From: Acidobacteriota bacterium
GTDB taxonomy: Bacteria; Acidobacteriota; Terriglobia; Acidiferrales; UBA7541
Direction: 5' to 3'
Length of the DNA: 64,000 bases
Assembly (NCBI GenBank): GCA_003223295.1
Contig: QHYM01000121.1
Coordinates: 1 to 64,000 of the forward strand
Positions 1 through 64,000 of this stretch are shown in pieces. The notes beneath the pieces were generated by a model. It did not search any database, was not told the DNA's origin, and saw only the letters and a program-made list of their open reading frames with translations. Within the stretch, counting starts at the first letter, position 1. Each line of letters begins with the position of its first letter. Both the position numbers and the translations under genes were made by a program.

Positions 1-873
1 TGGCCGCAGATCCACGGCGCGTTCCACGCCAAATGATGCCGGAACCAGCAAAATCAAAATGGAAAACATCGCTGGCGTTTGCTTCGGACGCCAGTGATGG
101 GCTTGGATCACGTAACCTAGCGAACCGCCGAGCGCCGCCAGTGCCAATGCAAATGGCGCGGCCATCAGCACGCAAATTACTCCTTCTAATGCAACCAGAA
201 TCAATGCGACTCCCACCAAACCTACCGGGAGAAGCGCAACGCCGATGCACTGCCACCAGTCGCGCGGCTCGTGATAGCTGTACAGCAGCACCGAGAACAC
301 TCCAAGGCAAAAAGGCAACGCTATGAAGAGTCCCCAGCCGTAGGCGCCGATCACCATTGTTCCCATGATCACGAACGCAAGCCCCAAGATCCCCGTGACC
401 GCAATCGCAAGCGCCGCGCTGCCGAGCTGCGTATGCGGGATGAAGCGATCGAATCCATGCGGCCCGGGCCATGGTGCCCCTTCCGATTCGGGAGAGCTCT
501 CACGCGGCGGCAGCAGGCAAAGAATAAGAAAAAACAGAACATTCACGAACGGAAAAAAGAAAAGCACCACAAGCCACACTGGCTGTCCAGCGTCCCGCAG
601 GCGCTTTACCGTCGTCGCGACTCCAACCCAGACAAAGGGAATCGAAACGAGCAGCAACGTGGCGATAAACTTTGCTTCGAAGCTCGACAGGTGATCCAGC
701 CGCGCCGCCTTACCCAGCGGCGCCCAGTAATTGAAACTGTTTTTGTAACCGAGGAACGAAGATGCAATCAGCCGGTCAAGATTGTGCTTGATCGCAACGC
801 CGACAAGTCCCACGGCCGCATACGCCGCCCGGCCCACGCGCCCATCCCACCGCCACAAGCCTGCGAACTTCAT
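1..873 (-). CDS. DUF805 domain membrane protein, 3' end outside window
   Basis: This frame is not in the ORF track because it runs off the window edge. Reverse-complement translation from the ATG at 873 is open for 291 codons. It begins MKFAGLWRWDGRVGRAAY, the start of a DUF805 (YhaH/YhaI-like) domain, and continues with hydrophobic helices and the typical VKRLRDAGQPVW segment near residue 90. After that domain come three to four more hydrophobic stretches, so it is longer than a plain DUF805 protein. The start overlaps the end of the upstream 150-aa gene by about 98 nt, but the domain needs this start. It is the most distal visible gene of the GbsR-led operon. Function unknown; the C-terminus is not visible. 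Confidence 0.75.
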   Translation of the reverse strand, partial: MKFAGLWRWDGRVGRAAYAAVGLVGVAIKHNLDRLIASSFLGYKNSFNYWAPLGKAARLDHLSSFEAKFIATLLLVSIPFVWVGVATTVKRLRDAGQPVWLVVLFFFPFVNVLFFLILCLLPPRESSPESEGAPWPGPHGFDRFIPHTQLGSAALAIAVTGILGLAFVIMGTMVIGAYGWGLFIALPFCLGVFSVLLYSYHEPRDWWQCIGVALLPVGLVGVALILVALEGVICVLMAAPFALALAALGGSLGYVIQAHHWRPKQTPAMFSILILLVPASFGVERAVDLRP

Positions 874-1228
874 TGCGGCCGAAGGCGGCGCCCTCGGGCC
901 AGTCCCGGTGCGAGTAGTAGGCAAAATCAACGACGATGCGCAGGAGCCAATAGAAACCGATGAAAAATGTCAGCGCCAGCGCGGAGCGGTCACCTCGCAA
1001 CATCTCTTCATGCAACGCGAGGGACATGGCGCCGAACGCCATGATGGTGTACACCGTGAATCCGCCGTGCACCCACGTCAGCTTGCGATTGAACGGCGTA
1101 AGTTTGGCCAGATCTTCTTTCCACCCTAGGCGAAAAGGCACCTGGAAGCTTGCAATCAGTAGACAGAAATGGCCGGCTCCCGCGAGCCAAAGGGCCAGAC
1201 TGAGCCATTCCTCAAAGTTTCTTGGCAT
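776..1228 (-). CDS. Small integral membrane protein, paralogue of the 135-aa protein at 3155-3562
   Basis: A 150-aa protein with about four hydrophobic segments in its first 115 residues. It shares a pattern with the 135-aa protein five genes upstream in the same operon: an N-terminal helix, a DLAKLTPFNRKLTWVHG-like loop matching DNLARVSPIIRQIFVVH, then a helix ending FYWLLRIVVDFAYY matching FWLLRAPVQLLYY. The last 35 residues are arginine- and glycine-rich and overlap the DUF805 gene in another frame, so the true C-terminus is uncertain. It starts 15 nt after the wax-synthase-like gene stops. I do not recognise a named family. Confidence 0.65.
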   Translation of the reverse strand: MPRNFEEWLSLALWLAGAGHFCLLIASFQVPFRLGWKEDLAKLTPFNRKLTWVHGGFTVYTIMAFGAMSLALHEEMLRGDRSALALTFFIGFYWLLRIVVDFAYYSHRDWPEGAAFGRNEVRRLVAVGWARGPGGVCGRGTCRRCDQAQS

Positions 1229-1243
1229 GTGCGCTATGTCCTT

Positions 1244-2179
1244 TCAACCCGCAATTGCGCGCAAAAACGGAACCATTACGCGCATCACAAGCCACGGATG
1301 AAACAGAGCAAAGACCGGGCCCGCCGCGATCAGCGCCGTCCACAGCCATCCTCGCGCGCCGCGTCCCAAGCCGAGCCGCTGGCCAGGCCCCGACCGCTCA
1401 ACGATCACGCCCATTCCTTGCACGAGAAAATACGCCGTTGGGAGTCCGTACCCCGCTCCAGCCGGAACGGAAATGACCAAATCGTGCAAGAGCCCTGAAG
1501 CGAGAAATGCACCGAGCGTGCCGGCTCCAGGACCGAAACGCTTTTGCAACGGTTGGAACACCCACGTGTGCGACAGGGTGCGAAAACCCAGGTTCCAACG
1601 CTTGCCCCACAGTTCGCTGAGCGAGCGCGAGACCAGCGGCCTCTGCATGATGGGTTTGACGCCAAGCCCAACTCGTCGCCAGGCCAGCGCAAGAAGATGA
1701 AACGTTCCAAAGTGGAGAAAGAGCACGAGACCCAGCATGCCGGCCCAACCGCCTAAGACCGCATGCCCCAGGGAGACTCTGCGCGCGCCAACCCAGACCA
1801 TCGCGATTCCCGCGAGTGTCTTCCCTATCCCCGCAAACCATTCGCTTATCAGAATGCTTTGCTTCTCCGAGGCAACATCGAAGAACTCCGGCGCATCCAT
1901 TCCGGGCCACAGCAGAAGGTAGGCGGCGTCACGTTTCCAATTCCCCGCAACTCGCCCGGCCGCGCGGGCCTCCCACCACGTCTGCCATTTGCAGCCTGCA
2001 AAGATCGCTGCCGCAAGCAGCCACATGAAAACCCACGGGAGCAGCCGTGCACGCAACGCGATCATCAGTAACGGTAGGAGAATCAGGGGCGCCCAGCCAA
2101 TCCAACTTCGCAAACGGCTTCGCCCAGACACAGTGGCGCTTCGGCGCGGCACCGCCTCAGTAAGAATTGCTTCTTTCAC
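1244..2179 (-). CDS. Wax synthase-like membrane-bound O-acyltransferase (MBOAT_2 type)
   Basis: The ORF track starts at 2365, but the first 62 codons read through the neighbouring gene in the wrong frame. The better start is GTG at 2179, which shares a GTGA overlap with the YndJ-like gene's stop and gives 311 aa. The protein has many membrane helices. The middle carries LWGKRWNLGFRTLSHTWVF, followed by SGLLHDLVISVPAG and the PTAYFLVQGMGVIVER segment, the order seen in the wax-synthase domain of plant and bacterial long-chain acyltransferases. The histidine of SGLLHD is the expected catalytic residue. The likely role is acyl transfer to a lipid alcohol at the membrane; the actual substrate cannot be read from the sequence. 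Confidence 0.7.
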   Translation of the reverse strand: MKEAILTEAVPRRSATVSGRSRLRSWIGWAPLILLPLLMIALRARLLPWVFMWLLAAAIFAGCKWQTWWEARAAGRVAGNWKRDAAYLLLWPGMDAPEFFDVASEKQSILISEWFAGIGKTLAGIAMVWVGARRVSLGHAVLGGWAGMLGLVLFLHFGTFHLLALAWRRVGLGVKPIMQRPLVSRSLSELWGKRWNLGFRTLSHTWVFQPLQKRFGPGAGTLGAFLASGLLHDLVISVPAGAGYGLPTAYFLVQGMGVIVERSGPGQRLGLGRGARGWLWTALIAAGPVFALFHPWLVMRVMVPFLRAIAG

Positions 2180-3147
2180 ATTCGCTCCGATTTCGGCTGG
2201 GTTTGCCGACGCAACAAGGTCCAGCCCACGAGCGAGCACAAACCGAAACCAACCGAGTTGAGAACGCCGTGATAACGCGCCATCTGCTGGAGATTGACAA
2301 AGGCGTGGAGCGGATATTCGCCAATAGCCCAAATGCCCGCCAACGCCATTCCCAGAATCACGCACCCGCTACCGACGAGCAGCATTCGGCCACCGAGTCC
2401 GCTAGCATCAGCCAGTCCAATCCGAAATGTTCCCAGCGCGACACCACCTTCACCAATCACGATCAGCCCGACAGCGGCCAGCTTCAGTTTTGGCCCAACA
2501 AGAAAAGCCAGGCCTAACAAACCAGGACCAAGTACGGCGCAAGACAATGCAATCCGAAGCGCGAGGGGCAGGCGAATCGCACTTGCGTTTGAGGCTACTA
2601 ATCCAGCTAGAATCGCGGCCATCAGCCCTGCGTAATGAAAATGGACTGCTGTCAGCAGCACGATCGGCTCGTGAAAACCGACGGGTTGCTTTCCGAGTCT
2701 CGATGCCAAAAGCCACAGCGCGCCAACAAGTGTGTATCCTTCACCGATGGCGAAGCAGAACTCGGGGAACGAGCGCAGGCGCGTTCTGATGAACCTTTCC
2801 AGCCCATCGAGAGCTAAAGACATAGCAACGATCACCCAAACGCACAGCAGCGCACCTGCCGCCCTTCCTTCACTCATGAAAAAACTCACAGTGATCAGTG
2901 CTGCGCCCAAAGGAAGAAAGTATCGGATGGCCAAGCTGTTCATTAGAGAAAGGCGACTGACTTGGGTTGCCGGCAACAGGCCCAACGCGAGAGGAACAAT
3001 CACTAGCGGCGCGAGAAGAAACAGCAGGTCAAAAATACTGAGCCGGAAGCTCCCCAGAAAAACGCCTGCCGCAAGAATCAACCAGAGGAGACTCCCGGCG
3101 GCAGCCGTTCTCACTCCTGATGGAAAAAGGACTTGGTCTGGGCGCAT
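2176..3147 (-). CDS. YndJ-like multi-pass membrane protein
   Basis: The track start at 3171 is a TTG overlapping the upstream gene. ATG at 3147 (MRPDQVLFPSG) is preferred, giving 323 aa. Nine to ten hydrophobic segments cover most of the length. Conserved-looking signatures are VHFHYAGLMAAILAG in the middle and MARYHGVLNSVGFGLCSL near the C-terminus, which match my recollection of the Bacillus YndJ family. The biochemical role of YndJ proteins is not established. The gene lies 8 nt after the small membrane protein and overlaps the acyltransferase start by 4 nt, so the three are almost certainly translated together. Confidence 0.65.
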   Translation of the reverse strand: MRPDQVLFPSGVRTAAAGSLLWLILAAGVFLGSFRLSIFDLLFLLAPLVIVPLALGLLPATQVSRLSLMNSLAIRYFLPLGAALITVSFFMSEGRAAGALLCVWVIVAMSLALDGLERFIRTRLRSFPEFCFAIGEGYTLVGALWLLASRLGKQPVGFHEPIVLLTAVHFHYAGLMAAILAGLVASNASAIRLPLALRIALSCAVLGPGLLGLAFLVGPKLKLAAVGLIVIGEGGVALGTFRIGLADASGLGGRMLLVGSGCVILGMALAGIWAIGEYPLHAFVNLQQMARYHGVLNSVGFGLCSLVGWTLLRRQTQPKSERM

Positions 3148-3154
3148 TGCAAAC

Positions 3155-3562
3155 TCACAGTCCCTGAGCAAACGAAGCTGCGCCGTAGGTTGCAGCTAGG
3201 AAAAGCGCACCCACTGTGAAGGCAATGTCGCCCAAGCGATTTTCACGGCGGAGGGCAACGTCGTAATAGAGGAGCTGAACGGGAGCGCGAAGCAGCCAGA
3301 AAACTGAAATCGCGGCCGCGAGGAAGCGTCCGAGGCCGCGGCCGCTGGCCAATTCGCCTGCGAAGCCGAACGTCAACACCGCGAAGAGCAGCACGACGCC
3401 CACGATGTAAACGGAATGAACGACGAAGATTTGCCGGATGATCGGCGAAACGCGCGCAAGATTATCGCGGTATTTCAGTTTTGCGGGAAGAAACAGATTT
3501 GCCGAGGCAATCGCCACTTGCACGAGACCGGCCAGCCACAGGAGCAGCACAAGAGCACGCAT
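3155..3562 (-). CDS. Small four-helix membrane protein
   Basis: A 135-aa protein with four predicted membrane helices. A strong ribosome site (AAGGAG) sits 6 to 7 nt before the ATG at 3562. The N-terminus (MRALVLLLWLAGLVQVAIASANLF) could be a membrane anchor or signal. It resembles the 150-aa protein at 776-1228 in helix order and in the FWLLRAPVQLLYY region, so the operon carries two diverged copies. The position between DCC and YndJ genes suggests a role in the same membrane process. No family name recognised. Confidence 0.65.
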   Translation of the reverse strand: MRALVLLLWLAGLVQVAIASANLFLPAKLKYRDNLARVSPIIRQIFVVHSVYIVGVVLLFAVLTFGFAGELASGRGLGRFLAAAISVFWLLRAPVQLLYYDVALRRENRLGDIAFTVGALFLAATYGAASFAQGL

Positions 3563-3587
3563 GGTAGTCTCCTTTGCCGCGCGGCGC

Positions 3588-4001
3588 TCACTTCGAACCT
3601 TGCCCCGCCGGGCATTGCGCCGCCGCGCATTTGCGATTCGCCGCCACCCAGCGGTATCCTTTGCGCAAAATGTCCATCATCCCGGGAATCTTCGAAACCC
3701 ATACCAGCGGCGCCGCCCACCAAATTTCGCGCGCCAGCTCAATCGCTGCGTCCGCGCCGCCGCAACGGCTGCCATCGCTCAACAGGAATTGCATTTCTTT
3801 CATCAAGTCGTCGCGCGACAGACCGAGCAACTCCGCGACACGCGGATCCTGCAGCGGAGCCAGGGCCATCCCGCGGCGCTCCATAATCGGAGCCAGCCAC
3901 CGCGCGATGCGTGTGCAAAACTTGCAGTCCGCGTCGAAGAACAGCCAGCCTCGCGCGTGCCGCCCCTTTCCGTCCGTGTATTCACTCACCAGCGAAATCA
4001 T
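3588..4001 (-). CDS. DCC family thiol-disulfide oxidoreductase-like protein (DUF393)
   Basis: ATG at 4001 is preferred over the track's TTG at 4022 because AGGAAG lies just upstream; this gives 137 aa. The N-terminal FFDADCKFC is the DCC-family signature (usually YDGDCxxC), with the two cysteines arranged as a redox CxxC. The remaining hallmark, a leucine-rich helix around [20 protein letters not shown] and a later [11 protein letters not shown], also fits. A role in disulfide or thiol chemistry at the membrane is usually proposed for this family but is not proven. It lies 17 nt after the GbsR-like gene. Confidence 0.75.
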
Positions 4002-4018
4002 TTTTCTTCCTGCCTTCT

Positions 4019-4579
4019 TCAACCGGCCTTTTTGCCAAGCATGGTCACCACTTTGCCGCGCAACTTGAGGACGCCCTTCAGCGCGCCCGCCGGCATGCGA
4101 ATCACTTCTTCAAACAACCCCGTCATCGCCGTCAGGAATTCCAGCATATCCGTCAGCCGCTCGCGCGTGTAGCCATCGCCTTGCGGATTCGCCTTGACCT
4201 CCTGCACGCATTCATCAAGCACGCGCAACGTGGGATCAATCTCCCGGCGCTTCCGCTCTTCCGAAACAATGCGGAAAATCTCCCAAACGTCTTTGATGGA
4301 TTCGAAATGGTCGCGCCGGTCGCCCAGCACGTGCACCACGCGCACGATGCGCCAGCCCTGCAGCTCGCGCAGGCTGGTGCTGACGTTCGAACGGGCCACC
4401 GCAAGCGTTTCGGCAATCTCGTCCGCGGGCAGGGGGTGTGGGGAAAGAAACAGCAGCGCGTGGACCTGCGCCACGGTGCGGTTGATGCCCCAGCGGGTGC
4501 CCATCTCGCCCCAGTGGAGGATGAATTTCTGGGCCACCGGGGTGAGTGAATTTTGTGTTGTTTTTGTATGTACGCTCAT
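4019..4579 (-). CDS. GbsR/MarR-type transcriptional regulator
   Basis: A 186-aa protein. A winged helix-turn-helix lies at about residues 30-95 ([23 protein letters not shown], then [20 protein letters not shown] as recognition helix and wing). The alpha-helical C-terminal half resembles GbsR-type members of the MarR superfamily, including the [14 protein letters not shown] segment. It is the first gene of the minus-strand operon, so it probably controls its own transcription and that of the six downstream genes. The effector is unknown. Confidence 0.85.
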
Positions 4580-4602
4580 TTCTGTTATTTCTCTCTATTC
4601 AG

Positions 4603-4632
4603 AAAGTACCAAACATACCGCCCGTTTGTCAA
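4603..4632 (-). promoter_or_regulatory. Candidate sigma-70 promoter for the GbsR-led operon
   Basis: On the minus strand TTGACA (4632-4627) is followed after 18 nt by TACTTT (4608-4603). Transcription would start near 4596, giving a leader of under 20 nt before the ATG at 4579. The -35 matches consensus exactly; the -10 is a moderate match. Confidence 0.5.
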
Positions 4633-4850
4633 GTGTTTTTTGTGGGTTTTCTCGTCGGCTTTTGGGGGCTAAAGGAAGCTGCCAAGGGCCTGCTCCCCAG
4701 CTCTCGGTCGTGGTCAGGTAAGGGCCGCAGCGATATCTCTCGACACTTCGACCCTCTTAATCCCCAGGATTGTTCGGTTCGCTCGCTTTTGTGGACAGAA
4801 GATAGACGCCAGCTATTTCGCCGCTACTTGCACGACGATGCGCCGCAGTA

Positions 4851-6872
4851 TTAGTAGTTGAGGCTGAAATTCAAAAGGTGCCAATGCACCAGGAGCCAGA
4901 ACAATCCCACGCAGCCGACCGCAAGCAACGTGTTCCAGATCTTGTACCAGACCCATTGCTGCTCATCGGCCCACGACTTGATGGCGGCAATGATAGTGAT
5001 TAAGGCGCCGACTCCGCCGAGGACTCCAATCAACTGCCAGAGATGCAGTTTCCTATCACCGCTGGAGCCCAGCCCTCCCGGCTTCTCCAAAGCATTCAAT
5101 ACCAGCATCAGCCCGCACAAATAGGCGATGTCGACAAAGCATGCGATCTTTACCCACCGCCGCCAGCTTCGGGCAGCTGGTCCCAGCGTGAGCGGCCTGT
5201 CGTAATGCTTTCGAAGAATCGCCGCCACCGGCCAGAGAAGAATGGTCAGGATGACTACACCCACGCCGAAGCCAATGACGATGTAATTGAACATTTGGTT
5301 GTCGAGCCCGCTGTCGACTTCCTGGAAGACCATGAAGGGATAGTCGATGTACGCCACGCGGTGACCGCTGGCATCCTTTATAAAAGCGACTTTTTCCGGC
5401 CCGTCGTCGGAGCGGAATAGCATCGGTCCCACTTCACGAAAATGGCGCGGCTGGCCGTTTTCTTTCTTGAGGAAGCCATCGAGGTAAATAGTGTTGTCTT
5501 TCGGATCCGCCACGAATTTCGCTTCTCCCAACACCGTTGTCACCGCCAGGATATTGGTGTCGAAGCGCCGGCTGATCTTGTAGGGGCCCGCGACGCTTTG
5601 CGCGTCCTCTTTCGCTGTGGAGACTGTGGGTTCGCTCGCGGGGGCGCCGGGGAAGTAGCGGTCCATGAATTTGATGAACAGGTCACTGCGCGCATCGCCG
5701 TGTTCCGGACGGCCTCCGCTGTTGTAGGACACAAACAGCCCCACGTTTTCATTTATCAGCAACAACAAGTCGCTGTGGAACAATTCGGTGTCGCCACCGT
5801 GCGCGATAACGCGGTGGCCATTCATGTTTTGCTCGTAAAAGCCCAGGCACATGGCGTTCATACTCGCGGGCCAGCCTTCTTGCCGCGTGTGCATCTGGAC
5901 CGCTGTCTCCGGCTTGAGGATTTGCGCGTCGCCGTAACGGCCATTCTGCAAATGCATGATCATCCAGTGCGCCATGGACTCCGCTGAGGCGGACAGCGAG
6001 CCCGCAGGCGCTACCTCGACCCATTCGAATGGCTTCGGTTTCCCCGAGCCGAGATTATATCCATTGGACATAAAGGGCTTGAGTGATTCCGGCAGCGGTT
6101 GGCGGAACGTAGCGCGCGTCATATTCAGCGGCTTGAAGAAATGATCGTCCACATAATCATCAAACGGCTGACCAGATACGCGCTGCAGCATGTATGCCGC
6201 GAGCGTGGTGGCGTAATTCGAATAAGCCGGAGTCGTCCCCGGCGGAAAAATCTGCGCGGGCAAATGTGTCGGCAGATACTTGGCCATGGGCATCAAATCT
6301 TTCTCCGAGCCGACAAAAAGGTCTTTGATGGTCTCTTCGAGACCAGAACGATGGGTCATGATGTCGCGTAGCGTGGTGGGCTTGCCAAAGGTCTGCGGAA
6401 CCTTGAAGTCGAGATACTGATTTACGTCGGCGTCCAGGTTGAGCTTGCCCTGCTCGACTTGCTGCATCACGGCGGTCCAGGTAAACGTCTTGGAGATGGA
6501 ACCCGGCCGGAATAGGGTGTCCTGCGGGGAGACCGGCGTCTTCTTTTCGGCGTCCGCGTAGCCATATCCCTTTTCGAAGAGCACTTTGCCGTCTTTGACG
6601 ACGGCGATGACGGCGCCGGCGATGTCGGCTTTCTCGATCTGTCCGGGCATCAGCCCGTCGAGAAAAGCTGAAAGATCGGTCGCGGTCAATTCCTGGCCGT
6701 GAATCGCCGTGGCCGAGAAACTCGCCGCAGCCTGGGGAGTTTTCCCTGCCGCGGAGGAACTTTTCGGTGCGGCTGGTTTTTGCTCCTGCGCGTAGAGTTG
6801 CGCACCCAACAAGCCGCACCCGGCCACCACCAATGCCGCACTGCGCAGGACCCATTGACGCAAGTTCGTCAT
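4851..6872 (-). CDS. Secreted or membrane-anchored beta-lactamase-like serine hydrolase
   Basis: A 673-aa protein. Residues 1-29 form a signal peptide ending near LYAQE, and an Ala/Pro/Ser linker follows. The class C beta-lactamase/penicillin-binding-protein fold begins near residue 65. The active-site SISK tetrad is at about residues 125-128 (FRPGSISKTFTW), YSN (TPAYSNYATT) near 215 and the third-element HGG (VIAHGGDTELFHS) further on. A C-terminal extension of about 150 residues carries four membrane helices, so the catalytic domain is probably held at the outer face of the inner membrane. The family includes esterases, D-aminopeptidases and peptidases; resistance to beta-lactams should not be assumed. 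GGGAG lies 7 nt before the ATG. Confidence 0.85.
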   Translation of the reverse strand: MTNLRQWVLRSAALVVAGCGLLGAQLYAQEQKPAAPKSSSAAGKTPQAAASFSATAIHGQELTATDLSAFLDGLMPGQIEKADIAGAVIAVVKDGKVLFEKGYGYADAEKKTPVSPQDTLFRPGSISKTFTWTAVMQQVEQGKLNLDADVNQYLDFKVPQTFGKPTTLRDIMTHRSGLEETIKDLFVGSEKDLMPMAKYLPTHLPAQIFPPGTTPAYSNYATTLAAYMLQRVSGQPFDDYVDDHFFKPLNMTRATFRQPLPESLKPFMSNGYNLGSGKPKPFEWVEVAPAGSLSASAESMAHWMIMHLQNGRYGDAQILKPETAVQMHTRQEGWPASMNAMCLGFYEQNMNGHRVIAHGGDTELFHSDLLLLINENVGLFVSYNSGGRPEHGDARSDLFIKFMDRYFPGAPASEPTVSTAKEDAQSVAGPYKISRRFDTNILAVTTVLGEAKFVADPKDNTIYLDGFLKKENGQPRHFREVGPMLFRSDDGPEKVAFIKDASGHRVAYIDYPFMVFQEVDSGLDNQMFNYIVIGFGVGVVILTILLWPVAAILRKHYDRPLTLGPAARSWRRWVKIACFVDIAYLCGLMLVLNALEKPGGLGSSGDRKLHLWQLIGVLGGVGALITIIAAIKSWADEQQWVWYKIWNTLLAVGCVGLFWLLVHWHLLNFSLNY

Positions 6873-6950
6873 CTTCGTCTCCCGATCTGAAGCAAATTGT
6901 GAATGTGAAACGTTTGATGCACTAACGCATGGGAATCTTCAATCTGCGAC

Positions 6951-6979
6951 ACTCTAGGCGGCCCATAAACAGCTGTCAA
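6951..6979 (-). promoter_or_regulatory. Candidate sigma-70 promoter for the serine hydrolase gene
   Basis: On the minus strand TTGACA (6979-6974), a 17-nt spacer, then TAGAGT (6956-6951). The start site would be near 6944, leaving a leader of about 70 nt before the ATG at 6872. The ORF track's 65-aa ORF across this region (6869-7066) has no recognisable features and I leave it out. Confidence 0.45.
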
Positions 6980-7093
6980 GGCACATTTACAAGAAAAAAC
7001 AACCAGCGAGGCGCTTACAACGTCTGTTACAGATAGTTCCCAAACCGGAGCGTCGGCAAATCTCATGCACGGCTCCAGAGTGATCTTGCGGCG

Positions 7094-8419
7094 TTATTTT
7101 CTTACTTCCTGAATGGCGGGAACCAACTCGGGGATTTCGATGCGAATCATCGTGCCTTCGCTCGGGCGGCTGTGGATGTCGAGTTGAAAATCCGTTCCAT
7201 AAAGAACGCGCAGCCGCTCGCGCACATTGCTCAGTCCAATCCCTTCCACATACACGTGCGGCAGCTTTTCTTCCGAAATCCCCACGCCGTTGTCTTCAAT
7301 CTCGATGCTTAGGCGGCCCTCTCGGCCGATGGTGCGCAGTTCAATTTTGCCGCCGCCGATTTTCGGCGCCAGCCCGTGCTTCAAGCAATTTTCGACAATC
7401 GGCTGCAGCAGCATGCTGGGCACGAACGCTTCGAGCGCGGCATCGTCGACCTGTTTCACAATTTCCAGGTTTTCGCGGCCAAAGCGGGCCACTTCGATGT
7501 CCAGGTAGTCGTCGATGAATTGCAATTCCTCGCGAAGCGGTACAAACGTTTCGTGCTTGCGCAACAACCTGCGAAGGATATTGCTCAGCTTGAGCACCAC
7601 CCCGCGGGCAGAGTCCGGATCAAAACGGATCAACGCCGTTACGGTGTTCAACGTATTGAAAAGAAAATGGGGGTTGATCTGCCGCGACAGCGCGTCCATA
7701 CGCGCCTTGAGCAGAAGCTGCTGGTGCCGCTCAAGGTTCATTTCGTTGCGCGTGTTGTTCCAGATTTTCAAAGGTGACGCTACCGACATCAACGTGGCAA
7801 TAACAGCGAGGATCAGCCACCAGTCCCAGCGCGCATGAATGGCGAAAAGCCATTTTGGTTTGGTCGCCAGCACCAAAGCCACGCGCCCCACCTCCAGGCC
7901 CACGCACGTTGCGAGCGGCGCCATTTCCCAGGACAACTCGGCTTTCCTCAATAAGCGGACCGTAGCCTTAGGAATGTTCAAAAAGGTGAAGGGTCCGAAA
8001 TTCCAGAGGTCTTCTTTATTGGGGATGGCCTGGCGGATCAACCCACCGAGCAAACCGGCCGAGGAAGCCGCGGGCATCGCCAGCCACTCATGCCCCACCA
8101 AAGCGGGGATAGTGATGATGGCCCCGCCGATGGGTCCTACGACGCGGCCTCCCAGCAAGCCCATGAGGAACGCGCCCTCGAGCGACAAATCGGCGAAGGA
8201 ATAGGCAGCGCCGCCAATCAGGCGCAACGTCACGCCCAAAATCAGCGGGGGCACCATGAAGAGCATCAATTTCAGTTTTTGATCGGGGTCGCGCTGCTCT
8301 GTGAATAACACGCGGCGCAGCGTGTTCCACCGGGCAAGGAGTGCAGCAAAAGAAGACGCAACCGCCACCTTCAGCAACAAAGTGAAAAGGAACTCGCGAA
8401 CTGAGGAACCTGTGTCCAT
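7094..8419 (-). CDS. LytS/YpdA-type sensor histidine kinase
   Basis: A 441-aa protein. The first ~215 residues hold about six membrane helices of the 5TMR-LYT sensing type. A coiled linker then leads to the His_kinase domain: LSRQINPHFLFNTLN carries the phospho-acceptor His at about residue 251. The ATPase domain shows IVENCLKHGL (N box) and IEDNGVGIS (G box). Such kinases normally phosphorylate LytTR-type response regulators, often from the next gene; no such regulator lies beside this one, so it is an orphan here. The ligand is unknown; relatives sense cell-wall or carboxylate signals. Confidence 0.9.
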   Translation of the reverse strand: MDTGSSVREFLFTLLLKVAVASSFAALLARWNTLRRVLFTEQRDPDQKLKLMLFMVPPLILGVTLRLIGGAAYSFADLSLEGAFLMGLLGGRVVGPIGGAIITIPALVGHEWLAMPAASSAGLLGGLIRQAIPNKEDLWNFGPFTFLNIPKATVRLLRKAELSWEMAPLATCVGLEVGRVALVLATKPKWLFAIHARWDWWLILAVIATLMSVASPLKIWNNTRNEMNLERHQQLLLKARMDALSRQINPHFLFNTLNTVTALIRFDPDSARGVVLKLSNILRRLLRKHETFVPLREELQFIDDYLDIEVARFGRENLEIVKQVDDAALEAFVPSMLLQPIVENCLKHGLAPKIGGGKIELRTIGREGRLSIEIEDNGVGISEEKLPHVYVEGIGLSNVRERLRVLYGTDFQLDIHSRPSEGTMIRIEIPELVPAIQEVRK

Positions 8420-8521
8420 GGGCGGCCGCGCCTCAGGTAACGCTAGCCAATCCGATGAACGATGTAAAGCGAGTTGCCGAAAGGGGAAAGGAGCTGGTCA
8501 GTTTAAGGTCCGCCTGTGGCC

Positions 8522-9757
8522 CTACCAATTTGTAATGGATCCGTCCGGCCGAAAGTACGTCTGCGCACGATTCGTATCATATTTCGTTACTTCCAGAATC
8601 GTCGTTAACTTGCTCATATCCAGCTCGACGCCGAGTCCCGACCTGTCGTTGGGATAGAGCTTCCCGTTCTTGAAATCCAGACAGACTGGCACATGCGGAA
8701 GCTCCCTGCCTTCAAAGTTGTACTCCATCAGCAGCGGCCCCGAGAATGTACCCAGCGAATGCACCAGCGCGGCAGTGGCGATGGGTCCGGTGAAGTGCGG
8801 CACTATGCCCACGAAATGCGTCTCGCAGATCGCTGCGATCTTCATCATTTCGGTGATACCTCCCACGTTCGGAAGCGTGGCGCGGACGTAGTCGATATCG
8901 TGGTTCTCGACCAGGGCATTGAAATCCCATCGATTACCCCATTCCTCGCCCGCCGCGATTGGAACTTTCACTAACCTTCGCAGACGCGGAAAGTCTTCGC
9001 CGAATGCCTCCGCGCGTACCGGATCCTCGACAAAATAAGGCGCGAGTGGTTCGATCAGGTCGCAGCCGCGAATCGCGTCCGACAAATCGAATCGCTGGTG
9101 AAAATCAACGCACCAATCGCCATCCTTCCCGACGCCTTCGCGCGCTTGCACGCACTCATCGTAAAGCTGATTCAGTTTCTGATGCGTGTTGAACGTGGTG
9201 TTCGCCGGAGTGTCAGCCGCGCCCATGCGGAACGCGCGATAGCCGGCTGCAATGGTGGCCGCGGCGCGTTCTTTCACGCTCATGCCCGGCTTGATGCCGG
9301 AGATGCTGCCGGCGGTGTTGTAACATTCGCAGTAATTCCGCACCATGCCGCCCAGAACTTCGTGAATCGGCAGTTTCAGCACCTTGCCCTTAATGTCCCA
9401 CAGGGCGAGGTCGAGTGCGCCGAGTGCATGTTCCTTTTCACGCCCGGGAGGATAAAAGAACGACCGCGACATGTCTTGCCACAGCCGTTCGATATGCTGC
9501 GGGTCCTGCCCAATCAGCCGACCGGCGCACGGCTTCAGCGCATCGGGGAATCCGCCTTCCCCAACGCCCGTGATTCCCGCGTCAGTTTCAATGGTCACGA
9601 CCGTGTCGGCCTGGTTGAAGAGCGGGTTTGGATTAGGCGGCGCATAAGCCCGCACGCGCGTGATTTTCATCTTCGGCAAGGCCGCCTGCAGCAGCGGCAG
9701 ACGCGCGAGTCCGTACACGCCCGCAGCCATCGATCGGAGGAATAATCGCCTGTTCAT
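8522..9757 (-). CDS. Tat-exported enolase-superfamily enzyme (mandelate racemase / sugar-acid dehydratase type)
   Basis: ATG at 9757 is chosen over the track's 9796 because AAGGAG lies upstream and the protein then starts MNRRLFLRSMAAG, a twin-arginine-like leader. The mature part has the capping domain followed by the barrel. Likely metal ligands are the Asp of WCVDFHQRFD, the Glu of PYFVEDPVRAE and the Glu of IAAGEEWGNRW, with a candidate catalytic His in GIVPHFTG. The KxK lysines of mandelate racemase are replaced (FRMGAAD), so a sugar-acid dehydratase such as the galactonate group is more likely. The substrate cannot be assigned. Export would be unusual for most of this family but is seen in Acidobacteriota and Planctomycetes. 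Confidence 0.8.
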   Translation of the reverse strand: MNRRLFLRSMAAGVYGLARLPLLQAALPKMKITRVRAYAPPNPNPLFNQADTVVTIETDAGITGVGEGGFPDALKPCAGRLIGQDPQHIERLWQDMSRSFFYPPGREKEHALGALDLALWDIKGKVLKLPIHEVLGGMVRNYCECYNTAGSISGIKPGMSVKERAAATIAAGYRAFRMGAADTPANTTFNTHQKLNQLYDECVQAREGVGKDGDWCVDFHQRFDLSDAIRGCDLIEPLAPYFVEDPVRAEAFGEDFPRLRRLVKVPIAAGEEWGNRWDFNALVENHDIDYVRATLPNVGGITEMMKIAAICETHFVGIVPHFTGPIATAALVHSLGTFSGPLLMEYNFEGRELPHVPVCLDFKNGKLYPNDRSGLGVELDMSKLTTILEVTKYDTNRAQTYFRPDGSITNW

Positions 9758-10019
9758 CTTGCCACTCTCCTTCAGCAACCACGCGACCGTTTGCACTTCC
9801 TCTCAAGCCCCTGCGGAAAAACTTTCCGATGTGAACGTGGCTCCAGAGAGAGCATTTTATCCCCGAACAGATTCGCAACTGTCTATCTTTCTCCTGAAAC
9901 CGCGGAGTTACGAGGACATGCCCCAGCCAGGTGAAGCAGTCGTCCGGTTGGAGTCGCGGTTCCTGCTATACTGCTCGTTTCCCATGAGAACGAAATCGCG
10001 ACAAGGGAGACGGTCAAGC

Positions 10020-10025
10020 AGGAGG
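10020..10025 (+). promoter_or_regulatory. Ribosome binding site deciding the ribA start
   Basis: AGGAGG, a perfect Shine-Dalgarno sequence, lies 9 nt before GTG at 10035. The upstream ATG at 9984 has no comparable site, so the GTG is preferred. Confidence 0.65.
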
Positions 10026-10034
10026 AGTGCGAGC

Positions 10035-10622
10035 GTGCGGAAGATCGCTCAGGCAGATCTTCCTACGCGCTATGGCCGGTTCACGATTCTTGGTTTTCAG
10101 GGGCACGGAAAGAATGAAGAAGCGATCGCGCTGGTCCGGGGAAACTTGAACGGAAAGACCGCACCGTTGGTGCGCGTGCATTCACAATGCTTGACAGGCG
10201 ACGTGCTGACCTCGCTTCGGTGCGATTGCCGCTCGCAACTCGAACTCTCGCTGAAAAAAATCGGTCAGGCTCCGTCGGGGATTCTCCTCTATCTACCGCA
10301 GGAAGGACGCGGCATCGGTTTGATGAACAAACTCCGCGCTTATCAGCTTCAGGACGGCGGGATGGACACGGTCGAGGCAAACGAGAAGCTGGGCTTCGCC
10401 GCGGATGCGCGCGAATATGATTTTTCTGCGCAAGTCCTGAAAAAACTTGGCGCAAGGCGCATCCGCCTGCTCTCCAACAATCCGGAAAAGGTGCGGCAAC
10501 TGGAACAAGCCGGGATTCAAGTCGTGGAGCGCGTTCCCTGCCAGCCGCGCGTGTCGAAGATTTCGCGCGCGTATTTGAAGACCAAAAAGCGCAAAATGGG
10601 GCACCTTCTGAAAGGAATCTAA
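10035..10622 (+). CDS. ribA: GTP cyclohydrolase II
   Basis: GTP cyclohydrolase II makes 2,5-diamino-6-ribosylamino-pyrimidinone phosphate from GTP, the first step of riboflavin synthesis. From the GTG at 10035 the protein is 195 aa, the length of E. coli RibA, and the N-terminus VRKIAQADLPTRYGRF lines up with it. The zinc ligands are in CLTGDVLTSLRCDC (about residues 52, 63, 65). The catalytic segment YLPQEGRGIGLMNKLRAY and the later LLSNNPEKVRQLEQAGI are intact. It stands alone, without other rib genes, and is a monofunctional RibA rather than the RibBA fusion. I see no FMN riboswitch upstream; a TATACT -10-like element lies near 9967. Confidence 0.93.
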   Translation: MRKIAQADLPTRYGRFTILGFQGHGKNEEAIALVRGNLNGKTAPLVRVHSQCLTGDVLTSLRCDCRSQLELSLKKIGQAPSGILLYLPQEGRGIGLMNKLRAYQLQDGGMDTVEANEKLGFAADAREYDFSAQVLKKLGARRIRLLSNNPEKVRQLEQAGIQVVERVPCQPRVSKISRAYLKTKKRKMGHLLKGI

Positions 10623-10668
10623 ATATTCCTAGGATGTTCTTCAGTGGCACTCGCGGAGTCGTGAGCTG

Positions 10669-10694
10669 AGATCCTTCGCTTCGCTCAGGATGAC
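10669..10694 (-). repeat. Dispersed intergenic repeat, copy 1 (GTCATCCTGA...GGATCT)
   Basis: Between the convergent ribA and thiS genes. On the minus strand it reads GTCATCCTGA, a short GCGAAGCGAA core, then GGATCT. The same ends bound longer, different cores at 37271 and 40610. The partial symmetry (ATCCT/AGGAT) allows a small hairpin. Confidence 0.55.
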
Positions 10695-10733
10695 AGCGCA
10701 GCGAGTTTTCTTGCGCTCAAAGTTCAGCGCCGC

Positions 10734-10937
10734 TTATCCTCCGCCGACGAATTGCACGATCTCGTAGCGGTCGCCAGCCTGGAGACTCGTTTTCTGCCAA
10801 TCTGGGCGGGAGAGAATTTCGAGATTGCGTTCGATGGCTACGCGTCCGGGGTCTAGCCCCATTTCGCGGAGCAAATCCGTGACCGTGGAGCCTGGTTTTG
10901 CGGCGTGCGGTTCTCCGTTGACGGTGATGGTAATCAT
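10734..10937 (-). CDS. thiS: Sulfur carrier protein ThiS
   Basis: A 67-aa ubiquitin-fold protein ending VQFVGGG. The C-terminal GG is adenylated and thiocarboxylated to donate sulfur for the thiazole ring of thiamine. MITITVNGE at the start and LQAGDRYEIVQFVGGG at the end are typical of ThiS; the related MoaD is longer and has different core residues. It follows the hypothetical gene by 9 nt, so both are probably one transcript. No thiG, thiF or thiH lies nearby. Confidence 0.85.
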   Translation of the reverse strand: MITITVNGEPHAAKPGSTVTDLLREMGLDPGRVAIERNLEILSRPDWQKTSLQAGDRYEIVQFVGGG

Positions 10938-10946
10938 CGGTGTTCC

Positions 10947-11576
10947 TTAGCTACGGGATGGGACGCGAGGTTTGGCGCGCAATTGGAAACGCAAATGGGC
11001 GCGAGCCTTCCCTTTGGATGCTTCGATGACCAGTGCCACCTCCGGGCCGGTCAGAGGCGGCATGTCAAATTCGAGCTTTGCCCGTCCAAGTGATCCGGTT
11101 TCAGAGGAAAATGCAGTAGGCTGCGCGGCTCCCTCCACCCGAGCCATCACCGTGGCATGTTCCACAGGCTTGTTTGCATCATCGTGAATAACGATTTGCA
11201 GCAGAGCGCGCTTGCCCGTAAGCCAAGTCTTGGCGTTCAGCAATTCCAGATGGAGAGGAGCAGGGGCTGATTCAGCCTGAACCGCAGCGTGAGGCGCCGA
11301 CGTCTTTACATCGCCGGGAACGGTCAGGCGAAGTTTGCCGGAGCGGATTTCATCGACGACACCCCGATGCTGGGTATCGACGCGGAGCCTCAAGGCCTGC
11401 TCGCGATCCGGATTGAGCGGAAGCAAGTCAAGAAAACTGTTGGTGCGGCGGTGAAGCACACGCCCCTGCAAATATACGGTCGTATCAATGAGCGCCTGAG
11501 CCGCTCCGCGCTCCTCCGTCTGGACGTGGTAGGTGTCGCCGGCGATCGTCACGTTGGAATTGTGGCCAAAAGCCAT
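10947..11576 (-). CDS. Conserved hypothetical protein
   Basis: Start ATG at 11576 (MAFGHNSNV) is preferred to a GTG at 11588; GGAG lies 11 nt before the ATG. The 209-aa protein has no signal peptide or membrane segment. The first 60 residues contain NVTIAGDTYHVQTEERG, a pattern I associate with uncharacterised acidobacterial proteins. The C-terminal 100 residues look like a beta-sandwich of carboxypeptidase-regulatory type (KRALLQIVIHDDANKPVEHATVMARV). No function assigned. It is divergent from nuoA. Confidence 0.65.
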   Translation of the reverse strand: MAFGHNSNVTIAGDTYHVQTEERGAAQALIDTTVYLQGRVLHRRTNSFLDLLPLNPDREQALRLRVDTQHRGVVDEIRSGKLRLTVPGDVKTSAPHAAVQAESAPAPLHLELLNAKTWLTGKRALLQIVIHDDANKPVEHATVMARVEGAAQPTAFSSETGSLGRAKLEFDMPPLTGPEVALVIEASKGKARAHLRFQLRAKPRVPSRS

Positions 11577-11639
11577 CTTTGTATTCACTCCGGCCCCAGA
11601 ATTGGCAGGAGCAAGCCTCGCAGAAAGTTTCCGCTCGAA

Positions 11640-11668
11640 TTGACCGAGCGGCTGCTAAACCGTATTAT
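11640..11668 (+). promoter_or_regulatory. Candidate promoter of nuo operon 1
   Basis: TTGACC, a 17-nt spacer and TATTAT: a near-consensus sigma-70 promoter. Transcription would begin near 11675, only about 6 nt before the nuoA ATG, and I see no Shine-Dalgarno sequence before that ATG. The transcript would be close to leaderless. Confidence 0.6.
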
Positions 11669-11680
11669 AGCAATTTGACT

Positions 11681-12052
11681 ATGACGGATTCGGGCTTACA
11701 TACCTATGCTCCACTTCTCCTACACCTGCTGATTGCCACCGGGCTCGCCGGCGCGTTGACGGCAGTTTCCGTTCTCGTGGGGTGGCGGCGGCCGAGCCGA
11801 GCGAAGCAACAGGCGTATGAATGCGGCATGGAACCCACAGGTGACGCGCGGGAACCCTTCTCCGTAAAGTTTTACCTCGTGGCGATGGTCTTCATTTTAT
11901 TCGACGTGGAAGCCATCTTTCTGTACCCCTGGGCCTACATCTTTCGCAGTTTACGCTGGTACGGCTTTGTGGAGATGATGATCTACATTGCCGTTCTCCT
12001 GGTCGGTTATCTTTATCTTTGGAAAAAGGGCGCGCTGGACTGGCACAAATAA
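11681..12052 (+). CDS. nuoA: NADH-quinone oxidoreductase subunit A (set 1)
   Basis: A 123-aa, three-helix membrane subunit at the quinone-site end of the complex I membrane arm. The track ORF starts at 11579, but that extension overlaps the promoter; ATG at 11681 (MTDSGLHTYAP) fits family length. The hallmark YECGMEPTGDAREPFSVKFY, with the conserved Cys on the loop near the quinone cavity, and FDVEAIFLYPWA are present. It is the first gene of an 11-gene operon. The gene that normally follows, nuoB, is absent. Confidence 0.95.
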   Translation: MTDSGLHTYAPLLLHLLIATGLAGALTAVSVLVGWRRPSRAKQQAYECGMEPTGDAREPFSVKFYLVAMVFILFDVEAIFLYPWAYIFRSLRWYGFVEMMIYIAVLLVGYLYLWKKGALDWHK

Positions 12053-12060
12053 CGGCGCTC

Positions 12061-12600
12061 GTGGGATTGGAAATTGTGACGGAGTCTTCCAGCCAAAACG
12101 CTAATGTTGTTGTCGAGTGCTTGCGATCGTGGAGCCAACAGGCCGTTGCGGAAGTGATTGAATTCCGGGGCGAAACGACCGTCGTAGTGCCACGAGATTT
12201 GCTTCGGGCCGTCGCGGAGCGTTGCCGCGCCGATGCCAAGCTGCAGTTCAACCTGCTGACCGACGCTACCTGCGTGGACCGCTACCCGGTTGAGCCGCGG
12301 TTCGAATTGAACTACCACCTGGTGTCCATCCCCAGACGCGACAAGGTGCGGTTGCAGGTGCAGTTGAGCGGCCAAGATCCTGTGGTGGATTCGCTGGTGC
12401 CAGTTTGGCCGGGAGCCAACTGGTTGGAACGGGAGATTTTCGACCTGTTTGGCATTCGGTTCAGCGGACACCCCGATTTGCGTCGAATCCTGCTTCCCGA
12501 AGATTGGGAAGGCTATCCGTTGCGCAGAGATTATCCGGTGGAAGGCTTCCGCGACGTGCCGAGCACCGGAGAGCTTTTCAAAAAGAGCAGCATGCTATGA
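12061..12600 (+). CDS. nuoC: NADH-quinone oxidoreductase subunit C (set 1)
   Basis: A peripheral-arm subunit (30-kDa homologue). The start is uncertain: the track uses TTG at 12019 overlapping nuoA, while GTG at 12061 (8 nt after the nuoA stop) or GTG at 12076 avoids that overlap; none has a clear ribosome site. From 12061 it is 179 aa. The C-terminal half carries PVWPGANWLEREIFDLFGIRFSGHPDLRRILLP with GYPLRRDYP, the family signature. It is separate from NuoD, unlike in E. coli. The last codons overlap nuoD (ATGA). Confidence 0.9.
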   Translation: MGLEIVTESSSQNANVVVECLRSWSQQAVAEVIEFRGETTVVVPRDLLRAVAERCRADAKLQFNLLTDATCVDRYPVEPRFELNYHLVSIPRRDKVRLQVQLSGQDPVVDSLVPVWPGANWLEREIFDLFGIRFSGHPDLRRILLPEDWEGYPLRRDYPVEGFRDVPSTGELFKKSSML

Positions 12601-13793
12601 CAACCGTGGAAACCGTTACCGGCGCAGCCAAGACGATGGTCCTCAACATGGGACCGCAGCACCCTTCGACGCATGGCGTGCTGCGCATTTTGCTGGAGCT
12701 GGACGGCGAAACGGTGGTGAAGGCCGTACCTGACCTCGGTTATCTGCACACCGGCATCGAAAAATCCTGCGAAGACAAAACGTACTCGCAAGTTATCACG
12801 CTGACCGACCGGATGGATTATCTGAATCCGCTGGGAAACAACTTGGTGTATTGCCTGGCGGTGGAAAAGCTGCTGGGCCTGGAAGTGCCCAAGCGCGCGC
12901 AATACATTCGCGTAATGATGGTGGAGCTGCAAAGGATCTCCTCGCACTTGGTATGGCTGGGAACGCATGCCATCGACCTGGGAGCGATGTCCGTATTTCT
13001 CTATTGTTTCCGCGAGCGGGAAGAGATTTTGAACATTTTCGAAATGTTCGCCGGCCAGCGGATGATGACCAGCTATATTCGCATCGGCGGAGTGGCTCTG
13101 GACCCACCGGCGGGCTGGCGGCAGGCCGTGGACAAATTCTTGCGCATGATGCCTAGCCGCGTGGACGAATACGAGACGCTGCTCACGCAAAACCCCATCT
13201 GGATCGGGCGCACCAAGGGCGTCGGGTATATTTCACCGGAAGACGCGATTGCCCTGAGCATGACCGGCCCGACGCTGCGCGCGGCGGGGGTCGCATACGA
13301 CAACCGCAAGGTATTTCCCTACTCCAGCTACGGGGAATTCAAGTTTGAAGTGCCTACGCGCACGGAATCGGATTGCTACGCGCGGTACCTAGTGCGCGTG
13401 GCGGAGATCCGCGAAAGCCTGAAAATCGTCCGGCAGGCCATGGAAAGAATTCTCGACGAAGGACCCATCAAGGCGGAAGCGCCGGGGATCATCCCGCCGC
13501 AGCGCGAAAAGATGAAGACGGAGATGGAAGCGCTCATCTACCACTTCAAGATTTTCACCGAAGGATTCTCGCCGAAACCGGGCGATGCGTTCGTATCCGT
13601 AGAATCGCCGCGAGGCGAGCTGGGATGCTTCGTGGCCAGCGACGGCTCGCCAAAACCGCTGCGCGTGCACTTCCGATCACCATCGTTCATCAATTTGCAA
13701 GCCCTGCCGAAACTCATCGAAGGGCAATTGATCGCGGACGTGGTTGCGTGCATCGGGACGATTGACATCGTGCTCGGAGAAGTCGACAGGTAG
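12597..13793 (+). CDS. nuoD: NADH-quinone oxidoreductase subunit D (set 1)
   Basis: A 398-aa, 49-kDa-type subunit that forms the quinone pocket together with Nuo[15 protein letters not shown] near the N-terminus carries the quinone-binding His, and CEDKTYSQVITLTDRMDYL carries the matching Tyr. The ending [13 protein letters not shown] is typical. The track start at 12405 overlaps nuoC; ATG at 12597 gives an ATGA overlap with the nuoC stop. The sequence looks complete and conventional, so absence of a neighbouring nuoB is not explained by decay of this subunit. Confidence 0.96.
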   Translation: MTTVETVTGAAKTMVLNMGPQHPSTHGVLRILLELDGETVVKAVPDLGYLHTGIEKSCEDKTYSQVITLTDRMDYLNPLGNNLVYCLAVEKLLGLEVPKRAQYIRVMMVELQRISSHLVWLGTHAIDLGAMSVFLYCFREREEILNIFEMFAGQRMMTSYIRIGGVALDPPAGWRQAVDKFLRMMPSRVDEYETLLTQNPIWIGRTKGVGYISPEDAIALSMTGPTLRAAGVAYDNRKVFPYSSYGEFKFEVPTRTESDCYARYLVRVAEIRESLKIVRQAMERILDEGPIKAEAPGIIPPQREKMKTEMEALIYHFKIFTEGFSPKPGDAFVSVESPRGELGCFVASDGSPKPLRVHFRSPSFINLQALPKLIEGQLIADVVACIGTIDIVLGEVDR

Positions 13794-13795
13794 CC

Positions 13796-15610
13796 ATGGA
13801 ACTTTCCCCCAAACTTTCGGCGAAATTCGAAAAACTGCAAACCAGCTATCCGGTGAAGCGCAGCGCGCTGATCCCCATGCTGATGTACGCGCAGGACGAA
13901 TTCGGCTACATCAGCGATGAAATGATCGACGAGATTGGACGGCGGCTGGACTTGAACAACGTCCAAATCGAGGAAACCCTGGCCTACTACTCGATGTTGC
14001 GGCGCAAACCCATGGGCAAGCATCACGTGCAGATTTGCACCAACGTGGCGTGCATGCTGAAGGGCGGCTACGAAGTGCTCCAGCGCGCCAAAAAGCGGCT
14101 GGAGATTGGGCACAAGGAAACCACGCAGGACGGCGTGTTCTCGCTCGAAGAAGTCGAGTGCATCGGCGCGTGCACGGGCGCACCGGCCATGCAGGTGAAC
14201 TACGACTTCTACGAAAACCTGACGCCGCTGAAATTCGACCGCATCATCGAGGACCTGGATGCAGGAAAACGGCCCGAACCGGAGCCCGTAATTTCCGGAG
14301 CGCTACACGACCGGAACGTCCTCGAGACGCCGCTCATCAGCAGGCGCTGGGGGATGAAGGATTCGCACAAGCTGGACGTGTACGTGATGCAGGGCGGCTA
14401 CCAGGCGCTGCACAAGGCGCTGAAAGAAATGACGCCGGAATCGATCATCGAAGAGGTGAAGAAATCGAGTCTGCGCGGGCGCGGTGGCGCGGGCTTCCCC
14501 ACGGGGATGAAATGGTCGTTCGTGCCGAAAGATTCGCCAAAACCGAAGTACGTGATTTGCAACGCCGATGAGTCAGAGCCGGGCACCTGCAAAGACCGGC
14601 CGTTGATGGAGATGGATCCGCACCAGCTGATTGAAGGCATGGTTATCGCGGGTCGCGCCATCAACTCCCACCAAGGCTTCATTTACATTCGCGGCGAATA
14701 CCGCTACGTGCTGGACATTGTGGATGCGGCCATCGCGGAAGCGTATGCCGGCGGTTATCTGGGAAAAAATATTTTTGGGTCGGGAGTTGATTTTGATCTG
14801 CTGATTCACACTGGCGCTGGCGCGTATGAATGCGGCGAAGAATCGGCGCTGATGGAATCGCTCGAGGGCAAGCGCGGCTATCCGCGCATCAAGCCGCCGT
14901 TTCCCGCCGTCGTGGGATTGTACGGCTGCCCGACGATTATCAACAACGTGGAGACGCTGAGCGCGGTGCCTGCGATTATCCGTGAAGGCGGTGAAGCCTA
15001 TGCCAACCGCGGCACTCCAAAAAATGGCGGAACGCGCATGCTGTGTATTGCGGGGCATGTCAAGAAGCCCGGGATTTACGAAGTGCCACTCGGCATGAAC
15101 ATGAAGAAGTTCATTTACGAAGTGGCCGGAGGAATTGCGGAAGGAAAAAAACTGAAGGCCGTGATCCCCGGAGGAAGCTCTTGCCCGCTGCTGACCGCCG
15201 ACGAGATTGACATCCCGATGGATTACGATTCGCTGGCGAAGGCCGGCTCGATGCTCGGCTCCGGCGGCATGGTGGTGATGGACGAAGACACGTGCATGGT
15301 GGATATGGCTCGCCGCATCATGCATTTCTACGCGCATGAATCGTGCGGGTGGTGCATTCCCTGCCGCGAAGGAACCACTTGGCTGCGCAAGACGCTGGAG
15401 CGATTTCACGCCGGGCTGGGCCGCGAAGAAGACATCGATCTCATCGCCGACCTGGCGAAAAACATGCTCGGGCGCACGTTCTGCCCGCTGGGCGATGCGG
15501 CGGCCATGCCAACGATCAGCATCCTGAAGAAATGGCGCGGAGAGTTTGAGGATCATTTGAAGGGACGTTGCGCTTACAAATCCGCTGGCGCGCTGGTTGG
15601 TGCAAGGTAA
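13796..15610 (+). CDS. nuoEF: Fused NADH dehydrogenase subunits E and F (NuoE-NuoF)
   Basis: One 604-aa polypeptide joins two subunits normally encoded separately. Residues 1-155 are NuoE (thioredoxin-like); cluster N1a ligands are C81 and C86 (CTNVAC) and C122 and C126 (CIGAC). A linker of about 30 residues (GKRPEPEPVISGALHDRN) leads to NuoF: GRGGAGFPTG binds NADH, NADESEPGTCKDR belongs to the FMN site, and SCGWCIPCREG with the later TFCPLGD supplies the four cysteines of cluster N3. All cofactor ligands are intact. The gene starts 2 nt after nuoD. This is the NADH-input module; the second nuo set has no counterpart. Confidence 0.95.
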   Translation: MELSPKLSAKFEKLQTSYPVKRSALIPMLMYAQDEFGYISDEMIDEIGRRLDLNNVQIEETLAYYSMLRRKPMGKHHVQICTNVACMLKGGYEVLQRAKKRLEIGHKETTQDGVFSLEEVECIGACTGAPAMQVNYDFYENLTPLKFDRIIEDLDAGKRPEPEPVISGALHDRNVLETPLISRRWGMKDSHKLDVYVMQGGYQALHKALKEMTPESIIEEVKKSSLRGRGGAGFPTGMKWSFVPKDSPKPKYVICNADESEPGTCKDRPLMEMDPHQLIEGMVIAGRAINSHQGFIYIRGEYRYVLDIVDAAIAEAYAGGYLGKNIFGSGVDFDLLIHTGAGAYECGEESALMESLEGKRGYPRIKPPFPAVVGLYGCPTIINNVETLSAVPAIIREGGEAYANRGTPKNGGTRMLCIAGHVKKPGIYEVPLGMNMKKFIYEVAGGIAEGKKLKAVIPGGSSCPLLTADEIDIPMDYDSLAKAGSMLGSGGMVVMDEDTCMVDMARRIMHFYAHESCGWCIPCREGTTWLRKTLERFHAGLGREEDIDLIADLAKNMLGRTFCPLGDAAAMPTISILKKWRGEFEDHLKGRCAYKSAGALVGAR

Positions 15611-15635
15611 AAGTCAAAGGGCGCGATAGGAATCC

Positions 15636-17873
15636 ATGCCAGACCAGAAACTCATCAAGCTGAAGATTAACGACCGCGAAGTGCAGGTGCCGCAGGGCAC
15701 GCTGGTCATTGAAGCGACGCGGCGGCTCGGAACGGAAGTTCCGTCGTTCTGCTATTACCCGGGGCTGTCCTTGCAAGCCGCGTGCCGGATGTGCCTGGTG
15801 GAAATTGAGAAGGCGCCGAAACTGCAGACCGCGTGCACGATGGTGGCGACCGACGGTATGGTTGTTCGAACGGATACCGAGCAGGTTCGCCAGGCGCGCA
15901 AGTACATGCTGGAGTTCCTGCTGACCAATCACCCGCTCGACTGCCCGGTCTGCGACAAAGGCGGCGAGTGCGAGTTGCAGGACATGGTGTTTCGCTACGG
16001 CGCGGACTCCAGCCGCTTCGTGGAAGAAAAAATTCACCGCCCGGAAGAAAAGTGGTCGGAGCTGGTGTATTACGATGCCCCGCGATGCATTTTGTGCTTC
16101 CGCTGCGTGCGCGTTTGCGACGAAGGCATGGACGTGAAAGCGCTTGGCGTGGGCATGCGCGGCGCGAACAGCGTGATCATCCCGAACCGAGGCGATCACC
16201 TCGAGTGCGAAGAGTGCGGGATGTGTATCGATATCTGCCCGGTGGGCGCACTCACGAGCGGGACGTATCGCTACAAAACGCGGCCGTGGGAGATGCAGTA
16301 CGTACCGACAGTTTGCGCGCACTGTTCCAACGGATGCAAAACCACGCTGAGCGTGCGCAATCACGAGATTCTGCGCGCGAACAACCGCGACTTGAGCGGA
16401 ATCAACGGTGATTTTTTGTGCGTCAAAGGACGCTTCGGCTTTGATTTCACGAATCACAAGGAACGCATTCGCCAGCCGCTGGTTCGCAGGGGCGACAAGT
16501 TGCTCCCCGTTTCCTGGGAGGAGGCGGCACAAGCCGCGGCAACGAAACTGAAAGCGGCTCATGACGCCGGCGGAAAAGAAGCGATCGGCTTCATTGGTTC
16601 GAATCGCACGTCAAATGAAGAGAATTACCTGTTGCAGCGCCTGGCGCGCGCGACCTTTGGAACCAACAACATCGATCACCACCGCACGGCGGATTATGCC
16701 GGACTCATCACGGCGCTTGGAGATCGCGCCGCCGATTCCCTTCTCACCATGGAACAGCTGTATCGATCAAAAGCTGTGCTCGTGATTGGCAACGATCCTT
16801 CCAATCAGAACCCGCTGGTGGCGTGGCAAATTCGCAGCGGCATCCGCCATTTCGGGACCAAGCTATTCCTCATCAATGCAAACGAAATCAAGCTGAAGCA
16901 CAAAGCACAGCAATTCGTGAAAATTGCCCCGGGGCAGGAAGCCGCCATCTTCAAGTGGCTGGCGCACGAAGAAGGGCAACTCCTGACTGAACTCGTCGAG
17001 CAACTCGTGCAACTCAAAGCTGCGCTTGAAGCGGAAAGCGACTTGGCAATTGTCTTTGGCGCGGAACTTTACGGAGCGGCCATCGCCACTCTCGTGGCCT
17101 TCGGCTCCAAGCTCCCTGGCAAGGCGCGCTACATGGCGCTCGGCGATTATTCCAATTCACGCGGCGCTGCGGACATGGGACTCTTGCCGGATCGATTCCC
17201 CGGCTACGCGTACGTTGGCGATCCGCACGCGCACGAATCTTTTGAGAAGTTGTGGGGTTGCGGACCGATCCCAACAACGCCGGGACTGACCGCGCCACAG
17301 ATGGTGGAGGCCGCGCAGTCCGGAAAGCTGAAGGCCCTTTACGTCGTAGGCGCGAACCCCCTGGTGCACTTTGGGAAACTCAGTGAAGGGCGCGGGAAAC
17401 TCGATCTGCTCATCGTACAGGAGATGTTCTTGACGGAAACCGCGAAAGCGGCGGACATTGTTCTTCCGGCGGCTTCCGCCTACGAAAAAGACGGCACGGT
17501 CACGAACACTTCCGGCGAAATGCAATTGGTGCGCAAGGGCGCCGAAGTGATGGGCCCGCGCAGCGACTTTGACCTGATGCGCATTCTTTCGCATCAGCTC
17601 GAGAAACTGGGACTCGGCAAAGCGTTCCATTACAAAACGCCTGGTGCGGTGTTCGAAGAAATCCGCAAAGCCGTGCCCGCTTGCAACGTGCCGCTGGCGG
17701 GCTTGCTGACCGGAGGCGCAGAGGCGACGCGCGCCCAATTCTCCCGCAATGGCCATGCTCCGTATGACATCCCCGTGGGGCTGATTCGCTCCGCCAACGA
17801 CACACTTTTCACCAGCGGCACGCTCGGCCGCTGGTGCACCATGATGGAATCTTTGCCCGAGGCGGACACCTAG
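15636..17873 (+). CDS. nuoG: NADH-quinone oxidoreductase subunit G (set 1)
   Basis: A 745-aa, 75-kDa-type iron-sulfur subunit of the NADH module. In order: an N-terminal [2Fe-2S] domain (PSFCYYPGLSLQAACRMCLVE and a later Cys, N1b); CPVCDKGGECELQ; CILCFRCVRVC and CEECGMCIDICPVGAL for N5 and N4; then CAHCSNGCKTTLSV plus a downstream Cys, the optional N7 site near the molybdopterin-like domain. The C-terminal molybdopterin-oxidoreductase-like domain spans about residues 280-700. N7 ligands are retained, which not all bacteria do. It lies 25 nt after nuoEF. Confidence 0.95.
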   Translation: MPDQKLIKLKINDREVQVPQGTLVIEATRRLGTEVPSFCYYPGLSLQAACRMCLVEIEKAPKLQTACTMVATDGMVVRTDTEQVRQARKYMLEFLLTNHPLDCPVCDKGGECELQDMVFRYGADSSRFVEEKIHRPEEKWSELVYYDAPRCILCFRCVRVCDEGMDVKALGVGMRGANSVIIPNRGDHLECEECGMCIDICPVGALTSGTYRYKTRPWEMQYVPTVCAHCSNGCKTTLSVRNHEILRANNRDLSGINGDFLCVKGRFGFDFTNHKERIRQPLVRRGDKLLPVSWEEAAQAAATKLKAAHDAGGKEAIGFIGSNRTSNEENYLLQRLARATFGTNNIDHHRTADYAGLITALGDRAADSLLTMEQLYRSKAVLVIGNDPSNQNPLVAWQIRSGIRHFGTKLFLINANEIKLKHKAQQFVKIAPGQEAAIFKWLAHEEGQLLTELVEQLVQLKAALEAESDLAIVFGAELYGAAIATLVAFGSKLPGKARYMALGDYSNSRGAADMGLLPDRFPGYAYVGDPHAHESFEKLWGCGPIPTTPGLTAPQMVEAAQSGKLKALYVVGANPLVHFGKLSEGRGKLDLLIVQEMFLTETAKAADIVLPAASAYEKDGTVTNTSGEMQLVRKGAEVMGPRSDFDLMRILSHQLEKLGLGKAFHYKTPGAVFEEIRKAVPACNVPLAGLLTGGAEATRAQFSRNGHAPYDIPVGLIRSANDTLFTSGTLGRWCTMMESLPEADT

Positions 17874-17875
17874 CC

Positions 17876-19105
17876 GTGCGCGCGCTCTTAACCACCAACG
17901 CCGAGCTGGTCATTACGATTGTCAAAATCGCGCTGTTACTGTTCATCGTGCTCACGGTGAACGCCTACCTGACGTGGTTCGAACGCAAAGTGGTGGCGCA
18001 CATCCAGTCACGCTGGGGCCCTCACCGCGTCGGCCCGCACGGTCTGCTCCAGCCGCTGGCCGACGGCTTGAAGTTTTTGTTCAAAGAAGACCCGACACCG
18101 GCGGGCGTGGATAAATTTGTTTATTTCCTGGCGCCGTTGCTGGCGCTGGCGCTGGCGTTGACCTCCATCGCCATCATTCCGTTTGGGCCGGATCCCATCC
18201 GCCTCTTCGGCCACGACATTTACCTGGGCATTGCGCCGCTGAATTTGAACATCGGGATTCTCGCGCTCTTTGCCATCACCGCGCTGGGTGTTTATGGCGT
18301 TGCGCTTGCCGGCTGGTCGTCGAACAGCAAGTATCCGCTTCTAGGTGGGCTGCGCAGCTCGGCGCAAATGATCAGTTACGAATTGGCGCTGACCATGTCC
18401 GTGGTGGGCGTCCTGCTGATGGCGGGCAGCTTCAACTTGCGCGACATTATCAACGCGCAGGCGCGTCATCCCGAACGGGGCATTCTCGGCTGGAACATTT
18501 GGCCGCAGATTCTCGGCTTCTTCTGTTTCTTCACGGCAGCCGTAGCCGAAACCAACCGCGTGCCCTTCGATCTGCCTGAAGCCGAGTCCGAGCTTGTCGC
18601 CGGTTTTCACACCGAATACGCCAGCTTCAAATTCGCGATGTTTTTCATCGCGGAATACACCAGCATGATCACTGTCTCGTGTCTTTGCACCATCATGTTT
18701 TTCGGCGGCTGGCTGTCTCCCTTCCCTGCTTCCTGGACGGTCACGCATTATTTGCCTTCAGTGATTCTGATTCCTTTCGGGCTATGGGTCATTATGGACG
18801 GCGTCCGGTACGAAACCATTTTCGGCCGGCTCGTTTTGCCTGCCATGGGAACGGCCATCACCGCCCTTGGCCTGGTTCTCATCGTGTTTCCCCAAGTCAA
18901 TGCGTTCATCCAGGCGCCCTTCTGGCTGCTATCGAAAATCCTGACCTTCCTGTTCGTTTACGTGTGGATGCGTGGTACTCTGCCGCGTTTCCGCTACGAC
19001 CAGTTGATGGCTTTCGGATGGAAACTGCTTCTGCCCCTCTCCATCGTGAATGTGATTCTGACTAGCTTCGTGATCCTCGCGAAGATGCAATGGGGTGCGC
19101 AATGA
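17876..19105 (+). CDS. nuoH: NADH-quinone oxidoreductase subunit H (set 1)
   Basis: An eight-to-nine-helix membrane subunit at the junction with the peripheral arm. It begins at GTG 17876, 2 nt after nuoG; the track's 17834 start lies inside nuoG. At 409 aa it has the expected WFERKVVAHIQSRWGPHRVGPHGLLQPLADGLKF loop, GGLRSSAQMISYE and AETNRVPFDLPEAESELVAGFHTEY, which carry the acidic residues of the E-channel leading from the quinone site. It ends in an ATGA overlap with nuoJ. The usual neighbour nuoI is missing. Confidence 0.95.
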   Translation: MRALLTTNAELVITIVKIALLLFIVLTVNAYLTWFERKVVAHIQSRWGPHRVGPHGLLQPLADGLKFLFKEDPTPAGVDKFVYFLAPLLALALALTSIAIIPFGPDPIRLFGHDIYLGIAPLNLNIGILALFAITALGVYGVALAGWSSNSKYPLLGGLRSSAQMISYELALTMSVVGVLLMAGSFNLRDIINAQARHPERGILGWNIWPQILGFFCFFTAAVAETNRVPFDLPEAESELVAGFHTEYASFKFAMFFIAEYTSMITVSCLCTIMFFGGWLSPFPASWTVTHYLPSVILIPFGLWVIMDGVRYETIFGRLVLPAMGTAITALGLVLIVFPQVNAFIQAPFWLLSKILTFLFVYVWMRGTLPRFRYDQLMAFGWKLLLPLSIVNVILTSFVILAKMQWGAQ

Positions 19106-19605
19106 CCGCGCCGCTCGTGGTTTTCTTTGGGCTGGCGGCGCTCGCGGTCATCGGCGCGGTCAGCCTGATTCTGCAAAAGCACCCGATTCACAGCGCGCTT
19201 TCGCTCATCGTCGTGATGGTCGCGCTCGCCGGGCTGTACCTGCTGATGGGCGCGGAGTTCGTCGCCGCCGTGCAGATCATCGTCTATGGCGGCGCGATCA
19301 TGGTGCTTTTCGTTTTCGTGATTATGCTGCTGAATGCCGGCGTGGAAGAACATACCAGCCTTTCGAAGATGGCGGGCCCGCCAGGGCTGCTTCTCGTGCT
19401 CGCGCTTGCGGGATTCATCGCCGCAACCGTCGCGAGGTCCGGAGCGAGCGTGCAGGCTGCGACACAAACCGGCGCGCTGTCTTCCACCAAAGGGATTTCG
19501 GAGATGGTCTTCAAGGACTTCGTTTATCCCTTCGAATTGACCTCGTTCCTGGTTCTTGTGGCGATTCTGGGCGCAACCGTTCTAGCGCACCGGGAGAAAA
19601 GCTGA
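19102..19605 (+). CDS. nuoJ: NADH-quinone oxidoreductase subunit J (set 1)
   Basis: A 167-aa, five-helix subunit; ATG at 19102 overlaps the nuoH stop by 4 nt, and the track's earlier start adds three codons inside nuoH. The third-helix motif VAAVQIIVYGGAIMVLFVFVIMLLN, whose pi-bulge helps gate proton coupling, is intact. The hydrophilic stretch between helices 4 and 5 (SGASVQAATQTGALSSTKG) is longer than average. Confidence 0.93.
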   Translation: MTAPLVVFFGLAALAVIGAVSLILQKHPIHSALSLIVVMVALAGLYLLMGAEFVAAVQIIVYGGAIMVLFVFVIMLLNAGVEEHTSLSKMAGPPGLLLVLALAGFIAATVARSGASVQAATQTGALSSTKGISEMVFKDFVYPFELTSFLVLVAILGATVLAHREKS

Positions 19606-19606
19606 G

Positions 19607-19909
19607 ATGGTCCCGACGAACTATTACGTGATTCTGAGCGCGGTTTTGTTTGGCCTGGGAGTGTTTGCGTTCATTTTCAAGCGCAACGTCATCACCATTT
19701 TCATGTCCATCGAGTTGATGCTCAACGCCGTGAATCTCGCGTTCGTGGCCTTTAGCCAGGCGCTCGGCAAACTGGACGGACAAGTTTTCGTTTTATTCGT
19801 AATTGTGGTCGCGGCGGCGGAAGCGGCCGTGGGCCTGGGAATCATCATCCTGATTGCGCGCAACCGGCAGACGCTCAATGTCGAGCGCGTGGACCTGCTC
19901 AAACTCTGA
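19607..19909 (+). CDS. nuoK: NADH-quinone oxidoreductase subunit K (set 1)
   Basis: A 100-aa, three-helix subunit. MSIELMLNAVNLAF holds the conserved membrane glutamate, and VVAAAEAAVGLGIIILI holds the second one. Both residues belong to the central proton path. It starts directly after nuoJ and its stop overlaps the nuoL start (ATGA-type). Confidence 0.95.
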   Translation: MVPTNYYVILSAVLFGLGVFAFIFKRNVITIFMSIELMLNAVNLAFVAFSQALGKLDGQVFVLFVIVVAAAEAAVGLGIIILIARNRQTLNVERVDLLKL

Positions 19910-21894
19910 TGCCTGCACATCCGATGCTCGCGTACTTATGGATCATTCCGCTCCTGCCGCTGCTCGGTTCGGCGATCAATGGCCTTTTTGGCGCGAAGTG
20001 GCCGAATAAATTCGTAAACCTCGCAGCGATTGGCTCTACGGGCCTGTCGTTTCTCTGCGCCCTGGAAGCGGTCCGCGAATTCCTCGACTCCGGGCAAGTT
20101 CTCTTCCGAAAGGAATTCTTTACTTGGATCACCGCAGGAGATTTCCGCGCCGGCTTCGATTTGCAAGTGGACCAGCTCACCGTGGTCATGGTGTTGGTGG
20201 TCACCGGCGTCGGATGGCTCATCCACATTTACGCCACCGGCTACATGGCGCATGAAGGCGGCTATTACCGCTTTTTCTCCTACCTCAATTTGTTCATGTT
20301 CTTCATGCTGATTCTGGTGCTGGCAGCGAATTATGTGCTGCTGTTTGTTGGCTGGGAAGGTGTCGGCCTCTCGAGCTATCTCCTCATCGGCTTCTATTTC
20401 GTGAAAAAATCGGCGTCCGACGCAGGCAAGAAAGCATTCATCGTCAACCGCATCGGCGACTTCGGCTTCATGCTGGGAATGTTTTTGCTTTTCCGCGCGT
20501 TCCGTACGTTGGATTTCCAAACTCTCTTTGATGCACAACATGCGGCCGGATGGCCGGTTGAAGCTTATGGCCAATTTGGGACGATAACGATTGCGTGCCT
20601 GCTGCTCTTCATGGGCGCTACCGGAAAATCGGCTCAGCTTCCGCTGTACGTCTGGCTACCCGATGCCATGGAAGGCCCAACGCCGGTCAGCGCGTTGATT
20701 CATGCGGCGACCATGGTCACCGCAGGCGTTTACGTCGTCGCGCGCTCGCATATTCTGTTCACGCATGCGCCGACGGCGATGCTCGTCGTCGCCATCGTGG
20801 GATGCGCGACTGCGTTCTTCGCCGCCACCATCGGTCTGGTGCAGACGGACATCAAGAAAGTTCTCGCCTACTCCACGGTCAGCCAGCTTGGCTACATGTT
20901 TCTCGCCTGCGGTGTGGGCGCGTTCACCGCGGGCATTTTCCATCTGATGACCCACGCATTCTTCAAAGCGCTGCTCTTTCTCGCCGCCGGCTCCGTGATT
21001 CACGCCATGGGCGGTGAACAGGAAATGTCCAAGATGGGCGGCCTCAGCAAAAAGGTTCGTTGGACCTACGCCACAATGTTCATTGCTACTCTCGCGATCG
21101 CTGGCATTCCGCCATTCGCAGGATTCTTTTCGAAGGACGCCATTTTGTTCTCGTCGTTTCAGAGCCCTACTGGCGGGCGCGTTCTCTATGCCTTCGGACT
21201 GCTCACTGCTTTGCTCACGGCGTTCTACATGTTCCGCCTGATTTTCCTCACCTTCAGCGGCAAGCCGCGCTATGACGAGAAGAAAGTTCACGTGCACGAG
21301 TCGCCCTGGAGCATGCTCGGGCCGCTCGTAGTTCTCGCCATCCTCTCTGTGATTGGCGGCTGGTTCGTCCTGCCGACGTTCTTCCAGGGGCCGGACTATT
21401 TCGCCAATTTCCTGGGGCCGGTTTTCGGTGGCCATGAATCCATGGAAGCAGCCACTGAAGCCGCGACGCACCAGTTCGAATTGATCCTTGCTGGAGTCGC
21501 CGTGGCAGCCGCCTTGATTGGCCTCGCGGTCGCATACTGGCTGTACATCAAAAGGCCCTCGAAGGCCGACGACCTCGCGAAGTCCATGAAGCCTGCGTAC
21601 ACCACGCTGCTGAACAAATATTACGTTGATGAGCTGTACGCCGCGGCAGTCGTTCGGCCGCTGCTGTGGCTCTCCACGAACGCGTTCTGGAAAGCCACCG
21701 ACGTAGCGGGGATCGATGGCACGGTGAATGGCATTGCGCATGGAGCAAGGGCCATCGGCGACGGCGTGCGCCATTCGCAATCCGGAAACACGCGCAGCTA
21801 CGCCGTGTGGGTCGTGGTCGGCGCCATCGTGGTGCTCGCGGTCATCTTCTTCTGGCCGGTCGCCAGCAAAACCGCTCTGGGATTCGTGCGCTGA
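19909..21894 (+). CDS. nuoL: NADH-quinone oxidoreductase subunit L (set 1)
   Basis: A 661-aa antiporter-like proton-pumping subunit at the distal end of the membrane arm, with the long lateral helix toward the C-terminus. The TM5 glutamate lies in VGWEGVGLSSYLLIGFYF, pumping lysines in GKSAQLPLYVWLPDAMEGPTPVSALIHAATMVTAG, and HLMTHAFFKALLFL is present. Length and motifs are complete. The set-2 copy is 46 residues longer. It overlaps nuoM by one base (TGATG). Confidence 0.96.
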   Translation: MPAHPMLAYLWIIPLLPLLGSAINGLFGAKWPNKFVNLAAIGSTGLSFLCALEAVREFLDSGQVLFRKEFFTWITAGDFRAGFDLQVDQLTVVMVLVVTGVGWLIHIYATGYMAHEGGYYRFFSYLNLFMFFMLILVLAANYVLLFVGWEGVGLSSYLLIGFYFVKKSASDAGKKAFIVNRIGDFGFMLGMFLLFRAFRTLDFQTLFDAQHAAGWPVEAYGQFGTITIACLLLFMGATGKSAQLPLYVWLPDAMEGPTPVSALIHAATMVTAGVYVVARSHILFTHAPTAMLVVAIVGCATAFFAATIGLVQTDIKKVLAYSTVSQLGYMFLACGVGAFTAGIFHLMTHAFFKALLFLAAGSVIHAMGGEQEMSKMGGLSKKVRWTYATMFIATLAIAGIPPFAGFFSKDAILFSSFQSPTGGRVLYAFGLLTALLTAFYMFRLIFLTFSGKPRYDEKKVHVHESPWSMLGPLVVLAILSVIGGWFVLPTFFQGPDYFANFLGPVFGGHESMEAATEAATHQFELILAGVAVAAALIGLAVAYWLYIKRPSKADDLAKSMKPAYTTLLNKYYVDELYAAAVVRPLLWLSTNAFWKATDVAGIDGTVNGIAHGARAIGDGVRHSQSGNTRSYAVWVVVGAIVVLAVIFFWPVASKTALGFVR

Positions 21895-23521
21895 TGCTCT
21901 CCGGCGGACATCTGCTCTCGGTATTGATCTTCTTCCCCGCTGTCGGCGCAGTTGCACTGATGCTGCTGCGCGGTGACGACCACAATTTCATCCGCTCCAT
22001 CACCGTGGTCGTCGCCGTCGCGGAATTTCTTTTTTCACTGATTCTCCTGCGCGGCGTGCCCATCGGCTCTTCCGGATATCAGCTCGAAGAGTTTGCCAAG
22101 TGGATTCCCGCGCCGCCGATTCACTACCACGTCGGCGTGGACGGCATCAGCATGTTCCTCGTCATCCTGACGACGTTCCTGACGCCCATCTCAGTTTTGG
22201 CCTCGTGGAACAGCATCCAGCATCGCGTGAAAGAATTCTTCGTAATGCTGCTGATGCTCGAAGTTGGCGTGGTCGGCGTTTTTCTCTCGCTCGACATGTT
22301 CCTCTTCTTTCTTTTCTGGGAATTGATGCTGATTCCGATGGCTTTCCTGATCGGCATTTGGGGCCACGACCGGCGCGTGTACGCCGCGGTGAAATTTGTT
22401 CTCTACACCATGGCTGGCTCCATCCTGATGCTCGTCGGCATCATCTGGCTCTACAACGCCACGGGCACGTTCGATTTGGTGGGATTTCACTCTGGTGGCG
22501 TCGATGTGAGCGGCGTGCAAGAGTTGCTGAGCTCTGGCGCACTGGTGCTCGAGCCGCGCACGGAGATGCTGCTTTTCCTGGCTTTCTTCGTCGCGTTTGC
22601 CATCAAAGTGCCGCTCTTCCCGCTGCACACCTGGCTGCCGGACGCGCACGTGGAAGCGCCGACGGCCGGTTCGGTGATGCTTGCGGGCGTGCTGCTGAAG
22701 CTCGGCACCTACGGCATGATGCGTTTCTGCCTGCCGCTGTTTCCGGAGGCTTCGCATCGCGCAGCGCGTTGGGTCGCGGTACTGGCGATCATTGGAATCA
22801 TTTACGGCGCGCTGGTTTCCCTGGTGCAGCCCAACCTGAAAAAACTGGTCGCGTATTCCTCGGTCAGCCACCTCGGCTTCGTGGTGCTGGGCATCTTCGC
22901 GTTCCACAACATTTCCATGCAGGGCGCGGTGTACCAGATGCTCGCGCACGGAATTTCCACCGGCGCGCTGTTCCTGCTGGTCGGCATGCTTTACGACCGG
23001 CGACACACGTTGAGATCAGCGAGTTTGGCGGGCTTTCGACGCCAATGCCGAAGCTCGCGGCACTCTTTCTTTTCGTGGCGCTCTCTTCGCTGGGCCTGCC
23101 CATGCTCAACGGCTTTGTCGGCGAATTCCTGATTCTGCTGGGCACCTATCAGCGCCATTGGGGATGGGCCGCGTGGGCCGCGCTCGGCGTGATTCTCTCC
23201 GCGTGCTACTTGTTGTGGTCGTACCAGCGCGTTTTCTTCGGCGAAATCACGCGCGAGAAAAACCGCACGCTGCCGGATGTTTCCTCTCGTGAGAAGTGGA
23301 TTCTCGCGACAATGGCCGTGGTGACACTGTGGATGGGCGTCGGCTCGTCGTTTATTACGCGGCGCACGGCGGCTGCCACGCAAACCGTGATGGACCAGGT
23401 GGAACCGCAGCGCGCGTATGAGGCCACCGCGCCTGTCGCTCCTACCGGATCACAGCCACAGGTAAAGAACGTTTCGCCACACGCAGGAACAATTTCCATG
23501 GAAAGGCTGGGAACCCGCTAG
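21894..23521 (+). CDS. nuoM: NADH-quinone oxidoreductase subunit M (set 1), interrupted by a frameshift
   Basis: Antiporter-like proton-pumping subunit. The N-terminal 370 codons run from ATG 21894 (MLSGGHLLSVLIFF) to MLYDRRHT; the frame then shifts near 23009-23012 and the rest (EISEFGGLSTPMPKLAALFLF) continues in the frame of track ORF 22100-23521 to the TAG at 23519. One missing base would explain it (the family reads RRHTxEISEFGGL across the point). All key regions, including the TM5 Glu (FFLFWELMLIPMAFLIG) and the HTWLPDAHVEAPTAGS lysine region, are present in one frame or the other. Unshifted translation would lose the last ~170 residues. Sequencing error and true inactivation are both possible; conservation on both sides of the shift favours error or a very recent mutation. 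Confidence 0.85.
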
Positions 23522-24898
23522 GTGGAAAGCTTGCCCCGCATGATCGACGTGTACCGCATGCTCGGCTCGCTCGCGGGAACGATTGCAGCATTCACCGCGC
23601 TCATCCACGGTGGACCGGGCTTCTACGGACTTGTACAATCGGATTCCTTCAGTTTCTTTTTCCGGCTGCTGGTGGGAAGCGTCTCGTTTCTCGTAGTACT
23701 GGCGGCCGGGCCTTACCTGGACCGCGAAAAGCTGCCCATTGCCGAATTTTACGCGCTGCTCTTTTTCGCCACCGCAGGAATGGGCGTGCTGGCCTCGGCA
23801 CAGGAGTTGCTCACCGCGTTCATCGGCCTGGAGATGAGCTCGATTTCGAGCTACGTCCTGGCCGGCTACCGGCGCGATTCGCTGAAGTCCAGTGAATCGG
23901 CCATGAAATATTTCCTGCTGGGCTCGTTCGCCACAGCGTTTTTCCTCTACGGCATCGCCCTGGTCTATGGCGCGACGGGTACGACCCTGCTGGACAAAAT
24001 GGCCGGTGTCGACGTGGCAAGCACGCTGCTGAAGCTCGGCCTCGCGATGATCCTGATCGGGCTGGGCTTCAAGGTGGCCGCCGCGCCGTTCCAGGTATGG
24101 ACGCCGGACGTTTACGAAGGCGCGCCGACCCCGGTCACAGCGCTTTTTTCCGCGGGACCGAAAGCTGCGGCGTTCGCGCTGCTGCTGCGCATTTTCGCCA
24201 CTGTGCCCGCAGCGACACACTACTGGTTCTGGGCCTTCTGGCTGCTCGCCGCGCTGACCATGTTCGCGGGCAACCTCGGCGCGCTGGTGCAGACCAACAT
24301 GAAGCGACTGCTGGCGTACAGTTCCATCGCGCACGCGGGATACATCCTGGTCGCGTTCGCCGCGGTCACATCCATGGCCCAGGGCGGGTCGGCGGAAGCC
24401 GCTCCCGCTTATGCCGCCGTGCTCTTTTACCTTTTGAGTTACGCGCTGGTGAAGCTCGGCGCGTTTACCATCGTTTCGCAACTGGGCGGCACGGGCGAAA
24501 AGAATCTGTCCCTCGACGACTACGCCGGGCTTTCGCAGCGGCAGCCCTTTGTCGCGGCGATGCTGAGTATCTATCTGCTTTCACTGCTCGGGCTGCCGGT
24601 GACGGCGGGCTTCTTCGGCAAGTTCTACATTTTCAAGGCGGCGGTAAATTCCCATTTGATGTCGCTCGCCGTGCTGATGGCCATCAATAGCGTAATCGGC
24701 GCTTACTACTACTTGCGCGTGATCGTGGTGATGTACATGCGCGAGCCCAGTGCGGAGGCCGCCGCGCTCGCCCCCGTGCCATTCCCTCTCGGAGTCAACG
24801 CCGTTCTGCTCATCACCTTTGTGGGAACCATTCTGTTCGGCGTGTATCCGAACCCGGTCATCAATTTCATCCTGCGGCCGAGCCTTCTCGGCCACTAA
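23522..24898 (+). CDS. nuoN: NADH-quinone oxidoreductase subunit N (set 1), short N-terminus
   Basis: A 458-aa antiporter-like proton-pumping subunit; GTG immediately follows the nuoM TAG stop, in the same frame. GLEMSSISSYVLAGY carries the TM5 Glu, FKVAAAPFQVWTPDVYEGAPTPVTA the pumping lysine region, and LLAYSSIAHAGYILVAF follows. Compared with the set-2 NuoN and E. coli NuoN, the first membrane helix (the LPEI...-type start) is missing: this protein begins at what should be about residue 35. The in-frame stop directly upstream rules out a simple longer ORF. Operon end. Confidence 0.9.
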   Translation: MESLPRMIDVYRMLGSLAGTIAAFTALIHGGPGFYGLVQSDSFSFFFRLLVGSVSFLVVLAAGPYLDREKLPIAEFYALLFFATAGMGVLASAQELLTAFIGLEMSSISSYVLAGYRRDSLKSSESAMKYFLLGSFATAFFLYGIALVYGATGTTLLDKMAGVDVASTLLKLGLAMILIGLGFKVAAAPFQVWTPDVYEGAPTPVTALFSAGPKAAAFALLLRIFATVPAATHYWFWAFWLLAALTMFAGNLGALVQTNMKRLLAYSSIAHAGYILVAFAAVTSMAQGGSAEAAPAYAAVLFYLLSYALVKLGAFTIVSQLGGTGEKNLSLDDYAGLSQRQPFVAAMLSIYLLSLLGLPVTAGFFGKFYIFKAAVNSHLMSLAVLMAINSVIGAYYYLRVIVVMYMREPSAEAAALAPVPFPLGVNAVLLITFVGTILFGVYPNPVINFILRPSLLGH

Positions 24899-24934
24899 TC
24901 CTGCTTCGATACCCGCTGTGTTACGTTCGAATGC

Positions 24935-24972
24935 AAAACAAAACGGTCCGGAGGCTTCCGCCCCAGGGCCGT
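24935..24972 (-). terminator. Rho-independent-like terminator of the nuo2-atp operon, possibly bidirectional
   Basis: ACGGTCC pairs with GGGCCGT (24943-24949 with 24966-24972) around a GC-rich loop. On the minus strand, downstream of atpE, the stem is followed by TTTGTTTT. On the plus strand, downstream of nuoN, only TTT follows, so it is weaker that way. It sits in the 96-nt gap between the two converging operons. Confidence 0.6.
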
Positions 24973-24994
24973 TTCCGTGAGCCCAGTTCCGAAC

Positions 24995-25309
24995 CTACTT
25001 CACTTTGAGAATGATCATCAAGAACGTAAACAAAACCAGCGTCTCGACGAACGCCAGACTGAGGAGCATCGGCGTAAAAATGCTCCCCGCGGCGCCGGGA
25101 TTGCGTGCGATTCCCTCAAGCGCCGCTGCACCGATTCTCCCTTGCGCGAGACCACATCCAAATGCAGCAATGCCCATCCCGAACGCAGCTGCAATCCAGA
25201 GTGCGGCGTGGCCCTCTCCGGCCCCTCCGGCGCTTCCCTGTGCAAATGCCGCCGGCGCGAACACAATTGCCCCGATCAACACCGTCAACACCATACTCCA
25301 CTTCTTCAT
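24995..25309 (-). CDS. atpE: ATP synthase Fo subunit c
   Basis: The ring-forming proteolipid of the rotor. ATG at 25309 is chosen (AGGAGG 5 nt upstream) over a GTG one codon earlier, giving 104 aa. Residues 1-24 form a signal-like leader (KKWSMVLTVLIGAIVFAPAAFA) before the two-helix hairpin. The ion-carrying carboxylate is Glu89 (SLAFVETLVLF); a Gln at about 56 (GCGLAQGRIG) lies in helix 1 where some c-subunits have a cation-coordinating Gln. RNPGAAGSIF is the polar loop contacting F1. Last gene of the minus operon. Confidence 0.93.
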   Translation of the reverse strand: MKKWSMVLTVLIGAIVFAPAAFAQGSAGGAGEGHAALWIAAAFGMGIAAFGCGLAQGRIGAAALEGIARNPGAAGSIFTPMLLSLAFVETLVLFTFLMIILKVK

Positions 25310-25414
25310 CACTGCCTCCTTATGAATGCCGCCAGGAGGTGGTTACCGGACACCGTGCAGCCGGGCTCACACTGGAGCGGCACCTTGCCGGCAACCCTCA
25401 CCGGCAAATACTGG

Positions 25415-26233
25415 CTAATGTTCTTCAGCCGTGGCCATCCCGAGATAGGAGGCCGGCAAAACCGTGAACAGAATTGTCTGCACAAACGCCACGAGAATGT
25501 GCAGAGCAATGAATATCAGTGGAATCAAGGAGGGGAATATTCCGATCGCCATCCCAGCCAGGGGGGACCAGTCCCAAACGAGAGTGGTCGTCTGCGCGAG
25601 CAGGCTCAGGAAAAGAGCGTAGATCATGTCGCTAGCAAAAATGTTGGCATAGAGACGCACAGTTAGTGAGAGCACCCGTGCGAGCGTGCTGATGATCTCG
25701 ACCGGCATGATCAGCCAGGCAATCCACCATTTGGTTCCCGCAGAGAAATGCTTCACGTAGTTTAGGGCTCCGTGATGGCGGATCCCTTGCCAGTTGGAAT
25801 AGATAAAGATAACTGTGGCGCACGCCAGGGGAACGGTTACATTGCCAGTTGGGGCGGAAAACAAGGGAAACAAGCTAAAGAGGTTTGAAAAAAGAATAAA
25901 GAGGCTGACCGTCCCGATAAGATAGATGTACGAGCGAGCATGCTTGCCGGCGCTCTCATCGAGAATATCCCGGATGCCCAGGCGCATCGGGTTGGTGATC
26001 AAGAGCTCCGCGACCTGCTGCATTGAGCCCGGCCTTTCGACCGAAAGGCGCGACTTCAGGATTAGAGCCAGCACAGTGACCAAAACTAGCACAAGGGCTC
26101 CCATAATCACGTGCTCTGGGATAGGCAGTTCCGGATTCTCGGGTTGAATATGCAGCGCCTGAAGAATTGCCAGCGCCAACGGCCCCAGGTAGTGGTTTAC
26201 GAGATGCGTAATCGGACTGAGAGTCTCTTCCAT
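25415..26233 (-). CDS. atpB: ATP synthase Fo subunit a
   Basis: The stator subunit holding the two proton half-channels; 272 aa with five to six helices. The essential arginine is in LSLTVRLYANIFASDMI, where the family usually has LRLFGNMxAG. The last helix HILVAFVQTILFTVLPASYL carries the conserved Gln. It is 105 nt upstream of atpE. No atpF (b) or F1 genes occur in the window, so the enzyme is encoded in at least two places. Confidence 0.94.
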   Translation of the reverse strand: MEETLSPITHLVNHYLGPLALAILQALHIQPENPELPIPEHVIMGALVLVLVTVLALILKSRLSVERPGSMQQVAELLITNPMRLGIRDILDESAGKHARSYIYLIGTVSLFILFSNLFSLFPLFSAPTGNVTVPLACATVIFIYSNWQGIRHHGALNYVKHFSAGTKWWIAWLIMPVEIISTLARVLSLTVRLYANIFASDMIYALFLSLLAQTTTLVWDWSPLAGMAIGIFPSLIPLIFIALHILVAFVQTILFTVLPASYLGMATAEEH

Positions 26234-26262
26234 TTTCTGCCACTCGTGAGAGGCTTAGCCCC

Positions 26263-26691
26263 TCATTCGATCGATTGCAAGATTTCCCACACACTCGCCG
26301 TGATGGTTGCCGCTGCAAAGGCACAGAGTCCAATCACGATGCTCAACAGTGGAACGTGTAGAAAGATAAAAATACCATACAATGCGAAACCTATCAAAAC
26401 GTAGCGAAGTGTCACGGCCAAGTAAGTTGCACTTTGCCCTTTGCGTTTCTCTGTTGCGCCTTTCCCGGCAGCGGCCAAAGTGAACGCCTCTGTTCCACGT
26501 TTCATCCACCAAAAATTAAGCCAGGCGAGACCAGAGCCGAAGATCAGACCAGCCGCCCAATCCAACCGGTGGAGAAGAGTGGCAAGAAGCCCTGCGGCAA
26601 CGCCAAAAGCGGGAATCAGGTAGATAATCCGGCGCACAGTTCTGTGCCCGACTGGAGACGCGGTTGTTGGCTCGGGAGTTAAACTTGTCAT
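26263..26691 (-). CDS. atpI: ATP synthase I-like assembly protein
   Basis: A 142-aa, four-helix membrane protein. The track start at 26799 lies inside the preceding gene; ATG at 26691 (MTSLTPEPTTASP) fits. IIYLIPAFGVAAGLLATLLHRLDWAAGLIFGSGLAWLNFWWMKRG resembles the ATP-synt_I family, which helps assemble the c-ring. Position between atpZ and atpB is the classical one. Sequence conservation in this family is weak, so the name rests partly on location. Confidence 0.75.
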   Translation of the reverse strand: MTSLTPEPTTASPVGHRTVRRIIYLIPAFGVAAGLLATLLHRLDWAAGLIFGSGLAWLNFWWMKRGTEAFTLAAAGKGATEKRKGQSATYLAVTLRYVLIGFALYGIFIFLHVPLLSIVIGLCAFAAATITASVWEILQSIE

Positions 26692-26708
26692 GGTTTGCTG
26701 CCTAGAGT

Positions 26709-26951
26709 TCAGCGAAATCTCCGGGCAATCTCGAGAATTCCACCGGCAAAGCCAAGACATCCAAAGACGATCATCAACCATGGAGCCGTGTGCAACCACT
26801 GATCGAGAAAATAGCCAATCAGTCCGCCGACCACGACGACCGCGACAAATGTGAACGGCAATTCCATCGCTGTCGCAAGCTGAGATGAGGTGGACTTCGC
26901 CTTCTCAGGTTTCGGTGATTGGGGGCTCTCCGGCTTATCGTCCGAGGGCAT
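26709..26951 (-). CDS. atpZ: AtpZ/F0F1-ATPase gene-1-type membrane protein
   Basis: An 80-aa protein from ATG 26951. A charged N-terminus (DDKPESPQSPKPEKAKSTS) precedes two helices containing VVVVGGLIGYFLDQWLHTAPWLMIVFGCLGFAGGILEIAR, the AtpZ pattern (GxxxGxxxD). It probably acts with AtpI in Fo assembly or cation supply. Its start lies 17 nt inside the end of nuoN of set 2, so translation of the ATP synthase genes is physically tied to the nuo genes. Confidence 0.8.
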   Translation of the reverse strand: MPSDDKPESPQSPKPEKAKSTSSQLATAMELPFTFVAVVVVGGLIGYFLDQWLHTAPWLMIVFGCLGFAGGILEIARRFR

Positions 26952-28563
26952 ATTGAGCGAGCTGCGCATATTCGGCGAGCCGCGTGAACGGCTCAGGATA
27001 CAACCCGGCAGCCAGCGTGACAAACACGGCCACGCCGAGCGCCACGGCTTGCGCGCTGCTCATGACGGGACGCGGCGCTTCGCCTGGTTGCTTGAGCCAG
27101 GCGTGCACAATGATGCGAAAGTAGTAGTAAAGCGCGGGCACAATGTAAAGTGCGGCGATGAGCACTAACACGGGATGGTGAGTTTCAATCAGCGACAGAA
27201 AAATAAAGTACTTGCCCATGAACCCGGCCGTAGGAGGAATTCCCGCAAGCGAAAGCATGAAGATAAGCAGCAGCACGGCCGCCGCGGGGCTGCGCTGGTA
27301 CAGGCCGTTCAAATCTTCCAGTTCCTCGCCAATGAGCCCCTTCTGGCGCAGAACAATGATCACCGCGAAAGCGCCTGTGGTCATAAATACGTAGGCCAGT
27401 AAATAAAATGCGATTCCCTTCGCACCAGCCTGGTTTAGTCCAGGTCCCTCCACGGAGAAGGCCCCAACCACACCAAGTAAAATGTATCCAACATGCGAAA
27501 TTGAGGAGTACGCCAAGAGCCGCTTCACATTCGTCTGAGTAATCGCAGCAAGATTGCCCCAAGTGAGGGATGCGACTGCAATTCCGGCCACCAAATAGAT
27601 CCACTCCATGCGGGAAACAGTAAAAACATTCAGAAAAAGGCGCAAAAGCAGGGCAAAGCTCGCCGTCTTGGAAGCCACACTCACATAGGTGGTGATTGGA
27701 GTCGGCGCGCCCTCGTAGACGTCTGGCGCCCACTGGTGAAACGGCACGGCCGCGACTTTGAAAAAAAGTCCAACTGCCACTAAAACGAAAGCGAGGATTG
27801 GAAGCAATTGCAGGAGGACAGGATCGAAATTCTGCGCGATCGGCAGATCCCTTTGCAACATCTGGCGCATCGGTTCGCCTTGCGCACCGGACAGATGGCT
27901 GACCGCAACGACGTGTGCCAATTGTCTCAGCTGCCCGAGCGCAGACCCGATGAGCCCAATATTGGTCGAAGCGCTGAGGCCATACAGAAAAGAAAAACCA
28001 TAAGCCAGAATCCCGGAGCTGAACGCGCCCAGCAAAACGTATTTCAGCGAAGCCTCATTCGAGCGCTTGTCGCGGCGCAAGAAGCCGGTCAGAACGTAGA
28101 AGCTGAGCGCCATGGTCTCCAGGCCCAGGAACATGACGATGAGGTCGGAGCCCGAGGCCATGAACATCATCCCGACGCAGGCGAAAAGCAGCAGCGCGTA
28201 GTATTCGCCTTCCTGTTCTTGTTCGATCTCCAGGAATTTTACGGAAAGCAAGATCACCAGCGCGGTAGCAGCAAGAAAAAGCCCGGCAAAGAAAAGAAAA
28301 AACGGGTCCACGATGACGGAGTCATGAAACCCGTATCGCGAACCATTCGTAGCAACGGGGAGGCGCAATTTCCAAACCGTGTAAGCGCTGAACAACGTGC
28401 CCACGAATGCAAGCCCGGCATTCAGATATCTTTCTTTTGCCCCGAGCGTGAAATCGATCAGCAGAATGCCCAACCCAAAAAGAGTCAGCTGGACCTCCGG
28501 GAGAATAACGGCTCCATCTCCCCGCAGGTAATCCGTGATCGCGCTGAGAAAAGAGATATGCAT
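26935..28563 (-). CDS. nuoN: NADH-quinone oxidoreductase subunit N (set 2)
   Basis: A 542-aa antiporter-like subunit with a complete N-terminus (GAVILPEVQLTLFGLGILLIDF). GLETMALSFYVLTGF holds the TM5 Glu and FKVAAVPFHQWAPDVYEGAPTPITTY the Lys region. About 50 extra residues between helices 6 and 7 (HVVAVSHLSGAQGEPMRQMLQRDLPIAQNFDP) are absent from the set-1 copy. The two NuoN proteins are diverged, so set 2 is not a recent duplicate. Confidence 0.94.
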   Translation of the reverse strand: MHISFLSAITDYLRGDGAVILPEVQLTLFGLGILLIDFTLGAKERYLNAGLAFVGTLFSAYTVWKLRLPVATNGSRYGFHDSVIVDPFFLFFAGLFLAATALVILLSVKFLEIEQEQEGEYYALLLFACVGMMFMASGSDLIVMFLGLETMALSFYVLTGFLRRDKRSNEASLKYVLLGAFSSGILAYGFSFLYGLSASTNIGLIGSALGQLRQLAHVVAVSHLSGAQGEPMRQMLQRDLPIAQNFDPVLLQLLPILAFVLVAVGLFFKVAAVPFHQWAPDVYEGAPTPITTYVSVASKTASFALLLRLFLNVFTVSRMEWIYLVAGIAVASLTWGNLAAITQTNVKRLLAYSSISHVGYILLGVVGAFSVEGPGLNQAGAKGIAFYLLAYVFMTTGAFAVIIVLRQKGLIGEELEDLNGLYQRSPAAAVLLLIFMLSLAGIPPTAGFMGKYFIFLSLIETHHPVLVLIAALYIVPALYYYFRIIVHAWLKQPGEAPRPVMSSAQAVALGVAVFVTLAAGLYPEPFTRLAEYAQLAQYALGR

Positions 28564-28572
28564 GCGTCCGGC

Positions 28573-30150
28573 TTATTTCGTTTCCGCCATCGCGGCAGGA
28601 ACTTCCGCGGGAGGCAATTTTGCGCGCTCCATCTGGTAAAAATTGGGATTCACCTGCCGGACGATGCTTTCGACGGGTTTATCGATGAGCGCAAAAAACG
28701 GTTTTGGATAAATGCCGATCCAGAAGGCCAGAAAAATCAGCGGGATTAGCGTGGCCATCTCGCGCAGATTCAAGTCCGGCAAATGTTCATTGGCGGGTTG
28801 GGTGACCGGGCCAAACATCACGCGCTGGTAAAGCCACAGCAGGTAGGCCGCGCCCAGAATCACACCGAGGGTGCCCCAAGCCGCCCAGGCCTTGCTGACC
28901 TGAAACGCGCCTTGCAGAATCGTGAATTCTCCGATGAAGCCGTTCAGCAGCGGCATCCCCAGCGAACTGAGGCTGATAATCAGATACACCGCGGCAAAGT
29001 TCGGCATGGGCGTCGCCAGGCCGCCGAACTCCGAGATTAAGCGTGTGTGCCGCCGCTCGTAGAGCACGCCGACAATCAAGAAGAGCGCGCCCGTCGAGAT
29101 GCCATGGTTGATCTGCTGAAGCACGCTGCCGGCGAGGCCGTTGGGCGTGAGCGCAAAAATTCCCAGCGTACAGAAACCCAAATGGCTGACCGAGCTGTAG
29201 GCAATCAGCCGCTTCATGTCCTTTTGCATGAGGCAAACCAGCGCGCCGTACACGATGCCAATCAGTGAAAGTACGATGACCACCTGGATGATGCGCGAGC
29301 GCATCGGGCCGTCTGCCGGCAGGAGCGGAAGGGAAAAGCGGATGAAGCCGTACGTTCCCATCTTCAGCAAAACGCCGGCCAGAATCACGGAGCCCGCCGT
29401 GGGCGCTTCGGTGTGCGCGTCCGGCAGCCAGGTGTGGAACGGGAACATCGGCACTTTAATGGCAAAGGCGAAGAAGAAGGCCCAGAACAGCCAAACCTTT
29501 AGCGGATCGGAGAAAGTCTGTGCCCCTTTAAGCAGCGTTGGTACATCGAACGTGCGCGTCGCGCCTGGCTCCACTGGCGCGTAGAAGTACAGCGCCAGAA
29601 TTCCGAGCAGCATGACCACTGATCCCGCCAAGGTGTACAGGAAGAACTTGATGGCTGCGTAGAGCCGCCGGTCGCTTCCCCAAACGCCGATGAGGAAGTA
29701 CATGGGAACCAGCATCACTTCCCAGAAAACGTAAAAGAGGAAGAAATCCAGCGACACAAACACGCCAATCATGCCGGTCTGCAACAGCAGCAACAGAATG
29801 TAGTATTCCTTGGTGCGCTGGTGAATGGCGCTCCAGGAAGAGAGGATTGCAATCATCCCCAGGAACGTAGTGAGCATGACCAGCAGCAGGCTGATGCCGT
29901 CGATTCCCAGGTGATACCGCGCCCCAATCGTAGGAATCCACGCAACGTTTTCCTGAAACGAGAACGGGTCCGGCCCAGGTTTCCACCAGCGAACCAAGGG
30001 AATGGAAACGAGAAAACCGAGCACGCCGAAGATGTTGCCGGCGATCTTGTGCGCCATCTCCGCTTCGCGGGGAATAAACAGCAAGAGAATTGCGCCCACG
30101 AGCGGCGTGAAGAGAACTACGCTCAAGATGTGATTCGCAAAAAAGTCCAT
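28573..30150 (-). CDS. nuoM: NADH-quinone oxidoreductase subunit M (set 2)
   Basis: A 525-aa antiporter-like subunit, complete and in one frame. FLFYVFWEVMLVPMYFLIGVWG carries the TM5 Glu, HTWLPDAHTEAPTAGSVILAGVLLKMGTYG the Lys region, and YERRHTRLISEFGGLATPMPNF shows what the frameshifted stretch of the set-1 copy should look like. It lies 9 nt upstream of nuoN and 10 nt after nuoL. Confidence 0.96.
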   Translation of the reverse strand: MDFFANHILSVVLFTPLVGAILLLFIPREAEMAHKIAGNIFGVLGFLVSIPLVRWWKPGPDPFSFQENVAWIPTIGARYHLGIDGISLLLVMLTTFLGMIAILSSWSAIHQRTKEYYILLLLLQTGMIGVFVSLDFFLFYVFWEVMLVPMYFLIGVWGSDRRLYAAIKFFLYTLAGSVVMLLGILALYFYAPVEPGATRTFDVPTLLKGAQTFSDPLKVWLFWAFFFAFAIKVPMFPFHTWLPDAHTEAPTAGSVILAGVLLKMGTYGFIRFSLPLLPADGPMRSRIIQVVIVLSLIGIVYGALVCLMQKDMKRLIAYSSVSHLGFCTLGIFALTPNGLAGSVLQQINHGISTGALFLIVGVLYERRHTRLISEFGGLATPMPNFAAVYLIISLSSLGMPLLNGFIGEFTILQGAFQVSKAWAAWGTLGVILGAAYLLWLYQRVMFGPVTQPANEHLPDLNLREMATLIPLIFLAFWIGIYPKPFFALIDKPVESIVRQVNPNFYQMERAKLPPAEVPAAMAETK

Positions 30151-30160
30151 TCTTCGCCTC

Positions 30161-32284
30161 TCAGCGCGCCCCGCGCAGCACTACATGGAGGTGTTGTTGG
30201 TAATACGCCAGCAGAATCACCAGCCCGACCAAAATCAACAGCGCGTAACTCGAAAACGTGCCCGTTTGCAAAAATCGGATTGGAAAACTTAGGAGCTGCG
30301 TCAGCTTGGCGCCGAAATTCAGTAGCCCATCGATGATCCACTTGTCCCACCACATCGAAAGCGTCGAGCCAAAGCGCGCCAGCCATCCCGTGCCATCTAC
30401 GCCCAGGCCATCAATCACTTTCGCATCAAACTGGCCGAGCAACGTCCCAAGGTCCTTCGTTCGGTTCACGAACATCGCGTCATAAATCTCGTCGACGTAA
30501 TATTTGTGGAAGAGCACGCGGTAGAAGCCGCTCATTTTCCCCGCAATCAATTCCGGTGCGAACCTCTTTGTGCGGTAGAACTCATACGCGAGCCAAATGC
30601 CGCCAATGGCAACGGCAATGGAAGCGAACATGAGGAAATATTCGGTCGGCGACGTCTGTGAAACGGCTTTCGCAGATTCTGTCCCCGCTCCAGCGGTGGA
30701 CAAAACGGGCTCAAGAAACTTCTCGAATTGGTTGCTCCCGCCCAGGGCCGCGGGCCAGCCAATCCATCCGCCGACGATCGAAAGCACTGCAAGAATCATG
30801 AGCGGGATGGTCATCGACTGCGGTGATTCGTGAACGTGTTTCTGGGCGTGATCATCGGCGCGGGAATAGCCGAAAAACGTGAGGAACACCAGCCGGAACA
30901 TGTAGAACGCGGTCATACCAGCGGTGACGAAGCCGACAATCCACAAAGCGGGGTGCCTTTCGAACGCACCTCCCAGAATTTCATCCTTGCTGAAAAATCC
31001 CGCCAGAGGAGGAATCCCCGCAATCGCGAGGGTTGCGACGAAGAACGTTCTTGCGGTGACCGGAATCTTGTCCCACAAGCCGCCCATTTTTTGAATGTCC
31101 TGCTCGCCGGACATGGCGTGAATCACACTGCCCGCACCGAGAAACAAGAGCGCTTTGAAGAAAGCGTGCGTCATCAGATGAAAAATGCCGGCCGCGAATG
31201 CGCCTGCGCCGAGCGCCAGAAACATGTAGCCAAGCTGACTGATGGTGGAGTACGCGAGGACTTTCTTGATGTCGTTCTGTACCAGCGCCATGGATGCCGC
31301 GAAAATCGCCGTGACCACGCCGACCACAGCGACAACGTCCATGGCCTTCGGCGCAAGCTGGTAGACGGCGTTCATCCGCACAACCATATACACGCCGGCG
31401 GTCACCATGGTGGCCGCGTGGATCAAAGCGCTCACCGGCGTGGGACCTTCCATGGCATCGGGGAGCCAGACGTACAGCGGAATTTGTGCGGACTTCCCTG
31501 CCGCGCCAACAAATAGCAACAGCGCAATCGCCGTCAGGACGGGCGCTCCCACGGCCAGGGCATGGGCGCCCAGCGCTGCCTCCAAAGCTTGCCGGATTCC
31601 CAAATTTGCCGCGACATCGGCCAGTCCCGCCGAAGTAAAGCGGATGGTGCCGAACGTCACGGCCGTCAGTAAAATGCCGAGAATGAATCCAGAGTCCCCA
31701 ATGCGGTTCACGATAAACGCTTTTTTGCCGGCATCGGAGGCGGACTTCTTCAAGAAGTAAAATCCGATCAGCAAATAGCTGCACAGCCCGACGCCTTCCC
31801 AGCCAACGAACATGAGCAGCATGTTGTTCGCCAGGACCAGCGTCAGCATGGAGAACATGAACAGGTTCATGTAGCCGAAGAAGCGGTAGTAGCCGCCTTC
31901 ATGCCCCATGTAGCCGATCGAATATATATGGATGAGGAAGCCGACGCCGGTAACCACCAGCACCATGACGCAGGAAAGCGGGTCGAGCAGATATCCCCAG
32001 TCGGCGGTAAAGCGTATCAGGTGCCCGGTACTCAACTGCATCTGGCCCGGCGTGAGCCATTCGAAAAGGACGTGCTGCGCGACGCGGTTCTCCGGATCGG
32101 CAGCCAACAATTGCGTCACCGCGCCCAGCGCGAAGGCGAACGACAGTCCCACACTGCCGACGCAGAACACGCTGACCGCGGCATTGGGAAGCCGCCGGCC
32201 CACAAAAAGCATCAGCGCCGCCGTTACCAGCGGAAACAGCGGGATGAGCCACAGGTGCTCGAGGAAAAACCCCGATGGCGTCAT
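30161..32284 (-). CDS. nuoL: NADH-quinone oxidoreductase subunit L (set 2)
   Basis: A 707-aa distal proton-pumping subunit with the C-terminal lateral helix and anchor. FVGWEGVGLCSYLLIGFYFLKKSASDAGKKAF and GKSAQIPLYVWLPDAMEGPTPVSALIHAATM match the set-1 copy closely, but the stretch between (IRFTSAGLADVAANLGIRQALEAALG) is longer. All pumping residues are retained. It follows nuoK by 40 nt. Confidence 0.96.
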   Translation of the reverse strand: MTPSGFFLEHLWLIPLFPLVTAALMLFVGRRLPNAAVSVFCVGSVGLSFAFALGAVTQLLAADPENRVAQHVLFEWLTPGQMQLSTGHLIRFTADWGYLLDPLSCVMVLVVTGVGFLIHIYSIGYMGHEGGYYRFFGYMNLFMFSMLTLVLANNMLLMFVGWEGVGLCSYLLIGFYFLKKSASDAGKKAFIVNRIGDSGFILGILLTAVTFGTIRFTSAGLADVAANLGIRQALEAALGAHALAVGAPVLTAIALLLFVGAAGKSAQIPLYVWLPDAMEGPTPVSALIHAATMVTAGVYMVVRMNAVYQLAPKAMDVVAVVGVVTAIFAASMALVQNDIKKVLAYSTISQLGYMFLALGAGAFAAGIFHLMTHAFFKALLFLGAGSVIHAMSGEQDIQKMGGLWDKIPVTARTFFVATLAIAGIPPLAGFFSKDEILGGAFERHPALWIVGFVTAGMTAFYMFRLVFLTFFGYSRADDHAQKHVHESPQSMTIPLMILAVLSIVGGWIGWPAALGGSNQFEKFLEPVLSTAGAGTESAKAVSQTSPTEYFLMFASIAVAIGGIWLAYEFYRTKRFAPELIAGKMSGFYRVLFHKYYVDEIYDAMFVNRTKDLGTLLGQFDAKVIDGLGVDGTGWLARFGSTLSMWWDKWIIDGLLNFGAKLTQLLSFPIRFLQTGTFSSYALLILVGLVILLAYYQQHLHVVLRGAR

Positions 32285-32324
32285 GCGAATTTCTTTCCTT
32301 GCATCGTCATTTCGTAGCGCGCCA

Positions 32325-32627
32325 CTACCACTTCAACAAATCCATTTCGTCCGCCAAAACAGTTTCGCGGTTGCGGAAAAACGCGATGATGATCCCCAAT
32401 CCGACTGCGGCTTCCGCGGCTGCATCCGCGATAATGAACAGCGCGAAGACCTGGCCTGCCACATCTCCGTAAAGACGTGAGAACGCCACCAAATTGATGT
32501 TCACCGCGTTCAAAATCAGCTCGATGGACATCAACACCACGATCACATTGCGCCGCGTGACCACGCCGATCACCCCAACAATAAAAAGCGCGAGCCCGAG
32601 AAAAAGATAATGTCCAATCGGAAGCAT
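32325..32627 (-). CDS. nuoK: NADH-quinone oxidoreductase subunit K (set 2)
   Basis: A 100-aa, three-helix subunit. MSIELILNAVNINLVAF and ADAAAEAAVGLGIIIAFF hold the two conserved glutamates. Lies 6 nt after nuoJ. Its intact acidic residues show that set 2 is under selection as a proton pump. Confidence 0.95.
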   Translation of the reverse strand: MLPIGHYLFLGLALFIVGVIGVVTRRNVIVVLMSIELILNAVNINLVAFSRLYGDVAGQVFALFIIADAAAEAAVGLGIIIAFFRNRETVLADEMDLLKW

Positions 32628-32633
32628 GTATCC

Positions 32634-33152
32634 TTATGCCCTCTTCTTTGCCATCACCACCGCGCCGATCATGGCCACCAACAACAAAACCGATGCAATC
32701 TCGAACGGCAACAGATAACTTTCAAACAAGCTCCTTGCCACCGCCTCGGAATTTGGCGGCAGCTTATCCACGGGCGCAGCCACAAGCACGGGCATGCCCT
32801 GCCCGGGCATTTTCCCGGTCGACCAAAGCATCAGACCCACCTGTGCCGCCAGCGCCAACGAGATCAGCATCGCCACCCATTTCTGCCGCGCAAATTGCAA
32901 TTGGCGCACTGCCACGTCCAGGTTCACCAGCATGATCACGAAAACGAAAAGCACCATGATCCCGCCGACGTAAAGAATGATCTGCACGATGAACAAGAAT
33001 TCCGCGCGCAATTGCAAGAAGATTCCGGCGGTTGCGAGCAGCGCAGTAATGAGAAAGATGGCACTATGCACGACATTCCGCCGCGTGACCGTCAAAATCG
33101 CACTGACCACGGCGATCGCCGCAAAAAAGTAAAAGATCACTTGATCAAGCAT
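32634..33152 (-). CDS. nuoJ: NADH-quinone oxidoreductase subunit J (set 2)
   Basis: A 172-aa, five-helix subunit. ATG at 33152 (MLDQVIFYFFAAI) is preferred to the track's 33170; it shares the 8-nt overlap ATGCTTGA with the end of nuoH. FLFIVQIILYVGGIMVLFVFVIMLVNLD is the conserved third helix. NuoI would normally lie between nuoH and nuoJ; here these two genes overlap, so there is no room for it. Confidence 0.92.
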   Translation of the reverse strand: MLDQVIFYFFAAIAVVSAILTVTRRNVVHSAIFLITALLATAGIFLQLRAEFLFIVQIILYVGGIMVLFVFVIMLVNLDVAVRQLQFARQKWVAMLISLALAAQVGLMLWSTGKMPGQGMPVLVAAPVDKLPPNSEAVARSLFESYLLPFEIASVLLLVAMIGAVVMAKKRA

Positions 33153-34521
33153 AAGGATCCGGAGCGGCACCGCCGGCCTGCTGCCGCTCGCTCTTCTGCT
33201 CCATGGCCAAAATGAACAGCGCCACGATTAGCGCGATGATGGATGCGGGAATCGTGGCCAAAAGCAGCCACCCGCCTTCCAGATGCAAATACGACCCCGC
33301 GATCATGGCAATCCCGATCAGCAGCACGTTGATAATGGACAGGGGAATCAGAAAATGCCAGCCGAGGCGCATCAACTGGTCGAAACGGTAGCGCGGGATC
33401 GTGAAGCGCAGCCACATGAAGAAATAAAGGTACGCGCTCACTTTGAAAATAAACCAGAAGCCGCCGTGAATGCCCTCGTAGAAGGGCTTTGCCGCGGAAG
33501 CCAACAACGGGTTTACAAACGGTGTCCGCAATAGCACGGGCGCGGCAAGGACCACGGCCACCGTAAAACACAAGCCCGCCACGGCCAGCATAAACAATTG
33601 CTGCACCCGCGCCGGCTGCTTGGGCGTGCGCATCAGACAATAGACGCCAATGGCCACCAACAAGAGCGGTGGCAGAAAGTCGATAAAATCCAGCCAGTGC
33701 GTTCTCGGAAACGGCCGCAACCAGCCGCCAAGAAATAGAGTCGTCGCGACCGAAGCGACCACAATCATGTTCGTGTACTCGGCAAGAAAATAAAGCGACC
33801 AGCGGAAGCCGCTGAATTCCGTCATGTAACCGGCCACCAACTCGGATTCCGCTTCCGGCAAATCAAATGGCGCGCGATTCGTTTCGGCGATGGACGCCAC
33901 CAGGTAAACGAAAAACGCCACCGGCGCGAGTAATCCAAACCACATGCCCTGTTCGTGCTGCGCTTGCACAATCGAAGTCATATTCAGCGTGCCGGCAAAC
34001 AACAACCCGCACACCAGCGCCATGCCCGCTGCCGTCTCGTAACTTACCAGTTGCGCGGAACTTCGCAGCGCGCCCATCAGGGAATAGTGGCTGTTCGACG
34101 CCCATCCACCCAGCACGATTCCGAAGATTCCCAAGGCGCTCACACCAACGACAAAAAGGATTCCGATATTGATGTCTTTCGCGATTTGGAACGCCGGCCC
34201 GATCGCCAAGCCCGCCATCGCCAGCAGCGCCGCCCCAACGGAAAGCACCGGCGCGAGCCAGAAGACCAGTTTGTCTGCGTCGTCCGGAATAATGTCTTCC
34301 TTGATCAGTAGCTTCACGGCGTCGGCAATTGGCTGCAGCAAGCCGTGCGGCCCCACGCGCATCGGCCCCAGCCGCGCCTGCATATCCGCCATCAGCTTGC
34401 GCTCCACTAAGACGACGTAGCCTACAATCAGCGGAAGAACCGCAACGATGGCCAGCCCGCAAACCAGCGGCGCCCAATACTGGTTCACGAATTCCAACGT
34501 GGCTTGCGTTAAGCCTTGCAT
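33145..34521 (-). CDS. nuoH: NADH-quinone oxidoreductase subunit H (set 2)
   Basis: A 458-aa quinone-site membrane subunit. VERKLMADMQARLGPMRVGPHGLLQPIADAVKLL, GALRSSAQLVSYE and AETNRAPFDLPEAESELVAGYMTEFSGF are all present. It is about 50 residues longer than the set-1 copy, mainly through an extra C-terminal helix and a charged tail (MEQKSERQQAGGAAPDPYA). The inserted hydrophilic stretch MRTPKQPARVQQ in the middle is also absent from set 1. Confidence 0.94.
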   Translation of the reverse strand: MQGLTQATLEFVNQYWAPLVCGLAIVAVLPLIVGYVVLVERKLMADMQARLGPMRVGPHGLLQPIADAVKLLIKEDIIPDDADKLVFWLAPVLSVGAALLAMAGLAIGPAFQIAKDINIGILFVVGVSALGIFGIVLGGWASNSHYSLMGALRSSAQLVSYETAAGMALVCGLLFAGTLNMTSIVQAQHEQGMWFGLLAPVAFFVYLVASIAETNRAPFDLPEAESELVAGYMTEFSGFRWSLYFLAEYTNMIVVASVATTLFLGGWLRPFPRTHWLDFIDFLPPLLLVAIGVYCLMRTPKQPARVQQLFMLAVAGLCFTVAVVLAAPVLLRTPFVNPLLASAAKPFYEGIHGGFWFIFKVSAYLYFFMWLRFTIPRYRFDQLMRLGWHFLIPLSIINVLLIGIAMIAGSYLHLEGGWLLLATIPASIIALIVALFILAMEQKSERQQAGGAAPDPYA

Positions 34522-34572
34522 CCGTTCCCCATCACCCCAGCGGCACTCAACCTGTCTTTCAAGTTCACCACC

Positions 34573-35703
34573 CTACCGATCCACTTCACCCAAAACAATG
34601 TCCAGTGTTCCAATGATGGCCACCACGTCTGCCACCAAGTGTCCCCGCGCCATCTGGTCAAACGCCTGCAAATTCACAAACGACGGCGGCCGGATGCGCA
34701 CGCGATACGGCTGCACCGTCCCATCGCTGATGACGTAGTAGCCCAACTCGCCCTTTGGCGCTTCAATGGCGTGATAGACCTCGCCCGGCGGCGGCTTCAG
34801 AACCTTGCCCACTTTCGCCATAATCGGCCCGGCGGGAATGTTCTCGATCGCCTGCAGGCAAATCAGGCGCGACTGCCGCATCTCTTCCATGCGCACGAGA
34901 TACCGGTCGTAGGTGTCACCGGTCGTGCCCACTGGAATTTCGAACTTGTACTGATCGTATGCCGCGTACGGCATCGCTTTGCGGATGTCCCACTTCACTC
35001 CGCTGGCGCGCAGCACCGGCCCCGTTGCGCCAATTGCGATGGCATCGGCGGCCTTTAAAATCCCAACGCCCTTGGTGCGCCCCAGCCAGATGCGGTTTTG
35101 CGTCAGCAGCTCTTCGTAATCGCCGATGCGCGATTCGAAAGCTTTGCAAAAACGCTCGACGTCTTTTTCCAGTGTGTCATACGCCTCATACTGCAGCCCG
35201 CCGATGCGAAACGCGTGCGTGGTCAGCCGCGCCCCGCAATACTTCTCGAAAATCTTCAGGATCTCTTCGCGCTCTCGAAAACAATAGAAAAGCGGCGTGA
35301 GCGCGCCAATGTCCAAGGCATGCGTTCCCAGCCACAAAAGATGGCTGGCAATCCGCTGCAGCTCCGTCAGGATCGTTCGGATCACGCGCGCGCGCGGCGG
35401 CGCTTCCACCATCAGCAATTTCTCGATGGCCTCGCAATACCCCAGGCCGTTGCTGACCGCCGCGACGTAATCCATGCGGTCCACATACGGCGCGAACTGC
35501 TGATACGAGCGGTGCTCCGCGATTTTCTCCACGCCCCGGTGCAGATACCCAATCATGCATTCGGAGCCGATCACGCGCTCGCCATCGAGCTTCAGCTTCA
35601 CGCGCAGCACCCCGTGGGTGGACGGGTGCTGCGGCCCCATGTTCAGTATGAGTTCATCCGCGCCCAGCAGCGTCTTCTGATCAGTTGTTGTCTCGGTGCT
35701 CAG
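34573..35703 (-). CDS. nuoD: NADH-quinone oxidoreductase subunit D (set 2), apparent CTG start
   Basis: A 49-kDa-type quinone-pocket subunit. The track begins at ATG 35640 ([10 protein letters not shown]), but that would remove the conserved residues before it. Upstream the same frame reads [21 protein letters not shown], matching the normal NuoD N-terminus, with CTG (35703-35701) exactly where ATG is expected and a GGAAGG ribosome site 9 nt before it. No ATG, GTG or TTG occurs between this point and the in-frame TAG upstream. From CTG the protein is 376 aa. Quinone residues ([24 protein letters not shown]) are intact. The protein is diverged from set-1 NuoD. Confidence 0.9.
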
Positions 35704-35712
35704 CGTCGTCGT

Positions 35713-35718
35713 CCTTCC
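35713..35718 (-). promoter_or_regulatory. Ribosome binding site supporting a CTG start for nuoD (set 2)
   Basis: GGAAGG on the minus strand, 9 nt upstream of CTG 35703. Good spacing for that codon; no comparable site precedes ATG 35640. Confidence 0.5.
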
Positions 35719-35817
35719 AATCCGACCTTCTTGTTGCCGATGACTTGCCGCTCTTTCGCTTTTCTTTTCCTATTCCCTACTTATGACTGAGAACTGCATA
35801 CTGAAAACTCTCTGTCC

Positions 35818-36492
35818 TCATTGTCCGCTCTCAATGCCCAGGTTTTCTTTCACCCAGCCGGTATCCTGCTCGATGATGTCGTAATCCTTGCGCAGCGGAT
35901 AACCTTGCCACTCGTCGGGCAGCAGGATGCGCGCCAAATTGGGATGGCCGGCGAAGACAATGCCAAACATGTCAAACGCCTCGCGCTCCAGCCAATTCGC
36001 CGTGGGCCAAACGCCAGCGACGCTCGGAACTTCTTCGCCATCGCCGGCGTGAGCCTTCACGCGCAAACGCTCGTTCTTTGCAAAGGAATAAAGGTTGAGC
36101 ACCACGTCGAAGCGCTTCTCGCGCTTCGGCCAGTCCACCGCCGTCAAGTCGGAGAGCAAGTCGAATTTTTCTTCATCGCGCAGATAGAGCGCAATCTCCG
36201 CCAGCCGCCCGCGTTCCACCGCCAGGATCGCCTGTTTGCGGTCCTCAATGGCTTCCACCAGCGCACCGCCGAACTTCGCGCGCACACGCCCAACCAATTC
36301 ATTGTTCAGCGGCGTCTGCAACTGCACCGGCGGCTTCGGTGGCGGAGGCGCGGCCGGCTTCGGAGGCGCAGCGCCCGGTGGCGAAGCCACTGCGGGTTTG
36401 GCAGGAGGAGTGGACGCGGGTGCCGCACTGCTCGCGGGCTTGTCGCCCGCGGGCATGCCGGAAGGCTGTTGTTCCTTGGGTTCGTCGGCCAT
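35818..36492 (-). CDS. nuoC: NADH-quinone oxidoreductase subunit C (set 2) with Pro/Ala-rich N-terminus
   Basis: A 224-aa peripheral-arm subunit. Residues 10-60 are a low-complexity Pro/Ala/Lys tract ([20 protein letters not shown] and [13 protein letters not shown]) that set-1 NuoC lacks. The folded domain starts near residue 62; [42 protein letters not shown] is the family signature. The tract could be a flexible tether. Separated from nuoD by 114 nt and from nuoA by 169 nt, both wider than other gaps in this operon and without another gene. Confidence 0.92.
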
Positions 36493-36661
36493 AGACCTTG
36501 TGCAATGCGGGCGCGGTCACCGTCGTAACGAACGAAGACCCGAATCTCAGACTACAAACGCCCGCGTTTCTAATACACGGCAAAAAACCTGGTCAATCAC
36601 AAGAACTTGGAATGCAATTCGATAGCGCCTGGAAGCAAATGAATCTTCGCGATCTTGGCGA

Positions 36662-37036
36662 TCAAGCCCATTCCAGCGCGCCCTTTTTGTACAGCCACAC
36701 GTATCCAATCAGCAGAATCCCGAGGAACACAAACATCGAAACCAGCGCAAACAGCCCCAGGTGAGCCATCACCCATCCGCGGTACAAAATCGCCCACGGA
36801 ATCAGGAACATTGTCTCCACATCGAACACCACGAACAGCATGGCGATAATGTAGAAGCGCACGGAGTACCGCCCGCGCGCATGCCCTTCCGGGGCAATCC
36901 CGCACTCATAAGGTTTCAGCTTTGCACCGTACGACGTGGAATCCGGCCGTATCAACTTTGCCAGGATGAGCGTCACGGCGGGAAACGCCATTACCAGCGC
37001 GGCATAAATCAATACTGGAAGATAGGCTCCAGGCAT
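36662..37036 (-). CDS. nuoA: NADH-quinone oxidoreductase subunit A (set 2)
   Basis: A 124-aa, three-helix subunit. LKPYECGIAPEGHARGRYSVRFYIIAMLFVVFDVETMFLIPWA contains the conserved Cys loop and the acidic helix. GAGG lies about 5 nt before the ATG. It is the first gene of the minus-strand nuo-atp operon; the next gene is nuoC, so nuoB is missing here too. The 169 nt between them show no ORF resembling NuoB. Confidence 0.95.
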   Translation of the reverse strand: MPGAYLPVLIYAALVMAFPAVTLILAKLIRPDSTSYGAKLKPYECGIAPEGHARGRYSVRFYIIAMLFVVFDVETMFLIPWAILYRGWVMAHLGLFALVSMFVFLGILLIGYVWLYKKGALEWA

Positions 37037-37125
37037 GCTCCCCTCACGCGCAGCATCCTATCACTAATTTCGATTCTTGGGACTCTCTTACTCGCTGTAA
37101 TTGTAGGCCCGCGCTTTAGCTGTGG

Positions 37126-37308
37126 GGGCACGATATGTCGTGCCCTTGCTTATTCCGCCGCGTTGCCCCGTGGCCTTCTTCTCCACGTGTAGGGGCGCAG
37201 CACTGCTGCGCCCCGCGGCGACTCTGCGTCGCCGCCCGTTTGGGCATCCATCCCGAAATCTCCCCAAACTGTCATCCCGACGCTCAGGCCGCAGTCTCCT
37301 GCGGCCTG
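37126..37308. repeat. Array of four perfect hairpins upstream of nuo set 2
   Basis: The 329-nt gap between nuoA and proC contains no gene. It holds four perfect inverted repeats: GGGCACGA/TCGTGCCC (37126-37145), GGGGCGCAG/CTGCGCCCC (37192-37214), GCGGCGAC/GTCGCCGC (37215-37235) and CAGGCCGCAG/CTGCGGCCTG (37285-37308), with 4- or 5-nt loops. None is followed by a T-run, so they are not ordinary terminators. They resemble REP-type palindromic elements. Confidence 0.7.
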
Positions 37309-37322
37309 AGGCGGAGGGATCT
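37271..37322 (+). repeat. Dispersed intergenic repeat, copy 2 (GTCATCCCGA...GGATCT)
   Basis: Same ends as the copies at 10669 and 40610, here enclosing the 10-bp CAGGCCGCAG hairpin. The core differs between copies while the ends are kept. Confidence 0.55.
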
Positions 37323-37340
37323 GCTTTTGACTTCCGAATC

Positions 37341-37368
37341 CTGACTTAAAACTTACAACTTAAAACTA
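37341..37368 (-). repeat. A/T-rich tandem unit directly after the proC stop codon
   Basis: On the minus strand the proC stop TAG is followed at once by TTTTAAGTTGTAAG and TTTTAAGTC. A very similar doubled unit follows aceB at 59706. Confidence 0.4.
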
Positions 37369-38193
37369 TTTCTCAAACAGCAGTTCGCCCGCGCGGCTCG
37401 TCGCCTTCACCACCGCTTTAATCAGCGTTACGCGGAGCTTCCCCTCTTCCAGCTCGAGGATCCCATCAATCGTGCACCCCGCTGGCGTGGTCACCGCGTC
37501 CTTCAAAAGCGCGGGGTGATCGCCCGTCTCCAGCACCACGCTCGCCGCGCCCTTCATCGTTTGCGCGGCTAGCAACGTCGCCACGTCCCGCGCTAAGCCC
37601 ACTTTAACCCCAGCCTCCGCCAGCGATTCAAGAATAATGTACGCAAAAGCGGGACCGCTCGCGGAAAGCCCGGTCACCGCGTCCATGTTTTTTTCGTCCA
37701 CCACCACCGTGCGCCCCACGGCACTAAACATCGCCCGCGCTATTTCCAAGTGCTCCGCCCCGGCATGCGCGCCTCGGCAAATTCCGGTCATGCCGCATCC
37801 CACGGTCGAAGGGGTGTTCGGCATGGCGCGCACGACAGGAATTTTTGCCGTCACGTGTTGCTCGATGTAATTCGTCGGTACGGAAGCCGCCACGGAAATC
37901 ACCAGCGTCTTCTCATTCAGCTCCGGCGCAATTTCTCTCAACACTTCGCCCATCACTTTCGGCTTGACGCACAGCAACACAATATCCGCGCCCTGCGCCG
38001 CCTTGCGGTTCTCTGTCGTCACCGCTACGCCCAGTTCTTTTCCGAGCGCCTTGGCCTTCTCCGCGTGCTGCACCGTCGCCCTCACGCACTTCGGAGCGAA
38101 CAGCTCCTGCTTCAAGTACGCCCGCAGCAAGATGCCGCCCAGCTTCCCCGTCCCCAAAACTGTCAGTCTCTTCTCAGCTAGTTTTTGTGTCAT
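37366..38193 (-). CDS. proC: Pyrroline-5-carboxylate reductase
   Basis: The last step of proline synthesis: NAD(P)H-dependent reduction of pyrroline-5-carboxylate. ATG at 38193 (MTQKLAEKRLTVLG) is preferred over the track's 38325 because it gives the family length (275 aa) and places the Rossmann motif LTVLGTGKLGGILL at the N-terminus. VVRAMPNTPSTVGCGMTGI, MDAVTGLSASGPAFAYIILESLAEAGV and TTPAGCTIDGI are all family hallmarks, including the Ser/Thr residues of the active site. It stands alone in the proline pathway here. Confidence 0.94.
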   Translation of the reverse strand: MTQKLAEKRLTVLGTGKLGGILLRAYLKQELFAPKCVRATVQHAEKAKALGKELGVAVTTENRKAAQGADIVLLCVKPKVMGEVLREIAPELNEKTLVISVAASVPTNYIEQHVTAKIPVVRAMPNTPSTVGCGMTGICRGAHAGAEHLEIARAMFSAVGRTVVVDEKNMDAVTGLSASGPAFAYIILESLAEAGVKVGLARDVATLLAAQTMKGAASVVLETGDHPALLKDAVTTPAGCTIDGILELEEGKLRVTLIKAVVKATSRAGELLFEK

Positions 38194-38296
38194 GGTGCAA
38201 ACATTCTTGACGACAAGCACGTCTGCGTCAACCATCGTGCGACCGGTATTCAGATGCAGCCCTGGCACCTGACGGTCCTTGCACCAAGAAACTTTC

Positions 38297-38340
38297 GGCC
38301 TCGAGTTTGGATACGTGTTCTGCATCCTTGGCTCGAGGCC
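38297..38340. repeat. Inverted repeat upstream of proC
   Basis: GGCCTCGAG (38297-38305) and CTCGAGGCC (38332-38340) are perfect inverted 9-mers separated by 26 nt, about 100-150 nt upstream of the proC start. Could be an operator or a hairpin in the leader; no further support. The rest of 38194-38416 shows no gene. Confidence 0.35.
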
Positions 38341-38416
38341 TTGTCCTTGCCGAGGCTATTGGTCAGCAAGTTGTTGTTGGCCCGCACTCATATTGAGATT
38401 TGCCAATGCCCTCTGG

Positions 38417-38710
38417 CTACTGACCTTCGCAGGTCACGTGGTCGTTCCAATCCACAAAAGCGCCGTTGGGGTTATCCCGCCAAGCCCAAACGTGCAGTTC
38501 GAAAATCGAGCCTATGCCGTACCGGTTTGGAGTGCCAACGAACTGGAACGATTGACCTTCGAGAACCGGCGCATTGCCGTTATGATTTGCCAGCCACGTA
38601 GTAGCGTCTACGATGAACTCGACCCCCACCAGCCGTAACTGTCCCCTATCGGGGTTCTCAAGGCCTACATCGAGCAGCAAAAGACGCCGCTTTAATCGGT
38701 AAGCGGTGCC
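38417..38710 (-). pseudogene. C-terminal remnant of a conserved hypothetical protein
   Basis: The minus-strand frame from an in-frame TAA at 38713 to the stop at 38417 contains RGQLRLVGVEFIVDATTW, then NRYGIGSIFELHVWAWRDNPNGAFVDWNDHVTC. This matches the C-terminal half of an uncharacterised secreted family I recall from Acidobacteriota and Actinobacteria (LRLVAVEYxx... then ELHVWxWxxNPxGxFADWNPxVxC). The N-terminal half, usually more than 100 residues with a signal peptide, is missing, and there is no convincing start (TTG at 38680 only). It is best read as a decayed gene. Confidence 0.5.
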
Positions 38711-38835
38711 TTAGACTCCCCGCCCTGAAGGGCCAGGTTTTACGGCACCACGGACAAGGAGAGGGGGGCCAGCCTCGACTTTTAACTTTCGTATTTCGGA
38801 TTTCGAGTTTCGATTCTCTAATTTCGGCCTTTAAC

Positions 38836-39312
38836 TCAGTCGTGGCGGGCGCCGTGGAGAACCTTCACCGCATGGGGCAGAAGATGCGCCACCGCATCGA
38901 GCGACTCGGCAGCACCTTTGGGGCTTCCCGGCAAGTTGACGATGAGCGTCTTGTGCCTCACGGCCGCCGTCCCGCGCGAAAGCACCGCCGTCGGCGTGTG
39001 TTCCAAACCCTTGCGGCGCATCTCTTCAGAGATTCCCGGCACAATGCGATCGGCAATGGCCTGCGTCGCTTCGGGAGTATTGTCACGCGGGCCGATGCCC
39101 GTTCCTCCGGTTGTCAGCAAAACGTCCACGCGCCCGGAATCCGCCAGTTCGCGCAACTGCTCGCGAATCCCCGCAGGATCGTCGGAAATCCGCAAAGCCA
39201 CGGTGACCTCCCAGCCCAAGCCGCGGCACGCGGCCACCACGGCAGGACCGGAGCGGTCTTCGCGCTCGCCTTTGGCCACGCTGTCGCTGATGGTAAGAAC
39301 TGCTACGCGCAT
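38836..39312 (-). CDS. mogA: Molybdopterin adenylyltransferase (MogA/MoaB type)
   Basis: Activates molybdopterin by adenylation before metal insertion. ATG at 39312 (MRVAVLTISDSVAKGERED) is chosen over the track's 39375, which overlaps the response regulator. The 158-aa protein has VDVLLTTGGTGIGPRDNTPEA, the MogA/MoaB signature, and LIVNLPGSPKGAAESLDAV near the C-terminus. It lies 22 nt after the response regulator gene and in the same direction as moaC and moeA. MogA and MoaB cannot be separated from the sequence alone. Confidence 0.9.
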   Translation of the reverse strand: MRVAVLTISDSVAKGEREDRSGPAVVAACRGLGWEVTVALRISDDPAGIREQLRELADSGRVDVLLTTGGTGIGPRDNTPEATQAIADRIVPGISEEMRRKGLEHTPTAVLSRGTAAVRHKTLIVNLPGSPKGAAESLDAVAHLLPHAVKVLHGARHD

Positions 39313-39334
39313 GAGGAGGGCTTCTAGGACAGCG

Positions 39335-40102
39335 TCACTGCGTCGCCACGGTGTCTTGATCGCGATTGGCTTCATCCATCAGCCGCATCGCTTCCATCAG
39401 GAGGCCCGTCGTGTTTTTGGTGGTCGTCGTGCGCTTCGAGGCGTTGGCCGCGTTAAAGTCAATCTCAAACTCTCCCGCGGTCCACAACACCACCTTATAA
39501 ACCGCGTCGTCGCCTTCCACTTTGCCGACTTTGGCGTCACGGCACTGGCCGCCAGCAAAATAGAGCTCGCCTTGGACACCATTGTTGCGCACGGTGAGGC
39601 GGCAGGACTTTTGCCCCATCTCCAGCGACTGCATCAGGTCAATCATGCTCATCTCTTCCAACCGTCCCTGGATGACGCCGGGGCGAGAAGCTGTCTTCTG
39701 CAGCTTTTCGAGATGCAAGCGATCAATCACTTTTTTCGCAATTCGCACCAGGTCCTTGATCAGAAAGGGTTTGGTGATGAAGTCTTCGACGCCGTCCACC
39801 AGCGGCCTCAGCCGCTCCTCGATGTCCGGACGGCTGGCCATAAACAAAAACGGGATGTGTCGCGTCGTGTCTCTCGCCCGCAGCTTCTCAAAAAGCTGCC
39901 TGCCGTCCAACACCGGCATCTTGTAATCGCAGAGAATCACGTCCGGAGGAGCGTCCACGACCTTGAGCAAGGCGTCTGCGCCGTCTTTGCAAACTTCTAT
40001 CTCGCAGAACGGCTCCAAGCCCTTGAGAATCAAATCACGCACCAGAGGATTGTCCTCTGCCAGTAGCAGCTTGACCGCCGTTTTGCTTCCCGAGGTGGTC
40101 AT
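39335..40102 (-). CDS. Response regulator with C-terminal PATAN/DUF4388 domain
   Basis: A 255-aa protein. The receiver domain (residues ~10-130) has LLLAEDNPLVRD (acidic pocket), DVILCDYKMPVLDG (phospho-acceptor Asp) and FITKPF (conserved Lys). The C-terminal ~110 residues (IQGRLEEMSMIDLMQSLEMGQKSCRLTV...GELYFAGGQCRDAKVGK) form a PATAN/DUF4388 domain. Such domains are thought to act through protein contacts rather than DNA binding. No kinase is adjacent. Its start overlaps the moaC stop (ATGA), so it is translationally coupled to molybdenum cofactor synthesis genes. Confidence 0.88.
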   Translation of the reverse strand: MTTSGSKTAVKLLLAEDNPLVRDLILKGLEPFCEIEVCKDGADALLKVVDAPPDVILCDYKMPVLDGRQLFEKLRARDTTRHIPFLFMASRPDIEERLRPLVDGVEDFITKPFLIKDLVRIAKKVIDRLHLEKLQKTASRPGVIQGRLEEMSMIDLMQSLEMGQKSCRLTVRNNGVQGELYFAGGQCRDAKVGKVEGDDAVYKVVLWTAGEFEIDFNAANASKRTTTTKNTTGLLMEAMRLMDEANRDQDTVATQ

Positions 40103-40593
40103 CGCGCGCGCTTCTCCCGAGCCGCCGCTCGGCGAAAGTCGCCGCTCTTTCCGCCAGTTTTCTCGACCAGCACGATGTCCGTAATTTCCATCCCTTTGTC
40201 GAGGGCTTTACACATGTCGTAAACCGTGAGGGCGGCGGCGGCCACGGCGACTAGGGCTTCCATTTCCACGCCCGTCTGCGCTGCCGTAGTCACCGCGGAT
40301 CGCACTTCCACGCCATTCTTGCATAGCCGTGCGGTCACATCAATGTGTGTGAGAGGTAGAGGATGACAAAGAGGTATCCACTCCGCGGTCCGCTTAGCCG
40401 CGGCAATTCCCGCGATTCGCGCCACTTCCAGAGGGTCTCCCTTGGGGTTTTTGAGCCGGCGCAGCGCTTGCACCACGCTCGGCTTCATCTTCACGAAACC
40501 CTGCGCCACGGCCGTCCGAGTGGTCACCGCTTTGGACGACACGTCGACCATCCGCACTTCGCCCTTCGCCCCGTAATGCGAAAGCTTGGCCAT
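40099..40593 (-). CDS. moaC: Cyclic pyranopterin monophosphate synthase accessory protein MoaC
   Basis: MoaC completes formation of cyclic pyranopterin monophosphate after MoaA, the first stage of molybdenum cofactor synthesis. ATG at 40593 ([19 protein letters not shown]) is preferred: GGAG lies 8 nt upstream, and the track's ATG at 40614 lies at the edge of an intergenic repeat. The 164-aa protein has [51 protein letters not shown] and the catalytic [10 protein letters not shown]. moaA is not in the window. Confidence 0.95.
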
Positions 40594-40609
40594 CAGCGCC
40601 GCTCCGTTT

Positions 40610-40649
40610 GTCATCCTGAAGGCATCCGACGAGGACGCCTGAAGGATCT
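40610..40649 (+). repeat. Dispersed intergenic repeat, copy 3 (GTCATCCTGA...GGATCT)
   Basis: GTCATCCTGA at 40610 and GGATCT ending at 40649 enclose a core with AGGC(A/G)TCC-type inverted symmetry (AGGCATCC... and GGACGCCT). Third member with the copies at 10669 and 37271. Lies between moeA and moaC. Confidence 0.55.
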
Positions 40650-40699
40650 CAACTTAAATAACTTTGACCACCATCTAGGGAGGCCGTCGTCTCGGAGGA

Positions 40700-41911
40700 T
40701 TAGACAACATCCTTTCTCAACAACACCGAAACACTTTCCCCCGCAGCTAGCTTCTCTCGCTCTGCGGGCACAACCAAGAAGCAATGCGCTCCCGCCAGCG
40801 CCGCGATGTCACCCGACCCTTGCCATTTCAAAGCTTTCACCTCAGGAACGGTCCCGTGCCATTCGATGCGCGCTGGAAGGAAGTGGGTAAGCCCCGGCCG
40901 TTCATTCAATGCCTCCGCCAGCCGCGCTTCAACCAGCGGCAAAGGATGCGCTTCCGCGCCACTCAGCAAATCGATCGCCGGCGTTACAAACAATTGAAAC
41001 GTCACCATTGTGGACACCGGATTCCCCGGCAACCCAAACACTGGCTTGCCCTGGCAAATCGCGAACACGGCCGGTTTCCCAGGCCGAATCGCCACCGCGT
41101 CAAAGAAAAACTCCGCGCCCAGCGCTTTCAGCATGCTTTCGACGAGATCGTACTTTCCCATCGAAACGCCGCCGGTCAGCACCAGCGCATCTTCCTTCAG
41201 TCCGCGCTCGATTTTTTCTCCTAAATCTTCGACGCGATCCGCGGCGTTTCCCAACACCACGGGTTCGCCTCCGGCGATTTGAACCTGCGCCGCCAGCGAC
41301 ACGCTGTTGCTATTGCGAATCTGAAATGCTCCCGGCTGCTGATCGATCAGCACGACTTCATCGCCAGTCGATAAGATGGCCATGCGCGGCCGCTTCGCGC
41401 ATTGCAGTTGCGTCGCGCCAACTTGCGCGGCCAGCGCCAGCTCTGCAAATCCCAGCCGCATCCCCGGCTTTAGAATCATTTGCCCGGCGCGCGCTTCGCT
41501 TCCGCGCGGCACAATGTTTTGCCCGGCCTGCGCCCCACGCTCGAATCGGACAAGCTCGCCTTCACGTTGCGTATACTCGATCATCACTACGGCATCGGCA
41601 CCGGCGGGCACCGCTGCACCCGTCATGATTTGCACGCAGGTTCTCGGCGCAAGCGCTTCGGTGACGGTGTCGCCGGCTTTGATCTCTCCAGCACACTTCA
41701 GTTGCGCTTCCGGCTTGATCTCACCCGCACGCACCGCGTAGCCGTCGCGCGTGGACCGGTCAAACGGCGGATACTCGCGATCCGTTTTGATTTCCTGCGC
41801 CAGCACCAATCCGAGCGCTTCCCACACGCTCACACTTCCGCACGCGCGCGGTCCTCGCATCTTTCCAACTTGTTCGATGACTTTGCTTCGGGCTTGCTCG
41901 TAGTTGAGCAT
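40700..41911 (-). CDS. moeA: Molybdopterin molybdenumtransferase MoeA
   Basis: Inserts molybdate into adenylated molybdopterin supplied by MogA. ATG at 41911 (MLNYEQARSKVIEQVG) gives 403 aa; the track's 49-codon extension crosses a repetitive intergenic stretch. YPPFDRSTRDGYAVRAG, IMTGAAVPAGADAVV, LSTGDEVV, LTGGVSMGKYDLVESML and FGLPGNPVSTMVTF are all hallmarks, including the substrate-binding Asp/Ser loops. It follows purA by about 110 nt and precedes moaC by about 105 nt, in the same direction. Confidence 0.95.
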   Translation of the reverse strand: MLNYEQARSKVIEQVGKMRGPRACGSVSVWEALGLVLAQEIKTDREYPPFDRSTRDGYAVRAGEIKPEAQLKCAGEIKAGDTVTEALAPRTCVQIMTGAAVPAGADAVVMIEYTQREGELVRFERGAQAGQNIVPRGSEARAGQMILKPGMRLGFAELALAAQVGATQLQCAKRPRMAILSTGDEVVLIDQQPGAFQIRNSNSVSLAAQVQIAGGEPVVLGNAADRVEDLGEKIERGLKEDALVLTGGVSMGKYDLVESMLKALGAEFFFDAVAIRPGKPAVFAICQGKPVFGLPGNPVSTMVTFQLFVTPAIDLLSGAEAHPLPLVEARLAEALNERPGLTHFLPARIEWHGTVPEVKALKWQGSGDIAALAGAHCFLVVPAEREKLAAGESVSVLLRKDVV

Positions 41912-42020
41912 GGTGAGGTTTCGTAGAAGCAGCTTCAGCCCAGCCGCTTCTGCTTTTTGTTTCCGCTCTTCTCGGCGAACTCTGTTCTCTGCGGCCTCTG
42001 CGCTAAATGTTTTCTCTTTA

Positions 42021-43319
42021 TTACAACCACTTCGACAGCAGCGTTCCTGCCGGCACAATCGTGGCGTCGCGCTCCGGCCCCGTGGAAATCATCCCGATCT
42101 CCACCTGCAGAAAATCCGAAATAAATCGCAAATATTCCAGCGCCGCTTTCGGCAGTTTGTCGCCGTCCTTCGCGCCGTAAGTGGAAACGCACCACCCCGG
42201 AAGTGTTTTGTACTCGGGCGTGACGTGCTCGTACTCTTCCGCCAGCGCGGGCATTTCTTTCAGCGGCTTCCCTTTGTATTTGTAACCCACGCACACTTGA
42301 ATTTCGCGCTGCGTGTCAAAAACATCCAGCTTGGTAATCACCAGCGAATCAATGCCGTTAATCATTTTCGCGTAGCGCAGTACTTGCAAATCCAACCAGC
42401 CGCAACGCCTCGGCCGTCCGGTTACCGCGCCAAATTCCTTCCCGCGGTCGCGCACTTCCTTGGCGTCGAGGTCCGGCATCTCGGTAGGAAACGGTCCCCC
42501 GCCCACGCGCGTCGTGTACGCTTTGGAAATTCCTAGCACGTTCTTGATTTTTGTTGGCGGCACGCCCACGCCCGTGGCAGCGCCGCCCGAAGTCGCGCTC
42601 GACGAAGTTACAAACGGGTACGTTCCGTGGTCGATGTCCAACATGGTGCCCTGCGCGCCTTCGAACAGCACGGACTTTCCCTCATCCAGTGCGCCGTTCA
42701 GCAATTCCGCGGTATCGCAGATGTAGCCGCGAATTGTTTCGCCCAGCTTTAGTGTCTCTTCCACTTCGTGAGAAAAGTCGATGTCCGCGCCGTAGGCACC
42801 CTTCGCCAGCCGGTTTTTCTCCGCCACCACGTTCGCGGCTTTCTTTCGAAACAGTTCCGGTTCGAGCAAATCGCACATCCGCAGCCCGCGCCGCGCCATC
42901 TTGTCTTCGTACGCCGGTCCGATACCACGCGAAGTGGTGCCGATTTTGTTGGCGCCCCGCGCCTCCTCCGCCGCTTTGTCCAGCTCGCGGTGATAGGGAA
43001 AAATCAAGTGCGCGCGGTTGCTGACGTGCAGCCGCCCTTTCACGTCCACTCCGGCTTTCGAGAGCGTCTCGATCTCGGCCACCAGCGCGGCGGGATCTAC
43101 CACCACACCCGTGCCAATCACCGCATGCTGTTTGGGCCGCAAAATTCCGCATGGGATGAGCTGCAGCACATAACGCTGTTTTCCAATGATGACTGTGTGA
43201 CCGGCGTTATGGCCCCCGGCGACGCGCGCGATGTAGTCAAACGAGCCGGAAAGATAGTCAACAACCTTGCCTTTGCCTTCATCGCCCCATTGCGCGCCCA
43301 CCACCACCACGGATTTCAT
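42021..43319 (-). CDS. purA: Adenylosuccinate synthetase
   Basis: Converts IMP and aspartate to adenylosuccinate using GTP, the first committed step to AMP. The track starts at 43778, but ATG 43319 (MKSVVVVGAQWGDEGKGKVVDYL) gives the normal 432 aa. VVGAQWGDEGKGK holds the P-loop and catalytic Asp; AGGHNAGHTV the catalytic His; GTTSRGIGPAYEDK and FEGAQGTMLDIDHGTYPFVTSS follow. KEFGAVTGRPRRCGWLDL near residue 300 is the IMP-binding segment. No other pur gene is adjacent. Confidence 0.96.
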   Translation of the reverse strand: MKSVVVVGAQWGDEGKGKVVDYLSGSFDYIARVAGGHNAGHTVIIGKQRYVLQLIPCGILRPKQHAVIGTGVVVDPAALVAEIETLSKAGVDVKGRLHVSNRAHLIFPYHRELDKAAEEARGANKIGTTSRGIGPAYEDKMARRGLRMCDLLEPELFRKKAANVVAEKNRLAKGAYGADIDFSHEVEETLKLGETIRGYICDTAELLNGALDEGKSVLFEGAQGTMLDIDHGTYPFVTSSSATSGGAATGVGVPPTKIKNVLGISKAYTTRVGGGPFPTEMPDLDAKEVRDRGKEFGAVTGRPRRCGWLDLQVLRYAKMINGIDSLVITKLDVFDTQREIQVCVGYKYKGKPLKEMPALAEEYEHVTPEYKTLPGWCVSTYGAKDGDKLPKAALEYLRFISDFLQVEIGMISTGPERDATIVPAGTLLSKWL

Positions 43320-43537
43320 TCTCTTGCTTCTCCTCACACTTTCCCGGCCGCTGCGGCTCCGCCACGGTCCCTCAGGGGCCGCACCCTTCCCCCTCCACGA
43401 CTTCCTGAGAGGAATACAACTGGTGGGAAATTGCAGAACAACCAAGAAGAATCGTACGCTGGCCTGCCCCTCAGCGCAAGCAACACGCAGCTGAGCCAGC
43501 GCATCGCAATAATAATAAAGTTTGACCCAACGATAAG

Positions 43538-44167
43538 TTAAACCACGCGCGCCCCGCGCTCCGGTCGAACGAGTTGTTGGGCGCTGCCGCGAGACGTATA
43601 AAGGATACAGCCAAGTACCAGCCAAATAAGCCCCTCGATCATCAAAGCAGTGCCGGGAGCGAAGAGCCCAAAAATCCGTAGGCCGAGAAGGCCAACAAGT
43701 ATTGACCAAATCGATTTCCGACGCGATATGCGATGCGCTGCTAAAGCGGCAATTCCGAGCGCAATGGGGGCAAGCCAAAGGAACAATGCGCCGCCGTTAC
43801 TGTGGACGTCCGATCCGATTGGATGTTTCAGAACATAGACTGCGTCATCTCGCGCGGTGACCGCAATCATGATCCATACGATGGCGAAGAATGCGCCTCC
43901 CAATACTGCCGCGCCCATAATGATTTTCAGCAGGATGCCGCGCCGTGTGGCAATGAGAAACAAACCGAATAATCCCCCGAGAAACCCCAGGGCCTTGAAG
44001 ACCTGCAGTATGCTCCAAAGTTGGAAGGGCGGCGCGACGACTTGGTATCGAGAATGACCGAAGAACGGGTGCGCCTGTTCCCAAAGTCCTAGCACTCCAC
44101 CGGAAATTACCGCGGCCGCTATACATGCAATGGCCAGCCATTTGATTAAGTCACGCTCGGACAACAT
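43538..44167 (-). CDS. Membrane protein of unknown function
   Basis: A 209-aa protein from ATG 44167 (MLSERDLIKW); the track's 44335 start adds a segment with no hydrophobic or conserved character. Six hydrophobic segments are visible. The spacing (GGVLGLWEQAHPFFGHSRY, then a TM, RRGILLKIIMGAAVLGGAFFAIVWIM) does not match a family I know. It is 218 nt from purA with no gene between, and 290 nt from tag; the latter gap shows no features. Confidence 0.5.
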   Translation of the reverse strand: MLSERDLIKWLAIACIAAAVISGGVLGLWEQAHPFFGHSRYQVVAPPFQLWSILQVFKALGFLGGLFGLFLIATRRGILLKIIMGAAVLGGAFFAIVWIMIAVTARDDAVYVLKHPIGSDVHSNGGALFLWLAPIALGIAALAAHRISRRKSIWSILVGLLGLRIFGLFAPGTALMIEGLIWLVLGCILYTSRGSAQQLVRPERGARVV

Positions 44168-44456
44168 CAGTTTTTGATTTCCCTCCACGCGGCGCGCAGG
44201 CCGGCTAGCCGCGTGCTGTACTTCGGCCGGCTGACTTCCCGTTCCAGGTTCCGCCGTCCTGCAAGAGTGAGGCGACATGTCTATCAGCGACATGTCGCAT
44301 GACGCCATATTTAACCATTCGAGCGTCAGCGTCAAGACAAAAACGAAACCGCTTGCGGTGTTGCCTTTAGCCTGCCTGGGGAGATGGACGATTGAGAATC
44401 TCGATAGCTTGGAAGGGTCGTTGGTTAGGAGCGTTTACTGCTGCTTTGAGGCCGAA

Positions 44457-45041
44457 CTATCTCGACAATTCTGCGTAGCGGAAGCAATCGACCATATGAT
44501 CGTTGACCATGCCGGTGGCTTGCATGAGCGCGTAGCAAATCGTCGAGCCCACAAAACGAAACCCACGCTTCTGCAAGTCTTTGCTGAGGGCATCGGACTC
44601 AGCCGTTTTTGCGGGCACGCGCTTGTGCACCTTCCAGGCATTTTGCTTCGGCCGCCCGTCCACAAAACGCCAGATGTAGCCGTCAAACGACCCGAACTCT
44701 TCCTGCACTTTCAGAAACGCTTGCGCATTTCCAATCGCCGCCGCGATTTTCAGTTTGTTGCGGATAATTCCCGCATCGCACAGAAGTTCCCGCACTTTCT
44801 TCTTGTCGTAACGCGCCGCTTTCTCCGGATCGAATCCGTCAAACACTTCCCGGTAGCGGGCGCGTTTGCGCAGAATCGTGTCCCAGCTCAATCCCGCTTG
44901 CGCACCTTCCAAGATCAAAAACTCAAACCATTTCTTTTCGTCGTGGACCGGCACACCCCATTCCTCGTCGTGATAAGGAATGTTCAGCTCATTCTGCGCC
45001 CAGTGGCAGCGAATTAGATTTTTCTCGTGAGGCTTTTTCAT
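44457..45041 (-). CDS. tag: DNA-3-methyladenine glycosylase I
   Basis: Removes 3-methyladenine from DNA in base excision repair. ATG at 45041 (MKKPHEKNLIRCHWAQNE) gives 194 aa; the track start 45098 lies in the preceding gene. RCHWAQ at the N-terminus and YHDEEWGVPVHDEKKWFEFLILEGAQAGLSWDTIL are the Tag signature; the DExxH-like zinc snap includes the N-terminal Cys and His and the C-terminal NDHMVDCFRY. KRGFRFVGSTICYALMQATGMVNDH is characteristic. Its start overlaps the GT-C-like gene stop by 4 nt (ATGA). Confidence 0.94.
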   Translation of the reverse strand: MKKPHEKNLIRCHWAQNELNIPYHDEEWGVPVHDEKKWFEFLILEGAQAGLSWDTILRKRARYREVFDGFDPEKAARYDKKKVRELLCDAGIIRNKLKIAAAIGNAQAFLKVQEEFGSFDGYIWRFVDGRPKQNAWKVHKRVPAKTAESDALSKDLQKRGFRFVGSTICYALMQATGMVNDHMVDCFRYAELSR

Positions 45042-46765
45042 TTGCTGTTTGCCACCGGCAGCCACACATAGTAATGCGTTTGTCCAATTTCCTGCCATCC
45101 ATCCATGGACTTGGCCACGGCCGCATTCTTCGTCACCACGGCCTTTGCTCCCAGCTCAGAAAATCTCCTGAGCACCTCCTGCTTCTTGACAGGATCGGCG
45201 GCCAACAATCTCGCCTGATCCTTCCAGGGAATTTCTGCCACGATTCTTACGCCCGCCAGATGCGCCCAATACCATCCCGATCCCGAAGCGATCAATCCCA
45301 CGTGCGTCCCGGGTGGAATCCCCAGGTTGTGCAAGCCAGCGGCAACTTCCCAATGTTCATACGGCCGGTTCGCAATGACTTCCCTCAAATCGCGCGTCAC
45401 CGGCCAGGCTATTGCCAAAGCCAAAGCGAGAATCACCGCCGGAACTGTGCGTTTTCTTAGCACGCCACCATCGTTTGTTGAAATTCGCGCACTCGATAGA
45501 ATCCACAACAGGAGCATTAAAGCGAACGGGCTGACGTATCTCTGTTCGACCAGTACGAGCGCGTACATGGCCAGTGTCGCAGTCGAAGGGAGCCAAACCA
45601 GCCATAAGTGTTTTGCTCCCCATTCCCATTGTCCCGCCTTCCGCACCACCAAGATCAGCGCGACGAACAAGACATAGAGCGCGCCGCTCCTGGAAAACAG
45701 CTTCAAGTATAAATTCGCGCTCCGGAACAACACCCAGAGCTGGCCCTTCAACGAGAAATGCGGCCGGATTCCCTCATACCAATAGGAAGGGTCGTACCAC
45801 GGCGGATAGCTCCCCGCCACGGGCTCCGCGAATTCGTAGATGGGAGGGTCGGTCAAAACCTTTCGCGTTGGGTGCGCGGGAGTGCCCGTTCCGGCAGGCT
45901 CGCCTTGCCAATGCGTCGATAACGTCGCGCGGTTCACGTACTCCGCGTAAGCAATCCTCCCGCTGTCGCCGAACGTTGCGCGGTGTTTCTCCTTGGAAAG
46001 CGCGAAGACCAGGGGCAACGCAACCCCCAGAAAGACGGCTAGCGCTAGCGTCGAACGCGTCAGCGCTTTCGAATACGATCCTCGCGTCATTCCAAAAAGC
46101 AAGAATCCGCTCGCGAGAAACACGAAAGAAATAGGAAACATGGCCGCCTTTGAGAGGTACGCAAGCCCTAACATGGCTCCTAATCCGGCGAACAGAGGCG
46201 AGTCTCCCTTGCCTTGATAAAGACGCAGCAGCAGCGCCGTCGCCACGTAGGCGAGCCCCGCCACAATCATGTCGGGATTCACCATCGCGGGGCTCAGCCA
46301 GAACTGACAGCTCCAGAGGAAAAGCAGGTATCCGCAGATCCACAAAATCTTTTCCGGCAGCGGCTGCAGCTCTTTTTCCGGCACACTTTCGGCGCGCCGC
46401 GCCGCGAGCATCTCTTTCAAGGAAATTTCAAAGCAAAACAGACTTACAAGGTACACCGCAAAATTCACGAGGTGGACGACGGTAAATTCCCAGTACAGCG
46501 AAGGATGGAAAATCCGAAAGCTGGCACTCAACATCGCCGGGTACAGCGGGCTCCAATAGCCGTTCACCAGCGCGTGGCACCCGCTTTGCACCGCGGCTTC
46601 CGCCATCTCAATGTAGGAAATTCCGTCTGGACTCACCTCATTGCGGTGTGCCCACACTTGCAGCGCTCCCAGTGCGATGGCCAGGCACCAGAAGAAAGTC
46701 CGCGCATGTGGCTTGAAGAGTTGTGGATTCTCCTGTTCCGCTTGCGCGCGTCCCAGTGGAATCAC
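45038..46765 (-). CDS. GT-C-like polytopic membrane protein (putative glycosyltransferase)
   Basis: A 575-aa protein from a GTG start with GGAGG just upstream. About ten membrane helices follow a short cytoplasmic tail. The first periplasmic loop reads HRNEVSPDGISYIEMAEAAV, the Asp/Glu-bearing loop typical of the mannosyltransferase-like (GT-C, ArnT/PMT-type) fold, where it coordinates the lipid-phosphate sugar donor. The C-terminal ~170 residues are a periplasmic domain (PVTRDLREVIANRPYEHWEVAAGLHNLGIPPGTHVGLIAS). Donor and acceptor unknown; alternatively a non-catalytic relative. Confidence 0.7.
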   Translation of the reverse strand: MIPLGRAQAEQENPQLFKPHARTFFWCLAIALGALQVWAHRNEVSPDGISYIEMAEAAVQSGCHALVNGYWSPLYPAMLSASFRIFHPSLYWEFTVVHLVNFAVYLVSLFCFEISLKEMLAARRAESVPEKELQPLPEKILWICGYLLFLWSCQFWLSPAMVNPDMIVAGLAYVATALLLRLYQGKGDSPLFAGLGAMLGLAYLSKAAMFPISFVFLASGFLLFGMTRGSYSKALTRSTLALAVFLGVALPLVFALSKEKHRATFGDSGRIAYAEYVNRATLSTHWQGEPAGTGTPAHPTRKVLTDPPIYEFAEPVAGSYPPWYDPSYWYEGIRPHFSLKGQLWVLFRSANLYLKLFSRSGALYVLFVALILVVRKAGQWEWGAKHLWLVWLPSTATLAMYALVLVEQRYVSPFALMLLLWILSSARISTNDGGVLRKRTVPAVILALALAIAWPVTRDLREVIANRPYEHWEVAAGLHNLGIPPGTHVGLIASGSGWYWAHLAGVRIVAEIPWKDQARLLAADPVKKQEVLRRFSELGAKAVVTKNAAVAKSMDGWQEIGQTHYYVWLPVANSK

Positions 46766-46855
46766 TCTTCCTCCGCGGGCCTGATGGTTTTCAATGGAGT
46801 TGGCAAGATGCTGTCAACGCTCTTGCCGCAATGATACGCAAAACGAGGGGCCGGC

Positions 46856-46893
46856 AAAAACAAATCGGTGGCGTCATTCCGAACAACGCCACC
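46856..46893 (-). terminator. Rho-independent terminator-like hairpin after trxA
   Basis: On the minus strand GGTGGCGT (46893-46886) pairs with ACGCCACC (46874-46867) over an 11-nt loop, followed by GATTTGTTTTT. The stem is perfect; the T-run is interrupted. Lies 17 nt after the trxA stop. Confidence 0.55.
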
Positions 46894-46909
46894 CGATCCC
46901 TTTTTTGAA

Positions 46910-47248
46910 TTACCCGACGTGGCGATCCAGCGCCTTGGTGATCTGTTCCTTCGGCACGGCTCCCACAATCTGCTCGACCACTTGTCCGTTCTTGAACACC
47001 AGCAAGGTGGGAATTCCGCGGATATTGTACCGCCCCGCGGAGTTCATCGCTTCATCCACGTTCAGCTTCATCACTTTCAGTTTGCCTTCATAATCGTGGG
47101 CGATTTCCGCGACTGTCGGCGCCAGCATGTGACACGGCCGGCACCACTCGGCCCAGAAATCCACCATGACCGGCTTGGAATTGCTCGCGGCGAGCACTTC
47201 CGCCTCGAAGTTTCCGTCCGTCGCCGCTGGAATTGAATTGTCTGCCAT
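46910..47248 (-). CDS. trxA: Thioredoxin
   Basis: A 112-aa cytosolic disulfide reductase. The active site is WCRPC at residues 35-39 rather than the usual WCGPC; the Arg variant is found in other Trx lineages and would shift redox potential modestly. MVDFWAEWCRPCHMLAP, the buried Asp of VDFWA, YNIRGIPTLLVFKNGQ (cis-Pro) and the C-terminal Gly are all present. A hairpin (TAGGCGGC/GCCGCCTA, 47261-47290) sits between it and glgA. Confidence 0.93.
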   Translation of the reverse strand: MADNSIPAATDGNFEAEVLAASNSKPVMVDFWAEWCRPCHMLAPTVAEIAHDYEGKLKVMKLNVDEAMNSAGRYNIRGIPTLLVFKNGQVVEQIVGAVPKEQITKALDRHVG

Positions 47249-47306
47249 AACCTTATGTTTTAGGCGGCTTGCCCTTCGGAACGCCGCCTATTTCTCCTTT
47301 GCCAAT

Positions 47307-49076
47307 TTAATTAGATGTTGCAGCAGGTTTTTGGTTTCTCCCGGCTTCCCCTGAGTTACGACGCGCTTGCCCCGATCCTTGAGGGGCTTCCCCCGAGGTT
47401 CGAGAGGCTTGTTCCGACCCTTCGGGGACTTGCTGCGAACTCTCTGCGGTCTGTCCTGGGTCTTGAGAAGGCTGTGCAGCTCCTTGAGAAGACTGCCCGG
47501 CAGCTTGGGCCGCTTTCCTGGCGCCCCGGCGCGATGGTCCCTCAGCCCCCTCGGCTTCCTTCTCGGCCTTCTCCGTCTTTTCTGCCCTCTCTGGCCTCTC
47601 CGCCTTCTCTACCTTTTGCGCCGTGGGCGCGAAGCCGCGGGTCACGCGCGCGGCCTCATACAGCTTGGCGTATTCCTTGGCCGACCCTTTCCAGGAAAAA
47701 TCCTTCGCCATTCCGTTCAACTGAATACGCTTCCAGATCCCTTCGTCCATGTAATGATGCAACGCTTGCCGCACCGCGTACAAGAGCGCCACTCCGGAAT
47801 ACTCAGAAAACTTGAATCCCGTTCCCGTGCCGTGCTCCACGTCAAAAGGCGTGATGCTGTCGTCCAGCCCTCCTGTGGCTCTTACAATCGGCACCGTACC
47901 ATATTTCAAGCTATACATCTGATTCAAGCCCGACGGTTCGTAGCGTGAGGGCATCAGGAACATGTCGGCTCCCGCTTCCACTTTGTGCGCCAACGTATTG
48001 TCGTAGGCGATTTTCAATCCCACGCGCCCCGGGTACGCCGCCGCGAGCGCGGTGAACAACTTTTCGTATTTCCGGTCGCCGGTTCCCAGCACCACCAACA
48101 CCAGATCTTCCTTCATCAGCTCGTGCGCCTTCTCCGCGATCAAATCAAATCCCTTCTGGTCCGCGAAGCGCGACACGATTCCTAGTATCGGCCGCTCCAA
48201 ATGCTCATGCGGCAGCCCAAACACGTCGAGCAAATCCTGCCTGCAGGCTTGCTTGCCACTCAAATCCTTGGCCGAATAATTCGCGGCAATCAGCTCATCT
48301 TTCGCGGGATTCCACGCCGAGTAATCCACACCGTTTAGAATTCCCACCAGCCGGTCCGCGCGTTTCCTGGCCACGCCATCCAATCCGTGTCCGAATTCCC
48401 TGGTCTGAATCTCTTGCGCGTACTTCCGGCTCACCGTCGTCAGATAGTCCGAATAAACCAACCCGCCTTTCAGCAAGTTCACGCTGCCATAAAACTCGAG
48501 TCCTTCCGGATGAAACAATGTTTGCGGCAGGCCCACGCGGTCCAGCATCTCTCGGGAGAACTGACCTTGATAGCCCATGTTGTGGATAGTGAACACCACC
48601 GGGATGTTCTTCACCAGCGGGTCATTGCTGTACGAGCTTCGCAGCAACACCGGCACCAGGGCGGTCTGCCAATCGTGGCAATGGAACACGTCCGTGGGCC
48701 AAATGTGCTTTGCCACTTCGATGGACGCGCGGCAAAATTCAGTGTAACGCTCCGCGTTGTCCGGATAATCTTTTCCACCGGTCCCATACAGACCCTCGCG
48801 GTCAAAATACGGGGGATCGTCGACGAAGAAGTACCGCACTCCGCCGAGCACCGAGCCATCGGCAATTGCCGGGAAGCGGATCCGCGCGCCGCCCATGGGA
48901 ATCGTCAGGCTCGGAATCACCGTTGCGGCTGCTTCGGTTCCACGGTAACGTGGCAACACCACGGCCACCTCGTGGCCCTGCGCTACCAATGCCTTCGGCA
49001 ACGCTTCCACCACGTCTGCCAAGCCGCCGGTCTTCGAGAACGGCAGCCCTTCCGATGCTACAAACAGAATTCTCAT
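47307..49076 (-). CDS. glgA: Glycogen synthase (ADP-glucose type) with long low-complexity C-terminal tail
   Basis: Extends alpha-1,4-glucan from ADP-glucose (GT5). The catalytic part is about 485 residues: FSKTGGLADVVEALPKAL at the N-terminus binds ADP-glucose, FHCHDWQTALVPVLL and HNMGYQGQFSREML follow, and FLMPSRYEPSGLNQMYSLKYGTVPIVRATGGLDDS is the C-terminal nucleotide-binding motif. The last ~100 residues are an unusual tail: first Glu/Lys-rich (KVEKAERPERAEKTEKAEKE), then Gln/Ser/Gly-rich (QSSQGAAQPSQDPGQTAESS). It is likely disordered. Genes for glgC or glgB are not in the window. Confidence 0.93.
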   Translation of the reverse strand: MRILFVASEGLPFSKTGGLADVVEALPKALVAQGHEVAVVLPRYRGTEAAATVIPSLTIPMGGARIRFPAIADGSVLGGVRYFFVDDPPYFDREGLYGTGGKDYPDNAERYTEFCRASIEVAKHIWPTDVFHCHDWQTALVPVLLRSSYSNDPLVKNIPVVFTIHNMGYQGQFSREMLDRVGLPQTLFHPEGLEFYGSVNLLKGGLVYSDYLTTVSRKYAQEIQTREFGHGLDGVARKRADRLVGILNGVDYSAWNPAKDELIAANYSAKDLSGKQACRQDLLDVFGLPHEHLERPILGIVSRFADQKGFDLIAEKAHELMKEDLVLVVLGTGDRKYEKLFTALAAAYPGRVGLKIAYDNTLAHKVEAGADMFLMPSRYEPSGLNQMYSLKYGTVPIVRATGGLDDSITPFDVEHGTGTGFKFSEYSGVALLYAVRQALHHYMDEGIWKRIQLNGMAKDFSWKGSAKEYAKLYEAARVTRGFAPTAQKVEKAERPERAEKTEKAEKEAEGAEGPSRRGARKAAQAAGQSSQGAAQPSQDPGQTAESSQQVPEGSEQASRTSGEAPQGSGQARRNSGEAGRNQKPAATSN

Positions 49077-49541
49077 GGAACGCCCACCACCACTATCCCA
49101 CCCATTTTACGCTACACCAACGTCCTCGGCAGTCTAATCTGTGGATGGCCGGCAAGAGCATCAGGTTATACCTTGAATGTTTAGAATGCATATCGTTGCG
49201 ATGTTCCTTGAGACTGCGAGAATGTTGCCGGCTCGACGCCGCCGTTGCGCGGCCGCCGCTGTATGTCCTTCTTACTTAATCTCAGCCGGTCGTGAAGATA
49301 TTGCTCGTTTACTTTTGGCTGTTAGGGAAATTGCTTTCCAAGAATCGTCCACAAAGTGCTGCGCCCGGAGAGACGATCGAGCCTTCGGCTAGCAAGGAAT
49401 GCCAACGACCCAGACACTAAATATTTTCACATCCGTGAGATAGCTCTGGTGTGAGGCGCGCTGACTCCAATGGCCTGCAAATTGCCTGACCTCACTTTGG
49501 AATTCTATGCCTGTCCCCCTTATCCAAACGTCTGTTGAAAG
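49077..49541. other. 465-nt intergenic region between divergent glgA and a small orphan gene
   Basis: I see no coding signature in either strand. It must hold promoters for glgA and the small gene at 49542, but I cannot point to a convincing -35/-10 pair. No hairpin array or repeat seen. Confidence 0.3.
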
Positions 49542-49895
49542 GTGGGTACCAGTACGAGAAAAGACCTTCACGTGCTTTGCTACCAGCATCACAAAGAGAT
49601 GCTTCTGGGTCTTGTCAGCGAACCTGCAGAGGGGGTGCTCTATGCCTGCCAGGAGCCTGGCTGCCTTATCCGGTACGATGCTGCGCGAGGATACTTCCTG
49701 GACACAGAGGACTTAAAGACCATCGAACTAGAGATTATGCCTCGCGTTAACTGCCGAAGTGATGGCCAGCCTATGTATCTGGCCCAGGTCAATCCCGAGA
49801 AAAGCAGCTTTCGCCTGTGGAAATGTCCGGCATGCGACCAGAGTCGCAATAATGAGGAGACATCAGACGGGCTTGGAAAAAAGATGGGCGCTTAA
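49542..49895 (+). CDS. Small Cys-containing hypothetical protein
   Basis: A 117-aa protein starting at GTG 49542; a later GTG (49572) is also possible, and neither has a strong ribosome site. CYQHHKEM... ACQEPGCLIRYDAARGYF... and RLWKCPACDQS give pairs of Cys/His, including one CPAC, suggesting a zinc-ribbon-like fold. I recall similar short proteins in Acidobacteriota without known function. Neighbours give no hint. Confidence 0.55.
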   Translation: MGTSTRKDLHVLCYQHHKEMLLGLVSEPAEGVLYACQEPGCLIRYDAARGYFLDTEDLKTIELEIMPRVNCRSDGQPMYLAQVNPEKSSFRLWKCPACDQSRNNEETSDGLGKKMGA

Positions 49896-49962
49896 GGCCT
49901 GTGTATAGCGCTTTCTTGCCAGGCTTCTTGGCGCGCTAAGGACACTGGTCTCTGCGGCAAGT

Positions 49963-50256
49963 CTAGTAAGCCTTGGCCCACGGTTCCACCCTGCCGGTAA
50001 GCTCCAAGCCGACTGCATACTTTCCAGGGGATACCTTCTGGCAGTAGACAATTCGTGCCTGTAGGCGCAAGCCATCGGCTGGCGAATCAATCAGCACGAG
50101 CTGTCCCGGCTGCAGCCTCTGTTCGACCAGCACACGCGCGCCGTGCGCACTCACGTTTTCCGTCGATGTTCTTTCGCCAAGCTTTGGCTCAGGAGGCACA
50201 CTTACTTTTAGACTTACAGTTCTCGCGATCCGCTTCTCGGATCGGCCGTTCGACAT
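49963..50256 (-). CDS. PilZ domain protein
   Basis: A 97-aa single-domain protein from ATG 50256 (MSNGRSEKRIARTVS), which has AGGAGG close upstream; the track's ATG at 50298 is further out. RSEKRIARTVSLKV supplies the RxxxR c-di-GMP-binding motif and TENVSAHGARVLVEQ the (D/N)xSxxG motif. YAVGLEL closes the beta barrel. It probably senses c-di-GMP, or is a structural PilZ variant. No cyclase or phosphodiesterase nearby. Confidence 0.75.
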   Translation of the reverse strand: MSNGRSEKRIARTVSLKVSVPPEPKLGERTSTENVSAHGARVLVEQRLQPGQLVLIDSPADGLRLQARIVYCQKVSPGKYAVGLELTGRVEPWAKAY

Positions 50257-50685
50257 ATCCCTCCTGATGCCATCGAGCTTGCGGGCCCTAGGCAGCATAT
50301 TCTCTCTTAGGCCCCTTTGTGCGAGTCGGCGAGGTGCTCCCCATTAGCGGCACATTCTGTAGGTACGTGGATCTCGATGCACCCTCGGATCGAAGAATGC
50401 AGCTCCGGCAACGGAGCACTCCCTCCTGTCGCATCTAATAGACTTGGATACCATTGTTCAGACGGGCGGAGAAGCCGGAGGAACATGCAATTCCTCGGCG
50501 GGTGATTTCCCCAGTGCTAAGCGCTAACTCCCTTGTTTACCGTCTCTGTGTTATACCTGCTCACCCATTACATCCTTCCTCACTTGAACGTTGGCTATGG
50601 TGCGCTTGACGGCGCGGATACTCTTGAGGAAGCGAGCGACTACCGAATGCTCGCCAATTTGGCTGGGGAACCGCCAAGTCTCGCC
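50257..50685. other. 429-nt region without a recognisable gene
   Basis: Short ORFs here (for example 50533-50754 plus, 50317-50505 plus) have no recognisable motif, and the first overlaps the end of the ADOP gene on the other strand. The PilZ promoter should be here. Nothing else is seen. Confidence 0.3.
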
Positions 50686-53346
50686 TCACTCGTAACGGAG
50701 CGCAACGACAGGGTCTACGCGAACGGCGCGGCGCGCGGGAATGTAGCTCGCTAGAAAGGCAATGCCCAACAGAAAAAGTGGGACGCCGACGAACGCAATG
50801 GGATCGTGGGCGCCCATGCCGTACAACACACTCGAGAGCACCTGTGACACGGCTGCGCAGCCTACGATGCCTGCAAGAGCCCCGATCAGCACCGGACGCA
50901 GCGCCTGCCGCAGCAAGAGACTCATCACGTCGCGACCTTCCGCCCCGAGTGTCATACGAATGCCGATTTCGCGCGTCCGTTGGCTCACTCCGTAGGAAAC
51001 AACGCCATGCACGCCGATTGAAGCCATCAGCAGCGCCAGCGCCCCGAGCACGCCGGAGAGCGCCGCCACAATCCGCGACGGCGCTCTCCACGCCTCCAGG
51101 TTATCTTCCAGCTTCGTGACGTTCACGATCAAATCCGCATCCAGCGCCCGCAGCGCTTCGCGAATCCCGTTGGCCGTCGCCGTGTCACCGCTCTTGCTGT
51201 GCACCAGCAATTGCAATCTCTCCTGCTCTTCCGGTCCGGCCGGCAGGTAAAAGAACAGCCCCTCGTTCTGCCCTAAGTGCGAAGCCTGTGAATCCCGCAC
51301 CACCCCCACGACCTGATACACTTTCTTCTCCCACCCTCGTAGAGTCTTTCCAAGCGCATCTGCCCGGGCCACAGCCGTCGCGCCGTGGACTCCGTCACTA
51401 CCAACACGAGGGCACCCGACCGCGTCTCCGCTTCCGTGAACGCTCGGCCGCGCACCATCGGCATTCCCAGCATGGTGAAAAATCCCGGTGAAACCACGTT
51501 GAACTCAAACCCTCGCTCCTGTGTCTCCCCCGCAACCGTCATTCCCGTCCCCAAAAACTGATGCCCCAGGGGGGTAACGCGTGCCTGCTCCACGGCATCC
51601 ACACCGGGCAATGCCGCCACGCGGGCGGCCAATTCGCGCTGAAACTCTTGCGCGCGCTCCTTGTTATAGCCTTGCGAAGGCAAATCAAATTGGGCCTGGG
51701 TAATTCCTTTCATCTCGAAGCCCGGATCCACCGTTTGCGCCAAATAAAGTCCTCGCATCAGCAATCCGGCTGCAATCAGCAGCACCATGCACACGGCCAC
51801 CTGCACTCCGACGAGGGTGCCGCGCAGCATTCCCCCGCTCGCGGACTTTCCCATAAGCCCGCCGCCATCGCCCTTAACCGCTGTGCTCAAATCGTGCCGC
51901 GTCGCATGGAGCGCCGGCGCAAGTCCAAACACAATCCCGGTAAAGGCCGTCAAGGCCAAAGAATATCCCCAGACGCGCAGGTCCGGATGGACATCCCACA
52001 CCAGCCTCGGCGCCCCGTGCGGCAAGTGCGCCAGCACAAACTGCGCGACGCCCTCAATCGACCAGAACGCCAGGAGTGACCCCAGCGCTCCGCCCAAAAA
52101 CGCAATCAGCAGACTCTCCGTCAACAACTGCCGGACGATGCGCCAACGGGTCCCCCCGATTGCCAGCCGGATGGCAATTTCCTTCTGTCTGGCGGAGGCC
52201 CTCGCCAGCAGGAGATTCGCCACGTTCGCGCACGCGATTAGCAGAACCAGTCCCACGGCCGCCAGCACCACTGCTCCTATCCCAAACACCACGCTCCGTT
52301 CTTCTGGCCGCCCTAAGGGATCGCGCATGGATCGCCAGCGTGGTCGTCCGCCCAGGATATTGCTGATCAATCCGCCCCGCGATTACTCCCAGGTCGGCGC
52401 GGACCTCTTCGAGCGAAATGCCCCCGCGCATCCGCCCCAACAGCGCCAGCCAGCCGGTGTTGTCTTCCTCGAGCAAATCGCGGTCCGGCTCCAGCGCCTT
52501 CTGCATCGTCACCGGCGCCCAAAATTCGCTGGGCCAGGGATCGAGTCCGCCAAATCCTGGCGCGGCCACACCTATCACAATGAATTTCGCGCGATTCAAC
52601 GAAACGCTTTTTCCCACAACCGTCGGATCGGCGCCGAACCGGCTTCTCCACAAATGGTCGCTCAGCACTACCACCGGGCTCGCTCCCGGCGCGCTACAAT
52701 CCGACTCCACGAAGACGCGCCCCAACGCCGGCCGCTCTCCCAGCACGTCGAAAAAGTTGCACGACGTTTCGGCTCCCAACAGTTGTTTGAGATTCTCTCC
52801 TCCCAACGTCGCTTCCAGAAACGGCGCATACGCCAGCAACCCGGAGAACACATGATTATTCGCCCGGTAGTTTTTGTATTCGGCGTAAGAGAATAATCCC
52901 AGCTCGCCATGAACGTTGCGCTGAAGCTTGCCGTGGAAGATCTGGTCCACGCTCACCATCTGTTCCGCCCTGGGAATAGGCAGCAGCTTCAGCGCCACTC
53001 CGTTCAGCACGGAAAAGAGTCCCGTGTTCACGCCGATTCCGAGCGCGATGGCCAGAACCGCGACTATCGTGAACCCTGCATTCTTCGCCAGCGCTCGCGC
53101 CCCGTAGCGCAGGTCTCGCCAGGTGGTCTCCAGCCCTACGAAGCTCCATGCCTCGTGGCAGGCTTCCTTGATGCGCGTGACGTTTCCGAACTGCCGCCGC
53201 GCCGCGTAGCGCGCTTCCTGTCCGTCAATCCCGCGGGTGCGGTTCTTGGCTTCGCGCATCGCCAGGTGAAACGCCAGTTCGTCCTCGAGGTCACGGTTGA
53301 GTTGCTTCCTCTTGAAGAGCGCCTGCACTCTCATCCAGTAGTTCAT
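50686..53346 (-). pseudogene. ADOP-type FtsX/MacB permease, broken by two frameshifts
   Basis: Three track ORFs (53346-52054, 52370-51273, 51372-50686) are consecutive pieces of one protein of about 885 aa. Piece 1 has the ADOP N-terminal tail (DLEDELAFHLAMREAKNRTRG), TM1 (NAGFTIVAVLAIALGIGVNTGLF) and the periplasmic MacB_PCD-like domain. Piece 2 has the first FtsX block (LIACANVANLLLARASARQKEIAIRLAIGGTRWRIVRQLL) and a second periplasmic domain. Piece 3 has the last FtsX block (GVVSYGVSQRTREIGIRMTLGAEGRD) and ends VDPVVALRYE. Shifts lie near 52315-52330 and 51356-51366; one missing base at each would restore the frame. Decay and sequencing error are both possible. Confidence 0.85.
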
Positions 53347-53435
53347 GGCTATTCTCCAAAATCTTCCAGCGTCGATCCGCCCGTTTCCGATCTACGACCG
53401 ACGCCTTACAGCTCAAAACCTATGACTCCTCTTGC

Positions 53436-53765
53436 TTACGCCATCTGCATCACTCGCGCGATCGCTGCGGACATCCGCCGCCAATACTCCGCTTCTTCCG
53501 CCAGTTTCTTGCGCCCCGCGGCCGTCAACGCGTAGTACTTGGCCCGCCGGTTGTTTTCCGACGCGCCCCACTCCGCGGAGAGTAGCCCCTTTAGCTCCAG
53601 ACGGTGCAGCGCCGGGTAAAGCGCACCCTCCTCCACGTGCAGGACGTCGTTCGAGCTTTCATGAATCCATTCCGCCACGCCATACCCGTGCTTCGCCCCA
53701 CGCGCAAGCGCCTTCAGCACCAGCATATCCAGAGTCCCCTGAACCAGATCGCCCTGCTTCTCCAT
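53436..53765 (-). CDS. PadR family transcriptional regulator
   Basis: A 109-aa winged-helix repressor from ATG 53765 (MEKQGDLVQGTLDMLVLKALARG); the track's TTG is four codons earlier. HGYGVAEWIHESSNDVLHVEEGALYPALHRLELKGLLSAEWGASENNRRAKYYALTAAGRKKL is the full PadR domain. It lies directly upstream of the ADOP permease (gap of 89 nt) and is expected to control it. The ligand is unknown. Confidence 0.93.
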   Translation of the reverse strand: MEKQGDLVQGTLDMLVLKALARGAKHGYGVAEWIHESSNDVLHVEEGALYPALHRLELKGLLSAEWGASENNRRAKYYALTAAGRKKLAEEAEYWRRMSAAIARVMQMA

Positions 53766-53821
53766 TCGCGCTCCCAAACTCCCCCTTTAATGCGCTCCCA
53801 TAAACCCCCTTAGGGAAACAC

Positions 53822-53847
53822 TTTATACCCCTAAACGGATAAGGGGT
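53822..53847 (-). promoter_or_regulatory. Candidate PadR operator overlapping a -10 element
   Basis: ACCCCT (53827-53832) and AGGGGT (53842-53847) form an inverted repeat with a 9-nt centre. On the minus strand TATAAA (53827-53822) abuts it and would serve as the -10 for padR. No good -35 is visible, so this is a suggestion only. Confidence 0.35.
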
Positions 53848-53980
53848 CCTTTTTGTTTCAACTTAAATCAAGATTTCTGGAAACGCTTTTCGATCTAGCG
53901 ACACTACCCATCCAGGATAACCACTCCAGAACATTTGAGGGGGTCGCAGCTGGAGCGACGGAGAATCCGGAGGAGTGTCT

Positions 53981-54547
53981 ATGAGCGCCCTTGCCCCACA
54001 AATCGGTGACGCTTTACCGCCAACGGCGGGTTCCGCCGCCCACGAAGGTCCCATAAACTGGGAAACGGCGTATCCGCCCGAGGCATGGAGGCAAATCCGC
54101 GCGGAGGGAATCTACTTAGCCTGCGTGCTGTCCTTTGCCGTGGTGGTGTCCGTGATCCTGCTTAGAATCAATCTCGACCATCACGAAGCCGTTCAACGGT
54201 TTCTCGTTTGCGCTCTGGGAGGGATCGCCGGCAGTTGGATCTACTCCATGAAATGGTATGTGCGTGCGATTACCCACCGCCTCTGGCGTCATGACTTGGT
54301 TGTTTGGCGAGTTACATCTCCTTTCATGGGCATATTCCTGTCGGTCTCCGCCTATGCGGTGTTGAAGGCCGGCCTTCTTGGAATTACCCTGGAACAAAAC
54401 TCACAAGCCGATCCCAAGATGTATGCCTATGCGGTTGGGTTCCTGGTGGGATTGTGCTCCGATGTCGTTATGGGAAAACTCACCGAGGTGGCCGAGACGC
54501 TGTTTGGCCGCACCACCTCCAGACACCCGCAAAAGTCTCAAACCTAG
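53981..54547 (+). CDS. Membrane protein of unknown function
   Basis: ATG at 53981 (MSALAPQIGDALPP) is chosen because GGAGG lies 7 nt upstream; the track's GTG at 53975 would be too close to it. The 188-aa protein has four hydrophobic segments: YLACVLSFAVVVSVILL, FLVCALGGIAGSWIYSM, FMGIFLSVSAYAVLKAGLLG and YAYAVGFLVGLCSDVVMG. The N-terminal 35 residues are soluble. I do not recognise a family. It is divergent from padR. Confidence 0.6.
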   Translation: MSALAPQIGDALPPTAGSAAHEGPINWETAYPPEAWRQIRAEGIYLACVLSFAVVVSVILLRINLDHHEAVQRFLVCALGGIAGSWIYSMKWYVRAITHRLWRHDLVVWRVTSPFMGIFLSVSAYAVLKAGLLGITLEQNSQADPKMYAYAVGFLVGLCSDVVMGKLTEVAETLFGRTTSRHPQKSQT

Positions 54548-54616
54548 TGCGGGTAATTCTTCTCTTCCACCGATCACGAGTCACCCGTCACGTCCTCTTG
54601 CTACACTGTTTCACGC

Positions 54617-55432
54617 ATGGCTCGCCAACGCCTCGGCCAGCATTTTCTCGCGGACCTCGATTGGCGCGAACAGATTGCCCGCGCCATTCGGGTCTCCCCG
54701 CATTCCACCGTTCCGCTTCCCCGCGACGACCAACATTGTTGGATCGAAATAGGCGCGGGCAATGGCGAAATGACTCGTCATTTGCTTGCTGCGGGCGGTC
54801 CGGTTACCGCCATCGAGCTGGATCCGAAGCTCGCTTCCAGGCTGGAACATCTCGCGAAAGAGTTTCCCGAGCTCACCGTCGTCACCGGCGATATCCTCAA
54901 GAGCGATCTGCCCGCGGTCGCTTCCGGCCGCCGCATCCGCCTTTGCGGCAATCTTCCGTACTACATCACCTCGCCGATCCTGCATCACCTCTTCGCTTAC
55001 GCGTGGCTCATCGACGAAATGCACTTCGTCATCCAGACTGAAGTCGCCCAACGCCTCGCCGCCGAGCCCGGCACGCGGGACTACGGCTACCTTTCCGTGG
55101 TCACGCAGTTTTACACGCGCCCGGAGCTGGTCTTCGAAATCCCCCGCGAGGCGTTCACTCCCCCGCCCGAAGTGACTTCAGCGCTCGTCACGCTGCGCCT
55201 CCCCGGTGAACGCGCCAAACTTGGGCTAAAGGATGAACCACGTTTCCTGAATTTCGTGAAATTGTGTTTCTCGCAGAAACGCAAAACGCTGGTGAACAAC
55301 CTGAAGTCTTTGGCCAAGCCTGAAAAATCTCGCGCCGCGCTTGCCTCTCTAAGCCTTCGTCCCGACGCGCGCGCCGAGCAGCTTACTGTCGCGCAACTTG
55401 CCGCTCTTCATGCTCTGGTGGAAGGTTCGTAA
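54617..55432 (+). CDS. ksgA: 16S rRNA (adenine1518/1519-N6) dimethyltransferase
   Basis: Dimethylates two adjacent adenines in helix 45 of 16S rRNA late in 30S assembly. The 271-aa protein has RQRLGQHFL at the start, the SAM motif WIEIGAGNGEMTRHLLAAG, AIELDPKLASRLE (acidic ribose contact) and the catalytic NLPYYITSPILHHLF. FTPPPEVTSALVTL and KRKTLVNNL finish the family pattern. It ends 3 nt from the end of glpQ on the other strand. Confidence 0.95.
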   Translation: MARQRLGQHFLADLDWREQIARAIRVSPHSTVPLPRDDQHCWIEIGAGNGEMTRHLLAAGGPVTAIELDPKLASRLEHLAKEFPELTVVTGDILKSDLPAVASGRRIRLCGNLPYYITSPILHHLFAYAWLIDEMHFVIQTEVAQRLAAEPGTRDYGYLSVVTQFYTRPELVFEIPREAFTPPPEVTSALVTLRLPGERAKLGLKDEPRFLNFVKLCFSQKRKTLVNNLKSLAKPEKSRAALASLSLRPDARAEQLTVAQLAALHALVEGS

Positions 55433-55435
55433 GGT

Positions 55436-56167
55436 TCACAAAACAGTTTCGGATTCTTTCTTCAGCGCGGCCACCAGGCGATCGGGATAATCGCTCATGA
55501 TTCCGTCGATGCCCGCTTCGATCAGCAGCCGCATGTGCGCGGCTTGGTTGATGGTCCAGCAGACAATCTGCAAATCTTTTTTTCGCGCCTGCTCCAGCAG
55601 CGCGGGTGTGACCAAATCTCCGCGCACCACGAGTTGCCTCGCGCCAATCTCGACGGCCTTGGCCACGGGATTTTCGATCTGCCCGTTGTACAGCAGTCCG
55701 GTCATTACCGTGGGCTCGATTCTGTGCACATTCAGCACCATCGACGCGTCAAAAGAAATGACCACCGCGCGCGGAATTTCTCCCGATTCGCGCAGCGCTG
55801 CAATCACCGCGTGCTCCCCGCCCCATGAGCCGCTGGGTTTCATCTCCAGGTAAAAAACCACGTCATTTTTTTTTGAAAACTGGAGGATTTCTTCGAGCGT
55901 GGGAATGCGTTCGCCGGCAAATTCGCTGCCGAACCACGAGCCGGCGTCGAGTTGGCGCAATTCCGCGAGCGTGAGGTATTGTACCGAGCCGCGTCCGTTG
56001 GTGGTACGGTTCACGGTCTCATCGTGGATGGCCACGAAATGGGCGTCGCGCGAAAGCTGTAAATCGGTTTCAATAAACGTGGCCCCAAACGCCACAGCTT
56101 TGCGGAACGCCGCCAGAGTGTTCTCCGGTGCGTGCCCCGAGGCTCCGCGATGTCCAATCACCAGCAT
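55436..56167 (-). CDS. Glycerophosphodiester phosphodiesterase
   Basis: Hydrolyses deacylated phospholipid headgroups to glycerol-3-phosphate and an alcohol. ATG at 56167 (MLVIGHRGASGHAPENTLAAF) gives 243 aa; the track start 56464 lies in the divergent intergenic region. HRGASGHAPENT and FIETDLQLSRDAHFVAIHDETVNRTTNGRG carry the metal-binding and catalytic His and Glu residues. YLEMKPSGSW and GIDGIMSDYPDRL follow. No signal peptide from this start, so it is cytosolic (UgpQ-like). Confidence 0.9.
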   Translation of the reverse strand: MLVIGHRGASGHAPENTLAAFRKAVAFGATFIETDLQLSRDAHFVAIHDETVNRTTNGRGSVQYLTLAELRQLDAGSWFGSEFAGERIPTLEEILQFSKKNDVVFYLEMKPSGSWGGEHAVIAALRESGEIPRAVVISFDASMVLNVHRIEPTVMTGLLYNGQIENPVAKAVEIGARQLVVRGDLVTPALLEQARKKDLQIVCWTINQAAHMRLLIEAGIDGIMSDYPDRLVAALKKESETVL

Positions 56168-56324
56168 GCCGATTTGCTCTTGGGTCCTTCTGTCTCGTGT
56201 TTTCTGCCTTCCAGTTTCCCTTACGATGGTAACATTCGTGCACTGGATTCTTCTGTGCGGCCCACTGCCCTGCACCTTGAATCTAACTATCGCGAACCCA
56301 GAAGACTTGATAAGGAGGGTAACC

Positions 56325-56900
56325 ATGAGAAAGGAGCTCAGGGTCCTGTTCGTATCCTTTTTGCTTGTGGCAGATATCGCCGCGGCCAGTGGCAGCCCGA
56401 CCGCTTCCTCTCCACAAAACAAAAACCAACGAAGTGAAGAGAAATACCGGGAGAAACTAGTCAAAGAAGTGCGTCACCAATTGGTGATGCTCCCGTGGTA
56501 TTCGGTGTTCGACAATCTGGCGTTTCAAGTGGAGGGTGACAAGGTGATCTTGTCGGGCCAAGTGACGCGCCCGACACTCAAATCCGACGCTGAGGCCGCC
56601 GTGAAAAGCATTGAGGGCGTGGCCTCGGTAGTGAACAACATCGAAGTTCTTCCCGTGTCGCCGATGGATGACCAACTGCGGCGCGCGCTTTTTCGCGCGA
56701 TCTATAGTGATCCCGGGTTGCAGCGATATGCGATTCAGGCGATACCATCGATCCATATCATCGTGAAAAACGGCAACGTCACGTTGGAAGGCGTCGGCGA
56801 CAGCGAGACGGACAAGAATCTTGCGGGGTTGCGCGCGAACGAAGTTCCTAACGTTTTCTCGGTGAAAAACAATCTGGTTGTTGCCGGCAATTCGAAATAA
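56325..56900 (+). CDS. Secreted two-domain BON protein
   Basis: ATG at 56325 is preceded by AAGGAGGGT; the track's start at 55899 overlaps glpQ on the other strand. The 191-aa protein has a signal peptide (MRKELRVLFVSFLLVADIAAA), a charged linker, and two BON domains (YSVFDNLAFQVEGDKVILSGQVTRPTLKSDAEAAVKSIEGVASVVNNIEVL, then IHIIVKNGNVTLEGVGDSETDKNLAGLRANEVPNVFSVKNNL). BON domains are thought to bind phospholipid or envelope surfaces. Periplasmic or outer-membrane-associated. Confidence 0.85.
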   Translation: MRKELRVLFVSFLLVADIAAASGSPTASSPQNKNQRSEEKYREKLVKEVRHQLVMLPWYSVFDNLAFQVEGDKVILSGQVTRPTLKSDAEAAVKSIEGVASVVNNIEVLPVSPMDDQLRRALFRAIYSDPGLQRYAIQAIPSIHIIVKNGNVTLEGVGDSETDKNLAGLRANEVPNVFSVKNNLVVAGNSK

Positions 56901-56935
56901 TTGTTCTTGCGGGATGATTCGAACGGCGTGGAGAG

Positions 56936-57724
56936 TCAGGTTGCCCCGGCAGCTCCGCTTCTTTGCATTTGGCGTGAAATGCGCCGCGCAGTTTCCTTCA
57001 GGGCTTCAGTGAGCCGCGGCATGCTGGCTTCGTCGACCTGTGTCAAGGTGCCGCTGGCGCCGAGCGCCGCCACCACATTTCCCGTTGCGTCGAAAACCGG
57101 TGCGCCCAGACATCGCGCGCCTAGACTGTTCTCTTCGTCATCCACTGCGTAGCCTTCATTCTTGGTGTGCTCTAAATCCGCGAACAGCCTGGTCATGGTA
57201 GTAATCGTTTTCGGCGTTCGTTTCTTCAGGCCCTGCTGTTTCACGAGCGCCTCCACTTCTTGCTTTGGCAACCACGCGAGGAGGCATTTGCCGACGCTGG
57301 TGGAATGCAAGAACATGCGGCGTCCCACCCAGGTGTTCACTTTGAAAAATCCCGGCGCTTCCACTTTTTCGATGTACACGGCTTCGCCCTGATCCAGCAC
57401 GGCCAGGTGCACGGTCATGTGGATTTTTTCCACGAGCGCGCGCATGGACGGGAGGGCCACGTCAGCGATATCGAGGTTTGCCTGGGCGTCGCCGCCAAGA
57501 CTGAGAATTTTCAGGCCGAGACGGTAGCGCCCGGTTTCCGCTTCGCGGCGCAAGTAACCGCGGCGCTCGAGCGTTCGAAGGATGTAGCTCGCGGAACTTT
57601 TGGGAATGCCCAGTTTGCGGCTGATTTCCGAGTTGGTGAGGCCGTCGCGGCGATGCGCGGCGGCTTCGAGAATGTTGAGGGCGCGCTCGACGGCAGTGGC
57701 GGGACTGGAATCCGAGACGGGCAT
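56936..57724 (-). CDS. IclR family transcriptional regulator
   Basis: A 262-aa protein from ATG 57724 (AGGAG 5 nt upstream); the track's TTG is five codons earlier. The N-terminal winged helix (VERALNILEAAAHRRDGLTNSEISRKLGIPKSSASYILRTLERRGYLRREAETGRYRLG) is followed by the IclR effector domain (HMTVHLAVLDQGEAVYIEKVEAPGFFKVNTWVGRRMFLHSTSVGKCLLAW, then GYAVDDEENSLGARCLGAPVFDATGNVVAALGASG). It is divergent from aceB, as in many glyoxylate-shunt loci, so it most likely controls aceBA. The ligand is not assigned. Confidence 0.93.
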   Translation of the reverse strand: MPVSDSSPATAVERALNILEAAAHRRDGLTNSEISRKLGIPKSSASYILRTLERRGYLRREAETGRYRLGLKILSLGGDAQANLDIADVALPSMRALVEKIHMTVHLAVLDQGEAVYIEKVEAPGFFKVNTWVGRRMFLHSTSVGKCLLAWLPKQEVEALVKQQGLKKRTPKTITTMTRLFADLEHTKNEGYAVDDEENSLGARCLGAPVFDATGNVVAALGASGTLTQVDEASMPRLTEALKETARRISRQMQRSGAAGAT

Positions 57725-57756
57725 GGAAACTCCTGACAAAGAATGCGGTAGTTCAC

Positions 57757-57788
57757 AGTATAGAATATTTGTTCAGGATATTGAACAA
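57757..57788 (-). promoter_or_regulatory. iclR promoter -10 with overlapping palindromic operator 1
   Basis: TATACT on the minus strand (57762-57757) would be the -10, with a start site near 57750. Immediately upstream is the perfect palindrome TTGTTCA-GGATAT-TGAACAA (57769-57788), covering the spacer and -35 region. Binding there would block iclR transcription, the usual autorepression. Confidence 0.6.
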
Positions 57789-57843
57789 CATCTTGCACCC
57801 GGGCGTGTTCACCGAGTAGAAGCGGAGGAGGAGGTTGAACAGA

Positions 57844-57861
57844 TGTTCAGCCTATTGAACA
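57844..57861. promoter_or_regulatory. Palindromic operator 2 between iclR and aceB
   Basis: TGTTCA-GCCTAT-TGAACA repeats the arms and 6-nt spacing of operator 1. Extra half sites are TGAACA at 57836 and TGTTCA at 57806. It overlaps a possible aceB -35 (TTGAAC, 57855). The rest of this 360-nt gap shows no gene. Confidence 0.55.
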
Positions 57862-58084
57862 CGGAGAGCGACAGAGGAAACAATCCGGCGAGGATGTGCA
57901 AAATTCTCAACTCTTTGTCCCCATTTTTGCACGAGGTTTTGCGGCAGTTCTCGCGGCCGTTCTATCTCATTGAAGGCGAAAGGCTTAAAAGCGGGCGTTT
58001 CGCCGGCGTTGGGCATGGAATTGCCCTGTTAGTGCGCCAACCGGTCCTGCTTCGAATTCGCAGTGGAAAGGACTGACGAGCATC

Positions 58085-59698
58085 ATGGCAACCGCTACCA
58101 CCAACCCGAATCCGGCGCTCCTGCCGCGGCCCTTTTCCAACCGGATCGTGCCGGTAAATACCGCTCCGCTAGATTCTGACCCGGAGCGCGACCTCCCCGA
58201 AGGTTTTCTGGATTTTCTGGCCCCGCTGCATGCGGCGCTAACGATGCGGCAAAGGGCGCTGGTGGCGCGGCGCGAAAACGCGCTGGCGGAGGCGCATGCG
58301 GGAAAGGTTCCTTCCTACCTGCCGCCATCGGTCGCGACCATGAGTTCCTGGCGCATCGAGCTGCCGGCGTGGTGCGCGGACCAGCGCAATCAAATGACCG
58401 GCCCGGCTGACGATGCAGACCTCGTAGTGAAGATGCTCAATTCCGGCGCGCCGGGCGTGATGCTCGACCTGGAAGACTCGACGGCGAACACCTGGGAGCA
58501 CAACGCGCTGGGCATCAAGAATATTTTAGAAGCGCTTGCGGGGCGGCTCACTTATTTTGACCGCAAACGCAACAAGACCATGGGCATCAACCCCAGCGCG
58601 ACGGTAATTTTCACGCGGCCGCGCGGGTTGCATCTGCATCAGGCGGGAATTCTGCCGGGCGAACTGCTGCCCGCATCGCTCTTTGACGTGGCGATGGTTG
58701 CGTATCAGGCGGACTTCAATGCGTTGAAGCATCCGCTGTGCATTTACATTCCGAAATCGGAATCGGCGGACGAAGCTTTGTGGTGGCGCGATCTGTTCCA
58801 GATGATTGCGCGGCTGAAGGGCCTACCGAAGGATGCCATCAAGTGCATGGCGCTGGTGGAATCGCATCCACTGGCGTTTCAGATGGAAGAGTTCGCGTGG
58901 AATTTGCGCGACCACATTGTGGGCCTGAACCTGGGACGCTGGGATTACATGGCCAGCCTGATTCACTTCAATCTTGAGAATCCGGAGTGGGTGCTGCCGG
59001 ACCGCAACACGATTCCACACAACGTGGCGTTCTTCCAACATTTGCGCAACCTGATGCCGGAGATTTGCCACAAGCACGGGATGCTGGCGATTGGCGGGAT
59101 GACGGCGCTGTATCCGAGCCGTGAAGACGCGGAACTGAACGCGCGGGCATTGAAAGTGCTAGCCGAGGATAAGAAAAACGAAGCCAATTCTCTGATGGAC
59201 GGCGCCTGGACCGGGCATCCCGACCAGAACGAAATCGCGGTGAGCCAGTTCCCTGTTCCCAACCAGTTGCAGGCGCGGCCGGCGAACGCCAATCCACATC
59301 CCGATTTGCGGCCGCTTCCTACTGGAGTAGGCAAGCGCACGCTGGCAGGAACGCGCGCGGCGATTCGGACGGTGATTCGCTACCGCAACGGCGTGCTGAA
59401 CGGGAAAGGCGCGAGCCTGCTCGACGGATACATGGAAGATTTGGCGACGGACCGCATTTATCGCCTGATGATTGCACAGCGCATGCGGCATTCGCGTCAG
59501 GTGGAAGTGCTCGACGATAGCGGCGTCACCGTGCCGCATACACCGGAATTGGTCAGCCAGCTTTTTGACGATGAATTGGAGCGGCTGCTACACGATGCGG
59601 CAAAGAATAGTCCGCAAAAGCAAATGGCGGAGACGCTTCGCGAGGCGCGACGAATGAGCGAAGAGATGATTCGGCGAGAGGAATTCGATCCGAGGTGA
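58085..59698 (+). CDS. aceB: Malate synthase A
   Basis: Condenses glyoxylate with acetyl-CoA to malate, the second step of the glyoxylate shunt. The 537-aa length matches the A isoform. RQRALVARRENALAEAHAGKVPSYLPP near the start, VMLDLEDSTANTWEHNALGI, FTRPRGLHLHQAG (catalytic Arg) and the signature RDHIVGLNLGRWDYMASLI (metal-binding Glu precedes) are present, and GGMTALYPSREDAELN follows. It is transcribed divergently from iclR and followed by aceA; the order aceB-aceA is the E. coli order, but no aceK follows. Confidence 0.96.
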   Translation: MATATTNPNPALLPRPFSNRIVPVNTAPLDSDPERDLPEGFLDFLAPLHAALTMRQRALVARRENALAEAHAGKVPSYLPPSVATMSSWRIELPAWCADQRNQMTGPADDADLVVKMLNSGAPGVMLDLEDSTANTWEHNALGIKNILEALAGRLTYFDRKRNKTMGINPSATVIFTRPRGLHLHQAGILPGELLPASLFDVAMVAYQADFNALKHPLCIYIPKSESADEALWWRDLFQMIARLKGLPKDAIKCMALVESHPLAFQMEEFAWNLRDHIVGLNLGRWDYMASLIHFNLENPEWVLPDRNTIPHNVAFFQHLRNLMPEICHKHGMLAIGGMTALYPSREDAELNARALKVLAEDKKNEANSLMDGAWTGHPDQNEIAVSQFPVPNQLQARPANANPHPDLRPLPTGVGKRTLAGTRAAIRTVIRYRNGVLNGKGASLLDGYMEDLATDRIYRLMIAQRMRHSRQVEVLDDSGVTVPHTPELVSQLFDDELERLLHDAAKNSPQKQMAETLREARRMSEEMIRREEFDPR

Positions 59699-59705
59699 AG
59701 CAGGG

Positions 59706-59730
59706 TTTTAAGTCATAAGTTTTAAGTCAT
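59706..59730 (+). repeat. Direct repeat TTTTAAGTCAT x2 after aceB
   Basis: Two identical 11-mers separated by AAG, 8 nt after the aceB stop. Related to the unit after proC (37341). Confidence 0.45.
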
Positions 59731-59843
59731 GTGGGCACCAAAGGGATTTTCGGGACTTTCAGTAGTTGGAGCTTGGTGAGGATCTGATTCAGTTCCGCAG
59801 AGTGTTGGGCAGTCTGAGGAGACTCAAAAGCAGGAGCATTAAA

Positions 59844-61235
59844 ATGGCGGTAAACGGAAGCAACGGGACCAACGGCAAAGCCAAGGGGACCAATGACAAT
59901 GGGGCGAACGGAAACGGGAAAACGCATCTGCCCATCAACCACTGGAGCAGCGATCCTCGCTGGAGCGGCATCACGCGGCCCTATTCGTATTCGGACGCGG
60001 TGCGGCTGCGCGGCTCGATTCAAATCGAGTACACCCTGGCGCGGCTGGGCGCGGAGCGGCTGTGGAACTTGATGCACTCGGAGCCATACGTTCCGGCGCT
60101 GGGCGCCATCACCGGGAATCAAGCGATTGAAATGGTGCAGGCCGGGCTGAAAGCAATTTATGGCAGCGGCTGGCAAGTGGCGGCGGACAACAATACGGCG
60201 GGCGACGTTTATCCCGACCAGAGCCTGTATCCCTGCGATTCCGCTCCGAATCTGGTGAAGCGGATTAATCGCGCGCTGATGCGCGCCGACCAGATCGAAT
60301 CGGCGGAAGGCAAGAAATCCGGGACGTATTGGTTTGCACCGATTGTGGCCGACGCAGAAGCCGGTTTTGGCGGCTCGCTAAACGCGTACGAATTGATGAA
60401 AGCGATGATCGAAGCGGGCGCGGCCGCGGTGCACTTCGAGGACCAACTCTCTTCCGCGAAGAAGTGCGGGCACCTGGGCGGCAAAGTGGTGGTGCCCACG
60501 CGCGAATTCGTGGAGAAGCTGATCGCGGCGCGGCTGGCGGCGGACGTTTGCGGCGTCCCGACGATTTTGATTGCGCGCACGGATGCGAATTCGGCAGGGC
60601 TGCTGCTTTCCGATGCCGATCCGCGCGACCGGGAATTCATCTATGGCGAGCGCACGCCGGAAGGCTTCTACCAATTCCACGGCGGGATTGACGCGGCGAT
60701 TGCGCGCGGCCTGGCTTACGCGCCGTACGCGGACATGATTTGGTGCGAGACGTCGACGCCGGATCTTGCGGAAGCAAGGAAATTCGCGGACGCGATTCAC
60801 GCGAAGTTCCCGGGCAAATTGCTGGCGTACAACTGCTCGCCGTCGTTCAACTGGAAAAAGAAGCTGGACGACGTGACGATTGCGAATTTCCAGCAAGAGC
60901 TGGGCAAAATGGGCTACAAATTCCAGTTCGTGACGCTGGCGGGCTTCCATGCGCTGAACATGTCGATGTTCCACCTCGCGCGCGGCTATGCGCAGGCGGG
61001 CATGACGGCGTATTCGAAGCTGCAACAGGAAGAGTTCGCGTCACAAGAACTTGGCTATCGCGCCGTGACGCACCAGAAATTTGTCGGCACCGGCTACTTC
61101 GATGAGATCGCGCAGGTCGTCTCGGGCGGAAACTCGTCTACGACGGCGTTAGCAGGCTCAACGGAGGCGGAGCAGTTTCACGGCAACGTGCCGCCGCTTC
61201 CTGCAAATGGGCCCGCGCCCGAAGCGCACGCCTGA
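59844..61235 (+). CDS. aceA: Isocitrate lyase
   Basis: Splits isocitrate to succinate and glyoxylate, the first step of the shunt. ATG at 59844 (AGGAG 8 nt upstream) gives 463 aa; the track's extension lies between the genes. The catalytic loop [12 protein letters not shown] has Cys at about residue 208. [33 protein letters not shown] holds the metal ligands, and [11 protein letters not shown] follows. Residues 2-26 are an unusual Asn/Gly tract ([20 protein letters not shown]) before the normal start of the fold. Second gene of the aceBA unit. Confidence 0.96.
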
Positions 61236-61266
61236 CGGTTGCATTTCCTAAACAGAATGTTTGATG

Positions 61267-61295
61267 GGGCGGGATCCAACTCCCGCCCTTTTTTT
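61267..61295 (+). terminator. Rho-independent terminator of aceBA
   Basis: GGGCGGGA (61267-61274), 6-nt loop, TCCCGCCC (61281-61288), then seven T residues. A textbook intrinsic terminator, 31 nt after the aceA stop. Confidence 0.9.
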
Positions 61296-61397
61296 GCTGG
61301 ACACGTAAGTTGACCCGTTAACTCTGGCCGGATTTATGGGAAATCGCTAGAATCAAAACTGCTCGTTGAGAGTTTTCCAAAGGCGCTGAATTAGAGG

Positions 61398-61778
61398 ATG
61401 AGCAAAAAAACCAAGCGGTACCTAAAGTTCGAGGACGCGGCACTACAGTCCTCGTTTCTTGAACAGTTGCGCCGCTCAGGGATTGCCTACGAATTGAACA
61501 GGAGTGGTGCGGTCGCGTTTGCAGAGGAGAACGCCAACACCATCATCAGCGCGGCTCACCGCGTGCGCGACGCGCAATTCCCTTGGTACTTTCTAAAATG
61601 GAAGACCGAGGGAGAAGCAGCGCGCTACCAGAATATTCTGAAACAGGCCAATATCCCTTTCTTCGTGGAACAACACGAGAGTGGAACGTGGCTTCTCGTC
61701 AGGCGAGCAGATCGGGCTTGCCATGAGCGTCTGTGGCCTGAGGCCCTCGAACCAACAAAGAAACGTCGAAGGACGTGA
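61398..61778 (+). CDS. Hypothetical protein, 126 aa
   Basis: A soluble alpha/beta-looking protein: KRYLKFEDAALQSSFLEQLRRSGIAYELNRSGAVAFAEENANTI suggests an ACT-like or DUF-type small domain, and the C-terminus is basic (EALEPTKKRRRT). No Cys motif or catalytic signature seen. ATG follows GAGG with little spacing. It lies downstream of the aceBA terminator, so it should have its own promoter. I cannot name a family. Confidence 0.55.
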   Translation: MSKKTKRYLKFEDAALQSSFLEQLRRSGIAYELNRSGAVAFAEENANTIISAAHRVRDAQFPWYFLKWKTEGEAARYQNILKQANIPFFVEQHESGTWLLVRRADRACHERLWPEALEPTKKRRRT

Positions 61779-61786
61779 GGTCGGTC

Positions 61787-63016
61787 TTAAGCGCTTGGCA
61801 GCATTTGGCCGTCGGCGTACATGCGACCTCGACGTGAACTCACCGGGTCGGCTGGCCGCACGAAGCTGACGGTCTTGGCATTCTTCATGACCGCGTCGAA
61901 CGCGGAGGTAAAGGCATCCATTTCCGCTTGCGTGCCGACGGTAATGCGCGAATAGGTGGGCCAGGCGGGCCAGATGCGCCCGATGAAGACGTTCTTAGTG
62001 GCCATGGCCTCGATCACTTCCTTGGCCGGGCGCTTGGTGTCCAGCATGAAAAAATTGGTTTGCGAAGGCACGAAGGAATACCCCTGGCGGCCGAGCCAGT
62101 CGAACGTCTTCTGGCGCACGGTGGTATTCACGAGCTTGCGGTCGGCGACGAGATGCTCGTGCTTGAGGCTGGCGGTGGCCGCCGCCACGGCGGTAATGGG
62201 CAAGGCGCTCCAGCCGCCACAGTGCTCGAGTTTGGCAAGCAGGTCGGGGCGCGCAACGGCGAATCCACAGCGCAACCCCGCCATGCCGTAAATCTTCGAG
62301 AAGGTGCGCAGCACGATGATGTCCTGGCCAGCCTTGACGAGGTCCAGGGCGGTATCAGCGCCGTCGGCGAAATGGATGTAGGCCTCGTCCACCAGCACCA
62401 CGGAGTCTTTCGGTTTCTTGGCGAGCAATCGCTCGATGTCGGCGTGCGGCGTCAGCGTTCCCGTGGGATTGTTCGGCGTGCAAATATAGAAAAGGCCGGC
62501 GTCGGGTGCCGCCGTGAGCATGGCAGGAATGTCATGCGCGTAGGTTTTTGTGAGCGGAACTTTGACGACGCGTGCGCCAGAGATTTTCGCCGCTTCCATT
62601 CCGGCCTCGTAACCGGGATCGGCGGTGACATAGCTGCGGGAAGGCGACGTGAAGGAAAGAACGGAAAAATGGAGCGGCTCGCTGGAGCCAGGAAAGGCGC
62701 GGATATATTCACGCTTGAGGCCCAGTTGCTCCGCGAAGGTGTCGACGAGCTCGTCAGTAAGCCAGTACGAATAGCGGCCGCCCTGCGGGGCCTGCGAAAC
62801 AACCGCGGCGCGCGCGGCGTCGCAAGGGCCCAGCGGATTCTCGTTGGCGTTGATGACGGTGGAACCCGGGGGAAACGCGCCCCGTTTGCGCTCGATAGCA
62901 GCAGCGGCGAGCAGAGGCTCGTTGACGATGCGGAAGGCCGAAGCGGCGGCAGCAGCGACGGTCCACTGCAAGAATGACCTGCGGGAATCGTTGCGAAGCG
63001 TCTTGTTCTGGCTCAT
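61787..63016 (-). CDS. Tat-exported histidinol-phosphate aminotransferase-like PLP enzyme
   Basis: A 409-aa fold-type I aminotransferase. Residues 1-40 form a twin-arginine leader (SRRSFLQWTVAAAAASAF). The body has NANENPLGPCDAAR (substrate end of HisC), CTPNNPTGTLTPHADIE, VLVDEAYIHFAD and TFSKIYGMAGLRCGF with the PLP-binding Lys. All catalytic residues are intact. HisC proper is cytosolic, so this is more likely a periplasmic paralogue with another amino acid as substrate. No his genes nearby. Confidence 0.85.
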   Translation of the reverse strand: MSQNKTLRNDSRRSFLQWTVAAAAASAFRIVNEPLLAAAAIERKRGAFPPGSTVINANENPLGPCDAARAAVVSQAPQGGRYSYWLTDELVDTFAEQLGLKREYIRAFPGSSEPLHFSVLSFTSPSRSYVTADPGYEAGMEAAKISGARVVKVPLTKTYAHDIPAMLTAAPDAGLFYICTPNNPTGTLTPHADIERLLAKKPKDSVVLVDEAYIHFADGADTALDLVKAGQDIIVLRTFSKIYGMAGLRCGFAVARPDLLAKLEHCGGWSALPITAVAAATASLKHEHLVADRKLVNTTVRQKTFDWLGRQGYSFVPSQTNFFMLDTKRPAKEVIEAMATKNVFIGRIWPAWPTYSRITVGTQAEMDAFTSAFDAVMKNAKTVSFVRPADPVSSRRGRMYADGQMLPSA

Positions 63017-63179
63017 GCGAACCCCCTTAGAGGCGCGGCAGGGTGCACGTACACCCAGTAATATAGCACTGAATCCCGTGTTTCAGGCAGATTCAGTTTG
63101 ACGGCGCAAAACGGATAGAAGCGATTACTTTTTTTGCTTAACCTTAGATTTGCCGTTATTTGAGACGTGCGAGGTGCAG

Positions 63180-63923
63180 ATGGCTGAAGCCGCCAGGAAA
63201 ACATGGGAGCCGCGCTCTATCGAGGAACGCATCAACGCGCTGGATTGGAAAAGCGCGGGCGCTTCCCTTTCCCAGCACGGCTATGCGGTGACTGCGCCAG
63301 TCTTATCGCCGGAGGAGTGTGTATCGCTGACCACGATGTATGGAGAAGCGCGCCGATTCCGGAGCCATATCGTGATGGAGCGCTACCGGTTCGGGGTCGG
63401 AGATTACAAATACTTCGGCAACCCGCTGCCGGAAGCCGTCGCGTCGTTGCGGACAAGCGCATACCCGCACCTTGTAGAAGTGGCGGATCAGTGGGCGGAA
63501 GCTCTTGGCGAAAAAACTCGGCGCTTTCCGAAAGACCACGCAGCGTTTCTGAAAATCTGCCACAAAGCTGGACAGACCAAGCCCACGCCCTTGCTGCTGC
63601 ACTACGAAGCGGGCGGATACAACTGCTTGCATCAGGACATCTACGGCGAAGTAGCCTTTCCCCTGCAGATGGTTTTCCTTTTGGGCCAGCAAGGCCGCGA
63701 CTGGGAGGGTGGAGAATTCTTGCTGGTCGAACAACAGCCGCGTGCACAATCCAAAGGCGCAGTAGTTCGAGCCGACCAAGGCCAGGCGATTATTTTCACC
63801 ACGCGATACCGCCCTGTGAAAGGCACACGCGGCTACTATCGCGTGAACCTGCGCCACGGAGTGAGCCGCGTGCATCGCGGAACGCGCTACACGCTGGGAA
63901 TTATCTTCCACGACGCTAAATAA
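63180..63923 (+). CDS. 2-oxoglutarate/Fe(II)-dependent oxygenase
   Basis: ATG at 63180 (MAEAARKTWEPRS) with GAGG 5 nt upstream gives 247 aa; the track's TTG is ten codons earlier. The C-terminal double-stranded beta-helix has the metal triad HQD (NCLHQDIYGEVAFPLQM) and a later His (NLRHGVSRVHRGTRYTLGIIFHDA), with the Arg after it for 2-oxoglutarate. It resembles prolyl-hydroxylase-like bacterial oxygenases of the PF09859 type. The substrate is unknown. Nothing beyond it can be seen (63924-64000). Confidence 0.85.
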   Translation: MAEAARKTWEPRSIEERINALDWKSAGASLSQHGYAVTAPVLSPEECVSLTTMYGEARRFRSHIVMERYRFGVGDYKYFGNPLPEAVASLRTSAYPHLVEVADQWAEALGEKTRRFPKDHAAFLKICHKAGQTKPTPLLLHYEAGGYNCLHQDIYGEVAFPLQMVFLLGQQGRDWEGGEFLLVEQQPRAQSKGAVVRADQGQAIIFTTRYRPVKGTRGYYRVNLRHGVSRVHRGTRYTLGIIFHDAK

Positions 63924-64000
63924 GGCAGTGCGTCGGCACGCGTTTTCGACGAACAAGCGGAACGAGGTCGTCTACTCACGAAATTGTTGCAAACGAATTC

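Follow-up and report, generated by a model that had tools for sequence, protein, structure and literature searches.

The genes of respiratory complex I are usually taught as one operon, and a single nuo operon in canonical order is typical of the enzyme without being a requirement for it. Within the complex, NuoB carries cluster N2 and NuoI carries clusters N6a and N6b. Loci of the Desulfitobacterium type are also single operons. Cyanobacterial ndh genes are dispersed, and different antiporter subunits can be joined to a common core. Rhodobacter sphaeroides has two non-redundant complexes, each encoded by an operon of its own (PMC4859585, Fig. 1A). A transcriptome paper on Acidobacterium capsulatum names 'nuoAC' and 'nuoABC', not a displacement (PMC11636273). 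Surveys often score the completeness of complex I by clustering, and one groups hits lying within 250 bp (PMC12361115).

Two complex I operons in one window

The window (the whole 64 kb stretch of DNA that was analysed, contig C358) belongs to a genome of 6.03 Mb in 481 contigs, a fragmented metagenome assembly that is 95% complete with contamination of about 4.5%. Two complex I loci are arranged tail to tail in it, and ORFs, family searches and tblastn agree on their gene orders. Set 1 (+ strand, 11,681-24,898) reads A-C-D-EF-G-H-J-K-L-M-N and is of the 14-subunit NADH type, and set 2 (- strand, 37,036-26,935) reads A-C-D-H-J-K-L-M-N and is of the 11-subunit type without NuoEFG. An initial annotation made from the window had described two nuo loci that both lack nuoB and nuoI, and all three approaches confirm it.

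In set 1, nuoA (11,681-12,052; NuoA models in NCBIfam and the tblastn map) is directly followed by nuoC (12,019-12,600; TIGR01961 over cut-off) and nuoD (12,597-13,793; TIGR01962, 563 bits), with nuoB absent. The nuoE-nuoF fusion (13,796-15,610; 604 aa) is recognised from its ORF and a Complex1_51K match at 14,456-14,971, and nuoG (15,636-17,873) from its ORF and tblastn orthologues in relatives. The nuoH ORF (17,834-19,105; PF00146, 394 bits) overlaps that of nuoJ (19,090-19,605; PF00499) by 16 bp, with nuoI absent, and the operon continues with nuoK (19,607-19,909; PF00420), nuoL (19,909-21,894; TIGR01974, 776 bits), nuoM (21,894-23,521) and nuoN (23,522-24,898; PF00361, 243 bits).

On the opposite strand, set 2 begins with nuoA (36,662-37,036; NuoA models in NCBIfam), followed after 169 bp by nuoC (35,818-36,492; PF00329), again with nuoB absent, and by nuoD (34,573-35,640; TIGR01962 over cut-off). 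Here the nuoH (33,145-34,521; PF00146, 369 bits) and nuoJ (32,634-33,170; PF00499) ORFs overlap by 26 bp, with nuoI absent, and nuoK (32,325-32,627; PF00420), nuoL (30,161-32,284; TIGR01974, 729 bits), nuoM (28,573-30,150; PF00361, 264 bits) and nuoN (26,935-28,563; PF00361, 211 bits) complete the operon. The succession of nuoA by nuoC where nuoB belongs, and the overlap of nuoH with nuoJ where nuoI belongs, thus stand in both sets as first described. With the two NuoB and two NuoI proteins of the genome as queries, tblastn returned no nuoB or nuoI in the window, and gave no hidden or remnant copy at the A-C and H-J junctions.

The NuoD, H, J, K, L and N proteins of both sets are full-length and match their families, and we share the earlier view of the loci, there described as under selection, as real and conserved. 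The accompanying statement that all other subunits keep their key residues has to be corrected for nuoM of set 1. A short run of T at about 23,010 (window 22,990-23,040) has lost one base, which splits this gene between two frames, and both parts match the NuoM of the congener G066 with 77% identity in tblastn. Because the congener gene is uninterrupted, the frameshift probably stems from faulty assembly or from a recent strain-level lesion, and it has no bearing on the question of nuoB and nuoI. The stretch between the two operons (24,995-26,799) holds the ATP synthase genes I, a and c, and no other ATP synthase genes were seen beside them.

Solo nuoB and nuoI genes and their pairing with the operons

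Whole-genome HMM searches found exactly two nuoH genes, both at the window loci, exactly two nuoB genes, on contigs C33 (nuoB1) and C62 (nuoB2), and two nuoI genes over the NuoI cut-off, on contigs C430 (nuoI1) and C206 (nuoI2). The prediction that nuoB and nuoI lie elsewhere was therefore right, and the copy count proposed along with it, in which two divergent copies would speak for separate complexes, gives that answer. Each of the four genes lies on a separate contig, and no further nuo gene is present in the flanking stretches examined around any of them. An additional copy of either gene could be missing from the assembly, since the genome is in 481 contigs and 95% complete. Both NuoB proteins retain the N2 cysteines (CC, GAC, GCPP) and both NuoI proteins retain two CxxCxxCxxxC motifs. 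These motifs are kept across 37 solo NuoB and 35 solo NuoI proteins, with GVC for GAC in three flagged solo NuoB. NuoB1 aligns with the solved Thermus NuoB (PDB 2fug) through the ligand region, and NuoI2 matches solved NuoI chains. The best named relatives of NuoB1 are Acidobacteriota of Terriglobia type, the top match being a subdivision-2 acidobacterium (83%).

Gene order was mapped in 25 further genomes of the class, as the initial annotation had recommended, and the displacement is kept across the class. Among 43 cases counted in 25 class genomes, closed chromosomes included, nuoB is no more than 12 kb from nuoH in 6 and nuoI in 13. On the closed chromosomes of relatives, nuoB, nuoI and the operon are up to about 1 Mb apart, and in G108, a single contig, they are found at 1.31 Mb, 2.02 Mb and 2.61 Mb, respectively. 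All 23 of the best-matching named acidobacterial nuoB1 loci carry nuoB with no other nuo gene within up to 10 kb on each side. In other classes of the phylum, nuoI occurs within 12 kb of nuoB for 79 of 118 nuoB genes. In Armatimonadota, seven loci (L148, L151, L153, L158, L165, L168, L184) have nuoB and nuoI paired with no further nuo gene in the adjoining DNA examined, a parallel to the present case.

The solo genes have recurrent neighbours. A Rieske ferredoxin gene lies about 100-300 bp downstream of solo nuoB2 on the same strand in 12 genomes of six families (directly downstream at L011, 15,440-15,745), and solo nuoI2 is beside or near tadA in eight genomes of three families. A Pyr_redox_3 flavoprotein gene precedes solo nuoI1 in most of 12 genomes, with parA-parB in several, and solo nuoB1 faces a gene resembling the YgfZ/GcvT family, as judged by sequence inspection only, in 10 genomes. 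This family-level synteny supports long-term maintenance of the solo sites.

In the trees, the two copies of each gene separate with 100/100 support, one joining the type-1 complexes and the other those of type 2. In the bootstrapped trees, the type-2 nuoB clade comprises 20 rows (100/100), with solo and operon copies including that of G026, and the type-2 nuoI clade also comprises 20 rows (100/100), including the G026 operon copy. Type-1 operons are without nuoB and nuoI throughout the class genomes mapped, except for a divergent split set in G026. The type-1-only genomes G070, G108 and G021 have nuoB and nuoI solely of the C33 and C430 types, and the type-2-only genome G133 has them solely of the type-2 kind (C62 and C206 types). 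G026 retains a complete type-2 operon, A-B-C-D-H-I-J-K-L-M-N, in which nuoB and nuoI are of the C62 and C206 types. Because trees, single-type genomes and the G026 operon agree, these sequence comparisons indicate that each complex has its own nuoB and nuoI, set 1 with nuoB1 and nuoI1 and set 2 with nuoB2 and nuoI2, and a shared pair fails. We infer that each complex is assembled with its own pair, and some cross-assembly of NuoB or NuoI between the two complexes may occur. Our main reading, to which we give a probability of roughly 0.92, is that the window encodes two separate isoenzymes with truncated operons, each of which is made whole by relocated nuoB and nuoI genes of its own.

Some arrangements departing from this pattern were also seen. 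In G026 (L094, L017), the genes of a divergent type-1-like complex are scattered: one operon reads A-EF-H-J-K-L-M-N, a 790-aa open frame spans nuoB-C-D, and nuoG and nuoI occupy a separate site. G090 has an extra partial type-1 locus (L039), A-C-D-EF-G-H, that lacks J-N; the nuoD of this locus is nearer to that of the window genus than the other G090 copy is. In G202 (L283), the type-1 and type-2 nuoI paralogues adjoin each other, away from both operons.

The absence of nuoB and nuoI from both operons could be read in other ways. The initial annotation had suggested single copies shared by both complexes, and the lack of B and I copies in either operon is compatible with one pair serving both. 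This is contradicted by the existence of two divergent copies of each gene, each going with one operon type at 100/100, and by the single-complex genomes, which carry solely the matching couple, and we judge sharing to be extremely improbable. An artefact of assembly or binning, with nuoB and nuoI truly in the operons or the solo copies being contamination, might be expected from a metagenome assembly that is fragmented, about 4.5% contaminated and probably frameshifted by error in at least one place. However, relatives with closed or nearly closed genomes, G108, G111, G130 and G135 among them, have the identical arrangement, the solo sites show family-level synteny and the solo copies group with those of congeners in trees. 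The possibility that a better assembly would place nuoB and nuoI inside the loci has likewise not materialised, closed relatives being equally displaced. Because the chromosomes of closed relatives carry the same displacement, we reject an artefact, the probability of which is close to nil. Operons without the subunits for clusters N2 and N6, one of them with a frameshifted nuoM, might also be in decay or encode a proton pump without quinone reductase function, the solo genes then working in something else. The full-length, family-matching NuoD, H, J, K, L and N speak against this, as do the intact operons and solo genes of relatives, which co-vary in copy number, and genomes such as G108 that hold complex I genes solely of this type; it too is exceedingly unlikely. 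Two isoenzymes with their own relocated subunits therefore remain our preferred reading.

Probable order and mode of relocation

Intermediate arrangements differ between the two operon types. Two families of the phylum, f31 and f41, have a type-1 operon that still reads A-B-C-D-EF, with nuoB, but their nuoI already stands alone and clusters with the solo nuoI of the class in the tree. Type-1 operons with nuoB in place also occur in other classes of the phylum (G219, G172, G227, G202). Among type-2 operons, nuoB is solo in G001, G003, G055, G126, G130 and G133 and was taken along with nuoA in G008, and nuoI is still in the operon of all seven genomes; nuoI is also out of the operon in families f1, f3 and f8. 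For type 1, nuoI would thus have left first and nuoB later, in the class, and for type 2, nuoB would have left first and nuoI afterwards in f1, f3 and f8. On the basis of these differing intermediates, the same two genes probably left both operons independently and in opposite order.

That the identical two genes are missing from both operons might instead point to one displacement that preceded the split of the two operons from their common ancestor. A type-2 operon with nuoB and nuoI in place nevertheless survives in the class (G026), type-1 operons with nuoB in place are found in the other classes named above, and the two types lost the genes in opposite order, which makes a single early displacement very unlikely. 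The evidence instead favours independent losses. The relocation is an old rearrangement, class-wide for set 1 and at family level for set 2. Since type-2 nuoA is also displaced in some relatives, nuoB and nuoI are the most mobile genes and not the sole movers.

In the genome G126 (L055, L121), nuoI2 occurs twice, once in the operon and once solo, and the two copies are sisters in the tree (90/80). The solo copy is beside tadA, as in families f1 and f8, and the operon copy has the longer branch and is possibly on its way out. G126 looks like a duplication intermediate, and we infer that relocation most likely began with a duplicate placed at a new site, after which the operon copy was lost. For a single relocation of nuoI2, the AU test gave p = 0.055, and relocation of this gene in several events is possible.

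Predicted enzymes and comparison with known systems

Set 1 with nuoB1 (C33) and nuoI1 (C430) would form an NADH-oxidising 14-subunit enzyme with a fused NuoEF. Together these genes supply NuoA-NuoN, with nuoM frameshifted in the present assembly, and the cluster ligands are in place, namely the N2 cysteines of NuoB and the double CxxCxxCxxxC of NuoI. A single nuo operon in canonical order is lacking, nuoB and nuoI being displaced. Because the relocated proteins keep all cluster ligands, electrons would pass through N6a/N6b in NuoI and then N2 in NuoB to quinone as usual, and the enzyme is predicted to be an ordinary NADH:quinone oxidoreductase. Assembly of a complex from dispersed genes is plausible in view of a 2022 gene-order paper, as it is cited in PMC12361115.

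Set 2 with nuoB2 (C62) and nuoI2 (C206) comprises A-D and H-N without an NADH module. Only three NuoF-like genes are present in the genome, one in set 1, one by a molybdopterin oxidoreductase and one by multihaem cytochromes, and set 2 may use the NuoEFG of set 1. The Rieske ferredoxin encoded beside nuoB2 is a candidate donor of the 11-subunit enzyme, a pairing that is not universal, and the gene pair makes this candidate testable. A bolder proposal has two parts: that the Rieske protein serves the complex lacking NuoEFG as its dedicated redox partner, the relocated nuoB2 marking an electron-input module, and that export of the Fe-S subunits from both operons lets the cell control how each isoenzyme is assembled independently of its membrane arm. 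We regard this combination as unlikely. Elsewhere, the cluster at L268 (contig C411, 1,483-9,393) encodes a NuoEF-like fusion, a 756-aa NuoG-like Fe-S protein with cyclic-nucleotide-binding domains and multihaem c-type cytochromes, a putative unusual NADH- or cytochrome-linked system.

In function these are two ordinary isoenzymes in an unusual genome organisation. In the literature searched, we found no account of dispersed nuo genes for Acidobacteria, and this is no proof that the arrangement has gone undescribed. Genomes like the present one can be miscounted as partial in clustering-based surveys, and the loss of two Fe-S genes in opposite order from paralogous operons is a natural experiment on whether the arrangement of the genes affects assembly of the enzyme.

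Compared with the nuoA-N operon of E. coli and Thermus, set 1 and its solo partners provide all 14 subunits, with E and F fused and the order otherwise canonical, but nuoB and nuoI each stand alone, at two places on the chromosome away from the operon. Set 2 with nuoB2 and nuoI2 has the A-D and H-N content without an NADH module known from the Desulfitobacterium type (PMC11238625), from which it differs in the relocation of nuoB and nuoI and in the Rieske ferredoxin gene that often adjoins nuoB2. As with cyanobacterial ndh, complex I subunits are encoded at several chromosomal sites, whereas the split is a different one here, with one and the same pair of Fe-S genes lost from the operons of two full isoenzymes. 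The presence of two phylogenetically distinct complexes in one cell recalls the paired isoenzymes of Rhodobacter sphaeroides (PMC4859585), where each has its own operon, unlike the present case with nuoB and nuoI outside the operons. Both enzymes are of known kinds, and what is new is that two Fe-S genes of the quinone module have been exported, class-wide, from the operons of two isoenzymes.
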